NCBI RefSeq assembly: GCF_018873765.1
Contig: NC_057923.1
Span: 60,444,593 to 60,508,592 of the forward strand
Direction: 5' to 3'
DNA: 64,000 nt
Origin: Telopea speciosissima
Lineage: Eukaryota; Streptophyta; Magnoliopsida; Proteales; Proteaceae
The translations under genes and the position numbers were made by a program. The notes beneath the pieces are model-generated. The model made no database searches. It saw only the letters and a program-made list of their open reading frames with translations, and had not been told where the DNA came from. Position 1 is the stretch's first letter; the number at the start of each line of letters is the position of its first letter. Positions 1-64,000 of this stretch are shown here, piece by piece.

Positions 1-606
1 GCCACCAAAAGGGCTAAAATCCCACCGAAATGGACCAAATTTCGGTGGAAATTTCGCAAATGACCATTTTAGTTTCAATGATTGCCTTGTTAAGCATGTT
101 TACACATGTTTGAATCATTAGATTTTTTTATTTTTTTTATTTTTTTTTGGGGGGTGGGGGTTTGGGGGGAACCTAAAGTGGTAGTTTGGCTTCAGACCCT
201 AGGTTGCTAGTGCATAACATAACATACTATATCCTTTCCCTTACATAATTTAGCAAAAAATATTGAACAAAGATGGAAATATTTAGGGACATATCTCTTT
301 CTTAAAGTTTTAATGCAAATATTTTTGCAATCTTATCGTGGGAGCTTAAATGAGTTTGGAGATGTCTGAATCCTCAATGATTTGTAAGTTTTTGAAGAAA
401 TTTGAAGTGTGCTAGCAATTTTGGCTCGTTTCAATTCAAAAGTTGGTATTCTATATAAAAGAATGTGCATTTCAATTATTTTGACCAGAATTTCAACATT
501 TCGAAGAAATATTGTATGTTTTGTATTTTGCATGTCATTCAAGGCCCATCAAAACCGAAATATTTCACCGAAATTTCATCATTTCAATCAAAATTTCGAA
601 CCATGG
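1..606. repeat. Degenerate CGAAAT-motif element, right end
   Basis: This stretch is studded with degenerate copies of CGAAAT and its complement ATTTCG, densest at 1-60 and at 500-606. The right edge (AATTTCGAACCATGG) resembles the ends of the hAT-type element at 12809-13821. The left end lies outside the window, so terminal repeats and target duplication cannot be tested. It sits inside intron 4 of the amidase gene. I infer a non-autonomous hAT-like element. Confidence 0.4.
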
Positions 607-788
607 TTGAGGTGAGAGTCCAAGTTCAGAACAGGTGGGGAACCTCATGCCTCATGGCCTCCAAATTACATAGTTATGATTATTAAATAACATCAGGATT
701 AGACTAAACATGCTTTAAGATAGAGTGTGAAGGATTTTCTTAAAAATATATAAAGAAAAAAGATTGAATATCCGAACTTGCAACTTAC

Positions 789-1778
789 CAACTGTATCAA
801 AGCTTTGTGAATTAGGAACAACACCACTAATAGGAACAAGACCATGTGAAGGCCGAATCCCATAAATTCCACAGTAAGCTGCAGGGGCTCTTACGCTTCC
901 TCCAGTGTCAGTGCCTGCAAGGAAATGCCAACAGCCAACAGAAGAGTTTGCATTAGTCCCTCCCTATACCTAATGATGACAATTTAAAAAAAAAATATAT
1001 ATATATATATATATAAGACTCTGATATCTCAGAGAGAGTGAAAGTCTCACACCTAAGGAGAAATCTACAAGGTTTCCTGCCACTGCTACAGCAGATCCAC
1101 TTGAAGATCCTCCAGGTATCCGATCTGGGGCACAAGGATTAACGGGTGTTCCATAGTGTATGTTTTCTCCATTCAGACTGCCATCAAATACTTAGGAACA
1201 TCATAAAAAGCTATAAAAACAGCTCTAAATGAAGAAGAATAATTTTGGTACTCTATGAAGCAAATATTCATCCCAGGAAGAGTAAAAAAAAAAATAAAAA
1301 AAATCAAATGGAACATCAAATTCTTTTTTTCCTAAAAAAAATCTAAAACCAACCTGTAGGCCAATTCATCCAAGACAGTTTTGCCAACAGATGTGGCACC
1401 AGCATTCAAGAGAGCTGTAACAACGGGAGCAGTTGATACGGCAGGTAAGTGGGTCCTGGCCCAATCCGGATGACCAAATCCAGTCACGTATCCTTCAACA
1501 TCAAATCTGTTCCCACAAACCCAGAAATTTCAGAAGCAGTTCACAAATTGCAAATGAACAGAGAAAGAAGAAGAAAATTAACAGAAAAAAAAGTACTTAA
1601 AAATGGAGAACAAAAAAGAAAATAGTCAAAAGGAGTAAAAGCAGGGAGAAAAGAGTGACATGTCTTTGATGGCGAAAGTAAGGCCGTTCAGTGGTAGTTG
1701 TTGAGTAGAAGTAGTTAGTGGAGGACGTAGTACGAATTTCTCCATGAAAGCTCCGAAATCTGCCTTTGCCGCCGCCAT
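789..1778 (-). CDS. AMI1: AMI1-like amidase, 5' part (exons 1-4 of a gene leaving the window)
   Basis: This gene encodes an amidase-signature hydrolase; the Arabidopsis relative AMI1 converts indole-3-acetamide to auxin in the cytosol. Exons on the minus strand are 1660-1778, 1354-1506, 1053-1177 and 789-914, all with GT..AG borders and matching phases. The start [14 protein letters not shown] is typical of AMI1 and unlike TOC64. The Ser-cisSer-Lys triad is visible: Lys38 in FAIKD, Ser115 in PGGSSSG and Ser139 in GTDTGGS. The reading frame is open through about residue 174, ending in SQSFDTV. The C-terminal half would lie to the left; none of it is found in 1-788, which is intron 4 with a repeat insertion. 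Whether the full gene is intact cannot be judged here. Substrate is inferred from the family. Confidence 0.85.
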
Positions 1779-2266
1779 CTCTACTACGCAATTCAACTCT
1801 CCTCTCTCTCTCAGTTCAGAGTTCAGAGTTCAGAGTTCAGAACTTCAGATACAAGCCCATCATCATCGCTATTGGTTCTCAGTTTTTATAGCTGATTTCC
1901 TTTCGTTGCAAGGCCAGACATCAGAGAACAGCAAGAAACGCGCGCTACTGCCAATTGGGACATTGGATCGTGCCAGAATGATAAATTAAAAATGAAAAGA
2001 CCATTTTAGCCTTATAGTTTAAATCAATGCCTTTGTGGTACTGGTTCGGGTAGGCGTGCAGCATGATTGGTTTCGCTCCGGGTAACTCTTTGTTGTCATG
2101 GAACTTTGTTCCATGAATTTGTCTTATCCAATTTGGTTTTCGTATCATGAGATGAACGAAGGGACCCACAAACAGGGGAATGACACCAACTTATAAAAAA
2201 AAACCAAAAAATGGACCCAGTTTTGCTTCCTATTCAACCCTGGGATCCATGCCGGTTCGGATTGTA
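1779..2266. promoter_or_regulatory. Upstream region of the amidase gene
   Basis: No gene is seen. A short tandem array of about five AGTTCAG units lies at 1810-1850, close to the amidase start, and probably belongs to the 5' leader or proximal promoter. No convincing TATA box was identified. Confidence 0.35.
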
Positions 2267-2438
2267 TCTTTATCACCTCCATTTTGCTGAACGGTCCAAT
2301 TCCCCAGTTCCTCTAACAAAGGGGGGCTGAAATGACCTCTCTACCCATGCCCAAACACCCTGCCCGGGTGGGGTCCACCATCCCCCTATTAGAGGAACTA
2401 GGGAACTGGGCCGGTCAGCAAACTGGAGGTGATAATTT
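2267..2438. repeat. GC-rich hairpin repeat, class I
   Basis: The arms at 2267-2323 and 2381-2438 are imperfect inverted repeats; the outer part pairs ATCACCTCCA with TGGAGGTGAT. The loop carries the core TGAAATGACC followed by a C-rich tract. Close relatives lie at 8138-8310 and 39275-39430. No clear target duplication was found. Confidence 0.6.
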
Positions 2439-2849
2439 TCCGTTCGGATTTGCACCCTAAAAAATAAAATAGTTCACGGTTCGTATCGAATATAGGCCAA
2501 TCTCAACACAGCTATTGATTATATATTAATTGTATCAGACATTTTTGCCCTCAAATATATCGATACCAACATTATTTTGATCATTTTACCCTTTATCCAT
2601 ATCATAGTATCATACCACTGATCTGATATAGTCAAGGTATTGCCCCGTTAACACTGATACAGCGATATCGACTCCTAAATAGTATCCACAAGTATCTGAC
2701 TCTCTGATTGAATTGGAAAAAGATATTTTCAACTTTGTACTAGAGATTCTCTCCCCAGCATGGTTGAAGAAATACTTAAATCCAAAATTGGACTTCTCTT
2801 TCCTCAACTAACATAAATAAGAGGATAGAATCATAGAATATAAAATAAG

Positions 2850-3040
2850 GGTGGGGAATCGATGCCAGGCTCTACGTGGCCTTTGCATTAGCATGGGGGC
2901 CAATGAGAGGGCTCACAAGGGTATTCAATCGGGGTGAGATTTTCATTTCATGGGGGTGGAACAGTCATTTTTCGTCCTTCCTGTGTCTAGGCACAGGCTC
3001 CATGCAGCATGGCCCCCTTCTTTTTCCCGTAAGATATATA
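2850..3040. repeat. GC-rich hairpin-type repeat, diverged
   Basis: This stretch has the shared core GGGGGTGGAACAGTCATTT near 2952 and family words such as CTAGGCACAGGCT, but its arms pair poorly. It looks like a decayed member of the hairpin group and directly abuts the better copy at 3098. Confidence 0.35.
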
Positions 3041-3097
3041 TTTTTCCAACTTAAGTAATCAAACTGTAAAGCCTGTGAGAATAGCATTTTCTTTTAA

Positions 3098-3234
3098 GGG
3101 TTCATGTTCTCTACGCCGCAGCGCAGGCTGCACCCAGACACATGGGCCTGCCACTTAGGGGGCAGGGCGATCATTGCGCCCACCCCCATGTGTCTGGGCG
3201 CAGCCTTCGCCCCCGGCATAGACAACATTCTCCC
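3098..3234. repeat. GC-rich hairpin repeat, class II
   Basis: The arms pair GTTCTCTACGCCGCAGCG and the following CCCAGACACATGG with the mirrored CCATGTGTCTGGGCGCAG and GGCATAGACAACAT. The core GGGCAGGGCGATCATT lies between them. This is the best example of class II, whose other members are at 28240, 41125, 61577 and 62685. Confidence 0.65.
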
Positions 3235-4269
3235 GTCGTTTAATTATCCTCTCCATTCCTAGTTTTAGAGTTGCATTAAGGTAAGTCATGAGAGGATGAA
3301 GATGTCATCCTTGGAACGTGTACGAGTGCACCATGACAGAAAAGATATTAGAAGGGTTCATAAAGCTAACCTCATTACTCATGTGTCATGATTCATGCAT
3401 CTTTCATCTTTTCATCCGTCTTATTCGATTCAATAGAGGTATAAAATGACCAAAAAAAAAATCTGGCTCCACGGCCTCCACCTGTTTATGATTCTTATAT
3501 GGACCTTCCCATATTTTTTTTTTTTTTGTAATTAAGCCTGCGGGTGTTCACAGTAGTAATATTTTGTGTATTCCAAAGTATAATGGTACAATGGATGATT
3601 AAACAATAAACACCATCAGACAAAGCTCCCTATATGAAAATTAGATTTTTTAAAAAAAACCTCCCAGAAAATATTGAAACTTACTGTTTCATGATAATTA
3701 TGCATCATGAAAAAAATTAGGAAATAGGTTCCAAGTTTGCAAAACCTTGGGATTTCCTTGAAGGCTTGCTTTTGTTTCAGCGGTAGGCTTAAGATAAATT
3801 TATGTTAGAATTTTATCAAACAATTGCAGTAAGGTGACTAAGAAATGTGTTAAATCAGAGACAAGCCCCGTCCCCTTCAAAAAAAAACAAAAAACAGAAG
3901 TATTGGTGAACTCGTCGGTTATCAATATTAAGCTTGAAACAAGTACAGAAAGTGGTCAAAAGATATCAAAGTTTCTTAAGGTAGAACAACGCCAATTCAT
4001 AATAATGGAATCTAATTGGCATTGAAGAGTCTGATCGATGCAGTAGCATTGGATTGGCTGAACAGATATGATAGGTTTTGGAAGGCAAAGCCTAAGAAAT
4101 CCAGCCCATCCAATTATGGTGGTTGGTAGCTAGTAGAAGTAGGTAGTTTCTTTTTTTCCTATTTCTCAAGGGTATTTATGAACTTTTCATTTTTTAATAT
4201 ATATATATAAATGCCAGCTGTTAGAGCTATGTGGCACATCCAAGTCCTAGGTTCAGCATAGGCTAGTAT
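3235..4269. other. Gene-free interval
   Basis: AT-rich sequence with short homopolymer runs. I see no coding potential, RNA gene or recognisable element here. Confidence 0.5.
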
Positions 4270-4484
4270 TTTATTTTAAGGAAAATTACACTGTCATCCC
4301 TTGAGGTTTGTATTAAATACAGAATGACCCCCTATGTTTTTAAATTATACAATCACACCCCCTGAGTTTTGGTTAGTTGTTACAGGCAGCCCCACTTCTT
4401 TATATCATTCCCGTTAAGTGATAAGGTGTTGATAATTCATGACATACAATGACTAATAAACCCCTATTAGGGGTGTGAGCTTAC

Positions 4485-4635
4485 CAACCGATTGCCCTTC
4501 CCATCCTCTCATTACTCCATCTCCGTCGCTCACATTCTGCAGTTTTGATTCTCCATCTCCATCAGTTTCTCGCCCATTCCCTCTTTCTTTCTCTCGTTCA
4601 CACCCTTTGTTATTGAAGCATAGTGTCTCTTGCAA
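4485..4635 (+). repeat. Direct repeat copy 1 inside the outer MULE
   Basis: About 150 bp beginning at CTTCCCATCCTCTCATTACT recurs in the same orientation at 6326-6476 with roughly 90% identity by eye. Both copies belong to the outer MULE, so they reflect an internal duplication older than the Pack-MULE insertion between them. Confidence 0.7.
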
Positions 4636-4843
4636 TTTTTTTATGGGAAATTTACACATACCACCCCTGAGATTTGACGAAAGGATATTTTCACCCCCTA
4701 GTTTTGGAAAATTCTGCGTACCCCCTTGAGGTTTGCAAACGGTAACAAATAAGCCCATTCCGTCAGCTCATGACTAGCACTGTTAAAAATTAGACTTGAA
4801 CTGACGGAATTGCCCTTACAAGAAAAAAAAAAGAAAGAAAAAA

Positions 4844-4894
4844 CACCTGCAACTCATCTTCCCCAATCGATTTTGGGGAAGATGAGTTGCAGGT
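4844..4894. repeat. Near-perfect short palindrome within the MULE arm
   Basis: A stem of about 22 bp (ACCTGCAACTCATCTTCCCC with its complement) closes on a short loop around ATCGAT. A copy with one mismatch lies in the opposite arm at 5961-6012. Confidence 0.75.
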
Positions 4895-4989
4895 ATCCTT
4901 GTAGGGAACACCATGGAACCGATCTTGATTCACTCTCTTTCCTTTCCCTCTTCCATTTGCTTTCCCATCTAAAAAACTTCACAGTAGCT

Positions 4990-5264
4990 GCATGAGACCC
5001 ATAACAGAACTGCAATACCTCTTCAAAGTGCTCTGGCAACAGAGGAATTCCGGTGCGTGATAACTCAACTTCAAGTTCAGGAACATGGACTTTGGAGATG
5101 ATTTCAAAGAAAATCTTCACATTCGGAGAGATATTTGCGTTGTCATGATATGAAGAGAACAATTGTGGTCTCGGAATAGAGGGAATTTTTGAGTTGCTGT
5201 TCTGCGAGTGTTTTGAGGGACCAATGGAGGTTGCATTTCTAGGGTTTTCGGCCGCGACCGCCAT
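4990..5264 (-). pseudogene. Captured PPR-gene fragment in the Pack-MULE
   Basis: The frame opens with MAVAAENPRNATS and continues through ISPNVKIFFEIISK, VELSRTGIPLLPEH and FEEVLQFCYGSHAATVKFFRW. This arrangement is typical of the region just upstream of the first repeats in plant PPR proteins, which bind organelle RNA. The frame then runs into the terminal inverted repeat, so no PPR array remains. I infer capture of one exon piece by the MULE. It might be transcribed from the element end but cannot encode a working PPR protein. Confidence 0.6.
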
Positions 5265-6325
5265 TAATTAAGTTTAAATAGAAGCGAATAGTGAACCTTG
5301 AATTGAGAAGATAAAGCAAAAGCTCTAGAATGATACAGAAACCTTTCAAATCTCTAATCCAAAACCCTAAAACGGATCAAACCTTGTACTCAATAAGTGG
5401 ATTTCATCAAGGAAACTGAAATTCGTGACCAAAATAATTGAAATTTAGGAGATTTTCCCACTATAAGAAGTAATATGACATGGATAAGTATTTTGCAGAG
5501 GAATCTGAACATAAAAAATCTATGATTCTTTCGCTTTTTGTCTTTTATCCCTTTCTTTATTTATTGTCCACACACCCCATTTCTGAATTCCGACAAGCTT
5601 TGAGAAAGACAAGGCAATTGTAGGCGGTGTTTAGGAGTGAAAAACTACAGAAGTTGCAGTGTAAGAGCCATATGTTTTACGATTGCAATTTGCAATTGAT
5701 TGAGAGAGACGTTCCTTCATTCTTTCACTTGTCAAAAAAGAAAATGAAAAAAAAAAATAAAGGGCGGAGAAAAATCAAAAGAGTGTTCATCGGAAAGGTG
5801 ACGCAGGTAGGCAACCGTCATCATCCAATTCCATTCGTCTAAAGCTTTAACGAAGCAACAAAAAAAAAAAGAGAAGATCCTGACGATCAGGGGGTTGAGA
5901 GTTATCGAGGGAAAGGAAAGAGAGTGAATCAGGATCGGTTCCATGGTGTTCCCTACAAGGATACCTGCAACTTATCTTCCCCAAATCGATTGGGGAAGAT
6001 GAGTTGCAGGTGTTTTTTCTTTTTTTTCTTTTTTTTCTTTTCTTGTAAGGGCAATTCCGTCAGTTCAAGTCTAATTTTTAACAGTGTTAGTCATGAACTG
6101 ACGGAATGGGCTTATTTGTTACCGTTTGCAAACCTCAGGGGGGGTACGCAGAATTTTCCAAAACTGGGAGGTGAAAATATCCTTTCGTCAAACCTCAGGG
6201 GTGGTATGTGTAAATTTCCCTTTTTTTATTCAACATTCTGCAGAACAGAGATGTATAAATGAATACCTACAACTCCATCGCTGACCTGCAACTCCTCGCA
6301 GAACAGAGGAGTCCCTCACCACTTC

Positions 6326-6476
6326 TCTCCCCTTCCCATCCTCTCATTACTCCATCACCATCGCTCACATTCTGCAGTTTTGATTCTCCACCTCCATCAG
6401 TTTCTCGCCCATTCCCTGTTTCTTTCTCTCGGTCACACCCTTTGCTATGGAAGCATAGTGTCTGTTGTTGAGACTT
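6326..6476 (+). repeat. Direct repeat copy 2 inside the outer MULE
   Basis: Partner of 4485-4635. It is followed by a local duplication of the word AAGCATAGTGTC. Confidence 0.7.
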
Positions 6477-6509
6477 AGGAGAAAAGCATAGTGTCCGTTG
6501 CAATTTTTA

Positions 6510-7421
6510 TATTCAAATTCATTCTCCTCTTTGATGAATCTGACCAAAAACCTTACCCTTCAAATGACTGATATCCTTGGGCGAAGTCTTCGGGGTTTTC
6601 AGATGGGAAATCTCAACGGGAATTAGCCAGAAGACAAGCGATTGTTTACTCACCAAATGCTCCCAAAGTTAAAAGCGTCATGGAGTTGGAGAGGAACTAA
6701 ATCTCTTCCGGTAATTTGTAGCAATCGATACTGCTCTTACGACTTCATTCCCTTACCCTGCCTGTCGTCAAAAACTTTACCCCATGAATCATGATAAGAC
6801 GAGTTTCTCAGATTAAGATTTTGGTTAGTAGAAGGGAAGAGGTGAGGTCTAGTGGGGGTGTTCTCATGCAGTGGAAGGAAAATGGAAGAAATAGAAAAAG
6901 AGAAGGAGGGGGTTCGGTGATGATGATTGTTGGGAGTTAAAGTGGGAAATCAAAATCAGAGAGACGGTGAGTGAGGTTCTTGTTAGTGGAAGGAAAGAGA
7001 AGAATATAAGAAGGGGATGGATTAAAGGGTTCAATTAGTGGAAGGAAAGAGATGAAGTGGATCGGTCCAGACTCCAGAGGCAAAAGGAAAATAAGAGGTT
7101 TCGGTTTGGACTGTGAAATAGAGAATGGGATTGGATGATTTCAGTTATGAAATGGATGGTGAACGATCGATTAAGTTTCAGAGGGTGGATGGAGAAGTGA
7201 GATTGGAAGAAGATTTGGCTGGGATTTCAGTTAGGTTCAGGTAATTGAATTTCACGGTCGTAGTTTGACCTGAAGACCAGGGCATCTAGACGGCTGAAAG
7301 CAGAGGAAATAGCAGCTTGGGTTTGCAGATTTTTTAGGGCTACTAACGAATGAATGAGAGCGGGGAAAAAAATCCGAGAGAGAATAGAGGGAGAAGAGAT
7401 GAGGGAGAGATGACATAGATG
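6510..7421. other. Interior of the outer MULE, no recognised cargo
   Basis: Purine-rich sequence with AAGGAAAGAGA-type words. Reading frames are short and none resembles a protein I know. Confidence 0.4.
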
Positions 7422-7691
7422 TAGGGCTGTAAATGAATAGCCGAAATCCGTTTTCGTATCTGTGTCCGTATTCGTTTAGCACTATCCGAATCCGTCCGAA
7501 AGCTAAACAAATGCGGATACGGATAGGCTATAGCTATCCAAAAAGCTATAGTTACATGTAAACGGATAAAATGTCCGATCCGTATCCGTATTCATATCCG
7601 TTTAGCACTATCCAAATCCGTCCGATAGCTAATCAGATGCGGATGCGGATATAGCACTATCCGAGCCAAATCCGATCCATTTACAGCCCTA
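7422..7691. mobile_element. hAT-type MITE with TATCCG/CGGATA motif array
   Basis: Termini TAGGGCTGTAAATG and the perfect complement CATTTACAGCCCTA are flanked by the exact 8-bp duplication CATAGATG (7414-7421 and 7692-7699). The 8-bp duplication and this type of end assign it to the hAT superfamily. The interior is almost entirely short degenerate units of ATCCG and CGGAT in both orientations. Confidence 0.88.
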
Positions 7692-8137
7692 CATAGATGT
7701 ATAAACGAATACCTGTGCGGTGGATTTGTAGGTCAGCGATGGAGGCAACTTCAAATTTGGGGAAGAAGACAACGGTAAAAAAGGTTTGTCTTGCAATCTT
7801 AGAAGAGGGCAAAGTTGGTATTTAAAATGTATTATTTAACACCGTCCATTCAGAGGGTGTGGCTGTATAATTTAGAAACTAAGGGGATCGCTCTGTATTT
7901 AATACAAACCTCAGGAGGTGGCAGTGTAATTTTTCCTTTATTTTAAGTAAAGTCTTATTTAAGTTGTTTTTTTGGTAATTATTTAAGTTGTTACATGTTA
8001 CGAAGTTAGAAGTATACCGAAATTCTAAGTCCTGTTTTATATAAAAGAGTTGTAAACTCCAAATCAATGGACAATGGAATAGCATTATGGGTGAGGGTTT
8101 CCGACCCTGCTAATGTGGGGAAGGGGGAATCTCCTAT

Positions 8138-8310
8138 AATTTTTATCACCTGCGGTTCTCTTGGTCGGTACGGTTCTCTAGTGCCTCTAATAAAAAGGGG
8201 GTGGACCTCACCTGGGGAGTGTATTTGGTCAGGGGGTGGAATGGTCATTTCAACCCACCTATGAGAGGAACCGCACAACCGTACCAGTCAGTGAACCTCA
8301 GAGAATAAAT
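8138..8310. repeat. GC-rich hairpin repeat, class I
   Basis: The arms pair TCGGTACGGTTCTC with its interrupted complement in GAGAGGAACCGCACAACC. The core AGGGGGTGGAATGGTCATTT is at 8232-8251. Confidence 0.55.
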
Positions 8311-8756
8311 GTCCGAATCTCCTACGCAACACCAATCGGGGTGCAAGAATCAAGAATATGTTTGATCAATTAGGGGCCCACACAGTCACAGAGGAGAGAG
8401 TGTCAGGGATGTGAGAGGGTGTGGGAAACCATTCCCTCACTGACAGTGTGGGGATCTTTTCCCTAGATTTATTTGAAAAGAGTTTGTGGGTTTGAGGAAA
8501 TTCTTCTCCCTCCCTCATCCTTCCCATCAATCTCTCTTTTCTCTCTCATCTTTCTTCCTTTTGATCCAATCTCTTCCCCATCCCAGTGGCACTTGCTGCC
8601 TCCTCGCCTTTTTCTTTCCTTCTTCCAATCGATACCTTGTACTTTATCCTCTCTTATGTTACTGTTGCAGGTCCCTATTTTGCAGGTGCAGCAAGCTCTC
8701 CATCATCAAGTCCCAAGCCTGTTTTTTCTCTCTACTTCTATTTTTTTTTTTACTAT
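8311..8756. other. Gene-free interval
   Basis: Pyrimidine-rich tracts at 8500-8760 give long open frames of low complexity. I find no protein signature and take them as chance frames. Confidence 0.45.
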
Positions 8757-8758
8757 AA

Positions 8759-10667
8759 GAGCAAATTACATGCACCTCTTCTCGTGTTTGAAATAATAAC
8801 AGAACATCCCCATAGTTTTATCTTTTACATAAAACCCCTTCATGGTTGACGGTGTCAGTGAGCTGTTAATTATAAAAATAAAAAGACATTTTTACCTTTT
8901 TATACCTTGAAACTAAAATGATAAAATGGAAATACTATTTCTACCCTTTTTACATCCTCAAACCTAAAATCCCCAAATCTTCTTCTTCCTCCTCCTTCTC
9001 CTGCAACCCCTACCTGCGATTCAGTCACACCACCCATCCAAAATTCCTCTCATTTCAACCCTTTTTTACATCCTCAAACCTAAAATCCCCAAATCTTCTT
9101 CTTCCTCATTCTCCTGCAACCCCCACCTGCGCTTCAGAGTCCCACTACCCATCCAAAATTCCTCGCGTTGCTTTGTAAGAACTTTTCCGGCGTCTGTTCA
9201 AATGTTCTCTCCGATGACCTCCGTCCCAGAAGCGTCGGCATCTGTTCAGTGTCTGGTCAATTCTTCTTCTTCTTCTTCCCTTCAAACTCTCTTCTCCCTT
9301 CCTATTTCTTTCTCTCAATTCTAGACGAATCTTCATCCTTTGGAATAGACATGAAGATTATTATAGGGGTTGAATTTCTCTCAACAACACTAGAATCTGA
9401 TTTTTGAATTTCTATTTTCAAATCTGGATATTAGCTTTAAACTTAATTTATTTCTATTTTCCAATTCAGATCTTTCTACTAATTTCAGGAAAAATGTGAA
9501 TTCCAATCTATCTCTCAATTCTCTCTATTTTGAACCGAATTCTGAATCTCGTTTCAGATTGGTATTCTATTGTTACCGCCAACTCGCTGTCGGTCTCGAT
9601 TCATTCTCTTTTCTAGTCTGATCATGGCATGTGTCACACTCATTGTTCTAAGATTTTGTTTTTAGAATCATATTCTCAATAGGAGTAGATGATAACTTCA
9701 GATCCAAATCAAATTTCGTGTAATTGACAAGTATCTGGCCTTGTTTGCAATTAGGAAGAATCAGTCTTCTTCTTCTTCCAACAAAACAGAACACGGTAAA
9801 GAGGCTGTTCTTGGGAAAGATACTTCTCCTCACCCAAGGCTCCAAATCAGTTAAGGATTAAGGGTTAAGATATCAGCCCCCAAACCGCTTGAATGCAACC
9901 AATAGCACATCCAATAATCGACAAAAAAAATTAAGAAAATCTGTGAAACTGTTCTGGGCGGAGTGAATATAACAGCCTTGAAGATGGATTCAAATCTCAC
10001 AAACCCAACTTGGTTCAGGCTCAAATTTTGCAGGTTGGTTCGCTTGATGATTGACGAACACTCCACAAATTTTCATGCCAAATGGGTTAATAACTGGGGA
10101 GTTTTAACAATGTTTCTCTGATCCAGTTGTAATGCAAATGGCAGGAACAAAGGGGAAGCAGTAGCAAGAATAATAAGAAAGAAAATGGATTAAAGAACAA
10201 CACAACAATCAATTCTCTCTCAACTCTAAGCGAATCTTCATCCTTTGATCTCCCTTTTTTTGGCTGTACAGAAAGAGTAGAGAAGAAAGAACCAAGAAGG
10301 CAAGAGCGGACAAATGCAATAGAGATTAGAGAATCCATTTTTTCGATAACTTCTTTCTTTGGAGATTGCCGGAAATGATTTAGTTCTTTGCAGATCACCG
10401 GAGAAGAAAGAGATAGATGACAATGGAAGGTTTTGGGAGAAGGGTTTGGGCTTACCCTTATGAGCCATAAGGGTAAAATGATCCTTGAGAAAAATTTAAG
10501 GGTAACATAGGGCTTTTGAAAAGTTTAACTACAACCAACGATTTTCACTTAACAGTAGGGGTTTATTTGTAAGTTGTCCATAGAACCAAGGGGTACACAT
10601 AAATAATAAAAATAAGAGGATGTTTTGATATTATTTCAAACTACAGGGGGTGCATGTAATTTGCTTT
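8759..10667. mobile_element. Third MULE, older
   Basis: The ends GAGCAAATTACATGCACC and AGGGGGTGCATGTAATTTGC are inverted repeats that stay recognisable for about 100 bp (TTTGAAATAATA against TATTATTTCAAA). No exact target duplication could be defined, which fits an older insertion. Inside are a tandem duplication at 8944-9170 and a repeated word around CGAATCTTCATCCTTTG at 9328 and 10229. No transposase or known gene fragment was recognised. Confidence 0.65.
8944..9170 (+). repeat. Tandem duplication, two ~115-bp units
   Basis: Each unit begins with TTTTTACATCCTCAAACC and ends near CATCCAAAATTCCTC. The second unit begins close to 9059. Confidence 0.75.
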
Positions 10668-11270
10668 TAATATAATAACCTTTCCATTCTATCTTTTTCT
10701 GATTTAACAATGTAAATAGTAATTTCTGTATTCATCTCCTTCGCTGATTCCATACTATCTTCTCAATTTTGGAACATATATTATTCAATTACAGATCTGT
10801 CTTTTTGGATCTCTTCTTTTATATTCCAATCCTGATTGTTGTTTATTCTGGTTTCCTTCATTATTATGTGTCTGATTTTCTGAATCTGTTCTTTGATATA
10901 TCCCATTAAGCCCCTGTGTCTCATTGTGTCTCTTGATATGTTAATGCTAAGTCTAAAACCTACTAGACAACCTGAAGTTCCTCAATTATACACCTTTATA
11001 TCTAGGCTCTAAGGAGAAGATTATCCTTTTTACCAAACATATACGGATCCAATCACGATCTTATAATAAGAACAAGAGATCTTTCTCGATCAATACCTTT
11101 GCTCCTCATTCTTCGAGAATCAGAAAGATCCTTTGCGAGTTTGAATTTGTTCATTTGGAGTCTGAGTTCTTCTTTCTTTTTTCTTTTTGAAGAAACCCTC
11201 CTGGCCCAACCCTAGACACTCTAAGATCATTTTTCAAACCTATTTATACCAAGCATTCTCCTTATATTTT

Positions 11271-11369
11271 TGTAGTTCTTATGATGCACTTGGAGCTTAT
11301 TGGCATAAACAAATCAATTTAGATAGTCCTTTGTGGCTCCAGTGGTGGCTAGATCAATGCGTGATTGCA
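11271..11369 (+). pseudogene. rpoC1: Plastid rpoC1-like fragment (nuclear plastid DNA)
   Basis: The frame reads [20 protein letters not shown] followed by [13 protein letters not shown] and a stop. This matches, from memory, a conserved stretch near the C-terminus of the plastid RNA polymerase beta' subunit, where the line reads LWLRWxLDQR. The Arg-to-Trp, Arg-to-Gln and Arg-to-Cys changes fit C-to-T decay of CGN codons in nuclear DNA. The upstream sequence from about 11030 may belong to the same insertion but I could not assign it. A BLASTN against plastid genomes would settle the extent. Confidence 0.6.
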
Positions 11370-11372
11370 TAA

Positions 11373-12141
11373 AGAGAAGTTGCCATGGCAAAAGGTTTCA
11401 GATAAGAAAATAAATTTTTTTTTTTGTTCAACAACATGATTGTCAACCATTTATGTGATGTAATATAGTTTATATTATGACTTGTTTCCCACCCCACCAG
11501 CTCATTAAGAAATTCACATTAAGCTCACAAGGAAATTTGTTAGACCAGTTGTGATGCTACTACCAAATAATATAATGCCACAAATCCTGCTTATCTGATG
11601 GATCCTTCAAAAGAATTTGTTGAAAATATAATAGATAATCTTTTGAGTCGCATCTTAAGCTAATGGAATTGGATTTAAAAAATCTCAGGATCTCATATTG
11701 GTTTTAGAGAGGTATCCCTGATGATCTGATCAAGAAAGTTTTCTTGAGGTCTTCTTCAAATACTAAAATGGCAAAAATAGGATTACACTTTTGTGGTTCA
11801 AATAGTGAAGTTTGGATGAATGAGTAAGAATAGACAGTCAAATTGCACATTTAAGAAATAGAAAAACAGGATGATAAACTGGAGTTGTCCCAACTATGAA
11901 TTCTCTCATGAAGACACAAAAGAAGAAACACAAAGTTCAATACAAAGAGAATAGGGAATCTCAAAATACTCTTTGTGTGTTGCTTAAGTTTTAGGGCAAC
12001 AGGGCACCAGTGCAAGAGTTGCTTCTGTGGACTAGCTAAATATACCAGACATATTTCGGGGATTTTCGCTGAAGTTGTATTGACAACTACAGTGATTCCA
12101 ACTGAAATACCCAACTGTTCCAGTTTAGGTGATGATCAAAA
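11373..12141. other. Interval downstream of the RING gene, no confident gene
   Basis: An 87-codon minus-strand frame at 11851-12114 is open but hydrophobic and unlike any family I know. It could hold 3' UTR or a missed last exon of the RING gene. Confidence 0.35.
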
Positions 12142-12788
12142 TTAAAGTAATGCCCTTGGTATCACTAAAAAAACCTTGCAAATAGGACAACTCTCTGAGA
12201 ACTGCGGCTGAGGTATACAATTGTAGCAAAATTTATCTGCAAATTAGAGGACATCAGAAAGGTGAACTAACAAAAATTGAAAAACAAATGTTGCAAAGGG
12301 CAGCTACACAGTGAACAAAGGAACTCGATTCCTATAATTAAGAACAGATATTACAATTTTGTAATTCATAAGAGTTAATTCAGGCCTAGTTTTCCTAGAA
12401 CTAGTCCACTGTTTCAATTCTAATATGTATATAATATAATACAACAAAAGGAACAGCAAGATGAGGAGGAACCTGAATACATGTCGACATGAACTACTTG
12501 TACAGTCACTCAAGTTCATCTGCTCCCAATTTATGTTCAAGGGAACTGATAAAAACATAATATGAAAACGAAATCTCTTTTACAGAAAAGCAATTTCACG
12601 GAAATAGGTCGAATGACAGGTTATCATCAAAAGCATATGAGATATCAATGACAAAAGAGGAAAAACATATAGACAGAGGGAGACATACGGAAACAGCGTT
12701 CAAAGTAAGCTTCTTGCTCGACGGCTCCGAGGCATATGGGGCAATGTTTCGAAATTGAATCATCGCAATAGGAAGACTCACTCTCCAT
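12142..12788 (-). CDS. Small C3HC4 RING-finger protein
   Basis: RING proteins bind E2 enzymes and act as ubiquitin ligases. Exon 1 (12689-12788) encodes MESESSYCDDSISKHCPICL and ends in ERCF; exon 2 begins at 12236 and restores the frame as HKFCYNCI, ending in SESCPICK. Together they give all eight zinc ligands (C16, C19, C32, H34, C37, C40, C50, C53) with normal spacing. If exon 2 is read to the first stop (12142-12144) the product is only 64 residues. The sequence AAG|GTTTTT at 12175 could instead be a donor leading to exons I did not find. The usual Trp after the sixth ligand is missing. The leader is interrupted by transposons at 12809 and 13861. Confidence 0.65.
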
Positions 12789-12808
12789 GTCTCTCTTTCT
12801 CTCTCGTC

Positions 12809-13821
12809 CAAGGTTCTAAAACTCGGGTTTCAACTAGGTTTCGACCAGTCAGAAACCGAATTCATCTCGGTTTCGACCATATCTCAGTCGAAACCTGGAA
12901 CTTTCTCCAAGTTAACTCGAACCTTGGTTTCGAGGTCCAGAAATTATTTTTTTACCTTGATTCTTGTTGTGCTGCATATTTTTTATATTTTAAACCCAAT
13001 CTATGCATTAGTTTCACATAGAGAACACTAAAAATATTACTTGTTGTTTTGATCCAAGTTTGATACTGTATATTGTTCTTGGACATGGTATCGAATAAGG
13101 TTTGAGCAGAACATAACTCATTTAATATAAATCAGATTTAAGCAATCTTGGATTTGTTAGAAAGCTTTCTTTTGATAGTTTCCAACAAGTCCAAGATTGT
13201 TTAAATTTGATTTATATTTATATACCGGTCAAACTTAATTTGGTGTGCGCGAATACTGTCAAAATCGCTCTGAATGAAAATATATTTTTTTTGTACATCA
13301 AAACAAATGAATATTTTACTGCACTTTTGATTTTTAGCAATGTTTTACTATATTAAGATTTATGGAACTTTTAGATTTGAGAAAAACCCCAACATTAGAA
13401 AGTTGAAAATCGCACTTACCGTAAAAAATTCAGTTTTTGTTCTTGAACTGGGGGTTGACTTTTTTTTTTCCTTTTGGAATTTGATTTTTTAACTATTTTT
13501 ATTGGATTCAAATAGGGTGTATTTGCTTATTTATGAATAATATCTTACTTAAATGATATTAAACATAACTAAGTGTCTGTCCTGGTTTCTGGAATAAATA
13601 CCCACATGTCCTAGTTTCGAGCCAAGTTTTCCCAAGTTTCGATGGGCATAAGTGTCAAAACTACCGAAATATAGTCAAAACTAGTCGAAACTGGTCGAAA
13701 TCATCGAAACTCGGTCGAACCCAGGGATTTTATAAAATCCACCTTCAACTTGTCTCAGAAACTTGCGAAAACGAGTTAACTCAGTGGTTTCGATAGGTTT
13801 CGGTCGAGTTTTTCTTCCATG
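12809..13821. mobile_element. Non-autonomous hAT element with CGAAAC motif array
   Basis: Exact 8-bp duplication CTCTCGTC at 12801-12808 and 13822-13829. The ends CAAGGTTCTAAAACTCG and the complement of CGAGTTTTTCTTCCATG form an imperfect terminal repeat. The outer 100-200 bp on each side are packed with degenerate TTTCGA and TCGAAAC units, while the centre is AT-rich and unrelated. No transposase frame. It inserted 20 bp upstream of the RING start codon. Confidence 0.82.
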
Positions 13822-13860
13822 CTCTCGTCTTTATCTTCCCGCTACTCTCTACTTGTCTCT

Positions 13861-16011
13861 TTTTTTTTTTGATAAAAAGAAAAATATATTAAAAAGTAAG
13901 ACAAAGTACAAACTTAAGTGATCCTACCCGAGCATTGTTTGTGGGGTGTTAGAGTTAAATTATATATACTAGTTCAAGAATTGGTCTATTAAGTCACAAT
14001 AAACACTTATTGAAGTCCACGGGATGGGGAGAGAAAAAGGAAAAGTAAGCAGATCATGTAGTCACTTGTTGGTAGTCCATATGCTCCTCAACTGGAGTGA
14101 GTTTTTCCTTGCCGTCTGCCACCCATAGAAGAGTCCAAGGAGATCCGCTTCCATACTATCAGAAGTTCGTAAGCAACCTGCATCTGTTAGCATATGATGT
14201 CCATCTATCAAAAGGTAAAAAGCCCGGTGCGCTAGTTTAAGTGCGGGTAAAAAAATTCCTGCGATCATTAAACCAGGTAAGTGGGAGTTATAGTTAGTAG
14301 ATGACAAATTGTAGATGGGAATGTGTGTGCTCTTAGTGGTATGGTCAGGAGTTGGGTGGCAACTAGGGGGATGAATGTTTAAGTCATTTAGCCATTGATT
14401 AACATTGTTGATGACCGATATGGGATCGGCCTTGGCAGCACAGAGTAGAATCTTGTTTCGTACATCCCAAATAAAATAAACAATGATAATAAAAACTGAA
14501 AAAAGTCAAATGCCAGATTGTTTATCCGAGGCAAAAGTGCCGCGGAAAGAGACACAAAGGTCCAATAAAGAGGGTGCAGAGAGGTGCTCAGTCCTTAATC
14601 CAAGAGGGCCAACAACCCAAATATGCTTAACCAAATCACATGAAAGGAAGAAGTGCCAGATCGATTCATCGTATGAACCATAGAATACACATGTAGGGTC
14701 GACTGAAATCCATTTCAAGAGAAAGGCCCGTGTAGTAATTCTTGCATGTAAAACACGCCAAAAAAAGATTTTAAATCTAGGATGAATAGTAAGCTTCCAA
14801 AAGAATTTCCACCACCGAATTTGCAAAGGCCTAGATGGGCTAGGTGAATTTAGAACATGCTTGGCCACTAGCTATGTGGAGAAGGTCCCTTTTTGTTGAG
14901 GGTACACCTCCACACATCTTCATGGTGAGAAATAGGAATCTGTTCAATGAGTGAGATAGAGTCAATATCAAAGTAAGAAATTAGCTTACTTCTATCCCAA
15001 ATACCATTATTATGCAGATTATGAACCAATTGGAACTCATTAGAGAACATAACATTGGGGGGGGGGTTACAACTTACCATTCGTGGAGGCGATCCACGGA
15101 TCATACCTACAGGAAGTGGTCTTCCCATTTCCAATCTGTCTAGACACCATCCTTTTGAGAATTGGAAGTGTGTTTGCAATGCTGTTCCAGGTCCAGGATC
15201 CCCTTCGGGCCAAAGTTTTTGGACGAAAAGTAGATAATTTTGGAAAGTACTTGGCTCAGAGGATCCTAGACCATGGAGATGATGTCTCATTGATGAGTCT
15301 CCATCCCAGCTTGAGGATGAGGGCCTGATTATGATGTTTAGCTTTGCGTAGCCCAAGACCCCCTTCAATAGTGGGGCGACAGATTCTATCCCAACTGATA
15401 AGATGACAAGCCTTTTTGTTCTGGGTTGAATTAGACCAGAAGTTCAAAAGGATTGAGTCCAAGGATCTACAGGTTTTAATGGGAAAAAGGAAACATGACA
15501 TGAGGTATGATGGTACAGCAGCCAGGACTGATTGAATTAAGATCTTTCTGCCTGCAAAAGACAAGTGGTTGGCATTCCAATGGCTTAACTTAGCTTTAAC
15601 TCTATTGACTACAATACCTAAGTCTTTGGACTTTGCTCTTGAAGGGAAGAGCTTAGATCCCAAGTAGGAAGAGGTTTGGGGCATGATCCTCAAGTTTAAA
15701 AGACTACACAGATTAGTCTTAGTATGTGCATCAATATTTCTGCTAAAATGCACCTCACTTTTTTAGAAATTAATCTCTTGACCAGTAAGGTTAGAGAAGA
15801 GATCCAGGATAGCCTTAATGGTTAAAAAGCCTTGTTTGGTTGCCCTGCAGAAGATTAGTGTATCATCAACAAAGAGAAGGTGGTGAATTTCAGGGGCACT
15901 GCGTGCCACTTTGATTCCATGAAACAGGTTAAGCTCCCGATAAGTAGTGAGGAGACGAGATAGGACTTCCATCTTGAAAAGAAACATGTATGGACTAAGG
16001 GGACAGCCCTG
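13861..16011 (-). mobile_element. 5'-truncated L1-type LINE
   Basis: The element reads on the minus strand. It has a poly(A) end (T-run at 13861) and is flanked by the exact 13-bp duplication TCTACTTGTCTCT (13848-13860 and 16012-16024). It starts abruptly inside the reverse transcriptase at QGCPLSPYMFLFKMEV (16011 downward). After that come the LLFVDDTLIF box, the connection region, and a zinc-finger RVT domain with WRVLHARI. Frameshifts and stops break the frame. This structure is the classic result of target-primed reverse transcription. Confidence 0.9.
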
Positions 16012-16635
16012 TCTACTTGTCTCTCTACTCTAAACGAAACATGGTAATTCTAGTTTAGGCTGCATTTGGTTGCTGTCTCGGAGTAAGGAGAGAAGGGAAT
16101 GGAAACTGAAGACTGAAGGCTGAAGGAATAGGTTTCGGGTGTTTGGTTGCCCTAAAAAAATTTATGGAGAGAAAAATGGAATAGTTTGAAGCAAGTTGTA
16201 GTATGTGACTAATGGGGTTCGATCTAATGTATGGGCGTTACATTGGGCCAACCTTTACCCCCCAAAAAAAAAAAAAAACAAAAAAAAACAAAAGATTGGA
16301 TCAGCCTAATATGGGATATGTTAAAGGTTTAGCTTAACGTGTTATATTAGTATTGGAACTTTTGGTGTATCGATCAAGTACCTAACATTTATTATCAGAG
16401 CTGAACATTACATCACGGGTTCTAATTTAATCTGTAGGCACCAAACTTTGGGGTTTACTTGCCCACAAATTTGGGCCTTTTCATTCAGTCTGCTACATGG
16501 CACTTATTTATGCGTCCTGACAAAGCTTATCAAGATGGACGTCCTAGTTTCCTAGATAATTTTGTCATTGTTCTTAACTTCAGGGATAGAGAACACTACT
16601 TGGTTGTGTGAAATGACCACTGCACCCTATAATAT

Positions 16636-16735
16636 TTCCGATTTTCCTTAAGGGTGCGGCGATCATTTCATGCGGCCCTATGCCTGACCGCATGGGCCGT
16701 GTACTGCACACGATCAGGTAGCACTCTTTCAACCT
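16636..16735. repeat. Short GC-rich hairpin-type repeat
   Basis: The core GGGTGCGGCGATCATTTCAT is followed by partly pairing GCGGCCC and GGGCCGT words. It looks like a diverged member of the hairpin group. Confidence 0.4.
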
Positions 16736-16739
16736 TAAC

Positions 16740-18960
16740 TTTATTACTATTATTTTTTTAGTTGGGTCCAACTGAGCCATTTTTGTCCACTGGTGGCTTT
16801 GTGAAGCAAGATCTTCTCAAGTAGATATAATACATATACCCTATAAGATCTACTTCTCCTTGGAAAATAAATAATTCATTCCCAAGTGGGCAATGTACAA
16901 GATTTCAAAGTTCAAATCCCTGGTTTAGTTAATCATATCATACTTCAAAAATAAATAATGTAAGAAATCAAGCACAGATTCCATATCTTTGCCTTTAGCT
17001 TTTATATTATTCCTTATGGCATTCGTTTCTTTAGTTCTGTTTTGCATAATCTTAAGTGCTGTGGTAGAATCCATTAGTTCCATAGATTTGAATAGGGGGG
17101 AAAAGAAAAGGACTTTGTGTAGGACATCAATAATACATTCTACCTTACTTCTTGAAGGATTGCTTAGGTTTGAGTTATGACCACACCTGGGGAGAACTTA
17201 CAATTAATGGAGATGGCAACAGTTAGACACCCATGAGTAACATTTTACTCTTAATTCTAACTCTTGTACAAATTATTATATGAATTCACACTATAATGAA
17301 GACTAGGGTCTGATTTCATTTTAACCTAGAACAATAGGACCCTGAAACCACCATAAAAATAAAGAGTTGGAAGGGAGGGGTTAATACAGGAAAAGAAAGT
17401 ATTAGAACAATTGAGGACCTTGCCTTGTCCATGATGGATTTTGCTAAATAAAAAGAGTGCTAATATAACAGGGTTTTTCTCCTATCCAAACCCTCAAACC
17501 ACAATCGAATATTCGAATTGGAAAAAGTTCCATACATTTATTCGGATCGAGCTATGGAAGGGAGGAGGGTTCCCACCATGGGAGTGTTTCCATGAGAGAA
17601 TTTCACAACATAACACTATACATTCATAATATGTATGTAGCAAAGCAGTCTGATTTCACTGAATAAGTTATGATTTTATTGAATTTTATAGGTTCACAGT
17701 TTGACAGAAGCTAATTACTCATCCTCCCCCAGGTTTCCTACCAACTAAATTTCTTTGGGGAAAAAAATGATGCTTTATTGGATATCAATTCCAACAAATT
17801 GATTTGGGAATATTTGAAGAGCCAGTGATGCCTTTTCCAACATTAAAGTTTGGACAGGAGTGCAAGATATGATTCAATTATGAATGCTTTCATGACTAAA
17901 GGAGATACTAGAAAACTGAACAAATAAATGAGACGCTTACTAATGGTCTTCAATGATCAAGGACATCTTTTCTTATATTCTTCTTCTGTTTAGTTTCTTT
18001 AGGTTAGTCCATCACCTACCAGTAGCTAAGAATATGCATTTTATTTTTTGCTTATTCCAACTAAAAGGTTAGAAAGAAAAATTGTATCTTCTGATTTCTC
18101 TTCACTGATGGAATTTACAAGCCGTAGTGTTCTTGTAATGTGATGGAACCTTATTCTTCATTATTGAAGGAACTTTTCTTGGTCAAAATACTAAACTATT
18201 CTCAAGGGAAATGGAATGAATCATTTTGCTGTTTGAAAATGAAATGTTATGGCCACATTACTGGTCCCAGTGATGAAAGACCATTGAAGATCTGGCTCAG
18301 CCAACTATGTTCCTGTTCTTTAAAGTCATTAGCCTTGCTGTCCTGTAAATTTACTCCTTTAGGCAGGTCTTGGCCCTAAAACCCATGAGCATTGACCCAA
18401 AAAAATCTTAATTTCTTACTGGTAATCAATTGTTTTATCCCCTCAAAAACTTTTCTCCAAGAATGGTGCCCTACTAAATGATGATGTGCAATCAGAACTA
18501 AAGCTTGGAAGATTTTTTATACAGAAAAAGGAAATTATACTATTAGAACAACCAATGTTACCTAGCTTACTAAAGAGATTCATAATGTCTTCAAAGCAAA
18601 GCAGAGATATTAGGATCCAAAGAATTCCAAATCATTAAGAAACTCATTAAATTTATTAACTGCAACTGGGTTCAGATATGAAGAGAAGCTAATCTCTTAT
18701 CAATCTCAATTACAACCATACATAGTTCATAAGAGAAGAGATGCAAACCTTAGGTGACCTCCTCACCCCCCCCCCCCCCAAAAAAAAAAAAAAGAAAAAA
18801 AAGAAAAGAAAAACCACACTCCCTAAACCCAAATCAATAAAGTAACTAGTAATTTCTAATGTACAGAAAAACAAAGGAGAAGAAGAACTTAGCCTATGAG
18901 AACAAAAACTGTAATTAGTAGGAATTATTTAAGTATACACCTTCTTGGAGTCTCCCCCTA
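16740..18960. other. Gene-free interval
   Basis: AT-rich sequence without a convincing gene. A C-run followed by an A-run stands at 18768-18795. All frames are short and show no family signature. Confidence 0.5.
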
Positions 18961-18964
18961 GTCT

Positions 18965-19504
18965 TCATCTCTGCTTGGAGTTAAAAGAATTACAAGATTT
19001 CTCATTCCTATAGGTTACATGAGAAGCTGCTCTTGATTTATCAGGATGTTTGCAGGATTTGGAGTTGAATGAAGTATTTTTTCCCTTCTTGTTCTTCCTT
19101 CTGAGTAAAGATGACTTGGGAATGAAAACTCCTGTTCCCTTGCTTTCCCTTCCACAAGTTGGTTCGGACAACAAAGGTGAGCATACACTGGGATGGTAGG
19201 CGTGGGAAAATGCCTGAAGACATCAACGTAGTTAGTTTGTCAGATAAACAGATACTTGTGCAATTTGCTTTCTTAAAACTTATAGTGCCATCTCTTATGA
19301 GCCACATTACACATTTAATCGATGGGTTTTACACATTTTGAGTACTTCATAGTGAGGGAAATGGAGTTGAGGGTGAACCTGGAGAGAAACAGAGGGACAA
19401 CGTGTGGTTGGATCCTCTTCATCGTCGTCCATGATAAGGAGTGCTATTTGCTTGCTCAGGTCGGCAAAGAATACATCATCTTCCAATTCCATGGCCTCTT
19501 CCAT
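18965..19504 (-). CDS. Small conserved plant protein of unknown function, 124 aa
   Basis: Two exons: 19379-19504 (MEEAMELEDDVFFADLSKQI to CPSVSLQ) and 18965-19213 (AFSHAYHPSVCSPLLSEPTC to the stop). The junction CAG|GT..AG|GC keeps the frame. An acidic first half with MELEDDVFFADLSKQI and LLIMDDDEE precedes the basic motif CGRESKGTGVFIPKSS and a Lys/Arg/Ser-rich tail. I recall this layout from a small, widespread land-plant family whose members are annotated as uncharacterised. No transmembrane segment or signal peptide is seen. The basic tail could carry a nuclear localisation signal (inference). Function is not known to me. Confidence 0.8.
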
Positions 19505-20894
19505 ATCTCCCTTAGCTTGAGGGGTAGACGATCATACAAAACAAAAGAGAAAAAAGAGAAACTGGGGGAGTGGATTTTGGAGTGGGAGTCACTCTGTTTC
19601 TCTCCCTGCTCTAGCTCATCGTTTTCTTCTTTTTTCTTCAACAGGGATAAATGGGTTTTAATAAGGAAAGCTATACGAAGAGCGATGGGGAGAATAGTAG
19701 AGATAGAGCAAATGGGTTGAGACTTGGGACGTGTGGGTTAGTGGGGACATAGTGGCAGTTGGCCAATCTGTTTTAAAATAACCCCCACAAAGTCATGAAG
19801 TGTATTATGATATTATCCGGTTGGGAAGGGATGAGGGGCTGCCGGCAACACAACAGTCCAGGCCTACATATCTCATCCAAGATAGGCTTCCCTTAAACAC
19901 ATGGCTGTGAATGGGTGAGACCCAACTTCATCTCCTCTCCTCTCCTCTCCTCATTTATTTTTTCTCCCTTCTCTTTCCTTTTTTAATTCTCTATTTATCT
20001 GCAATCTTGAGATACAGAGTGAACATGGTATGTTTCCCTCCACGTCACCTCAAACTTGTTTCTTATGTTTCCTAAGTACTCAATAGTGCACATATATCTG
20101 AAATTTCCAAGGTCTCTATCCCAGTCAAGAGTTGCTGCGTTTGGTCGTGATCGAATATGGATCTAGATTTGATATTTCAACACTTGGACCAGATCAAGAT
20201 CTGATGTGGGTCAGAAACAGTTAGGTTTGTTTGTGGAACAGGGATCGATAAAAGAGGGGAGTAGTACTGAGACATGGTTGGGGATCTACACTGTAACAGC
20301 TTTGGTAATAGTTCTTGCTTTGCTCTTTACACTTTACACTTCACCGGCTTGAACTCGGTCTCCCCTGCTTTTAGTTTCTTTGTAAAGAAACTAAGTAGTG
20401 AATTATGGGTGTCAGGTGGTCCACACGGTTTGCTTACTGGCTGAGGGACCCAAAGGGCCCAAAACCCCATTTGCTTCACGTTATGATGCATGCATTTTAA
20501 TGGCCATTGACTCCTGAAAAGTCTCCTTCTCATTGTTATCATTTTTTTTTTCAAGTCTTGACTTTCACAGTAAATTCTACCCTTTTTTTTTTCTATGTTT
20601 TCCTTACTTCTTGGAGAGGAAAAATAGTAATCACGTGACAGAGATCCACTTAAGTGGGCCTATAAATTCCAACTTTGGATTGATGACCATAGAAACCCAT
20701 GTTAGCATACAGGCGGCAGGTCACCTAACTTTAATTATATAGATGAATTTAACATCACCAGCTCAAAACATAACATGTTTCAAAGGTTACATATGATCTC
20801 TTACCAAAAAAAAAAAAGGTTACATATGATCTTGGTAGAAAGAAATTCTTGTTGATTCCAAACCAAACACTCCCAACTTTTCTGACAACTTCTA
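19505..20894. other. Gene-free interval between two minus-strand genes
   Basis: This holds the upstream region of the 124-aa gene and the downstream region of the NPH3 gene. A TCTCC-type tandem lies at 19932-19953. A duplicated phrase GGTTACATATGATCT lies near 20785 and 20818. Confidence 0.45.
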
Positions 20895-23800
20895 TCAAAA
20901 TACCCTGTTCACCTGTCTTTGGAGCTCTGCTTTACACAAGTGCAGTTCATTGAGTTGCACCTTCAACCTCTCAACCTCTTGCCTAATGATTTGTAGCTCC
21001 GTTTGAGTCTCGAACCCACTCTTACCTAGGCCTTTGGGCAGTCTGATAAATGCCTGAGACTTGGTTCTATGGTAGTCTGACCCATCAGCTATCAACAATC
21101 TTGCTATATTCACCTGTTCTAAAAGGATAAATCTAATAGCGATATTCATGGGCAACCGATCATTCTTCATTGTGTGCTTCCGAGCTTCTAGTGAAAGCTT
21201 ATGGTATTCCATGGCTTTACATACAGTTACTCTTTGCTCTTCTGTCAGCCTAGGATGTGCCTGTAAATTGTGTAGGAATAAACATAACATGAGAACTAGA
21301 AATAGGAAAGTTAAAGAGTGGAAAAAGAATGTAAATTAGCTGAACATTCAAAACAGAAACCCTCTTTTTCGTGTGTGTTGTAAGTTGTAACTGGTCAATA
21401 TATGTTGGACTTCTTTACTTCCAGTAGAGGATCCAATCCAATAACAAGGGCTGATCCAGATCACACATCATCATTTAGCTATGTAATTCTTTTTCTAATG
21501 TCTAGCAACTCATACATTCAGGGCCAACTAGGGCATGACAATGCCCCGAAAGAAATTTTGTGGATGTGCCTTTGATGGAATTCAATGAAGAATGTCAATG
21601 CTGTCCTGAAACTTTTTCCTTCTTTTAAGCACCACCAGGTATTTGGTGTAATGTTGACACTAGGTAAGAATGCACCCCTTCCTCTGTTATCCAGATGAAA
21701 ATTTATTATGCCTGGTGACTCTGCTCATTCATATGCCCTCATAGCAATGTGGTCAAGGCGCTTGATGGTGAAGCTTTACCTGCTTCTCCCTGCAGTAGTT
21801 ATATTAATTGGAACCTAAGTTGTGCCAGAACAAGCATAAGTCAGCCTGTAATAGACTCTACTACACCACAAATCTGGTGTTTGTAACGCTCAAGCATGGA
21901 CCAGCTCAGTGGATCTACCATTATCTTTTGTAAGCATAGAATGCCATATGAGTAAGTTCACAATACAGCAAGTCTTCAACAAACCAGGCTACATCACTTC
22001 CAGCCTTTGGGTAGTTTGGGCTGGTGCCCCTGAAGTTTGGTTTTTGCCTCTCATGGGCCACAACAACTTGTTCCATGACTTCCACTATAACTCAATACAG
22101 TTAATGTCATTCTGTACTTAAGTCCAGCATCATTACTGGTTAAGCCAAGTCTGTCCACAGTCTGAACATAAAATTGGGTCCCTACTCATTAGCTGACAGG
22201 CTAGGTGAGCTCTAGCCAAGTCTGGGCAGCCACGCCTTTTCAATGTGCAGCCTGTTGGGGGTTTGATGTCTTGTATTCCGTCTCTTGCATAAGTGAGCTG
22301 ATTCCAAAGGACCATTAAGAAGCCGTAGGGGCCGAAGGGCTATATGGGTATTTCAGTAAAATTCCTGTAGAGGGTTTTGCTATAAATTTGTAGTGAGGTT
22401 CTTTCTCTGTAATCAATCTGAGAGAGGTGTGAGGATGAGCAGCTGTAACCCTATTCTCCATGGATAGTGAAGCAGATCTCATCTCACCGTGGACGTAGGC
22501 AATGTCGCCGAACCATGTAAATCCTTGTGTTCGACTCTGTGATTGTTTGTTTGCAATTTCCATTCCTTTCTGTATCGTTTTAGGTTTACTTATTTTCTGC
22601 ACAGACCTAGTGGGAACAAGGAATCCAAAGCAAATGAATGGAAAAATGGGAGAGATGATCACCTTAAGGCACAGTATTCTCTAAAACCTCTCCTCCTACG
22701 TTTTTGTTGGTCAAACTTCAAAATATCATGTACTGTTATGTGCTACTTATTCTTTAATTAATACAATGCAAATAAGTCCATACCTTGAGGTATGTATCTA
22801 TAGCCCTGTAGAGCTTGTCGTTGCAGTATCGGGCATCTTCTGGGAATGCTTCTGCAAGTAATTGAAAGTTCTTCACAGAAAGATTGCTGTCCCTTGCAAC
22901 TATTGCTAGGTACTCATCCACTACCCTGGCCACAGCAACTATTCTTGATGTTGTATTACTTGATGCAAAATCAATATAAGCTTCCACCACCCTAGTTACC
23001 AAGTCCACATCATAAACAGTGCTAGCATCTCCATAATTCTTCACCACGAGGTCTACTGCAGAACAACTCTCCAACATTTCAGCTGCTCTTCTTTCTAATT
23101 CTGACAACAATGCGGGATCAATGTTTATCATCAAACTCACCTTGAGAAGGTGGAGTAGAAAATTGCAAGAAACTGAACTTTTCTCTGTAGGAATTAGTCT
23201 AATCAAACTTTCAATTTTAACTCTTTGTCCCACATCCAGATGATCATATACTATAACTCGAGAAATCCATTTTGCTGCCCAATGGCTGATGCAATCTCCA
23301 ACTAAACCTGGTTTCATTCCTTTCCTCTTAATATCTTCAATTACCATAATGAAATGATCAATTATAAGGAGTGAGACATCTTCAATCCACCAACTTTCTG
23401 CTACTGTCTGACCACCATCACCACCAGCACCACCACCCTTGTTATTATCGATCGAGTCCTTCATGTTGTTAGACAGAACATTTAAGCACTGAGCTTCGTC
23501 ATCACCACAACTGAGTGCTTGGGAATCGGTACAGGCCTTCCAAGCAATAGATTCTGCACAGCGTCTCACAATTTGCAACTTGTCAGCCCATGAAGATAGG
23601 GACTCACAGCTATTCAAGATCTGAATTGTATCTTTCCAAGATGCAAATATCACAAAGCTCAAAAAGGTTTCAGTTTTGGAAATGAGATTTCCTTGTTCAA
23701 GTTCTTCATTCATTTCCAGAAAATGTGCAGCACAGTACAGAGGAGCAACATTAGTGGCTGTGAGGTCGACTGCTAACCCATAACAGAATTTGACTACTAG

Positions 23801-25127
23801 CTTAAATGACTGGAAGCCACCAGGAAGGTTGTCTAGTTGGATGTTCAGGCAAGAGTTTGAATTCCTGTTCCTAAATACCAACCTATTCAAGTATCCACTT
23901 CTTGCCACCATGGGGAGCTAAGCAAAGAGACACAAGGAATGTGATTACTGCAAAAGTTTAGAAGATGGATCTGCTCTCATAGAGAAAAAACAAATAAATT
24001 TCCCTGTAAATATTTGTCAGTGTGTAATAAAATTTTCTGCTTCCATTTGTGTTAGGCCAAATGAAGCATGTCTTTCATCTATCCCAAATTTTTTTCCCTT
24101 CATACTTTTTACACTTAATAATTATAGTTTGTTAACAAAGGAGGCAGAGCTTGGTATACACACCCTTAAGCAATTTTTTTCCCCTTTTCCTTTGGGGTGG
24201 TTAATGATGTTTACAATCTTACCCACCTAATATGGGGGCAACCTTGTTTACTGCTTTGCAGAGTTACTTCCATGTAATATTTTTAATAGCGGCTTTTAAT
24301 TCAGGATGGTCAGGGGAAACCAAATAGATGTAATTCCAATATGTAGAGTGCGATGACAAGATAATTCAATTATTAGCAAATAGCAATGATATTTCAGGGT
24401 CACCCTTTATAACCTACTGAAAATTTCAGGACAGATTTGAAATAGAGGACATGTTAAGGTTTCAAGACAAAATCTTATAAGCATAATACAAACATCCAGG
24501 GAAGGACTAAATGCATCTCCCAAAAAAATATATGTTTTTTTGACAGCTTAAATAGCAAAAAATTAATTAATTTATTTTTTGTCTTTTCTTGAGCAAAGGG
24601 TCTGCCAAATATAGCAGTTTCTGATTTTAGTTGTCTCAATTCCTTACCAAAAAGAATTGATTTGTAATCTGATTGGGAAAGTTTTGAAGCAGTAGTGGAC
24701 TTTCTGTTACAAGAGGCTATATATATTAAGCCATCTAATGTTTATGCGACCAATATATTTGCCAACTTAAGATTGAATGAGCATTCTTCTTCAAAGACAG
24801 AAATTAGAGTGTACCTTGTGCAAGTGAAAGATACTTTCTCCAACTTGTATAGTTAGGTCACTCTTTATGTTACTATTAACGAACCTGCACACAAAAGTAA
24901 CCATTGCCAACAATAAGTCATTAAGCACAATAAACAGTACAAGATCATTCAGAAGGGAGAGAGAAAGATTACCACCGCTTGTTTCTTCTTTCTAAAGCTT
25001 CTGCGGTCATGCCCACATTGGCAGGGAAAATGATGCAGTGGTTACGCTTCCAGCCAGATACTGACTGAGTACTGTTGCGAGTTTCTTGCTTGAGGTTTGC
25101 CTTTCCGATTGAACTCATTGAAGCCAT
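20895..25127 (-). CDS. NPH3/RPT2-family BTB protein
   Basis: NPH3-type proteins are plant-specific plasma-membrane-associated adaptors that join CUL3 ubiquitin ligases through the BTB domain and act in phototropin or auxin-transport signalling. Exons on the minus strand: about 24973-25127, 24815-24884, 22784-23917 and 20895-21260; phases agree. The BTB domain spans exons 1-3 (SDLTIQVGESIFHLHK, LVVKFCYGLAVDL, CAAHFLEMNEELEQGNLISK). The NPH3 domain follows, with WWIEDVSLLIIDHFIMVI, the conserved LYRAIDTYLKAHP across the last junction, and CKAMEYHKLSLEARKHTMKN. A C-terminal coiled coil (ELQIIRQEVERLKVQLNELH) ends the chain at about 574 residues. The C-terminal tail is short for the family. The start at MASMSSIGK is my choice; the same frame stays open upstream to an ATG at 25256. 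Confidence 0.9.
22253..22601 (+). mobile_element. Solo LTR in intron 3 of the NPH3 gene
   Basis: Starts TGTTGGGGGTTTGATG and ends CTGCA, with near-identical 5-bp flanks CAGCC and CAGAC. It is related along its length to the LTR at 58195-58520, sharing ACGTAGGCAA and GCCGAACCA. The GCCGAACCACGTAAAT-type word is common in plant Copia LTRs. No internal domain remains. Confidence 0.7.
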
Positions 25128-25530
25128 ATCATGAGCAGTAAGAACATAAACAGAACTACCCTTTATTCCCAAGGATCTGCTTAAACAAAAAATGCGAGCT
25201 ATCAGCCTCTCTCTTGCTTTTAATAGGAACCCAATTAAGAATCCGACATTCCTCATATACTAGACTACTTTTTCTAAATGAAGGAATAGAGTTTCTTCTA
25301 TACTGATGAAATGATAAAGATTACCTCAGTAGAGCTTTACATGTTAAATCTAAAATTCTCTTCTCAATACTGAACGATTAAAGCTCACCTGATCCAAAAA
25401 CTTTATATATATAAAGTTTCAAGAGATGGGCCCATCTCTAAATTTCTAGTTTGAATAGATTGGATGACCTGTATGGTAGAGGTTTAGCCATTTTGGCACC
25501 TTCAGCACAGTTGGTGCTTTGAGCACATAT

Positions 25531-25557
25531 GTTGAGAGAGAGAGAGAGAGAGAGGAG
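25531..25557. repeat. GA microsatellite upstream of the NPH3 gene
   Basis: A run of (GA)n, read as CT on the coding strand, lies about 400 bp upstream of the chosen start. Such tracts are common in plant leaders and promoters. Confidence 0.8.
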
Positions 25558-26224
25558 AGGAGGAGAACTGGTTAATTTAGTTATACCCAAGTGGAGGAGA
25601 TTGTAGATGTCTAAGGTGGTGGCTCCAATTTGGCCACGCCTATACCTCAATTATAAGAGGTAGCTATGGAAGCAGAAAGAGTCTTAATGGCGGAATAAAT
25701 AATGAAAGAAACACCTGCAAGCTTGAGTCCAGTCACTGATGTGAGTTTGCATCTAGATCACTTAATACAGGGTTGTTGGAAAGACACTGTCAAAACTGTT
25801 TTATTTATGCATATGTGAAGCATATTCCATTTTGGAACAATGGCCTCATGCATAGATGATGTGACTATTTCAACCATTAGATAGAGATAATATGATTTGC
25901 ATTAGCTATGTGTCTAATTTCAGAGTCTGACCACCAATGTGTAACAGTGTGCGAGGAAGCGAAATCCACATCTGAATTGGCCTCCATTGTTTCCGACTCT
26001 GCCAGAATCAGTTGGGAATCACCCTGAATCAACCTAAACCCTAGAAAAAAAACCTGATTTATCTAAGTAGGAACCGGTGAGAATCGGGTATCAAATCCAG
26101 CCAATACTGATCCAATTCGATGAGAACTGACGAACCAATTCTGATTTTTAGAGCCATGTTGTGTTGTGTAGTCTCTCATAGTCTTGATTTTGCCATGCTT
26201 TGTTTTACCGCTTGCCAAACTTCA
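25558..26224. other. Gene-free interval
   Basis: Contains degenerate words such as GAATCAG, GAACCGGTGAGAATCGG and GAACTGACGAACC at 25990-26150. This resembles the motif-array style of the hAT-like elements but no ends were found. Confidence 0.35.
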
Positions 26225-27660
26225 TTGAAAGAGGTAAAATAAATTTGTTTCGTATGAACTAGTTAAATCACGTTTTATCATAAAAAATTACTCTTGCCTC
26301 AGCTATGAGAGGCTCAATTTGTCTATCGAAGATACAAGGGTGTGTAGGCTTTCTCTTTAATCAACAAAGACCCAAAAAAAAAAAATATGCTAAAATATTC
26401 CATTATTACTTTGTAGGAATTACAATAGACAACAATAGAAATTCAAAACATATTACAACAATGTCCAATTCTCTTAAACCATTTGCTTAAAAAATTAACC
26501 CTTGATGGCCTTCATAATGATCTATGGTAGTCCTGCTGCTCCTGCCACCCTATGTGTGTGATGAGGTGCTTCTTCAGACTTCATGTGCCCGAGATACTGC
26601 AGAGTTCTGAGTGCGAGCAACCTCCTCAGAAATAATGCATAGAGGAGCTCGCAAGAAAGGAAGAGCAAGAGATGTTAAGAACCTTCTATACACTGTTGAA
26701 AGACGTACGCCTGTGTAAGAAAGCAGCTTTGCTACCTTGTTCTTCCAACGGTGTAACCTTAAGCTTGTTCTTTGTTACAGTACTGTATTCGGCGGTATTT
26801 CTTTCTTGGTTGCTAAGACATACCTGAAATACAAAGGGGCAAAGTTGCGGAAAGAGATTTGAATCTTGCTGCTATTGATATTGAAGCATATCCACATAAT
26901 TATATCATAATTTAGCATGCAATCAAACAATTTAAAAGAAACTAGTCATAAATCCAAAAGCACAGAGAATGACTGGACTTCAACATTTACTAAGAATTGA
27001 ATTACCAATGGTATATATCCATCCTTCCCAAAATTTCTATAAAACTTTAAATATTTATTTCCAGGTTAGTTGAAATTTAGTTCTCCTAGCCTAGAAAGAA
27101 TTCAGGCTTTCGGTAAACAAATCATACGGTTTCACTTTCTGTTTTCAGGAATTCCAGTCTTTCAGCTAACCTGGATTTAACAATAATATAACTAAAGATT
27201 GAAACCGGAGTGGTGTGAGGACACACATGGGGTGTGTTCCAACCTCCAAGAGGTCCATCATGAAAGACGTGAACAAATTGATAATGAAGAAACAGAATCT
27301 CCCCTCAAGATATTAGGCATTTGGCAATATCTGATCCACAAAAATTTATTTCTGATCTATAAGAGATAGGGGTTCTAATCAAACAATTATGGATCGATCA
27401 TCTACACGGACGTGCAGGTGAACGTAATGTGAGAGGTAATCACTTATCCTTTTTGTTTTCATTAATACCCCCTTCTCCCCTTGTAAATGGCAAAAATGGA
27501 ACAGGGGGTTACCTCTCACACGTACATGAAGAAGAACTGGACTCATCAAGTCATAGAAGTGAGGAAAAAAGAGGTCATTACTATGTACGTATTGTCTTCA
27601 CCCATCACCAGTGTCTGTAGGTTTGTTTCACCGGACCGGTGTCCTCCGTTGTTTCTTTTG
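26225..27660 (-). pseudogene. Eroded TBL pseudogene from a tandem duplication
   Basis: Blocks match the TBL gene region to the right in the same order and orientation: 26225-26640 with 31795-32450 (3' UTR and exon 4), 26845-26930 with 35122-35390 (end of exon 3, donor still intact), 26935-27075 with 36118-36260 (intron 2), and 27190-27650 with 38740-39080 (upstream region). Exons 1 and 2, including the GDS catalytic block, are missing, as is most of exon 4. No protein could be made. Confidence 0.8.
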
Positions 27661-27845
27661 AGTCATAACTAACATCCGACGGGAGTCAAATCAGCGATCT
27701 CTCCCTTGGACATGAGCCAAGACTTACTTTGCTAGTCAAATTCCTTTGCATGTATGTGTGAGAGGTAACCACCTGTCCCATTTTTGCCATTTACAAGGGA
27801 CCAAGGGATATTAATGGAAACAAAAAAGACAAGTTCACTTACAAT
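27395..27845. repeat. Inverted pair of ~110-bp repeats
   Basis: The left arm (about 27400-27520, with TGAGAGGTAATCAC and ATGGCAAAAATGG) is inverted relative to the right arm (about 27745-27845, with GAGAGGTAACCACC and CCATTTTTGCCATTTAC). The left arm itself contains a smaller inversion. Likely a fold-back type element. Confidence 0.5.
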
Positions 27846-28239
27846 AAAAAAATAAGGGCTAAGAGGGCATCACTACCTCATACCTTGAGAGGGTGCAATA
27901 AAATAAAACCTAGAACTTTTCTAATTTAATAGAGTATGTACAAAAGGAAATTAAATAGCTAACCAAATCGCATTATTTGTCACAAAGGCCTATATGTTCA
28001 AATATAATCGTCAAGAAATCCCATTCAAGACGGTCGTGGACTTTTGACATATCTAATTTAAGTACCAACCAACCATGCTTCCCATCATGATGAGTCAAAT
28101 ACTAATATTTAAAGGGCAACAACAATGTTGTCTGTGTGTGAGAGAGAGAGAGAGCAAAGTTTGATTCAAATTGTAGAAGGTTTGAAAAGTAATTGATAAT
28201 TATATAAGGAGGTTTGAAAAGTAATTGATAATTACATAA

Positions 28240-28360
28240 GGGGAGAATGTTTTCTGTGCCAGGGGTGCAGGCTGCGCCTAGATACATGGGGGTGGGTGAA
28301 TGGCAAGCCCATGTGTCTGGGCACAGGCTACGCTGCGGCACAGAGAACATCAACCCTATG
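28240..28360. repeat. GC-rich hairpin repeat, class II
   Basis: Ends ATGTTTTCTGTGCC and GGCACAGAGAACAT pair. Inner arms are GCAGGCTGCGCCTAGATACA and TGTCTGGGCACAGGCT. The loop word GGGGGTGGGTGAATGG is a variant of the shared core. Confidence 0.7.
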
Positions 28361-28427
28361 TTAGTAGTTTTGGGATAACTTTTATTTAATTGTCAAAAAA
28401 TATAATGGGAGAAAGAATGCTAAACGG

Positions 28428-28603
28428 TGTTGTGCCTCAGCGTGTACCTTCGCCTAGGCATAACCGCTTGTGAAATGATTGATGCACTCCTAGTCCTTTC
28501 CGCCTTTCAGGAGGGTGCACTGCTCATTTTGCCTGCGATTGTGCCTGGACGCAAGTACACGTCGAGGCACAACACCAGTTACCATTCTTTTTCCCAAATA
28601 TAA
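28428..28603. repeat. Long GC-rich hairpin repeat with distinct arms
   Basis: The arms GGTGTTGTGCCTCAGCGTGT and CACGTCGAGGCACAACACC pair almost perfectly, followed by a bulged inner stem. The arm sequence differs from class II but length and composition are the same. Confidence 0.65.
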
Positions 28604-28644
28604 TTGTAAACATACGAAAATAATAGGGCATACAATAAAAAAAA

Positions 28645-28788
28645 AAGGCAAGAGATCTCTACTTGGTGGTGTTTCCTATGCCCTTTCACAAGGTATCGTG
28701 AGATGACACCTCTGCCCCTTGGGTAGATATCCGAACGTGCTCACCCATTGGAGTGTAGGAAACACCACCAAGTAGAGATCTTATTCCC
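28645..28788. repeat. Hairpin repeat with near-perfect 26-bp arms
   Basis: The outer arms AGATCTCTACTTGGTGGTGT and its complement pair over about 26 bp with no more than one mismatch. The loop is about 85 bp and CG-moderate. A partial relative with the word GGCAAGAGATC starts at 48268. Confidence 0.7.
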
Positions 28789-28799
28789 TAAAAACTATT

Positions 28800-30608
28800 G
28801 AGTTTTTTACAAATGCCCCCCTAAAAAATACTCATTTGTTCAAATGCACCCCTACAACTTTTTTAATTACAAAATCCCCCTACTTTCAAAACAGTGTAAC
28901 ACTTTAGTCCAATCCTAGTTTTAAAGAATCTAATGACCAAAATGCCCTTTTAATAAAAACCCATCAAAATTAAAGAATAAAATGATCAAATAGCCCTCAT
29001 CTTCCCAAATAGTTTAGGGTTTGAAATTGAAATTTTTTTTCCCAAATCAATTAAGGTTTAAAGAAAAACACAATTGAAACTGAAAACATTTTCAAGATTG
29101 TAGGTTTAATTAGATTTTTATTAAAACAGTCCTCAATCTTGGGTTTTGTCTCGGACATAAGGGTTTCGAAATACAGACCTAGGGATTTCTTTTAATCGAT
29201 CTGGGAGGAAAGCCAAACTGATGAAGCTCTAACAGGTTTGCAAAAGTCGGGACTGATTACTCCATTAGAACAGCATACGGACATCAAACCAGGTGAACAG
29301 AATATGTAATATATAAAGTGGGATTAAATTAGAAGGTAACAGTAAAAAAGAGAAGATAATAAAAGGAGAAGAAGGAGAAGAGGGGCTCACACGAGCAATC
29401 AAACCACAAGAGGTTGAAGTTCAAAGAACATAGATAAAATTTGGAGCACAAAACACCAGCTATCATCAAAATACTTTAAGAACCCATTCGATGATGTAAG
29501 ACTCCATGACAGTACAGAGGAGAATTCACATTGCAGAGCAGAGGCATTTACTTTGTTTTCTACGAGGGTAACTAAGTGTAATTCAATATACAAGTTCTAA
29601 GTTGGAGGCTTCTTTGGGATATAAATAACAATCATTCAATTCAATGCCATTTATAAATTACAAACAATACGCTGTACACGTTCAAGTTGGCCCTTCAGCT
29701 TGTTCCATTCAAATCAAAATATTTCAGGTACATTAATCATATTTGATCGATATGACTCATTCAAACAATTAGCCACAGAGACAAATCATGGAAGCTTTAA
29801 AGTCTCTTGGTCCCTATTCCATCCTAGTGTAGGCGTATTGACAAAATGTGCATAAAGCTTGTTCTTGCCGCAGGTCACAAAGATCAATCTATGGGAACCC
29901 ACTTGATCCATCAATCTCATAAACATAGTAGACCTGACCCTTATCATCCTTCCTCTCTTCAAACCTGAAGCTATCAGCGCTGGAGATGACATCCTGCAAC
30001 TCCACATCCGATAAGGCCAAATTGTTCAAGATGACGTCCATGGGTGCAAGCTGCCTGAACCCAGCTAGGAACGTAAGGTACTCTCTCTCGGATTTTTCTT
30101 GGGCTTGTAGAATTTGCTGTCGGTGCCATTGGTGCTCTGGGGGATTTCTATCCCATCAAGTTCACATCACCCAGTGCTCAGGGGGAGTACACCGGATCAC
30201 AGAAGCAGCAGGGTGAGTGACAGAGAAGAGTAGATGAGAGCAGCAGTGTGGTAATGTCGCTGTCGCATTGCTAGCCACCGTCGCAGCAGCGTGAGAGGGT
30301 GAGGAAGTAGGTTATCTTTGAAAGAATTTTCAGTTTCAATTGTGTTTTCCTCTAACGAAAAAATTTTCAGTTTCAAGCCCTAAACTATTGGGGAAAGGGT
30401 ATTTTGGCAATCAGAGTGGATGAGTGGGTTTTTATTAGAAGGGTATTTTGGTCATTAGAATTCCTAAAACTAATGTCTAGTGTCCCAAATTAAGGGACTG
30501 GACTAAATTGCTATACTGTTTTGAAAGTAAGGGGAATTTGCAATTAGAAAAGTTATAGGGTGCATTTGGACAAATGAGCATTTTCAGGAGGGCATTTGTA
30601 AAAAACCC
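28800..30608. mobile_element. MULE carrying a PsbP-like gene fragment
   Basis: Ends GAGTTTTTTACAAATGCC and the complement of GGCATTTGTAAAAAACCC, with an exact 9-bp duplication AAAACTATT (28791-28799 and 30609-30617). Terminal repeats extend for about 200 bp (GACCAAAATGCCCTTT against AAGGGTATTTTGGTC). A related element lies at 44001-45584. The minus strand of the interior holds a broken gene piece. Confidence 0.85.
29790..30170 (-). pseudogene. Captured PsbP-domain-like fragment
   Basis: In two frames separated by a shift near 29895 the minus strand reads KFYKPKKNPREYLTFLAGFR, DVELQDVISSADSFRFEERK, GQVYYVYEIDG and then HRLIFVTCGKNKLYAHFV with WNRDQETLKLP. From memory this order (YYxYEI, then a stretch ending in KLYxHFVNxPxxxW) is that of thylakoid-lumen PsbP-domain proteins. 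The frameshift and the missing transit peptide make it a pseudogene. The family call is moderate; a BLASTX would decide. Confidence 0.5.
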
Positions 30609-30639
30609 AAAACTATTAATTAAAAAACTTACACTTGAC

Positions 30640-31240
30640 TAATCCAAAGGCTACTATCTTTCGGATCCAATATTTAGTTTGACAAATAAACCCTTCACTT
30701 GATTCTCCCCTACTATTAATGCTTTCAATCTTGTTGATATTACCTTAAATCTATATCTTATTCACATTAGAAAAAAAAAAAATTTGGTTATGCAAGCGTT
30801 TAAATAATAATAATAATAATATTAATATTAATAATAATAATAATAAAAAGATGACACCAACAATGTTAAGAATCTGAGAAAGTATAAAAAGAGGGCCAAA
30901 TAAAGCATTAGTGACACTAACGCACTACACAATAAAGGTTAGTTTTAATACATTTTCTATAAGGTTCTTTTGGGCCCATTGACCTGATTTTGAGAAGACA
31001 AAGTGCTCATTCCATCAAATTTTCTTGCTTTGTAAGGGAAGTCTTGTTAATGGAGTTGAAACATATTTAATTTGATTGTGAGAACCAATTGGAAATGATT
31101 GATTCTCCTCATCTTCATTATTTTACTCCCTAAATCCATGGAAATGTCGAATCGTCTTTCTTGCTTTTGATGGGTTTGAAGCGAATGGCGTTCCATTGAT
31201 GTTTATTGGTCATAGATTTCGGATTATTCCAAGGAGTGGC
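30640..31240. repeat. Left copy of duplicated non-coding block
   Basis: Matches 42297-43040 over long stretches, for example CACTTGACTA, ACTTGATTCTCCCCTA, ATTAATGCTTTCAATCTTGT and CTTATTCACATTAGAAA, with gaps. It marks the far end of the left unit of the segmental duplication. A (TAA)n tract lies at 30808-30846. Confidence 0.75.
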
Positions 31241-32361
31241 AGACAAACAGCAATGCTGGACGGTTACTAATCACCACCACTTCTCTTCACAAGCACAGAG
31301 GATCACAAACTCACCAACCACCACTCGGTGCGGTTACTGCAAATTTGGGGTTGGTAAGGGAGGTGGGCGAATGCCGCGCATGGATAGTGGCGAGACTGCA
31401 ATATTGTAAGTCAAAACCAAAACCATTACACAACCACAAATGAAACTCAAACAGCTTTTATTCACCTGACCACCAATAGTGGCAATTCTGAATTCCTCAA
31501 TTGGGTTTACAATGACATGTCTGTAATCTATTAGTTCTCTTCCAGTGCCATTTGTTTCATGGAGCCAAAATGATTTAAGGTATTCTTATTAAAGAGACTG
31601 AAAGTACATAACAAATAGCAAGAGCCCCAAAACATAGAAAAAGATACAACTGCAAGGAACCATAACTTCTGATGTTCCAGCATTTTAGAGGAGCTGCCAA
31701 TGAAAATGGGTGAGATGATCTGATTCCCACATCAAATCCAATATAAAAAAACAGACACCAGTGCACCATCTGTAATGAATATAGTAAAACTAGGTAAAGC
31801 AAATTTATTTCATATGAATGAGTTAATCACATTTCATCACAAGAAAAATTACTCTTGCCTCAGCTATGAGAGGCTCTGTTTATCTATAAAAGATACAATG
31901 GTGTGCAGGCTAGCTCTGTAATCAAGAAAGACAAAAATTGTAATAATATTCCATCCTTTCTTTGTACAATGTACACAACAGTAGAATTTCGATTACTTAC
32001 ATTATTTCTCTGAGAAACTAAGCTGGCTACGTTGCAATGACAATTTTTTCTATACGTCTCTGTTGTCTATTGTATTACGGCAAAAAATGGTGTGTACCTG
32101 CCCCAGAAAATGGGCTTCTCTATGTTTGAAGCATGAACCACCTCCAACAAGCACCAGAAAGTTGGTGTTACTCCACTGATTGATAACTAACTATTGTGAC
32201 AAAAATCCAAGGACTTAGCCCTTTATCACGACCTCATCGAAACATATCACAACAATGTCCAATTCTCTTAAACCATTTGCTTCAAAAATTAACTCTTGCT
32301 GGCCATCATTATGATCTATTACAGTCCTGCCACCCTGTGTGTGTGCGAGGACAGAGCTTCT

Positions 32362-35300
32362 TCACATATCATGTGCCTGAGATACCGCAGATTTCTGAGT
32401 GCGAGCAACCTCCCGCTTCAAGAATAGCGCATATAAGAACTCATTCCATGCATCAGGGACCCCAGGGAGGCACCAATGGCTGCAATCCTGCCTATGGATT
32501 GGGGCAGGCCCAATCTTGGGCCCCAGATAGTACAAGGATGAATGACCATCTTTCCTCTGTGAAGTCATATAGGTTATATTAATCACATCCAACCCCAACA
32601 TTTGTGGCTTGTTTGAGTGTGCCTTTAGTACGTCACTGGCTATGCTGAACTGGGACCACGATTGGGATAACACCCGTGACGAGCCCAGTTCAGGCAACGT
32701 CTCCAAGTGACAGCTCCCTCCAGTCCTCCAATCGCCACCACTGTAAAATCATATTATCATACTTAGAACTTCATAAGACATGCTAAAATTCTATCAGATT
32801 CATGAAGGTAGTAGTAAAGAATCAACTTTTTTACTTTTACATGCTAAAAATTAGTTCTTTAGTTGCTGCAGATGCTACCCCGTTTACTTATAGCATACTC
32901 TTGAGGGATATGTATTCCTTAATAGGATAGTCTCAAGATACACAGAACAATGAAATTCTGAAGGCTATAAACTATACACAGAACATGAAATCCTGAAGAC
33001 TATTGACTATTTGAACACAAAGTCCTGTGCAGTCTTTGAGAGGGATTTGACATTTCCCAATACAAGGGTACATTGAACCTTAAAAATAGAAATTTAGAAA
33101 TGAAGAAAATGGAACATATATCAACTCAAGGAACTTGTCATGAACCTATAAATAAAGGAAGCACTAGAAAAGTATAAAACTTTTAGCTTTTTAGGGATTT
33201 CAGTTTTGTATGATCCCATGTAGCAGCATTACACGAAATACTTTTACATCAACAAATAAAAAGCAAAGAAACAGAATAAAGGAATAATGCATGAAAAAAA
33301 AAACCACTCTCAAGAGAGGCGGCCGACTTGACCACATGGCGCACCAAGGCGTCGCTTTAACCGCCTTGGTGACGCCTAGTTGGTCAAGGCGGACGCCTTT
33401 CGTGACTCTAATTAAGCGTACCATAGCTTAGCCCTTGGATTCCCGCTTGGACGCCTAGGCGACGCCTTGACAACTATGTAAAACTCAGAACTGAAACTTA
33501 TCATATAAAGAGGAAAACAGGAAGAAAAAAAAAAGGTTAAATGGTGTGATAAGGACCCAACAATCAACGAATGAAGCTCTTCTAAACAAGATTCTCCTTC
33601 AAAGTTATTTAGGCCCTCAGATTCGGGTCCATCAAATGCAAAATACTGGGAGTTTTTTTTTGGATAAATCCTTGAAATTGGTAGCATCGTTCTTTTCAGA
33701 GATAATGAACTATACATTAATTCATCAAGGACAGTTTCAGTTTCGATAACACAAATCAGCAAAACAAAGTCAGTTCAAACCTCTAATGATAAGAGATCTA
33801 GTCCTTGAAAGTTACTCTAACAGTTGACTTCCCGTTTTACAAGACAGAAGTTGTGAGCTTATATTAGTGCAAATGAGCCTTGGGTTGAGTTACTTATGTG
33901 TTGGGCCTTTGGTCCAAAGGGTTTTCTTTATGAGTGGCCACTTTAATGGGCCTAAAAATATAAATAGGAGGTAGGAATATGGAATTTACTTTATTAGTTA
34001 GTCTAGATAGAGTCTACTAATTTATTTTTTAATGTTATTAAAGCATTTTAGTTAGGATAGACTAGGTCTCTATGAGTCCAGCCTTGTTTAAATTGTTTCT
34101 TTCTTATTTTATGGAGAGTTTCAAACAGTTAAAGACTAACTCCATAGCAAGTTATTGGTTGGAGGAGTTTTAAGCTTAGTTTATGTTTTTTGAAGTTTTA
34201 TTTAAACATCTGTAACGTCCATACCCTACCAACGAATTTGAATCAATAGAAATAGGTTTTTGCCTTTTGGTTCTGCTCTCTCTGCTGTGGTGATTCAATA
34301 GAAACCTAGTGGTGATTCCAAGCTGGGGTTTGGTGGGATGCCAGCCATAAGGATTATAATAAATGCTATACTATAAGAAAAGTACTCTGACCAGAATTTT
34401 GTGAGCATCTGCTTTGTCTTTACTGGGTTATTGATTTTCTCATGAATCTGGGTTTTATCCCTTACGGCGATCCTGTCGCAAGCAGATCTCCCACTGGATT
34501 TCACTGGTTCAGGGTTCGCACTAAATTAGATGATCAACATAAAACGTGAAATTCCATGATCATCAGATGAGGGTACATTGTGTCCATGCATCCAGAAGCT
34601 TAATGATATATAATTATACGATGTGTTGGACTACAGATGGTCATGATCAACCACTAAGTGGACCCTGCCTAGAGGATTTCCTGAAACAAATCAGCCTGTA
34701 CAATCATATTTGACAATTTGATTTGATTCTGGATAATAAAAAAATCCAAAGGAATGTATTAATGTTCTTTTTTCTTTTTTTGGAGAGGTAAATGAACATT
34801 AACTGATTGAGTTTTTGCATGTTACAGGTGGAACACAAGAAATGTCACGCCCATCCTCCAATGGCCACCTACTATGCACATATATTCAGACCTTTTCTGA
34901 AAGGATGGCTGGAATACTCAAAGCTCTAGATTTCCGCTAAAATTAGATGCACGATGTACAGATTGAAAATCAGTATTTGACAAAGTTCAACAAATGTGAA
35001 GTCCTAGTTCTTTCTAATTTTCATTTTTCCATTTCACTGCTGGTAATAGGGGCAAAAACACAAGCATGCACTATGAACTCAAAATATTATTGAGGTGGTT
35101 AATCAAGTTACTGAGACAAACCTGAAATGCACGGGGGCAAAGGTGCGAAAAAAGATCTGAGTCTTGCTTGTATTCACTTCCCTACCAATCCAGTCAACCA
35201 AGGTCTTGATTGACCTCCGGTATGCACTTTCTACGTTCATATCAAACTTTACCTTCTCCCTTTCTTGGAAATAACAACCCCTGACCAAAAAATTTTGAGT

Positions 35301-38006
35301 ACAAGGGTCAAATAGTAATTTTCACATCGATACTTAAGCATAACCCATATAATAACATAATAGTTTAGCTTGCAGTCAAACCTTTGGCCACCCCTATTCT
35401 CTTTATTCTTCTAAAATATTTCCAACATGGACATTCAGGCTTTCTAATTGACAGGTCACATTTATTATATGAAAAATATTTTACAACCTTCCACAGTTCA
35501 ACACCTCAAAGAATAAATATTAGCACTAGAAAAATTATGTGTGATAGATGGTCAGCATTTTCATTATCTTGGACACTGTTCAGCTGGCCATCTCACAATA
35601 TAATTTCCAGAATCTGTTTTCAAGTTTCCTTGTTATCTGGATTCTATGTAAAATGGAGCCAAGATAAATCAACCACAGTTTTATTTGATAAGGATGGGCA
35701 TGTATAGACCATCCCAGACCATGAAGTCATAACAATGAATGCCAATTGCATGTATCAAATCTGATGATGTTGGCGGGATATTTCTATTCAATTAGCCCCA
35801 TCGAGATCTATCATTCTTATAGATACCCATGAGCCCAACAAACTTCTTTAATCATCATGACCATATAAGTTTTTCAAATGAAAACATGAAGGAATAGAGC
35901 CCAAATCTATTCTCCACCTATCTGATGGGCTTTACAAAAAATGATACCCAAAAAATAGGCCAGTCCAATCCAACCCCCCTGGGAAAAAAAAAGAAGAGCA
36001 TTTTAAAAAAACTTGAAAATCACAATCAGCCAAATTACCCAAAAAGCTAAGAACTATTTGACTTAAATCTTAAGAACTTAAAACTACTAAACATATCCTT
36101 TCCCTATAGATGACTAAAACAACCATAAATCCAAGCACAGAAAATGACTGGACTTCATCAAGGACTAAGAAGTGAATAATCAATGGTGTACATCCATCCT
36201 TCCCAAAATTTCTATAATACTTTAAATATTTATTTCCAGGTCAGTTAAAACTTAAAATGTAGTTCTTTCTTTTCCCCTTTTCAATGTTAGTTAAAATTTA
36301 GTTGATTCTACTGAATTAAATAAAACAATCATAACAATAATGGAGCAGGTAGTAAAATGAGAATAATTTTCAGATTTCAACTCATACAAAAAAAAGAAGA
36401 ATTCTCACAGAATATGTACCCTCTAATGGTCTTCTCAAAGTTCCACCAATGACCGGTATTGAAGACGAGAACATCTGCATCTCTCCACCGTACAGAGCTC
36501 CAATCCATTTGATCCAACTTTAGGGTTGTCTTTACCTTTCCCGGAAGTCCTGCTGGTGGTCGGCTCTGCAGCACTAGAAATGGGGCTCTGTAATACTCCA
36601 CAGTGCAGTTGAAATCCCTGAACTTGAACACTAAGAACCCTTTATGCTTTGTTATTGGACTACCATTCACTTCATAGATTGAATTTTTATTAGGAACTGC
36701 AGATGAGAGCATACAGAGCATGGATTCCCATTGGTTTCTTCCAATTGAATCACCAACAAATACCAGCCGCCGGTTCCGAAGGTTCTCCAACATCTTCTTT
36801 GCATCAAATCTTCAATAAAAAAAAAAAATCCAAGATATTTCTTAATCAAAAGAAGAAAAAAAAGGTGAAATTAAACTGATCATATATAACCCTATGGGAT
36901 TAAACATAGCTAAAGAGATAAACAAAAGGGACGAAGAAAAGGGGGGAAACCAGCCGAATTACAACATCGCCTTCAAGAAATTAAAGAGAGAGAAATTCCC
37001 AAAAAGAAAAAAAAAAAAGAAAAGAAAGAAACTATCCAGGAGAAATTTTTTTCTAACCAAATAAAATAATACATAGGTACACAATTCAAGTTATAGAACA
37101 TAACGAGACGAAAACGAATTAGTTTTTAATTTCCCCAGATAAGGGGATTCGGGAACAACTTCTCAACCATGGCATGTTCTAGAAGAATTTGCTTTCATTG
37201 TTAAAAAGCTTCAGAACGAATCCGGAAGTTCACGGACAAAGCTAATGAAGTAATCAACACAAAAAGCACACTCAACAAGAGTCAAGACCAAGCCAGAAAA
37301 CCAGACAGAGAAATAGGAAAAAAACCACCTTGGGATGAACAGTTCGTTTTTATGGATTTGATGGGTGATGTGAAAGGTTCACGATAAGGAAGAAGCAAAC
37401 AGCAAATTCCTCTCAGGAAGAAACCGAAAAATCATAGAAATTTTGCAGTAAAATTTAAAAGAAATAATTATGTGGGAAAAAAGGAAAAATAGATGGAAAT
37501 ACTTATTAGAATGCAAGAATGTTGAAGAAAATTTTCGAAATGAAGAAAAGAAGGTTTAAGAACCTGGGCAAATTGCAATCTTTGGGTTGCCATCGCCACT
37601 TAGTGTAGAAAGAATCAGGCCTTCCGTTTTCAGAACATCGAAATCCTTCATCCAGAAACATGCAATCTTTGGACTGGTACAGTGGATACCCTTCATCCCA
37701 AACCCACTCTCCATTGAACAAATCACACTGTTCACCACCTGTTTCCAGGAATTCAGGCCTTTCAACTCTAGCTGAACCATCAAATCCCACCCACACAAGT
37801 TTCTGCAACTGTGCACGATGCCGAAACCCTCGATAGACAAACTTGTAATCGAAGTAGAAAAAGCAGCAAAGAAAGCAAAAGACTGTAAAAACAAAAAAGC
37901 CAAGAATGCCCAAATAGTGCTCTTGAGGTTTGAGACGCTTGATCTTCTTCAAGGCATCCCAGTACGACATGGTTTCTGGGTCTTGGGAAGAGGGGTTCTT
38001 CACCAT
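32362..38006 (-). CDS. Trichome birefringence-like (TBL) polysaccharide O-acetyltransferase
   Basis: TBL proteins are Golgi type II membrane enzymes that acetylate xylan, mannan or pectin. Four exons on the minus strand: 37564-38006, 36420-36809, 35122-35280 and 32362-32740, all in phase, giving 456 residues. A short basic N-terminus precedes the membrane anchor at residues 32-54 ([19 protein letters not shown]). The TBL domain starts at [18 protein letters not shown] (94-111). The catalytic GDS is at 167-169 in [17 protein letters not shown], and the DxxH is D416-H419 in [18 protein letters not shown]. The chain ends soon after, as usual. Substrate cannot be told from sequence. An eroded tandem copy lies at 26225-27660. 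Introns 2 and 3 hold repeats. Confidence 0.92.
33305..33480. repeat. AAGGCG/CGCCTT motif-array element in TBL intron 3
   Basis: About 170 bp built from degenerate AAGGCG, CGCCTAG and TTGACC units in both orientations, ending in GACGCCTTGACAAC. It resembles the short motif-array elements at 7422 and 12809. No target duplication was identified. Confidence 0.5.
33850..34510 (+). mobile_element. Possible LTR-derived fragment in TBL intron 3
   Basis: The stretch begins TGTGAGCTTATATTAG. It contains a good TATA box (TATAAATAGGAG) at about 33959 and a GAATCAATAGAAA word before a CT-rich end. This is the layout of an LTR promoter and terminator. I could not find the right boundary or a flanking duplication, so this is a weak call. 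Confidence 0.3.
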
Positions 38007-38596
38007 TTGGAGAGATAACAATTGTTTGAGGAAATGATTCCGGTTATATAAACTGAATAGAGCCAGAGAAAGGAGGATTGGGAAAAAAAAGAAAAGGTTT
38101 TGTGGTCTGCAAGCAATACAGCATTCATGGCGAAGGGAAATGGGATTTGATATGATTTTCTTTCTTCTTTCAGTTAACGCTGTAACTTAAAAAGAAAGAG
38201 ATGGGTGTAAAGGAAGCAAATATGCATTCATGGCAGAGATTCCTTTCTTTCTTTCTTTCTTTTCCCACTTCCTTCTTCTCTTTCTTGCTTTTATGCATAA
38301 CAGAGAGAGAGATAAGAATGCTGGCTGGTGAGTAGAATAATGATTTCTAGTTAATGGTAAATGGCCAGATGCAGAATGAGGAAGATAAAGAAGTAAAACT
38401 GTGAAAATGGATTAGAACCCAACTCAGACTAATGGATTAGAACCCAACTAAAACTCTAAAATCTGGAGAAAGAGAGAGAAAAACAGCCAAAAATAGACTC
38501 TGTGACACTCTGCAACCCTTCTTTAAAGAATGGAATCTTTTGGATTTCTGATACAGTGAACCGTTTGTTACCGTATGAAATTGAGCGAGTGACGAT

Positions 38597-38598
<2 letters not shown>

Positions 38599-38637
<39 letters not shown>
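38599..38637. repeat. GA microsatellite upstream of the TBL gene
   Basis: A run of about 19 GA units, with further GAGAGAG at 38715-38730. It is CT-rich on the coding strand and about 600 bp upstream of the TBL start; it may belong to promoter or leader. Confidence 0.85.
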
Positions 38638-38641
<4 letters not shown>

Positions 38642-39274
38642 GAATATGCCAAAATTGCCATATTGGAGGTGACCGTCCATGCCCCGTATCGTGTGAATCG
38701 TGTCCGAGTGCGTGGAGAGAGAGAGAGAGGGAGGTAACGGTAACTAAAGATTGAAAAGAACGAGAGTGTTGTGGGGCCATCGTCGTGGCCCACACAAGGG
38801 TTGGGCTCCAACTTCCAAGAGGTCGTCCATCATGGAAGACGAGAGTCTAAACGAAGTAACAGAATCTCTATATATTAGCCATTTGGCAATAGCTGATCCA
38901 CTAAAATTTATTTCTGAACCATCATCTTATAAGGGTTCTAATCGAACGGTTTTTTTTTTTTTTGGCAAACAATCGAACGGTTATGAAGTCATAGAAGTTA
39001 GGAGAAAGAGATCACTACCCTGTACTGTCTTCACCCTTCGACATCCTATGTAGTTTTGTTTTCTTGGATCCGGCACTCGGGCTAGTCTCCAAGGGGTGTC
39101 AATCGGTCGATTCAGGCCGGATTCGATTTGAGTTGAATCAATTTTGATGTGGGAATGGTGAATCCAAAACCAAACAAATAAGGAAAGTTCGGTTTTGATT
39201 GTATTGGTTTCTTGTGTTGTTTTATTATTGGGTTCAGTTTCGATTTCAGCCCAGTCTGAGCAAGTGACATAGGG

Positions 39275-39430
39275 TCATAGGGGAATCGTTATCCCCTCCA
39301 ATTTCCCCAATTCCTCACATAGAGCGGAAATGACCACCCTACTCCCTGCTTGAAAACACTACCCAAGGTGAGTCCACTCCCCCTATTAGAGGAATTGGAG
39401 GTACCTGCAAATTGGAGGTGATAATTATTC
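39275..39430. repeat. GC-rich hairpin repeat, class I
   Basis: The arms TATCCCCTCCAATTT and AAATTGGAGGTGATA pair; inner arms are CCAATTCCTC and GAGGAATTGG. The core GGAAATGACCACCCTACTCC is at 39325. Confidence 0.6.
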
Positions 39431-39504
39431 GTCATAGAGATACACACCAATGAAATGCAAAAAAGACAATACTATACATCTATGGGATTATTTCATGTGA
39501 GCAG

Positions 39505-39645
39505 GGGCATAGAGCAGGGAATGCCCAGGGTGCTGCTAGCCGTTGGGTTGTGCCACACACATCCATAGGCATGCGCCAAGATGCGTGTGGCACAGCTCAA
39601 CCGCTAGATGCTACCTGGTAGCACCCTGGGCGCACGCCTCCCTGG
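39505..39645. repeat. Hairpin repeat with long CACCCTGGGC arms
   Basis: GCCCAGGGTGCT plus GGTTGTGCCACAC on the left pair with GTGTGGCACAGCTCAACC plus AGCACCCTGGGC on the right, separated by ACATCCATAGGCATGCGCC. The arms are unlike those of classes I and II. Confidence 0.65.
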
Positions 39646-39786
39646 AGATGAGCTCAATTCGAGAAAGAAAGACACAGGTAAATTTTGTACAGAAAAAAAT
39701 ATAGACGAAAAAATGCTAGCATACCCTGCCTCCGCAGCTCACAAAATGTCTTCCCATTACAAAAAAATCCATATTGTGTACACCTT

Positions 39787-40785
39787 TTTTTTTTTTTTGG
39801 TAAAAGATAAATTATTTATTAGAACGCGTCCAGCGCTCGAATTCGAGAGTACAAGCCTCAGAAATCCAAGGAGATGAGATTGGCCAAGATGTCCTACACG
39901 TAATGGACACGACCCTCTGTGCCAAGGTGTCAGCAATGCTGTTAATCTCCCTGGGAATGTGCTGAAAGGAGCAGGACACATAGTAAGTGGCTAAGTGTTT
40001 GATATCCGAAATGAGATTAGCTACCGCAGCATTTGGAGGGAGATCCTTTGAATGGAGAAGCCCAATCAGCTCTTTGCAGTCTGATTCTACAATGATGTGC
40101 TCCACAATATCAGTCAGACCTTGGAGCAAGCCTTCCCTGATAGCAAGAGCCTCCCCCTGAAGCGCGGAGGTAATGGTCATAGGTTTAGACACAGCAACCA
40201 TAGGGGTCCCTTGGTAGTCTCTCAGAATGAAGCCAATGCCACCCCCTGTCCTTTTGAACGAAGCATCGGTATTAAGTTTGATGGAAGGACTAGTTGGTGG
40301 CGACCACAGCGGGTGCTAAGGGGGGTCGTGGCCAGACTGAACCACTAGTTGATGAACAGAGATGGTTGTGGCTGTGGCATTCTTAAATTCATAATAATCT
40401 CTGCATGCTTTAGTAGCAACTTCCCGAGGGGACCAAGACTTTCCAGAGAATATAAGATCATTACGAGCAGTCCAGATATTCCATAAGGTGAAGCAGGCCA
40501 GGCCCAAAGTCTGTTGACCACTCTGTTTATCTGCCTTTGAGAGGGAAGCCATGCCCTGGATGAAGAGGTGGATCGTAGCATCATCCGGTGGAGTGAAAGA
40601 GAGAGGTGATCCAAACCAGACTGCTCTAGCAAAGGGGCAGTCCAATAGAATATGATCAGCCGTCTCCATTGTGGCTCCACATCTGGTGCAAGCTGGGTCG
40701 ATTTGGGATTTTCCGACGAACCAAGTTCCCTGCTGAGGCAATACCGTTCGAGCAGACGCGCTAGATGAAACTTCTGATTTTTGGT
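39787..40785 (-). mobile_element. 5'-truncated LINE 3' end (zinc finger plus RNase H)
   Basis: Flanked by the exact 16-bp duplication ATATTGTGTACACCTT (39771-39786 and 40786-40801), with its poly(A) end at 39787. The minus strand encodes the end of the zf-RVT region (CTRCGATMETADHILLDCPF, then AVWFGSP). It also encodes an RNase-H-like domain with ALQGEALAIREGLLQ, HIIVESDCKELIGLL and REINSIADTLAQR. It is only about 1 kb, so truncation was severe. A stop and a shift separate the two domains. Confidence 0.9.
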
Positions 40786-41124
40786 ATATTGTGTACACCT
40801 TAGATACCATATAACTATCATGATGAGAGGGATAAAGGAGAGAAGCATATCAATAAAGCAAGGAGAAAGAAAGAATGGAAAAAAAAGATTTGGAACACAA
40901 ATTACAAATAAACCCCAAAACTTAAAGTTTATTAAGTCCACATACTCGCATAAGACAAACAAAATCAAAGCGCAATATCTTCCTTTAAAGCTTGTTGACT
41001 AATTGGAGGGGTAAATTTTGTCTTATGCTTCAGAAATCACAAAAACTGCATGTGATTACTCTAACCAAAAAAAAAAAAAACACTAATATTTCTACTTCTA
41101 GAGTTCTTTTAATACATATAAGGG

Positions 41125-41258
41125 CTGAAGTTCTCTGTGCCGCCCGCGCTCACCCACATATGCTGGGTATTCCTGCCATTTAGGGGGTAGGGTGAACATT
41201 TTGCATACCCCCATGTATTTGGGCACAGTCTGTTTCCCTGGCACATAAAACAATTGAC
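41125..41258. repeat. GC-rich hairpin repeat, class II, diverged
   Basis: Starts GTTCTCTGTGCCG and ends CCCTGGCACATAAAACAA. The core is GGGGGTAGGGTGAACATTTT at 41183. Inner pairing is partly lost. Confidence 0.5.
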
Positions 41259-41827
41259 CTAAAAAAGAAGAGGCTGAGACATGAGCAAGCGGCTTAGAGG
41301 TCCGGTGAAACAGTATCTACATTGGAGGGCAGCGATGTCATATCATTGACAATGAGAGATAATCCCAAAGATCCTAGTGTACCCTTCATCTACGGTGAAG
41401 ATAGAATCTCTTAATTAACATTCCTTTGATTGGAGTGATTGGATTGAGAAAGGTATTTTGGATCTTTGTAAATAGGAGGCAAGAGTTAATGGTCCATTCA
41501 CTATTCTCCCTTCACCTCATGTGATGGAAAATTTTCTCTTAAATCGAATATTAGTATTAAAGAGACAATTAAGTTGCAGTCTGTATTAGGCTATAATAAA
41601 AGGGAGGTCCGAAGGATTTACCGAGTCCAGTCTATTCCGAAGGTGCAAGATGGATTCCTGATTGAAAGAAGTCCACAAGTTCATTCAAACAAAAGAAGTT
41701 ACATTCCGAAGTGAATTTCCTCCAAATTATACTTTTTGTCATTTGTAGCAATTTTGTTAATATATACCCTAATATGCCAATGTTGAGAAGCTTGAAAGGA
41801 AGGTTCCTTCTTCATTCCTTTATTTTG

Positions 41828-41882
41828 AGGGAGTGAGGGAGGGAGGGAGGGAGGGAGGGAGGGAGGGGGGGGGGGGTGGGGA
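41828..41882. repeat. GGGA microsatellite with a G run
   Basis: About eight GAGG/GAGGG units followed by about ten consecutive G. Four or more G-tracts make it a plausible quadruplex-forming site. Confidence 0.85.
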
Positions 41883-42296
41883 AGGGGTGAGCAAGCCAAG
41901 ATTTCTACCCCTCTCCTCCAAACTATGGTAATTTTAACCTAATGGAATTTTCTCACATGGAGAAAATGGAGATTTGAAAATTAACTAATAAATATAAGTT
42001 GGTAGTTTTGAGATAATTTTTATTCAATAATGAAAAATATAATGCACGTATGAGTTTTGGCCTAGCGATTTGGCATTGCCTGGTTTAAGGCATGCTCGAG
42101 GTTTGGTCACTTAATCAAATCTTCATAAGTGCACCGATGCTTGCCATGCACCATTATCTAGCTACCCCTACCCCTTGGGCTCACTAGGCATCCAGTCCCT
42201 CTCCGGACCACCATAGTGGTGGGCCCACTTGGCATCAACAAAAAAAATTATAAAATTATAGTTGTAAACGTCCTAAAATAAAAGATATGACTCAAA

Positions 42297-43040
42297 AGTT
42301 GACACTTGACTATTCCAAAAGTAGTGATCCTTCCCATCCAATATTTTGTTTGACAAAATAAATCCTATAACTTGATTCTCCCCTAGTATTAATGCTTTCA
42401 ATCTTGTTGTTCTGACCTTAAATATATATCTTATTCACATTAGAAACTTAGTTGTCCAAGACTGCAATCGATTAAATGAAAATAACAAAAAAAGGTACCA
42501 ATCATATTAAGAGCAGAGAGACTATAAAAAAAGAGAAAAAGGATGGATGGAAGCCAAAATAGAGCATCAGCAGCACTATCTCACCATACAAAGATAAAGG
42601 TTAGTTTGTTTACCCAAAAAATGAACAGAAAAAAATATAAAGGTTAGTTTTAAATCATCTTATATATGGTTCTTTTGGGCCCATTGTTCAGATAATATGA
42701 TGCTTTGTAGGGGAAGTTTCGTTAATGAAGTTGAAAATTGAAATATATTTAGTTTGGGATAAAGTTTTCCTCCACTCGTACAGGACGATTCACCTACTAT
42801 CTTAAGGTTCATAAACCTCTCCAAGAGATTTTATATGTTTCAAAATCCCCTTCCAATACCCATTTCTGCCCTCTCCCGCCCTTGGGTGAATGGGACGGAT
42901 GGAGGGAAACTTGATCCTTCAAATTTGTTTTGGGAACAAATTGGGAATGATGGATTCTTCTCATCTTCATTCCATTACTTTTTAAAAATTCATGGAAATG
43001 TCAAACTTCTTTTCTTGGTTTTGATGGGTTTTGTGATGTG
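42297..43040. repeat. Right copy of duplicated non-coding block
   Basis: Partner of 30640-31240. Differences are small insertions and substitutions, so the duplication is not very recent. Confidence 0.75.
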
Positions 43041-43602
43041 ACTATAATCATCCTAAACAGAAATAAATGTAATCAAATTTTTTTTTTTAATTTAGGATTT
43101 TTCTATTGATACCTTTTAAGGTGTCAAATAAATTGTAGTCAGAATTTTTACCATTTTAATACAACACACATTTTTTTTCTTCCAATAAAGGCAACTATTT
43201 TCATTTCACATGTATATTTTAAAAAAATGTCCATAACAATGATAACTCTTGATAAGAGATATTTTCTTATTGATAACCCTTAATGTGTCAAATAATTTTT
43301 TATTTTACATTTTTATCCTTTAGTATAATTCCTTTTCTTTTACAATGAGATAAATACTATCATTTTGTATATATAATTGAAAAATGTGTAAAACAGTGAC
43401 AATTTTTAATTATCACATATTGATAAGTCACTTTCAAAGTATTTTTAAAATTCTTTTATATCCAACTTAATTTTTTTTAGGAATAAGACGAATACAAGGG
43501 GCAAATGTGTGAAGTTCTAAATGCATCTATAGATGTGTCATTTAAACAGTTCCTTTAATAATGAAATAATGATATATCACTTTCAAATTATTTTTTAGGG
43601 AA

Positions 43603-43770
43603 GCTGTTTTCTGTATGGGAGTGTGGCCTACACTACACTAGCACTCTCACGTGTCTATCTCTCTCCTCTTTAAAACAAGGGGGCAGATGTGTCTTTTCAC
43701 ATGAAGAGGAGAGAGATAGACTCATGGGAGTACTGGCGTAGGCCACACTCCCAGACAAATAACTTTTTTC
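43603..43770. repeat. Hairpin repeat with GAGAGATAGA arms
   Basis: The arms GGAGTGTGGCCTACAC and GTGTCTATCTCTCTCCTCT pair with AGAGGAGAGAGATAGACTC and GCGTAGGCCACACTCC. The loop AAGGGGGCAGATGTGTCTTT is a variant of the shared core. Confidence 0.65.
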
Positions 43771-44000
43771 CTATTTTTTAAAATCCTTTTATACCATTAA
43801 TTTAAAAAATGGTTTTAAGTTCCCATCTAGTTTTTTGTTCCCTAAATTAAGGTAGAGATGAGAGATGTTTGGAAGGACCTTTGAATTTTGAGCTAAATTG
43901 TGCTTAATTTAGATACTAAATCAGTATTTATTGAAATAGTGCACTAAGAAACGAATGAATTTACCTACTTACACCTACCATTAGTTACCATTAAATTATT

Positions 44001-44915
44001 GGTTTTTGTCAAATGCCTCCCTGAAAATGCCCCCCTTTACAATTTTTCTAATTGTAAACTCCCTCTTATTTTCAACAAATTATAGTATTTTGGTCCAGTC
44101 CGTTACTTTGAGATGTTAGACGTTAATTTTAGGGAGTATAATGACCAAAATGCCATTGTGATAAAAGCCAACAAAAATTAAAAAATAAAGTGATCAAATT
44201 CCTCTCATCTTCACCAAATGGTTTAGGACTTGAAACTAAAAATCAAACCCTAAACCATTTGAGGAAGATGAACCTAAAAATCAAACCCAATAATCACCCA
44301 TCAATCCAATCGTAATTTCTTCTGCAAATCGAAAAAACTCGAAGGGAGAGAAATTTATTGAATGCCATGGGGTTTGAATCCAACATTTTTTGAAGGGAGA
44401 GAAATTTATTGAATGTTTCAAGTATCATGGTTCGATTGAGTGGATCAATCAACACCGACGCCTCTTTACTGCTTTCTCTCTTCCATCCTCCAATTTCCCC
44501 TGTTTGTCATTAAAAAGTATCATAAGAATATGCTCATATCCAACTCTCAAATCTCAAAATTTTCAAAAATCAAAACTCTAATTCTTAACATAATTTTTAA
44601 ACCAAACCATTACAGAACTCAGAATTCAGCATTAAACATTCGATCAAAGCAAATACCTTATAAACAGGGCCGAATTTACCCTCCCCGAGCTTTAGATGGG
44701 AGTGAAAATCTCTGGTTGCTGCAATTAGGGTTTCTATAGAGAATTGCTCCTGTTCCTGTGCTGCGATATTCTTCTCTAAGTCCTTTCCTTCCGGTGACTC
44801 TGATATGATATGAGATCATTCCCCATAACCAGAACAGAACCAGAACCATTAGGGAGGGAATTTGAGAGATCTCTGTTTCACACAATAGTAAAACAAAATG
44901 AAAAAGTGTATTCAC

Positions 44916-44953
<38 letters not shown>

Positions 44954-45584
44954 AAAAAATGGGGTTTTGTGTTGTTTACCTTTTCCAGAGTGGGATTTGA
45001 AATGCCAAATGAGATTCTGCCAGAAACCGGCTGGTTTCATAATCGTTGTCGGTTGAGTCTTGTGTTAAATTCGATGGATTAGTGAGGAAAATTGAAGAGC
45101 CACATACATGTATGAGTAGATAAGATCGTTCCTGGGTTCTTCTTAGGTTCCCTGATAACTCAAGGGGATGATGAGGGTTCTCTCTCTCTCCTTATGTCTC
45201 TGTGTGTTTCGTATACCTCCTTCTCTCTTCGATTTTTCGATTTGTAGAAGAAATTACGATTGGATTGATGGGTGATTATAGGATTTGATTTTAGGGTTTA
45301 TCTTCCCCAAATGGTTTAGGGTTTGATTTTCAGTTTCAAGCCCTAAACCATTTGGGAAAAATGAGGGCAATTTGATCACTTTATTTTTTAATTTTTGTTG
45401 GTTTTTGTCACAAAAGCATTTTGGTCATTACACTCCCTAAAATTAACGTTCAACGTCCCAAATTAACGGACTGGACCAAAATGCTACAATTTATTGAAAA
45501 TAAAGAGAAATTTATAATTAAAAAAATTATAAAGGAGCATTTAGACAAATGAACATTTTCAGGGGGTATTTGACAAAAACCCTT
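44001..45584. mobile_element. MULE related to 28800-30608
   Basis: Ends GGTTTTTGTCAAATGCC and the complement of GGTATTTGACAAAAACCC. Terminal repeats run for about 250 bp (GGACTGGACCAAAATGCTA mirrored by the left arm). The flanks TTAAATTATT and TTAAATCAAT agree at 8 of 10 bases, a decayed duplication. The interior carries different cargo from its relative; none was recognised. A run of about 34 A stands at 44918-44951. Confidence 0.75.
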
Positions 45585-45589
45585 AAATC

Positions 45590-47580
45590 AATTACACAAC
45601 AATCCTAAATAATTCCATAGCTAATAATTTACATTATTTCAAGTCAATTATAAGCTAGAATCCTTAAGTCCCTTGTTCAGCTAGTCATGTAACGAATAAA
45701 GATGAGAAAATATATTATAATTAAACCCTCTACAGTAAAGTACTGCACTAATTGCCTTCACACACACAATTTTAATTTGAATAAAATATATTTAAAATAT
45801 TCCAACATGCCTTTACCCCAGAAGTAAATCACAATCATACACAAGAAAGGAAAAGGTTTGCTTCAAGGAAATCAATCAAATAGAACACCCCTGAAACCAT
45901 GCACTACCAAAAAGTCCATACAAGGCGAAATCTCTGAGTGACAAAATATACAATGGTCTAGGAATCAGAGTTGATATGACAACCTGTATAATCCAATTCA
46001 ACACACATACAGAGGCCATTTAGAAGCACCCTCATTTTTGCCTCTGAGTTTGTGCAAACTCCGTAATAATTAACAAATTTTTCACTAAATGGGTTGTCAC
46101 ATGAATGGGTTATTAAAACGGGTCACAAAAAAATAATAATAAAGAGGAAAAGAACCGTCTCTGTGTCTAGACACAGAAGCGCATGAATGTACCCCGCTGC
46201 CCTTATGAAAATGTGAAAATTTCACTCAAAACAATGTTTGCGTGTATTTTCATTGGCTAGTGTGCACATACAGGCTCTATCGAATCTGTATACTCTCCAA
46301 CTACTTAGATTTCCAACTCCTTTCCAATTACTCATCCATCGACTAAAAGGACTTGGACATGCATCCCAACACCTGCGAACATAGATGCATCTACAAGTCC
46401 TCCCCGTCTCAAAGAGCGATATCTTTCTCAAAATAAAAATAATCAAAACAAGATAATGTTACAACCAATGTCCATGGGGACAAGAATTGAGATACGAACA
46501 GTGGGGCTGCCCCACACGCACTATCTCAATCAATGTGGCGTTGGTTGCCGATATTATTCTCAATATAAAATATTAAAGCTTTGACATCGTCAATCAAAAA
46601 AGAATGATCTCTGTCAATTTTTTTTAATGAAACTCCATTAAAATGCAATCTAAAACAAAATAAAAAGAAATCAACGCTCACCTTCAGAAATCTCTGTTTA
46701 AACAGATTCACCCTTCTAATTATTTTGCATAATTTTTTTTTTTTTGGATATGTATTTTATTCTATGGAGGGGGAAAATAAATATTATAACTTAAGGAGTT
46801 ATTTGTGAATCCTAAGGGAAAGTGAATTATTCTTTTTTTTTTTTTTTTTTTGGCTTGCAAACCCAATTTGCAGGATAGGATGGGCTTTTACACAACACAC
46901 TCTACCAACTGTGCTAGGCAGTTGTTCTTGTATAACTTTATCAAAATTTCAGTTCTATCCAATCTGTCATGTAGTAGATAAGATTGTTAATTTCAAACCA
47001 AAACCAAAGACCGAAATCGAACCAAAAAAGAGTCAGTATGGTTTTGGTCTCAAGAGAATTAATCTTATTGGGTCAGGGTTGGATTTTTCAGATCCTGAGT
47101 CTGGGCCTGGATTCAGCTAAGGGGAATCAAGGTTAGACTACGGTTTTAAAAAGCCCGGTCCAACCCAATCTTGTTGCAACCCTACTTATTTCTATAAATA
47201 TCACTACTCTATGGTGCAGTAGATTATTAACTGTATTATCTTCTACCAATAACAAAAAAAAAAAGATTATTAAGTGTATTATTATTTCATTATTTTAGTT
47301 TTCTGATTAATTACAAATAAGCATGTCTTTCATCTGGTATTTCCTTGACGGTCAGCGGAAAGCTATCAAAATTTATAAGGAGAAGACGTTGATGAGAAGA
47401 GTTTGTCTATTGTTGAAAAGTCCTCGTAGACCTTTGGAACTCTTCTCTCTAATATTAATTAGTTAGGTGTGCCATCAAATTACATTCAATTAATTAATAA
47501 CAGATAAGTCCCCCAAGCCAGTGTGCTTCATCAATCCTGTCTCCATCGTTTAACAGCTAACGACTAGTACTTATTGCTCG
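45590..47580. other. Gene-free interval
   Basis: AT-rich, with a T-run at 46830-46850. Degenerate AACCAAAACC words at 46995-47030 suggest a fragment of a motif-array element. A half hairpin (GTGTCTAGACACAG) is at 46161. Confidence 0.45.
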
Positions 47581-47589
47581 AGGGGGGGG

Positions 47590-47775
47590 GGTGAATGTTA
47601 TCCTCTATTGTCCGCTGCTCGAACAACACCTGTTATCCTCTCACATGAGGGCAAAATGACGATTTAACCTCCTTACCCGAACACACTGTCCAAGGAAAGT
47701 TAAGTCGTCATTTCGCGCCTCATGTGGGGGGACAGCACTGTGCTGTTCGGGCAGTGAACAACAGACGGTAAAAAT
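47590..47775. repeat. Hairpin repeat, class I-like
   Basis: The arms GTCCGCTGCTCGAACA and GTGCTGTTCGGGCAGTGAAC pair. Inner words CATGAGGGCAAAATGACGA and TCGTCATTTCGCGCCTCATG also pair. The core is a weak version of the shared one. Confidence 0.55.
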
Positions 47776-47832
47776 TCTTGATGTCTTGTATTCCTTCACT
47801 TGCATAAGTAGGCTGATTCTGTACCAAGGCCC

Positions 47833-48250
47833 AAGGGGGTGTCAATTGATCAGTTTGGACCAGTTTTGATGTGAGAATAATTGAGCACAAAATATGATCC
47901 AATAAGGGTGCACCAGTTTCGCGTTTGTTTCGATTTGGATCTGGTTTGGTTTTAGTTTCTTATTGGTTTAGTTTGAGTTTACCATGTTTCTACGCATAGG
48001 AAGGATAAAAATTTGTTTTACTTTTCTTCATGATTTTCGGGTTGGTATCGTTTCTTATGGGGTTATATTGTTTTATGTTCAGTTTTGGTCTGGTTTTCTA
48101 AGATCGTTCGGTGTCTTGTCGGTTTTGGTGCTGCCCAATTTGGGTTCAGTGTTGCAAAAGCCCAATCTAAAACATGATCCAATAACCACATATTGGTTTC
48201 ATTTTGGGTCGATTTTCTTCGTCGGTTCACTCCAACTTTTGACACCCCTA
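47833..48250. mobile_element. hAT-like MITE with TTTGGTTTCG-type motif array
   Basis: Ends AAGGGGGTGTCAATTG and the complementary style CAACTTTTGACACCCCTA match the GGGTGTCAA ends common among plant hAT MITEs. The interior is full of degenerate TTGGTTT and TCGGTTTTGG units. No exact 8-bp duplication was found. A half copy begins at 39094. Confidence 0.5.
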
Positions 48251-48267
48251 TGTAAAGCTATCAAAAC

Positions 48268-48440
48268 TTAGGGCAAGAGATCGTCGCTTGGTCGTGTGAC
48301 CACTACACCAGTGTGGGGGCCAATGACAGCATGCGTAGGGGGTATCAATATAGATGAGATTTTTTATTTCATGGGGGTAGGGCAGTAATTTCATATGCTC
48401 CTGTCTGGGTGTAGGATCGACGCGACCACGCAACCTTTTT
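48268..48440. repeat. Hairpin-type repeat, diverged
   Basis: Starts GGCAAGAGATCGTCGC, like the element at 28645, and carries the core TGGGGGTAGGGCAGTAATTT at 48371. The outer arms GGTCGTGTGACC and GACGCGACCACGC pair only partly. Confidence 0.45.
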
Positions 48441-48976
48441 TTTTTCCATGAAAACTTACAAGGTAGGAGAAGTCGTTGATGATAAATTTAAAGGAAAAGG
48501 CCGGCACGCCGCCAAGGTGCCCAGCATGTGTAATTCTCTCTTTTCTCCTTTCAAAAAGACCACCTTACCCTCCGGTATCCAACCCTATGATTGGTGCATG
48601 CTTACGAAAAGCTGGCGGGATGCTCAATCCTCTCCCAAAACTTAATTATTTTTGGAAAGCCCTCATAGATATTTCTCCCAAAGTCTTCCCCCTAATTAAT
48701 TACTTGATATATATAATAGTTAGGTGTGCCATCAAATTACAATCAATTATAATTAACAACAGCTACTACATGTCTATTCTATCAGATCTTAATCAATTTG
48801 ATGTCTCTCTTCTCCCAATGTAACGAAAAAGGAATCTCTCTCACGACCGCCGTGTGCGTGTACTCTCATTTTCTCCGCTGAGTGCGTGAAGTCCGACATC
48901 CCCTTATCTTGATCGTTGAACCACATTTCCCTCATCTGGTCTTTAACAAGGGCTGAGTCTTAGTGTCTTGGGAACT

Positions 48977-50090
48977 GTAGACACTGATTTTTGTCACCCC
49001 CTAATTGGCGATGATGACAACGGGACATGGACGATGGACGATGCACTCTTCCTCTTTCTAGACTCAAGATACATGACCCATAAGACTAAGAACCATGCTG
49101 AGTACAAAATGACCCATTTTAGGCCCAAAAATAAGAAAAAATGGCACTGCGCCCCCACGGAGCCGTGGACTCCTTCCCAAGGCGCCGTAGACCCCTTCCC
49201 ACGGCACTATGGGGATGTATACCGGATTGCCACGGCGCCATGAGAGGGTGTGACTTCAGTTTGCTGACGTCACACACGGCGCCGTGGAGGACTTATCTGG
49301 CCAGGAGAGAGAGGGGATCCCTCCCTATAAATAGGAGGTCCCCCTCCCTCATTTAAGAAGGAATTTTGGGTAGAAAGACCCTCCCCAAGTGATTTTCACC
49401 CTCTTTGTCTCATTTTTTTACCCTCTTTTCTCTCCTTCCTCTTATGAGAGTGTGAGTGAGTGAAATTTTCTTGGTCGTGGATAGATCCTTCGATTATCCC
49501 TTCGAGCATAGAGCATTCCTACTCCTAGGCGTTATTATTCCGTTAGTGCACAGATAACTTTCAAAACCCCTTTATTTCAGATGTTATTTTGTCTGTTTTC
49601 TCCTCTCCAAATCATTTGAAAGAGCCGTTACTCTGTCCAGAAAGAATCGGCGTCAGTCCATTCGTCTATCTCCCTTGAGCCAGGAGAATACAACCATACA
49701 GGTATAATTACTGTATTCTTGTTGATTCAATGTAGTCCTTTTGTATTTCATCGTTTTAGCCCGTATTTCTCATATATGTAATGTAGTTTATTATGTTTTA
49801 GTTCAATTCATAGCATCGGAATGTAGTTCATAACAACCCCCATCCCCGTAATAAAAGAGAGAGAACATTCATCTTTATGTAGCATCTAATACAGAGAGAC
49901 CGGCTTCGGCTGGGCGAGGTGGCTGCCTAACTCCTTCCCACACTCGGAACCTGACCCCTTACCCGAACCTTTGATCAGACCATATAGAGTCATGTAGCCC
50001 GATTCCGTTCACAATGGATAGGGCTACACTTAATGGGTCCTAGGCCCTAACCCTAGGTGGTGACTTCACATTATATTAATATATTTTAAT
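48977..50090 (+). mobile_element. Ty3-type LTR fragment
   Basis: It starts TGTAGACACTGATTTTTGTC, a familiar start of plant Ty3 LTRs. A TATA box (CTATAAATAGGAGG) is near 49325. The GGGCGAGGTGGCTGCC and CCCTAACCCTAGGTGGTGAC words near 49915 and 50048 are typical of the 3' part of these LTRs. A compact inverted GGCGCCGTGG cluster lies at 49157-49285. No second LTR, primer site or polyprotein was found, and the right boundary is uncertain. Confidence 0.6.
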
Positions 50091-50736
50091 GCATGATCCT
50101 AATCCCCCATTTATCAATATTATACATTGACAATATTATCTATTATCCATCCATATATATATATCAAACCCATGTAGCCCATAAGGCTGAGGAACCCTTG
50201 TCTCGAGGACCACGATACTTACAGGAACCCATGGCAGCCTTTGATGATGACTTCCTCCTAGAGTTCCTACTACCACTACTACGGCACCTCATCCCCACCC
50301 TGTTCTTCTTTGCTCACTATTGCCTTAAGATGTTCAGCGCCCTAGTATTCCTACTAGAATACCTCCTCTGAACTTGGCCTCCCGGTACCCACCTCCGCCT
50401 TCTCCTTCGCCTTACGCTTCTACTTCTTGTTTTCTCCTAGCTCCTTATCGAGTCCTTCATTTGAGTCTCTGCTGCTTCTCTTTCGATACCGGAACTCCAG
50501 TCTTTGCTTTGGAAAACTTCTCATCTTAGACCTGCGATTCTTTTGTTCCTGTTTCCTGTTGTGTGTCCTATGTTGCGTCTTTAGGGTGGGTCCTGCTGTC
50601 CCCCCTTTGATGCTTGGCCTTTTCTTTCGGTTTGTCTCATCTACAGGGTTCATGGAATCCCTCCATTCTCCCACTTTTACCTTCTAGTTTTGTGCCCTCC
50701 CCTTTTCATACTTCCATGAATAACTAACCTGGCCAA

Positions 50737-51588
50737 GTGGTGTCACATGCAGGGATACTATCCCTCCCCCCCCCCCCCCCGGAACCCAACACTCCCCCAC
50801 CCATACCAACCCAACATGATAGTCCTCCTCTCCAAGAAGAATATGATGATGATATTTTTATTGAAGAAGAAGAAGAGAACCGACTAGCTCAAATATGGAA
50901 CACTACCCTGGTGGGCTTTGTTCTACAAGGAAGACCATTTCGTAAGCAAGCAGTTGAAGAGGGTTTGATCAATGCCCGGAACCCGACGCACAAGACTATA
51001 GTATCCCAGATGATGGAGAGACAATATCTATTTCAGTTCCACCATGAAATGGACATGATGAATGTTCTACAGGAAGGACCGTGGGCTGTATCCGGTAACC
51101 TTATCCTCCTGGAAAAGTGGAATACCTCTCAGAAGTGGGAGTTCACTCACTCAAAATTTTGGGCACAGTTACACTCGGTTCTAAGGGATCTGAAGGATCC
51201 AGACATATTGATTTCCTTAGCTCAAAAAGTGGGTGAACCTATGAAACTCATGTGGATTGAAGGTGTGCAATTTAGGTCCAAAATTTGCTACCTTAGAACC
51301 AGAGTAAGAATGGATATCAAAAAACCTTTAAGGAAAGCCATATCGGTGAAAAGGCACTCAAGGGCTAGAACCATCATTGAAGTGAAGTTCGAAAGAGTTC
51401 CCACTTTCTGCTATTTCTGTGGAGCTCTAGGACATGATGAAAAGAGATGCACTCAGTATTTTGAAGCAACCAGTAGCCATAAGGATGGTCATGACTGCGA
51501 TGATTTTCTTGGATGCCCCGGCCTACCTAAACTTAAATGGGGTCCTGACCAGAGAGGGATTCCTTCGGATGACAGGTTACTTCGCTAG
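50737..51588 (+). CDS. LINE ORF1 (DUF4283 plus CCHC zinc knuckle), 283 aa
   Basis: ORF1 proteins of plant L1 elements bind the element RNA. The frame starts MVSHAGILSLPPPPP and has a Pro-rich head and an acidic patch (EEYDDDIFIEEEEE). A DUF4283-like body follows (FVLQGRPFRKQAVEEGL, QYLFQFHHEMDMMNVL). The knuckle is CYFCGALGHDEKRC. The frame is open throughout, so this ORF is better preserved than ORF2. The tail after 51588 is probably shifted, since coding-like sequence continues. Confidence 0.8.
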   Translation: MVSHAGILSLPPPPPEPNTPPPIPTQHDSPPLQEEYDDDIFIEEEEENRLAQIWNTTLVGFVLQGRPFRKQAVEEGLINARNPTHKTIVSQMMERQYLFQFHHEMDMMNVLQEGPWAVSGNLILLEKWNTSQKWEFTHSKFWAQLHSVLRDLKDPDILISLAQKVGEPMKLMWIEGVQFRSKICYLRTRVRMDIKKPLRKAISVKRHSRARTIIEVKFERVPTFCYFCGALGHDEKRCTQYFEATSSHKDGHDCDDFLGCPGLPKLKWGPDQRGIPSDDRLLR

Positions 51589-52672
51589 GCGACTGTATTT
51601 CCATGTTTACAAGCTCAGAGGAAAAACATGGAGGATGCACCCATGATGCCAACCCCAAGCAACGGCGTCAACACCGGTACCGGAGAAGAAGATGGAGGAA
51701 CGATGAGGCTAATCCTGAATTTCGAGGCCAAACACAGTATCTGCACTGAACACGCTGCACTGGGTCAACAGCCTCGATCTGCCAACAACGGTGGGAGACA
51801 ACACATCAAATCTGGTGCTGTAGCCATAGTTGTCAGAGACCAAATCAACTTATATACTTCAGGATGATCAAAAAGGGCCACAGTGTCTGTTAACCCTTGC
51901 CTACCCCAGCTTCCCATTCTAAAACAAACCGCAAGAATGTTGGGATCACAAACACCTGAATTGTTAGGCTCACTAAAGACAAACTTGCACATCAACTCGT
52001 TGACTATCCAAAGCCCTCTCCCCTCCCCTATACAGGAGTACCTCCTCAAGTGCCCGGAACACTCAACAGTTGTCCTCTCTCTCCTTAATCATATGGTCGA
52101 TTTCACAATATCTAGACCAAATCCTACCCATCAGCTGGAACCCCTAAGGATACCATATCCTGACCTCATGACAGAGACCCGTCCTTGTAACAAGTCTATA
52201 AGCCCATCAAGGGTCACACCACAAAGCCAAGTGGATGGCCAGTCCATTTTGGAAGGCCTATACACCCAGACCCTGCTACCCACCCACACCACAACCCACC
52301 TTTTCAAACCAAATATGGCCAACAATTTCCAACCAGATACCCACAACACCCCTATCCCTGTTAACCCAATCACCCCCTTCATCTCTATCCAACATTCAGG
52401 CTCTTTCTCCAGTCGTATGTCAATGGGTAAAATTGCTATGAAAAAAGGTAAAATGCAATCCAAAGCCCATCAAGCTCTCATCATTGTCGAGACTTTAAAA
52501 GCAACCAGGAAAGCCAAACGGCCCAAGCATATCAAATTGGACAGCATGAACTAGGTGGAAGAAGCCCAGGAAATCAGCCCTACCAAGGATCAAGTTCAAG
52601 CACACAACCTGAACCATTTTTTATCAAATGGACCCTGCGAGACTGGGGTGAAACAGTCTCACCAGGGACAAT

Positions 52673-55600
52673 GAAGCTAGCTAGCTAGAACTGTCAGGGT
52701 CTAGGGAGTCCCCGGACAGTTCGAGCTCTTCGTAATCTCTCCAAAGGGGAAATACCTGATTTAATTTTTCTCATGGAATCCAAAAGTCAGGGAGATAAGA
52801 TCAACAGAATTTGTCATCAGCTTAAGTTTCATAACAGTTTCTCGGTGAATTCCAAGGGCTCTTCGGGGGGTTTGGCCTTAATGTGGCACTCTCACATCCA
52901 CGTGGAGATTCTATCCTCTGATGATCACATCATTGATGCTTTGGTTTCTAATCAATCTGGGCTGAAATTCATGGTTTCTTTTGTTTATGGGGAACCAAAC
53001 AAACAGCACAGGCAGAAAATGTGGGATCGACTTATTTCCATTGGTACTTCTCATGTGGATCAGTGGCTATGCGTCAGAGATTTTAATTCGTATCTAGAGT
53101 GGCACGAGAACGAAGGTGGAATTAGAAGTGGTTCAAGAGATTCCAGGCAATTCAAGAACATGGTGGATCAATGCAACCTCACGGATTTGGGAGCAAACGG
53201 ACCATCTTTCACATGGAATAACAAAAGGAGAGGGTCGGAGAATATCAGCATCAAGCTTGATCGTGCTCTTACGAACCCAGCCTGGCGGTTGAAGTTCTAG
53301 AATGCTGCAGTCTTCATTAAACCGGCTATTACCTCTGACCATAATCCTCTTGTAGTGGCCATTGGTGGGGGTATGGCCAAGGGTCCCCGACCCTTCCGCG
53401 TCGAGACAATGTGGCTTCGCCACCCCGAATGCAAAGATGTTGTCGAGAAAGCTTGGTCCTTTGCTAGATACAGCCAGCCTGCGACTAATCTGACAAGGAA
53501 ATTGGAGAAATGTAAGGTCTCTCTAAGGAGGTGGAACAAAGAAAGTTTTGGGCAGATCCAAGTAAAGATTAATGACCTTAAGCAACAGCTGGAAGAAGTT
53601 CAAAAACAACCCTTCTTTATTGACCGCCAAGATATCAAAGATTTTATTGCCAAGCAGCTTGAGGAGGAATTGGCAAGAGAAGAGACTCTTTGGCGCCAAA
53701 AATCAAGAATTGATTGGATCCATGAAGGCGACAAACATTCTGCTTTTTTTCATGCCTCCACCATTCAGAGGCGTCAAAGAAATAGTATTCTCAAGATTAA
53801 AAAGAGCACCGGCCAATGGACGCAGTCCACTGAGGAAGTGGAGGTAGAGCTGATCAAGCACTTTACCGAGGCTGTGACTTCAGAAGGCGCTAATGGGAAT
53901 GTCATCCATCAAGCCCTGCTCCTGGTTCTCCTTGTTGTCTCGGCTGAATTAAATGAGAAGTTGTGCGCCACTCCCTCTATGGAGGAAATCTCTAAGGCCC
54001 TCCAGGACATGGGCCCTCTCAAATCCCCTAGGCCCGATGGTTTCCCCCCCCCCATTTTCTTTCAAAAATATTGGAGCATCACTAAGGCAGACTTATTCAC
54101 CTTCATTTCGGACTTCTTCTCCACCGGCACCCTCTCTAAGGAGATCAACATGACTTTTGTGTGCCTTATCACTAAGAATTCAGCTCCGAAAATGGCGGAT
54201 CATTATAGGCCCATCAGCCTTTGTGGCGTTGCAGTGAAGATTATTTCCAAGATTATGGCGGACATATTTAAAGAGGATCTACATGGTATTATTTCCCCCT
54301 ACCAATCAGCTTTTATTCCTGAGCTATTAATTTCTGATAACATTTTTATTGCTCATGAGCTTTTTCATTATATCAAGCATCAAAAGAAAAGAAAAAAAAA
54401 TTTATGGCTCTGAAGCTTGATATGAAGAAAGCTTATGATAGGATGGAGTGGCCATTTATCAAAGCCACATTGTTGAAACTTGGATTTTATACTAAATGGG
54501 TGGATCTTATCATGCAATGTATTTCCTCAGTTTCTTACTCCCTTCTTGTCAATGGTTCCGAAAAAGGATCTTTTACCCCCTCTAGAGGCATCCGACAGGG
54601 TGACCCTCTTTCCCCCTTTATCTTCATTTTATGCTCTCAGGTGCTAAGTGCCATCATTTCTACTGCTGAGGATAACAAATTGATTCAAGGGATCAGGGTC
54701 AAGAATCGTGCTCCTCCTATTGCTCATTTATTATTTGCCGATGATTGCCTCCTCTTCTCCGAGGTGAAGCTGCAACAGGTTACCCATCTCAAGAGCTGCC
54801 TTGAGCTGTATTGTGAAGCCAGTGGTCAAGAAATCAACCTCCAGAAATCATGTCTCACTTTCAACCCCAACACCCCTCTGCACTTTAGAAGATGGTTCTC
54901 AAGAGTCCTGAAGATTCGTTACGGGGATGGTCCCTCAAAGTACTTGGGCTTGCCGTCAGAGATTGGGGTGTCTAAAGCTGAAGTTTTCAAGGAGCTCACC
55001 AGTAAATCGAGCAGCCGAATCAAAGGTTGGAAGAATCAATTATTGTCTCATGAAGGTCGGGTCGTCCTCATCAAATCTGTTGGTTATTCTCTATCAACCT
55101 TTGCTGCTAGTCATTTCTCTTTACCAGTTTCCATCACAATGAGCTCAGAAGTGCAATGACAAATTACTTATGGGGTAGCAAAGATGGTGAAAACAAAGTG
55201 CATTGGATCTCATGGACCCGCTTATGTCGTTCCAAGGAGAAAGGCGGGTTGGGCCTTAGAGACCCTATCCTCCAAAATAGGGCCCTTCTTGCCAAAGTGG
55301 CATGGCGCCTATGGTCGGAACCAAATACTTGATGGGCCAGATTTTTTAAAGCAGTTTACTTCCCAAAGTCAGATTTTATTCAGGCGTCTGTGGGCCATTG
55401 CCCCTCATGGGCCTGGCGAAGTATTCTGGTGGGTCAAAAAGTTCTAAATGGTGGGTTATTGTGGTTAGTAGAATCTAGTAATGACATCAACATCTGGGAG
55501 GATAATTGGATTCCTTCGGCGCCGAATTTCAAGATCAAATACCCAAAACCGATGCATTGCCCCCTCCTTAAAGTCTCAGAGCTAATCGACCCCATCACGC

Positions 55601-56838
55601 GAGTTTAGAAGGAAGATCTTTTAAGGGAATTCTTTCACCCCCTGACATACAGGCTATTAAGCAGATTAAACTCAACCTCTTACCTAGGAATGACAAACAT
55701 GTGTGGGGAGCTGCTCGAAATGGTCTTTTCTCCATCAAAATGGCTTATCATTTTCAAGCTAATCTAAGGGACCATGCCCTCGATAGTGGTGCTTCTTCTT
55801 CTTACAGGAAAGATTGGGAACTTATCCCATCGAGTGTATGGAAACGTATTTGGCATTGCAGATCTTGGCCAAAGATTAAGAACTTCCTTTGGAGATGTTG
55901 TACTGAAGGAGTTGCTACAGGTGAGGGTCTATTCAAGAGACAAATCCACATTGATCCGAGCTATAGAAGATGTGGTTGCCAGCTCGAATCCATTAACCAT
56001 GTTCTAATGGAATGTTCATTTGCCAAAGCAGTATGGTTCGACAGTGAGTTAAGCTTCAACGTCTCCCTCTTTGGCTCTCCCCCAACCAATGCTCGTTTCC
56101 TATTGAACTAGGAGAAGATCAGTTTCCCCTCCAAGAAGAAAGGTAGAGAGGTGTTGTCCCTGGCCTCTTTCATTTGTTGGTTTATGTGGTTGGCCAGAAA
56201 TGAACTCTACTTCAATTGAAATACCTGGTCTCCAGAGGAAGTTATCTTTAAGGCCCACAAGGCTTGGCAGGAGTTCGAGAAAACCTCTACAATGGCTCCT
56301 TATGATTCTCAGGAAGGCGTAGATGCTTTCCAACTCCCGCAATCCTGGCAATGCCCCCCTACGAACTTCATCAAGATTAATGGAGATGCTGCCACCCAAG
56401 AGGAATCGACTATGGGAGGTATTGGGTTTGTTCTGAGAAACTATTTGGGGGATCCTTTGGCTGCTGTTTCGGAGGTTGTTGACTTCCCGAGTGTTTTGTT
56501 TGATGAAGCAATTGCGATCAGATCAGGGCTTATTTGGGCACAGGATGCTGGGTATCCAAGGCTTCAGGTCGAATCTGATAACTCAACACTTATCAATTAT
56601 TTGAACAATCCATCTTCCCCAATCCGCTGGGAGCTGGATGGTATTATTCATGACATTCGGTGCCTCTCTCTCTCCTTCCCTGCCTGTTCTTTCTTTTGTA
56701 TTCCTAGGGTGATTAACAATGTGGCTCACACCCTAGCAAGGAAAGCCCTGTCGATGACAACTACGATAGTTTGGCCTATCTCCACTCCTTGGCTCTTGGA
56801 TTTGTGTAAACAGGATTTCTCACAACTCATGCCGATGT
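52673..56838 (+). pseudogene. LINE ORF2: endonuclease, reverse transcriptase, RNase H, disrupted
   Basis: The endonuclease region shows LIFLMESKSQGDKINRI, GLALMWHS and ITSDHNPLVV around a stop at 53298. The RT has APKMADHYRPISLCGVAVKI, ALKLDMKKAYDRMEW, RQGDPLSPFIFILCSQVL and LLFADDCLLF. A frameshift lies in the A-run near 54395, and others near 55150 and 55320. The zf-RVT is WRCCTEGVATGE with CGCQLESINHVLMECSF. The RNase H shows KINGDAAT, LFDEAIAIRSG, VESDNSTL and NNVAHTLAR. The final ORF2 codons overlap a 37-bp stretch shared with the CYP82 gene (56814-56850). Confidence 0.85.
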
Positions 56839-56954
56839 AGACTTCAAGGCGAACTAGAAGTTATAACCTTACTTTTTTGCCCTTTGTCTTATTTCCAAAA
56901 GTTACTAATGATGTCGGAAATGATTTGCCATTTAAGGTGTCGGATAAAAAAATT

Positions 56955-57921
56955 CAGCAGAGAATCTCAACTAATACAACCATTAAATCAATAACATAGG
57001 AGAGTAGGTTACTTAGAACTCAGTAGTGGTGAGTTCCTCCAAAGTAATGTCATCGAGGAGCAATGCAATACTCGATGTTGATCTCCATTGACTGCTCTTT
57101 CTCCAATGGTCTTAACCTAAGGTAGATGATGAAGAGATACTCTCTACTCTCCTCACTTTTTGTTATGTTTTACTCAACATTGTGCAATTAGGGTTTATGC
57201 ATTAGCTCTTAATATAATTAAAACCAAAATTAAAAGATTATAATCTAACGGTACTCATCATCCCAAATGGTGTGATATTAAATAGTTGTCTTTTAATTAT
57301 CATTAATTGCACAAAAAGACAATCCTACAAAAACGTAACCTAAAAACCCTCAATGGTAGAAAACCTTAATTACGTTTTCTCTCCCATACAACCAGCATTC
57401 ACAATGGATCTTCCAAGTATGAAATTAAATCACTTCCATAAATTCATAATCCATTGCACATCAATATTGGAGTATCATGACTTGTGATTGGACCCAAAAA
57501 GATTTGAAAATACTTTTCAAATAATATTTATTTAATATAATAATAATAATAATAATAAATTTTCTTTTGCAAATCTTTACAAAAACAAGTATCGGGTTTC
57601 GGATTTCAACCAGTCACGATTAGATGACTCATTCACTTGGATGTTCTCACTAAAAGACCATGAAATCCACATTGAGCGTCACCATCATTCACATTCATAC
57701 CCTACATGCCCAACGAACTGATATATAGCTAGTTTTATCGATAGGCATCAACTATTGGAACACCATAGACACATAATGCACAAATGTAACGGCAAGTGCC
57801 TCTCATGTAAAGGAAGAAAACAACTACCAAACTCATGCTGCCAAACACAATTGGTGGCGAACCATTCATGAATCACTAAAGATCAATATGACTTGGTGTT
57901 CATATTCAGGCAGGTTTATAT
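56955..57921. other. Gene-free interval
   Basis: AT-rich. It has an (AAT)n tract at 57536-57561 and no coding signature. Confidence 0.5.
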
Positions 57922-57924
57922 TAA

Positions 57925-58049
57925 GGCTATGTTTGGTATGCTTTCTTGGAATACATTCTAGGTTGATTTTGCATTCTCGGGTGATAAAAATAGTTGTTTT
58001 TATTGTATGAGAATGCAAATTAAACCTAGAATGCATACCAAACACAGTC
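57925..58049. mobile_element. Tourist-like (PIF/Harbinger) MITE
   Basis: 125 bp flanked by TAA at 57922-57924 and 58050-58052. The ends GGCTATGTTTGGTATGC and the complement of GCATACCAAACACAGTC form terminal repeats, and the inverted pairing continues inward (ACATTCTAGGTT with AACCTAGAATGC). The 3-bp TAA duplication and the TGTTTGG end are standard for this group. Confidence 0.8.
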
Positions 58050-58194
58050 TAAGTTACTTAGATTCTATGATATGGTTTCCAAAAATAGAATTGAAATTCT
58101 ATCGCCAAAAAGAAAACTCAAAGCAGGACAATATATTACAACCAATGTCCATTTCACAGCATAGATATCGACAACCAATGAGATACCAACAAAT

Positions 58195-58520
58195 TGTTGA
58201 GGTTTTGGTGTCTTGACTTCTGATGATGGACTGCTGTGTGGAGGCCCTGAGGAAAATTTTTTAAGGACTATATGGGTATTTCGGTAATTTTCTGTATAGG
58301 ATTTCGCTATAAATCTGTAGCGAGTGTTCTTTCTCTGTATTGAAAATCTGAGAGAGGTGTGAGGAACGAGTGACTGTAACCCTATTATCCATTGATAGTG
58401 AAATAGACCTCATCTCACCATGGACGTAGGCAACCTTGCCGAACCACGTAAATCTTTTTGTGCATTGTGTGATTGTATTTGCGATTTCCATTTTTCTTAG
58501 CATCGTGTTAGGTTTTTACA
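58195..58520 (+). mobile_element. Solo LTR upstream of the CYP82 gene
   Basis: Begins TGTTGAGGTT and ends TTTTTACA, flanked by an exact CAAAT duplication (58190-58194 and 58521-58525). It is 326 bp and belongs to the same family as the LTR at 22253-22601. No internal sequence or second LTR lies next to it. It ends about 660 bp upstream of the CYP82 start. Confidence 0.85.
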
Positions 58521-58679
58521 CAAATGGTGTTGCCCCATGCAAACACATGGTCTCTGAACCCTAAACTAGTCTACTAAATGTCCAATGTGACGGTTGTCTG
58601 CCAATATTGATCTCAATATTACAATAAGCTGAATCTGTGGGGTTTGCATTTTTCTAAGTCGTTTTCATGAGTTAAGAGT

Positions 58680-58948
58680 CAAGAATGACTTTTTTCGATT
58701 TGGCTCCTGTCCTGCAGTGGCGGGAGCTGCCGGGAGCTGGAGTTTCCAACCCAACTAAACGATAGTAAAAACAGGGGTGGGGTGGTCATTTCACATGTGG
58801 GGGCCACTATGAGTTAAGATTCAAGAATGACTTTTTCCGATTTGGCTCCTGTCCTGTAGTGGCGGGAGCTGGAGCGTCCAGCCCAACTAAACGACAACAA
58901 AAACAGGGGTGGGGTGGTCATTTCACATGTGGGGCCCAACCCCACCCC
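58680..58948. repeat. Two tandem copies of a GC-rich hairpin-family unit
   Basis: Two units of about 120-130 bp each start near GAATGACTTTTT and GATTTGGCTCCTGTCCTG. They end with the core AGGGGTGGGGTGGTCATTTC followed by ACATGTGGGG (58772 and 58904). A third, inverted copy of the core is at 59025-59056, so the first TATA block lies between inverted cores. Confidence 0.8.
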
Positions 58949-58950
58949 CT

Positions 58951-59138
58951 GTTGTTGGGTGGTTTCCATGAGTGTCCAGCCATGGAAGATCTACTACTCA
59001 ACCATATATATATATATACAACGGGCCCCACATGTGAAATGACCACCCCACCCCTTGTTTTTGGGTGGTTTCCATGAGCGTCCAGCCATGGAAGATCTAC
59101 TACTCAACCATATATACATATATATATATATATACAAC
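58951..59138 (+). promoter_or_regulatory. Tandemly duplicated start-codon/TATA block of the CYP82 promoter
   Basis: Unit 1 (58951-59022) and unit 2 (59055-59138) share GGGTGGTTTCCATGAG, GTCCAGCCATGGAAGATCTA, CTACTCAACC and an (AT)n TATA tract ending in ACAAC. The word AGCCATGGAAGATCT recurs a third time at the true CYP82 start (59182). The second TATA tract at about 59110-59134 is well placed to give a start of transcription near 59140-59165, that is, a short leader. Confidence 0.75.
58982..59077 (+). other. Upstream ORF 1, 31 codons
   Basis: Starts MEDLLLNHIYIYTTG and ends GWFP before a TGA. Its first six residues repeat the CYP82 start (MEDLLL). It would be translated only from transcripts starting upstream of 58982. 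Confidence 0.45.
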
Positions 59139-59303
59139 ACGAACCCTTTCTATAGTCATGCATTCATTCATTTCACACTCAGCCATGGAAGATCTTCTTC
59201 TTCTTCTTCTTCAATCCCTAGGCGCAATTGTTGCCTTCATGATCTTGCTCCATCAATATTATTTTTGGATGAGAAGGTCAAGATCTATCACCCACGAAAC
59301 TAG
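59088..59303 (+). other. Upstream ORF 2, overlapping the CYP82 start out of frame
   Basis: Starts MEDLLLNHIYIYIYIY and runs past the CYP82 ATG at 59185 to a stop at 59303. If present in the mRNA it would block initiation at the main start, so the leader must normally begin downstream of 59088 or use leaky scanning. Confidence 0.45.
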
Positions 59304-62300
59304 ACCTTTCATGAGTCCCCAATTCGCCCCTGAACCATCTGGTGCCTTACCCATCATTGGCCATCTCTCTCTACTAAGAGGTCTAGTTCCACTTTCCCGG
59401 TCACTTGGTGCCATCGCCGACAAATATGGCCCAATTTTCATGATTCGTCTCGGCGTTCATCGAGCACTTGTGGTGAGCAGCTTAGAAGTGATCAAGGAAT
59501 GCTTCACCACCCACGACAAGGTCTTCGCAACACGCCAACCATGTGCTGCAGGCAAGTACCTTGGCTACAATTATGCTTTTCTCACATTTGCACCTCATGG
59601 TCCTTATTGGCGTGAGATCAAGAAGACAGTCACACTTGAGCTCCTCTCCAAGAACCGACTTGACATGCTTAAGCATATAAGAAAGGGTGAAATTGACACA
59701 TGCATCCAAGAGTTGTACTCATATTGGGCCAAGAACAGAGGAGGTGGTGGTGGTGCTGGGCCAGTCTCTGTGGAGATGGATCGATGGTTCTGTCGTTTGA
59801 ATTTCAATGTTATTACTAAGATGATTGCTGGGAAAAGATATTTCAATACTTTTGATGATACGGCTAAAGATGAGAATGAAGAAGCTGGGAGATTTGAGAA
59901 ATTAATTGAGGAACTAACAAGGTTGAGTGGGATTTTTGTCCCTTCCGATGTGCTGCCTTACCTTGAATGGATGGATTTGCAAGGACATTTGAAAGCCATG
60001 AAATCTATTGCTAAGGAAGTTGATAGTTTAATTGGGAATTGGCTTGAAGATCATCATCATCATCATCACCTTCATGAGAAGAATAAGCAGAAACAGGAAG
60101 AAGATTTCATGGACCTGATGCTATCCATATTTCCTGATGAGGAAAAGTTGATATATGGTTATGACCGTGATACTGTCATCAAGGCTACTGTACTGGTATG
60201 TCCTTGTTAAATTTATTGCATTTTCTACAATATTTTTTTTTATATCTTATGCTTTCAAGTTAATTCTACTGAATTATAATGATCAACTTGGTGTTGTGGG
60301 AAGCCATTATTGGGTCTAATCTTTAGGAAAAAATTGATCCAAGGGTTGTGAGTTAATAAGTGGCAACCCTTTAGGAGAAGTAGTTAAGAAATTTAATTTT
60401 TTGTTGAAAAGTGCTTGGAGAATTTTGGGAGTATTCCCCCTAAATTAAATACTACAATTGATATATATAGTAGGTAGGTGTGCTGTCAAATTACATTCAA
60501 TTAACTATAGATAAGTCCTAACAAGCTAGCTACTACATCTTAATTTGATGTTTGAAGTATAGTTGGAAAATCAGTTTTTTTGACTCAACTTGTCTTTCAG
60601 AAAAACTTGGTGATTTGGAATTGTCAAACTCGGTCAATGTGAGTCATGTTTTTTTTTATTTTTTTAATGCAATGGATATGTATAAATTAATAAAAACCCA
60701 AAAAAATAAAGAAAAAAATATGGGAAAATCAAGAGGAAAAAAAAAGGAATCACATATCAATGAATTTTGAGTTTATACCATTGAACAAGAGAAGGGAGAG
60801 TCCAGGAGTTGAGGGTTTTTTAATGTTTTAGAATACGGATTTACTATTTAACTCAACTTGGTTTTTAAGTGAAACGATTTTATGATTTTTTTAAAAACGA
60901 TTAAACTTGCCGAGTTTGTCATGACTCGGGTAAAAAGACCAAGTCTTATTTGACTTGGACGACTTATGAACCAATCTCATCATTTTTACCTTGACCTAGT
61001 CTACATAACTCTTGATCAGGTTTTTCAAAATTTTGACTTGATTCGGGCGACTTGCCTCAGTCAAAGTCAAAACCCTGTTTTCCAACTATGGTCTGAAGAC
61101 TTTTTTATTTTTTTAAAACAAAGCTTTACTAATAGAAAGGTGTAGTACATATAGATTTTGAATTACAAGTGTCAAGAAGCCATAGAGTAGATATTGGTCA
61201 AATAGTCCTACAAGCTACAGGTCAAGGATCAGGACCTCTTAGCAAGGGAGTAAGCTAAACTATTTCCCCCCCCCCCCCACCCCACTCTTAGCAAGGGAGT
61301 AAGCTAAACTATTTCCCCCCCCCCCCACCCCACACTTAGAATAAAAACAAAAGTACATGATTCTAAACTCGATGCCAGATGAGTAATATCATGGATTTTA
61401 GGAATCAAAGATATTGGTGGATGAGTGTACTTGTCCATGAGGATAGAGATCAGTATTTTGTGCTTCAATCCGGTTTCCATCCTTCAATAGCTAATTAACG
61501 ATCAGTTATCACATATCATTGATCACTTACCTATCTAAAAATACATAAAGTAAATAAAAATAGCTTCTTATAAGGGGAAATGTTCTCTGCATTGGGAGCA
61601 CAGGATACGCCCAAACACATGATGGTGGGCAAAATAACCGCTCCGCACCTCTAAATGGCCGAAATGACATCGCGTCCTACCCCACGTGTCTAGGCATAGC
61701 CTACGTCCCCGTGCGCTCTGAGGAAAATAATCCTTTCCAATTCCCTAAAAGTGTACAGTGAGGCAATACTAGGTGGAGATGTCAACATTTGGCAACTCAG
61801 ACATCCAACATTCCAAGCTCATTGAATTCTGGGCAAAGAACAACGCCCCTTGTTATAATTATGATATATGTTTTCTGATATCAAAAGGATGTATTGACTC
61901 TTTTAATTTGTTTCCATTTGCATGTAGACTCTTATTGTAGGTGCCACTGACACCACATTCATAGCCTTAACATGGGCTCTCTCCTTACTCTTGAAGCATC
62001 CCAATGTGTTAAAAAGAGCCCGAGATGAGTTGGATGCTTATGTTGGCAAAGATAGAAACGTGGATGAATCAGATATTAAGAACCTCGTGTACCTTCAAGC
62101 CATTGCCAAGGAGACACTACGCCTTTACCCACCTGGACCTGTTTTGCCACGTCAGGCAATGGAAGACTGTCAATTGGGTGGATATCATGTCCCCAGTGGC
62201 ACACATTTGCTTGTGAACATATGGAAGCTGCACCGAGACCCTAGCGTGTGGTCAGACCCTGATGAGTTCAAACCAGAAAGATTTCTCACAACCCATGCCG

Positions 62301-62551
62301 ACGTAGACTTCAAGGCTCAAGAGTACCGGTATATACCGTTCAGTGCTGGTAGAAGGCAATGCCCTGGTATCACCTTGGCCACGCAGGTCTTCCACTTGAC
62401 GCTTGCTCGTCTTCTCCATGGGTTTGATGTGATGAACGCTTTGGATGCACCAGTGGACATGACTGAAGGTGTAAGCCTCACCTTACCCAAAGCAAACCCT
62501 CTTCATGTTCTCATCACTCCACGCCTGCCTTCTAAGCTATATGAAGACTAG
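59185..62551 (+). CDS. CYP82-family cytochrome P450
   Basis: Plant CYP82 enzymes are ER-anchored monooxygenases, many acting on alkaloids, terpenes or phenylpropanoids. Exon 1 (59185-60195) and exon 2 (61928-62551) join CTG|GT..AG|ACT in phase 0, giving 544 residues. Visible landmarks: N-terminal anchor (residues 5-24), hinge PEPSGALPIIGHL (49-61), WREIKK (142-147), I-helix GATDTT (342-347), ExxR E399-R402, PERF 453-456 and the heme loop FSAGRRQCPG (475-484, Cys482). The text PVSVEMDRWFCRLNFNVITK and MIAGKRYF is the CYP82 style. The second Gly of the I-helix motif is Ala343. A natural run of six His (290-295) lies in the F-G to I region. The 1.7-kb intron carries a hairpin repeat and a tandem duplication. 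Substrate cannot be inferred. Confidence 0.93.
61238..61334 (+). repeat. Tandem duplication in the CYP82 intron
   Basis: Two units of about 48 bp: CTTAGCAAGGGAGTAAGCTA, then AACTATTT and a run of about a dozen C. Confidence 0.85.
61577..61738. repeat. GC-rich hairpin repeat, class II, in the CYP82 intron
   Basis: Starts AAATGTTCTCTGCATTGG with CACAGGATACGCCCA; ends CCACGTGTCTAGGCATAGCC and CGTGCGCTCTGAGG. The core CCGAAATGACATCGCGTCCT is at 61659. Confidence 0.55.
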
Positions 62552-62684
62552 ACTACTCTAGCTAAAGAGATTTGATAGAAAAAAAAATAGTCAAGTGTGT
62601 AATGCTTGTGATGGAGATTAGTTTTTCTTTTACTTTTGCCCTAAATCCTATAGGAGATACGTTATATATATTTTTTTCTTGTAA

Positions 62685-62792
62685 AAGGAGAATGTTCTCT
62701 GTATCGCAGCGCAGGCTGCGTCCAGGCACATGGGCTTGCCACTCAGGGGGGCAGGATGGTTATTGCACCCACCCCCATGTGAGAACAGCACG
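62685..62792. repeat. GC-rich hairpin repeat, class II, 3' truncated
   Basis: AGAATGTTCTCTGTATCGCA, GCGCAGGCTGCG and a core GGGGGGCAGGATGGTTATTG are intact. The right arm stops at CCCCATGTGAGAACA, so most of it is missing. It lies about 130 bp past the CYP82 stop and probably in the 3' UTR or just beyond. Confidence 0.55.
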
Positions 62793-62799
62793 CCTAGAA

Positions 62800-64000
62800 T
62801 AAATTATGTTGTAGCCCTTTCTATGTAAGAGAATAAACCAACCAGACCAGTGTTGGGAGCAGGAACAATCTTAGCCATGGGGTAAAAACTTGGATTCATT
62901 AATGGTTCGTGAATGTGTCCTTGACAGTGTCCACCAAATATGGTGATAATCTGCAATTGAAAGGGAGTTCATAGAAGATACACTAATTTACACACGTGTG
63001 CGCAAGAACACATACAAAACAAATTATCTGATAAAGGTAAATTAATAGAGTACCATGAGATATCATTATCGAAATATGATGCAATGACCAGAAAGCTTTG
63101 AAACCAGAAATATTGAGATGTTAATCTAATGTTCAGCAATGAAACCATGCTAATTTAGGAAGGATGACTGGCAGACCAAATGTAACATCTTTCCCTTGAC
63201 CATATATGACACTGCTCCAACAAATGGATATGCTGAATGGGTTTTACAAATAAATACACTTTCATGATAGATTCTACATTTGTTGCAACTTAACATTGTG
63301 GTCTACTACAAGAACACAGTCTAGAAGAGGTTATACACTTATACCATAGTAACACTGCTCTATCATTTTTGCAAGTATCAATTACTTGATTTCATTTTCT
63401 AAGTCCTTTGTAGGCTATGTCTGGTTGCAAGGGAAATAAAGGGAAGGTAAACATATCAGTACTAACATGGAAACTTTTAAACTTTTGTCACCATCACCTG
63501 ACATGATTGTGCAACTAAATTTAAAACATTCCAAATCTGGTTATTAAATTTTACTCTAATTTGTAATCAAATTCCTTGGTTTTAAGAAGTAAAATAAAGA
63601 TTCCATTTGAAAATTATGATTACCATATTTAATAAGAGTTTAAGATAGTTACACAATCATATGATTACAAAAGTTCCTATTTTCTTTTAAAACTGATTTC
63701 CCTATCTTTATTTGCAACTAGACTGAGCCGTAGTAAAAGAGTACAGTATTTGTGAGCATTCCTAGGGTCAAATTTCTATAATCCGAGGTTTCATCACCAC
63801 TCTAAACAAAAGTTCATTAAACAAGATGGCACAAGGATATTCTTTTTCATAAAATGCAATACCAGAAAGTGATAAATGCAGCAATTCCACTTAAGATACA
63901 TAGCCTGTCTAAACGGCTTTCATTTCTCATTTTCTCCTCCTTCAACTCGCTCTGTGCTTTTGAATACAGATGACAAGATTCTAGAACTTCACTGTAATTT
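62800..64000. other. Right-end interval, no supported gene
   Basis: AT-rich. Two short minus-strand open stretches (62852-62950 and 63900-63990) have splice-like borders but no family signature. They could be exons of a gene entering from the right. Confidence 0.35.

Follow-up and report, generated by a model that had tools for sequence, protein, structure and literature searches.

A window of 64,000 nucleotides of plant nuclear DNA, taken from the 823-Mb genome assembly of Telopea speciosissima, contains a set of short repeats that are Mutator-type miniature inverted-repeat transposable elements (MITEs). The repeats are real and fall into at least six arm families (A–F), with likeness running through most of the element length within families (Table 1). 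A core, the rigid bipartite motif GGG(Y)-N6-GTCATTT, is shared across the families far above chance. The elements are probably non-autonomous, with the core as a putative cis-acting site of the terminal inverted repeats (TIRs) that is kept while the arms diverge. The first-pass annotation, which had described hairpin repeats with unlike arms around one core, is thereby partly confirmed in its observation and partly supported in its interpretation.

Table 1. Repeat elements of the window, with positions counted from its first letter and the labels used in the text
Label	Element	Positions	Strand	Core	Target duplication
2267	Family A Mutator-type MITE	2264..2441	-	2329-2348 (minus)	9 bp, GTTCGGATT, 2255-2263 and 2442-2450
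8138/8136	Family A MITE	8136..8314	+	8232-8251	GAATCTCCT(A), both flanks
39275	Family A MITE	39283..39430	-	39327-39346	9 bp, 1 mismatch
47598	Distant family A MITE	47590..47780 (approximate ends)	.	core-like motif in each arm: 47653 minus, 47695 plus	sought, none found
3098	Family B MITE	3098..3234	+	3158-3177	7/9
28240	Family B MITE without core	28240..28358	-	p 0.64	sought, not found
41125/41121	Family B MITE, arms decayed	41121..41258	+	41183-41202	
61577/61574	Family B MITE, decayed	61574..61734	-	tandem pair of core-like copies: 61631, 61661, both minus	
62685	Family B MITE, 3' part lost	62685..62790	+	62747-62766	
2850	Family C MITE, arms decayed	2850..3024	+	tandem pair of core-like copies: 2930, 2952	
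48268	Family C MITE, decayed	48268..48440	+	48373-48392	
16636/16590	Family D MITE	16581..16732	+	core in each arm: 16610 minus, 16650 plus	9 bp, 1 mismatch
28406	Family D MITE	28407..28595	+	core-like motif in each arm: 28472 minus, 28511 plus	9 bp, exact, AAATATAAT
28653	Family E MITE	28641..28794 (approximate ends)	-	28700-28719	
43603	Family E MITE	43598..43771	+	43679-43698	9 bp, exact, TATTTTTTA
58680	Family F material, local duplication	58680..59140	+	about 58773 plus, 58905 plus, 59036 minus	
K	Long-TIR element; TIRs 4607-4950 and 5907-6272, 324/343	4607..6272	.	single variant per TIR, 2 mismatches: 4799 minus, 6048 plus	sought, none found
J1	Long-TIR element; TIRs 28791-29098 and 30314-30617, 240/279 identical	28791..30617	.	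AT-rich copies 28931, 28980, 30440, 30396; mismatches 1, 2, 1, 4	sought, none found
J2	Long-TIR element; TIRs 43903-44598 and 44944-45668, 527/641	43903..45668	.	copies 44139, 44188, 45413, 45364; mismatches 2, 4, 3, 2	no clear duplication on search

The core as first proposed, a 19-mer, has six matches in the window with up to three mismatches against 0.01 expected, three of the six stemming from the local duplication at 58680. Leave-one-family-out scoring, with training cores chosen by eye, gave the core p ≤ 0.005 for 14 of 17 elements, the exceptions being 47598 (p 0.054), 28406 (p 0.011) and 28240, from which the core is deleted; six other hairpins gave p values of 0.03 (at 4845) to 0.96. 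Across the genome, a 17-mer core with up to two mismatches is found at 9,899 places, compared with 161 for the reversed pattern. These three results bear out the claim of several arm classes with one common core. Each arm class does form a separate MITE family, which the first-pass annotation had named as one half of what would refute its reading; the other half, a core match at chance level, was not found, the core being far better than chance. Exact matches to AGGGYANNNNGGTCATTT number 3,492 (control, 17), and an AT-rich version of the motif occurs 3,164 times (reversed, 1). A single viral-contig scan for a core variant returned no match. The motif may also occur in other plants.

The spacing of the two halves is fixed. 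GGG[CT]-N6-GTCATTT was counted 25 times, 0 or 1 times at all other gaps tested and 0 times when reversed. A looser scan for GGG-N(k)-[GA]TCATT peaks at the same spacing (51), and its shoulders at gaps of 8, 9, 2 and 3 (42, 19, 22 and 12) are put down to G-runs. An unprompted word count in a 202-kb sample returned GGGT-N6-GTCATT 26 times, 43-fold above expectation and second by ratio to one tandem-repeat-like word.

The target duplications are 9 bp long. Among 14 window elements (family F and the truncated 62685 left out; null expectation 0.13% for an exact match, 2.0% for ≤1 mismatch), the duplication is exact at four (2267, 8138, 28406 and 43603), has one mismatch at two (39275 and 16590) and two mismatches at 3098 and 28653, with at least three mismatches at the remaining six. 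Genome copies of family A have an exact duplication in 24 of 27 cases, with one mismatch in two and two mismatches in one (null 0.12% exact). For family B, 11 of 17 duplications are exact, including a poly-A one, and three have one mismatch (swapped-flank null 0.4%). Corresponding counts are 12 of 23 exact and eight with one mismatch for family F loci (null 0.1% and 1.4%), and 4 of 31 exact and four with one mismatch for the genome relatives forming the C-like class (swapped null 0.1% and 0.6%). Exact duplications were found for A, B, D, E, F and these relatives of the C-like class. The true element ends lie outside the visible arms, and most start with G, followed by the duplication. The statement that no element shows a clear target duplication was wrong: the duplications had been missed because they sit just outside the arms, and extending the search a few bases beyond the visible arms ruled out that reading. 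Stowaway and Tourist MITEs have target duplications of TA or 3 bp, and the 9-bp duplications of varied sequence exclude membership of those groups; the TTAA duplication of the piggyBac-type CMITEs was likewise not what was found.

Terminal inverted repeats and short length are both present, as in Mutator-type MITEs, but decayed copies (6 of 16) no longer fold. Gapped self-alignment of 17 repeats detected strong inverted arms in nine (z 8.4 to 16.1), weak ones at 8138 (z 3.9), weaker ones still at 16590 (z 2.3), and z ≤ 1.0 at 2850, 41125, 48268, 58680, 61577 and 62685. RNA folding of 16 elements against dinucleotide shuffles gave z ≤ −6.9 for ten, and z of −1.2 to +0.6 for 2850, 8136, 41121, 48268, 61574 and 62685. 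Thus, of at least a dozen hairpins reported at 13 positions, seven fold clearly (taking 58889-59071 as a stand-in for 58680) and six do not, while 28406, 28653 and 47598, hairpins that each bear the core or a motif resembling it, had been overlooked. The non-folding repeats are decayed relatives, recognisable by kinship alone; that every core-bearing element is a hairpin today is ruled out for about half of them by both methods. Known structured RNA was also ruled out: the whole window yielded neither a tRNA nor an Rfam family at gathering score.

The core sits mid-arm or at the inner end of an arm, often as two copies; of 90 core-ascertained loci, 38 have a second core within 170 bp, compared with 1 for the reversed control. 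The core points inward (AAATGACC) in families A and D and in the long TIRs, and the other way in F. Conservation across families is limited to about 22 columns, and the internal region is more alike across families than the TIRs are, which gives the elements a CMITE-like layout. The arms of A, F and B have little or no mutual similarity. The proposed arrangement of a shared middle with varying ends holds for the core, but the middle is not all that is shared: 48268 (C), 16590 (D) and 28653 (E) have about 25 bp of terminal sequence in common. Cross-family pairs of ends reach z ≥ 4 in 12 of 324 cases, compared with 2 of 400 for random 40-mers, and family C weakly matches the right arm of B over a short stretch. 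Single-linkage clustering placed 91 of 105 core-ascertained sequences in one component; the classes therefore rest on community detection, with names assigned by eye.

Class F elements have a constant outer arm and core, and the inner-arm module is mismatched between left and right in 9 of the 20 elements classifiable on both sides, from 22 looked at; L044 and L045, both among the nine, may go back to a single insertion. The suggestion of a modular family is upheld by these mismatches. The family F material of the window lies upstream of a cytochrome P450 reading frame. Selection on the core, also suggested at first pass, was looked for among family B copies found by their left arm and was not seen: the core is kept at 0.94, the adjacent loop at 0.96 and the right arm at 0.90 (L133 dropped), so the comparison gives no sign of selection on the core within the family. 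One window copy of family B (28240) has lost the core, and in fetched copies the core is, by eye, one-sided.

The core also lies within both TIRs of two long-TIR elements of the window, J1 and J2, in each of which the reversed word has one match, and perhaps of a third, K, where the evidence is weak as the reversed word scored three matches at ≤4 mismatches. L162, a Mutator-type element of ~1.7 kb with an exact 9-bp duplication (TTTTTATAT), carries six same-oriented AT-rich motif copies in each of its 435-bp TIRs. L161, L163, L164 and L165 carry 2 to 6 copies per TIR (the reversed word had four matches over ten strand scans of L161–L165); these elements were picked for inverted-pair motif sites and therefore provide no measure of motif frequency in TIRs. 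Inside long TIRs the motif is reiterated 5–6 times at 34–46-bp steps. Target duplications were sought at L161, L163 and L165 and none were found. L164 contains an importin-5-like host gene fragment and is flanked by poly-A as its duplication; a Pack-MULE is recognised by a host gene fragment between Mutator-type TIRs and a duplication of 8–11 bp. Twenty AT-rich sites fall into nine unrelated flank groups. The AT-rich motif also occurs in further repeats that may or may not have TIRs, including one family that accounts for 9 of the 20 sites and has two same-strand copies separated by 6.9 kb, an arrangement expected of LTRs. If the site belonged to Mutator elements alone, it would not be expected in those repeats, barring capture.

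On the reading that we consider probable, the core would be a site in Mutator-type TIRs that acts in cis by binding a protein. Its putative binder would most likely be a transposase or an accessory anti-silencing factor, as with VANC motif arrays, and less likely a host factor. The arms would otherwise be free to diverge and sometimes to recombine, so that the motif would outlive the arms and families would mainly share the core and terminal bases. The TGACC half of the motif might fit the WRKY-GCM1 finger found in Mutator transposases. A wider proposal, which we offer tentatively, is that one trans-acting plant protein recognises the 18-bp sequence AGGG(T/C)A-NNN-T-GGTCATTT and that unrelated transposon families have converged on this site. 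The protein could be a Mutator-type transposase, an anti-silencing factor or a host architectural factor, and transposon families would have spread thousands of copies of the site while the remainder of their sequence turned over, much as mammalian repeats have spread long binding sites.

Common descent alone, from one ancestral Mutator-type MITE whose arms diverged or were swapped around a functionless remnant, would account for the terminal sequence common to single members of C, D and E, the resemblance of C to the right arm of B, the mismatched modules of class F and a core no better kept than its surroundings in family B. We nonetheless judge it quite unlikely, since conservation stops at the ~22-column edges with a fixed gap even though the A, F and B arms are barely similar, the motif is reiterated within long TIRs, and the AT-rich sites have nine unrelated flank groups. 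That several transposon classes have dispersed a putative site for a host transcription factor or architectural protein, with the motif aiding element transcription or tolerance or titrating the factor, is consistent with a rigid 18-bp bipartite motif in MITEs, long-TIR elements and other repeats, and has a precedent in the E2F sites of Brassicaceae MITEs, as far as the available part of PMC12595863 describes them; the presence of the motif in both TIRs of the elements read (L161–L165, chosen as inverted pairs) argues against this reading, which seems rather unlikely. Chance likeness of GC-rich sequence, with G-runs and TCATTTC resembling each other, could draw on the loose matches in the first-pass list and on the three exact copies from one local duplication, but controls by shuffling and by pattern reversal, in the window and across the genome, rule it out, as does the leave-one-family-out test, and we give it practically no credence.

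The available portions of reports on plant Mutator-like (MULE) MITEs (PMC12550479, PMC12595863) describe the same inverted repeats, 9-bp duplications and high copy number, and a size like that found here (mostly 120–190 bp); as there, relatives with long TIRs occur in the same genome, and one member (L164) contains part of a host gene. Unlike the MULE MITEs of those portions, many arm families here carry one rigid internal motif, of which no printed mention was found in the literature searched. The first-pass annotation knew of no named family with such a layout and had overlooked the coral CMITEs, which, in the part of PMC2872659 available, have families with differing TIRs, a conserved internal region, tandem arrays and a kept terminal motif. 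CMITEs are piggyBac-type, with a TTAA duplication and a 75-bp internal region, whereas the present elements are Mutator-type, with a 9-bp duplication and a rigidly bipartite core of ~20 bp. Muta1 of Aedes, in the portion of PMC5225508 available, likewise has short subterminal repeats reiterated in long MULE TIRs and 8–9 bp duplications, but its repeats are 12 bp with 3–4 bp spacers in one family. The motif described here is 18 bp long, recurs at 34–46-bp steps in L162 and is common to many families. The VANC motif arrays of Arabidopsis VANDAL elements, according to the available part of PMC5735166, are similarly dense, with a short same-oriented motif in non-coding element parts, as in L162 and L164; their motifs, YAGTATTAY or AGTTGTMC, each occur in few families and differ from ours. 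The E2F sites amplified by Brassicaceae MITEs (Henaff 2014, as relayed in the part of PMC12595863 available) are also one short site borne by MITEs, there of several superfamilies, but are 10 bp with a known binder, compared with an 18-bp candidate site here.

If the core reflects residual ancestry only, it would still provide a plant Mutator-type case of a shared middle with diverged arms, as in the coral piggyBac-type MITEs. If it is a binding site, it would provide a ready way to study how Mutator-type MITE families amplify, since the site is short and rigid, exists in thousands of copies and is absent from at least one sister copy. A trans-acting factor common to many MITE families would then become a directly testable question, and many unrelated repeat families of one plant genome would be distributing one long regulatory-type site.

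A short motif, the core, recurs among repeats whose arms are otherwise different, as the first-pass annotation had proposed. Within the window, the 19-mer given there matches six places with at most three mismatches, three of which are one local duplication, against 0.01 expected. When each family in turn is left out and its elements are scored with a 20-column matrix built from the others, 14 of 17 elements show the core at p ≤ 0.005 (the exceptions being 47598, p 0.054; 28406, p 0.011; and 28240, p 0.64), and six other hairpins score between p 0.03 and 0.96; the training cores were picked by eye, a weakness of this test, and the genome-wide counts are independent of the matrix. In the assembly (822,943,500 bases, 1287 contigs, with the window at C8:60,444,593-60,508,592), the 17-mer GGTGGGGTGGTCATTTC occurs with at most two mismatches at 9,899 places (4,999 + 4,900), compared with 161 (89 + 72) for the reversed pattern. 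Sites from different families, aligned on the core, are highly conserved in a stretch of about 22 columns, beyond which conservation drops. The gap between the two halves of the motif is rigid: GGG[CT]-N6-GTCATTT was found 25 times in a 226-kb sample (the window plus fetched-locus flanks, MITE-rich, with some window elements double-counted via the fetched locus L091), other gaps of 2 to 11 gave 0 or 1, and the reversed word gave 0. In a 202-kb sample with L091 left out and the window kept, GGGT-N6-GTCATT was found 26 times, 43-fold over expectation; a single tandem-repeat-like word exceeded this ratio (120-fold, from 10 occurrences).

Pairwise alignment and profile search group the window elements into six families, A to F, in which similarity spans most or all of the element, including the arms. 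In family D the similar part amounts to about two thirds of the longer copy; the family B element at 62685 is missing its 3' part. About 25 terminal bp are common to one member each of families C (48268), D (16590) and E (28653). The hairpin structure originally ascribed to these repeats is present in part. Gapped self-alignment of 17 repeats found strong inverted arms in nine, weak arms at 8138 and 16590, and practically none at 2850, 41125, 48268, 58680, 61577 and 62685; the folding z-score was ≤ -6.9 in 10 of 16 elements. The non-folding repeats are decayed relatives, as their similarity to other members shows.

Features of the window and their positions
Feature	Position in window	Remark
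Family A	2264, 8136, 39283; distantly 47590	
Family B	3098, 28240, 41121, 61574, 62685	
Family B element	28240-28358	without core; adjoins a 32-bp tandem repeat at 28169-28241
Family C	2850, 48268	
Family D	16581, 28407	
Family E	28641, 43598	
Family F	58680-59140	three perfect core copies
K	4607-6272	long-TIR element
J1	28791-30617	long-TIR element
J2	43903-45668	long-TIR element
AT-rich core form GGGTATTTTGGTCATTA	30441	example outside the hairpins first described
Reverse-transcriptase-type reading frames	50728-56840	fragmented; probably a decayed LINE
Cytochrome P450 reading frame	59038-62551	possible start at methionine ~59185

The window is plant nuclear DNA, since its reading frames match the reverse transcriptase, cytochrome P450, NPH3 and PMR5N families (for reverse transcriptase, RVT_3 above and RVT_1 below the Pfam cut-off). 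The perfect core copies of family F lie no more than about 500 bp upstream of the possible cytochrome P450 start, and a promoter effect is possible.

The arms had been taken as the ends of the elements; instead, 9-bp direct repeats turn up a few bases beyond them. Among 14 window elements tested, these are exact at 2267, 8138, 28406 and 43603, carry one mismatch at 39275 and 16590 and two at 3098 and 28653, and show three or more in the remaining six (random positions: 0.13% exact, 2.0% with at most one mismatch). Family A copies, ascertained by the left arm alone, have exact repeats in 24 of 27 cases (23 of 26 if L091, the copy in the window, is set aside), with a sequence that varies from copy to copy; anchors gave no ends in 3 of 30 loci. 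For family B, the repeats are exact in 11 of 17 (one of them poly-A), with one mismatch in 3 and three or four in 3, ends not being found in 3 of 20 and the swapped-flank null standing at 0.4%. Of 23 class F loci, taken from the core-ascertained set (L028 and L029 being one element), 12 have exact repeats, 8 differ at one base and 3 at two to four. Candidate ends were recognised in all but 6 of 37 C-like loci; of the other 31, 4 have exact repeats, 4 a single mismatch and 23 at least two. Because such repeats occur both in the window and in genome copies, the identity of the elements as Mutator-type MITEs is firm.

Over the queried arm, the best-matching family A copies (L091-L120) show 93-100% similarity, and most of them retain perfect target duplications, which means that some of the family, at least, was mobile recently. 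Target duplications of family B (L121-L140) are almost purely A+T, unlike those of family A, and may reflect a different insertion preference or transposase. Two class F elements about 97 kb apart (L044 and L045, C1:72.90 and 73.00 Mb) have nearly reverse-complementary target duplications; they probably arose by inverted segmental duplication, not by separate insertions.

Ninety loci with the exact 17-mer (100 listed places, all on C1 and C2, minus ten second sites of close pairs) were grouped with the core masked into class F (34), a broad C/D/E-like community (37), B (4), A (3) and 12 singletons, the labels being our reading. A second core (≤5 mismatches) lies within 170 bp in 38 of the 90, compared with a single locus when the reversed word is used; it is inverted in 32 of the 38, and 19 of these 32 show a 49-bp offset. 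In class F the core is usually in both arms, in inverted orientation. L112 (2994-3036) has a further pair of sites, 42 bp apart, in which the core form GGGTAAGGCGGTCATTGC is present in both orientations.

AT-rich forms extend the motif to other repeats. AGGGTATTTTGGTCATTT (≤1 mismatch) has 1,617 + 1,547 genome places against 1 + 0 reversed, and AGGGYANNNNGGTCATTT has 1,755 + 1,737 against 9 + 8. The flanks of twenty exact AT-rich sites, hand-picked among those listed, form nine mutually dissimilar groups: nine sites in one repeat family, four in a second, and seven singletons. Two of the nine, chosen for their arrangement, lie on the same strand at a distance of 6.9 kb and have similar flanks, as expected of LTRs. 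One singleton (L146) matches J1 and J2, and another (L160) adjoins a B-like element.

Five inverted site pairs 0.9-1.6 kb apart (L161-L165) were selected as such, and a match counted as a motif copy if no more than 4 of the 14 fixed bases differed. Each locus also had one 4-mismatch match off the motif rows, and these five were excluded; with the reversed word, the ten strand scans yielded 4 matches. The ~1.7-kb element L162 has an exact 9-bp duplication and TIRs of 435 bp (427/435 identical), each with six motif copies in a single orientation at steps of 34 to 46 bp. L164, whose ends are almost the same, has five copies in one TIR and six in the other; its poly-A flank is little informative on duplication. 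It encloses an importin-5-like coding fragment (534-1052) and is likely a Pack-MULE (TIR-MULEs and Pack-MULEs are defined in PMC3903597). L165 has three copies per TIR and L161 and L163 two, and no duplication was found at these three loci. In the window, J1 and J2 carry two copies per TIR (1 to 4 mismatches). K carries one variant per TIR (2 mismatches), a weak case because the reversed word matched three times there at ≤4 mismatches.

Plants commonly carry Mutator MITEs (PMC12550479). Coral CMITEs have different TIRs around a shared middle (PMC2872659), and in Brassicaceae an E2F site is carried by MITEs of several superfamilies (PMC12595863). No mention of the motif itself turned up among the matches listed when open-access literature was searched by sequence words and by layout.

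The motif is a recurrent component of Mutator-type elements, placed as one or two copies mid-arm or at the inner arm end of MITEs and in rows in some long TIRs. Part of the mosaic may come from recombination: in 9 of 20 classifiable class F elements the left and right arms carry different inner-arm modules, and family C weakly resembles the right arm of B over a short stretch. Against certainty about a cis-acting role count family B, where the core (0.94) is no better kept than its neighbours (adjoining loop 0.96, right arm 0.90), one window copy without a core, the class-dependent core orientation, and the presence of the AT-rich motif in unclassified repeats as well. Rigid spacing, reiteration and occurrence in families whose arms are unrelated are as expected of a protein-binding site. 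Mutator-type TIRs are known to contain subterminal repeats (PMC5225508), and VANDAL elements contain same-oriented motif arrays bound by VANC proteins (PMC5735166). Given these precedents, together with the rigid spacing, the reiteration and the unrelated arms, the motif is most likely a shared cis-acting site of Mutator-type elements.
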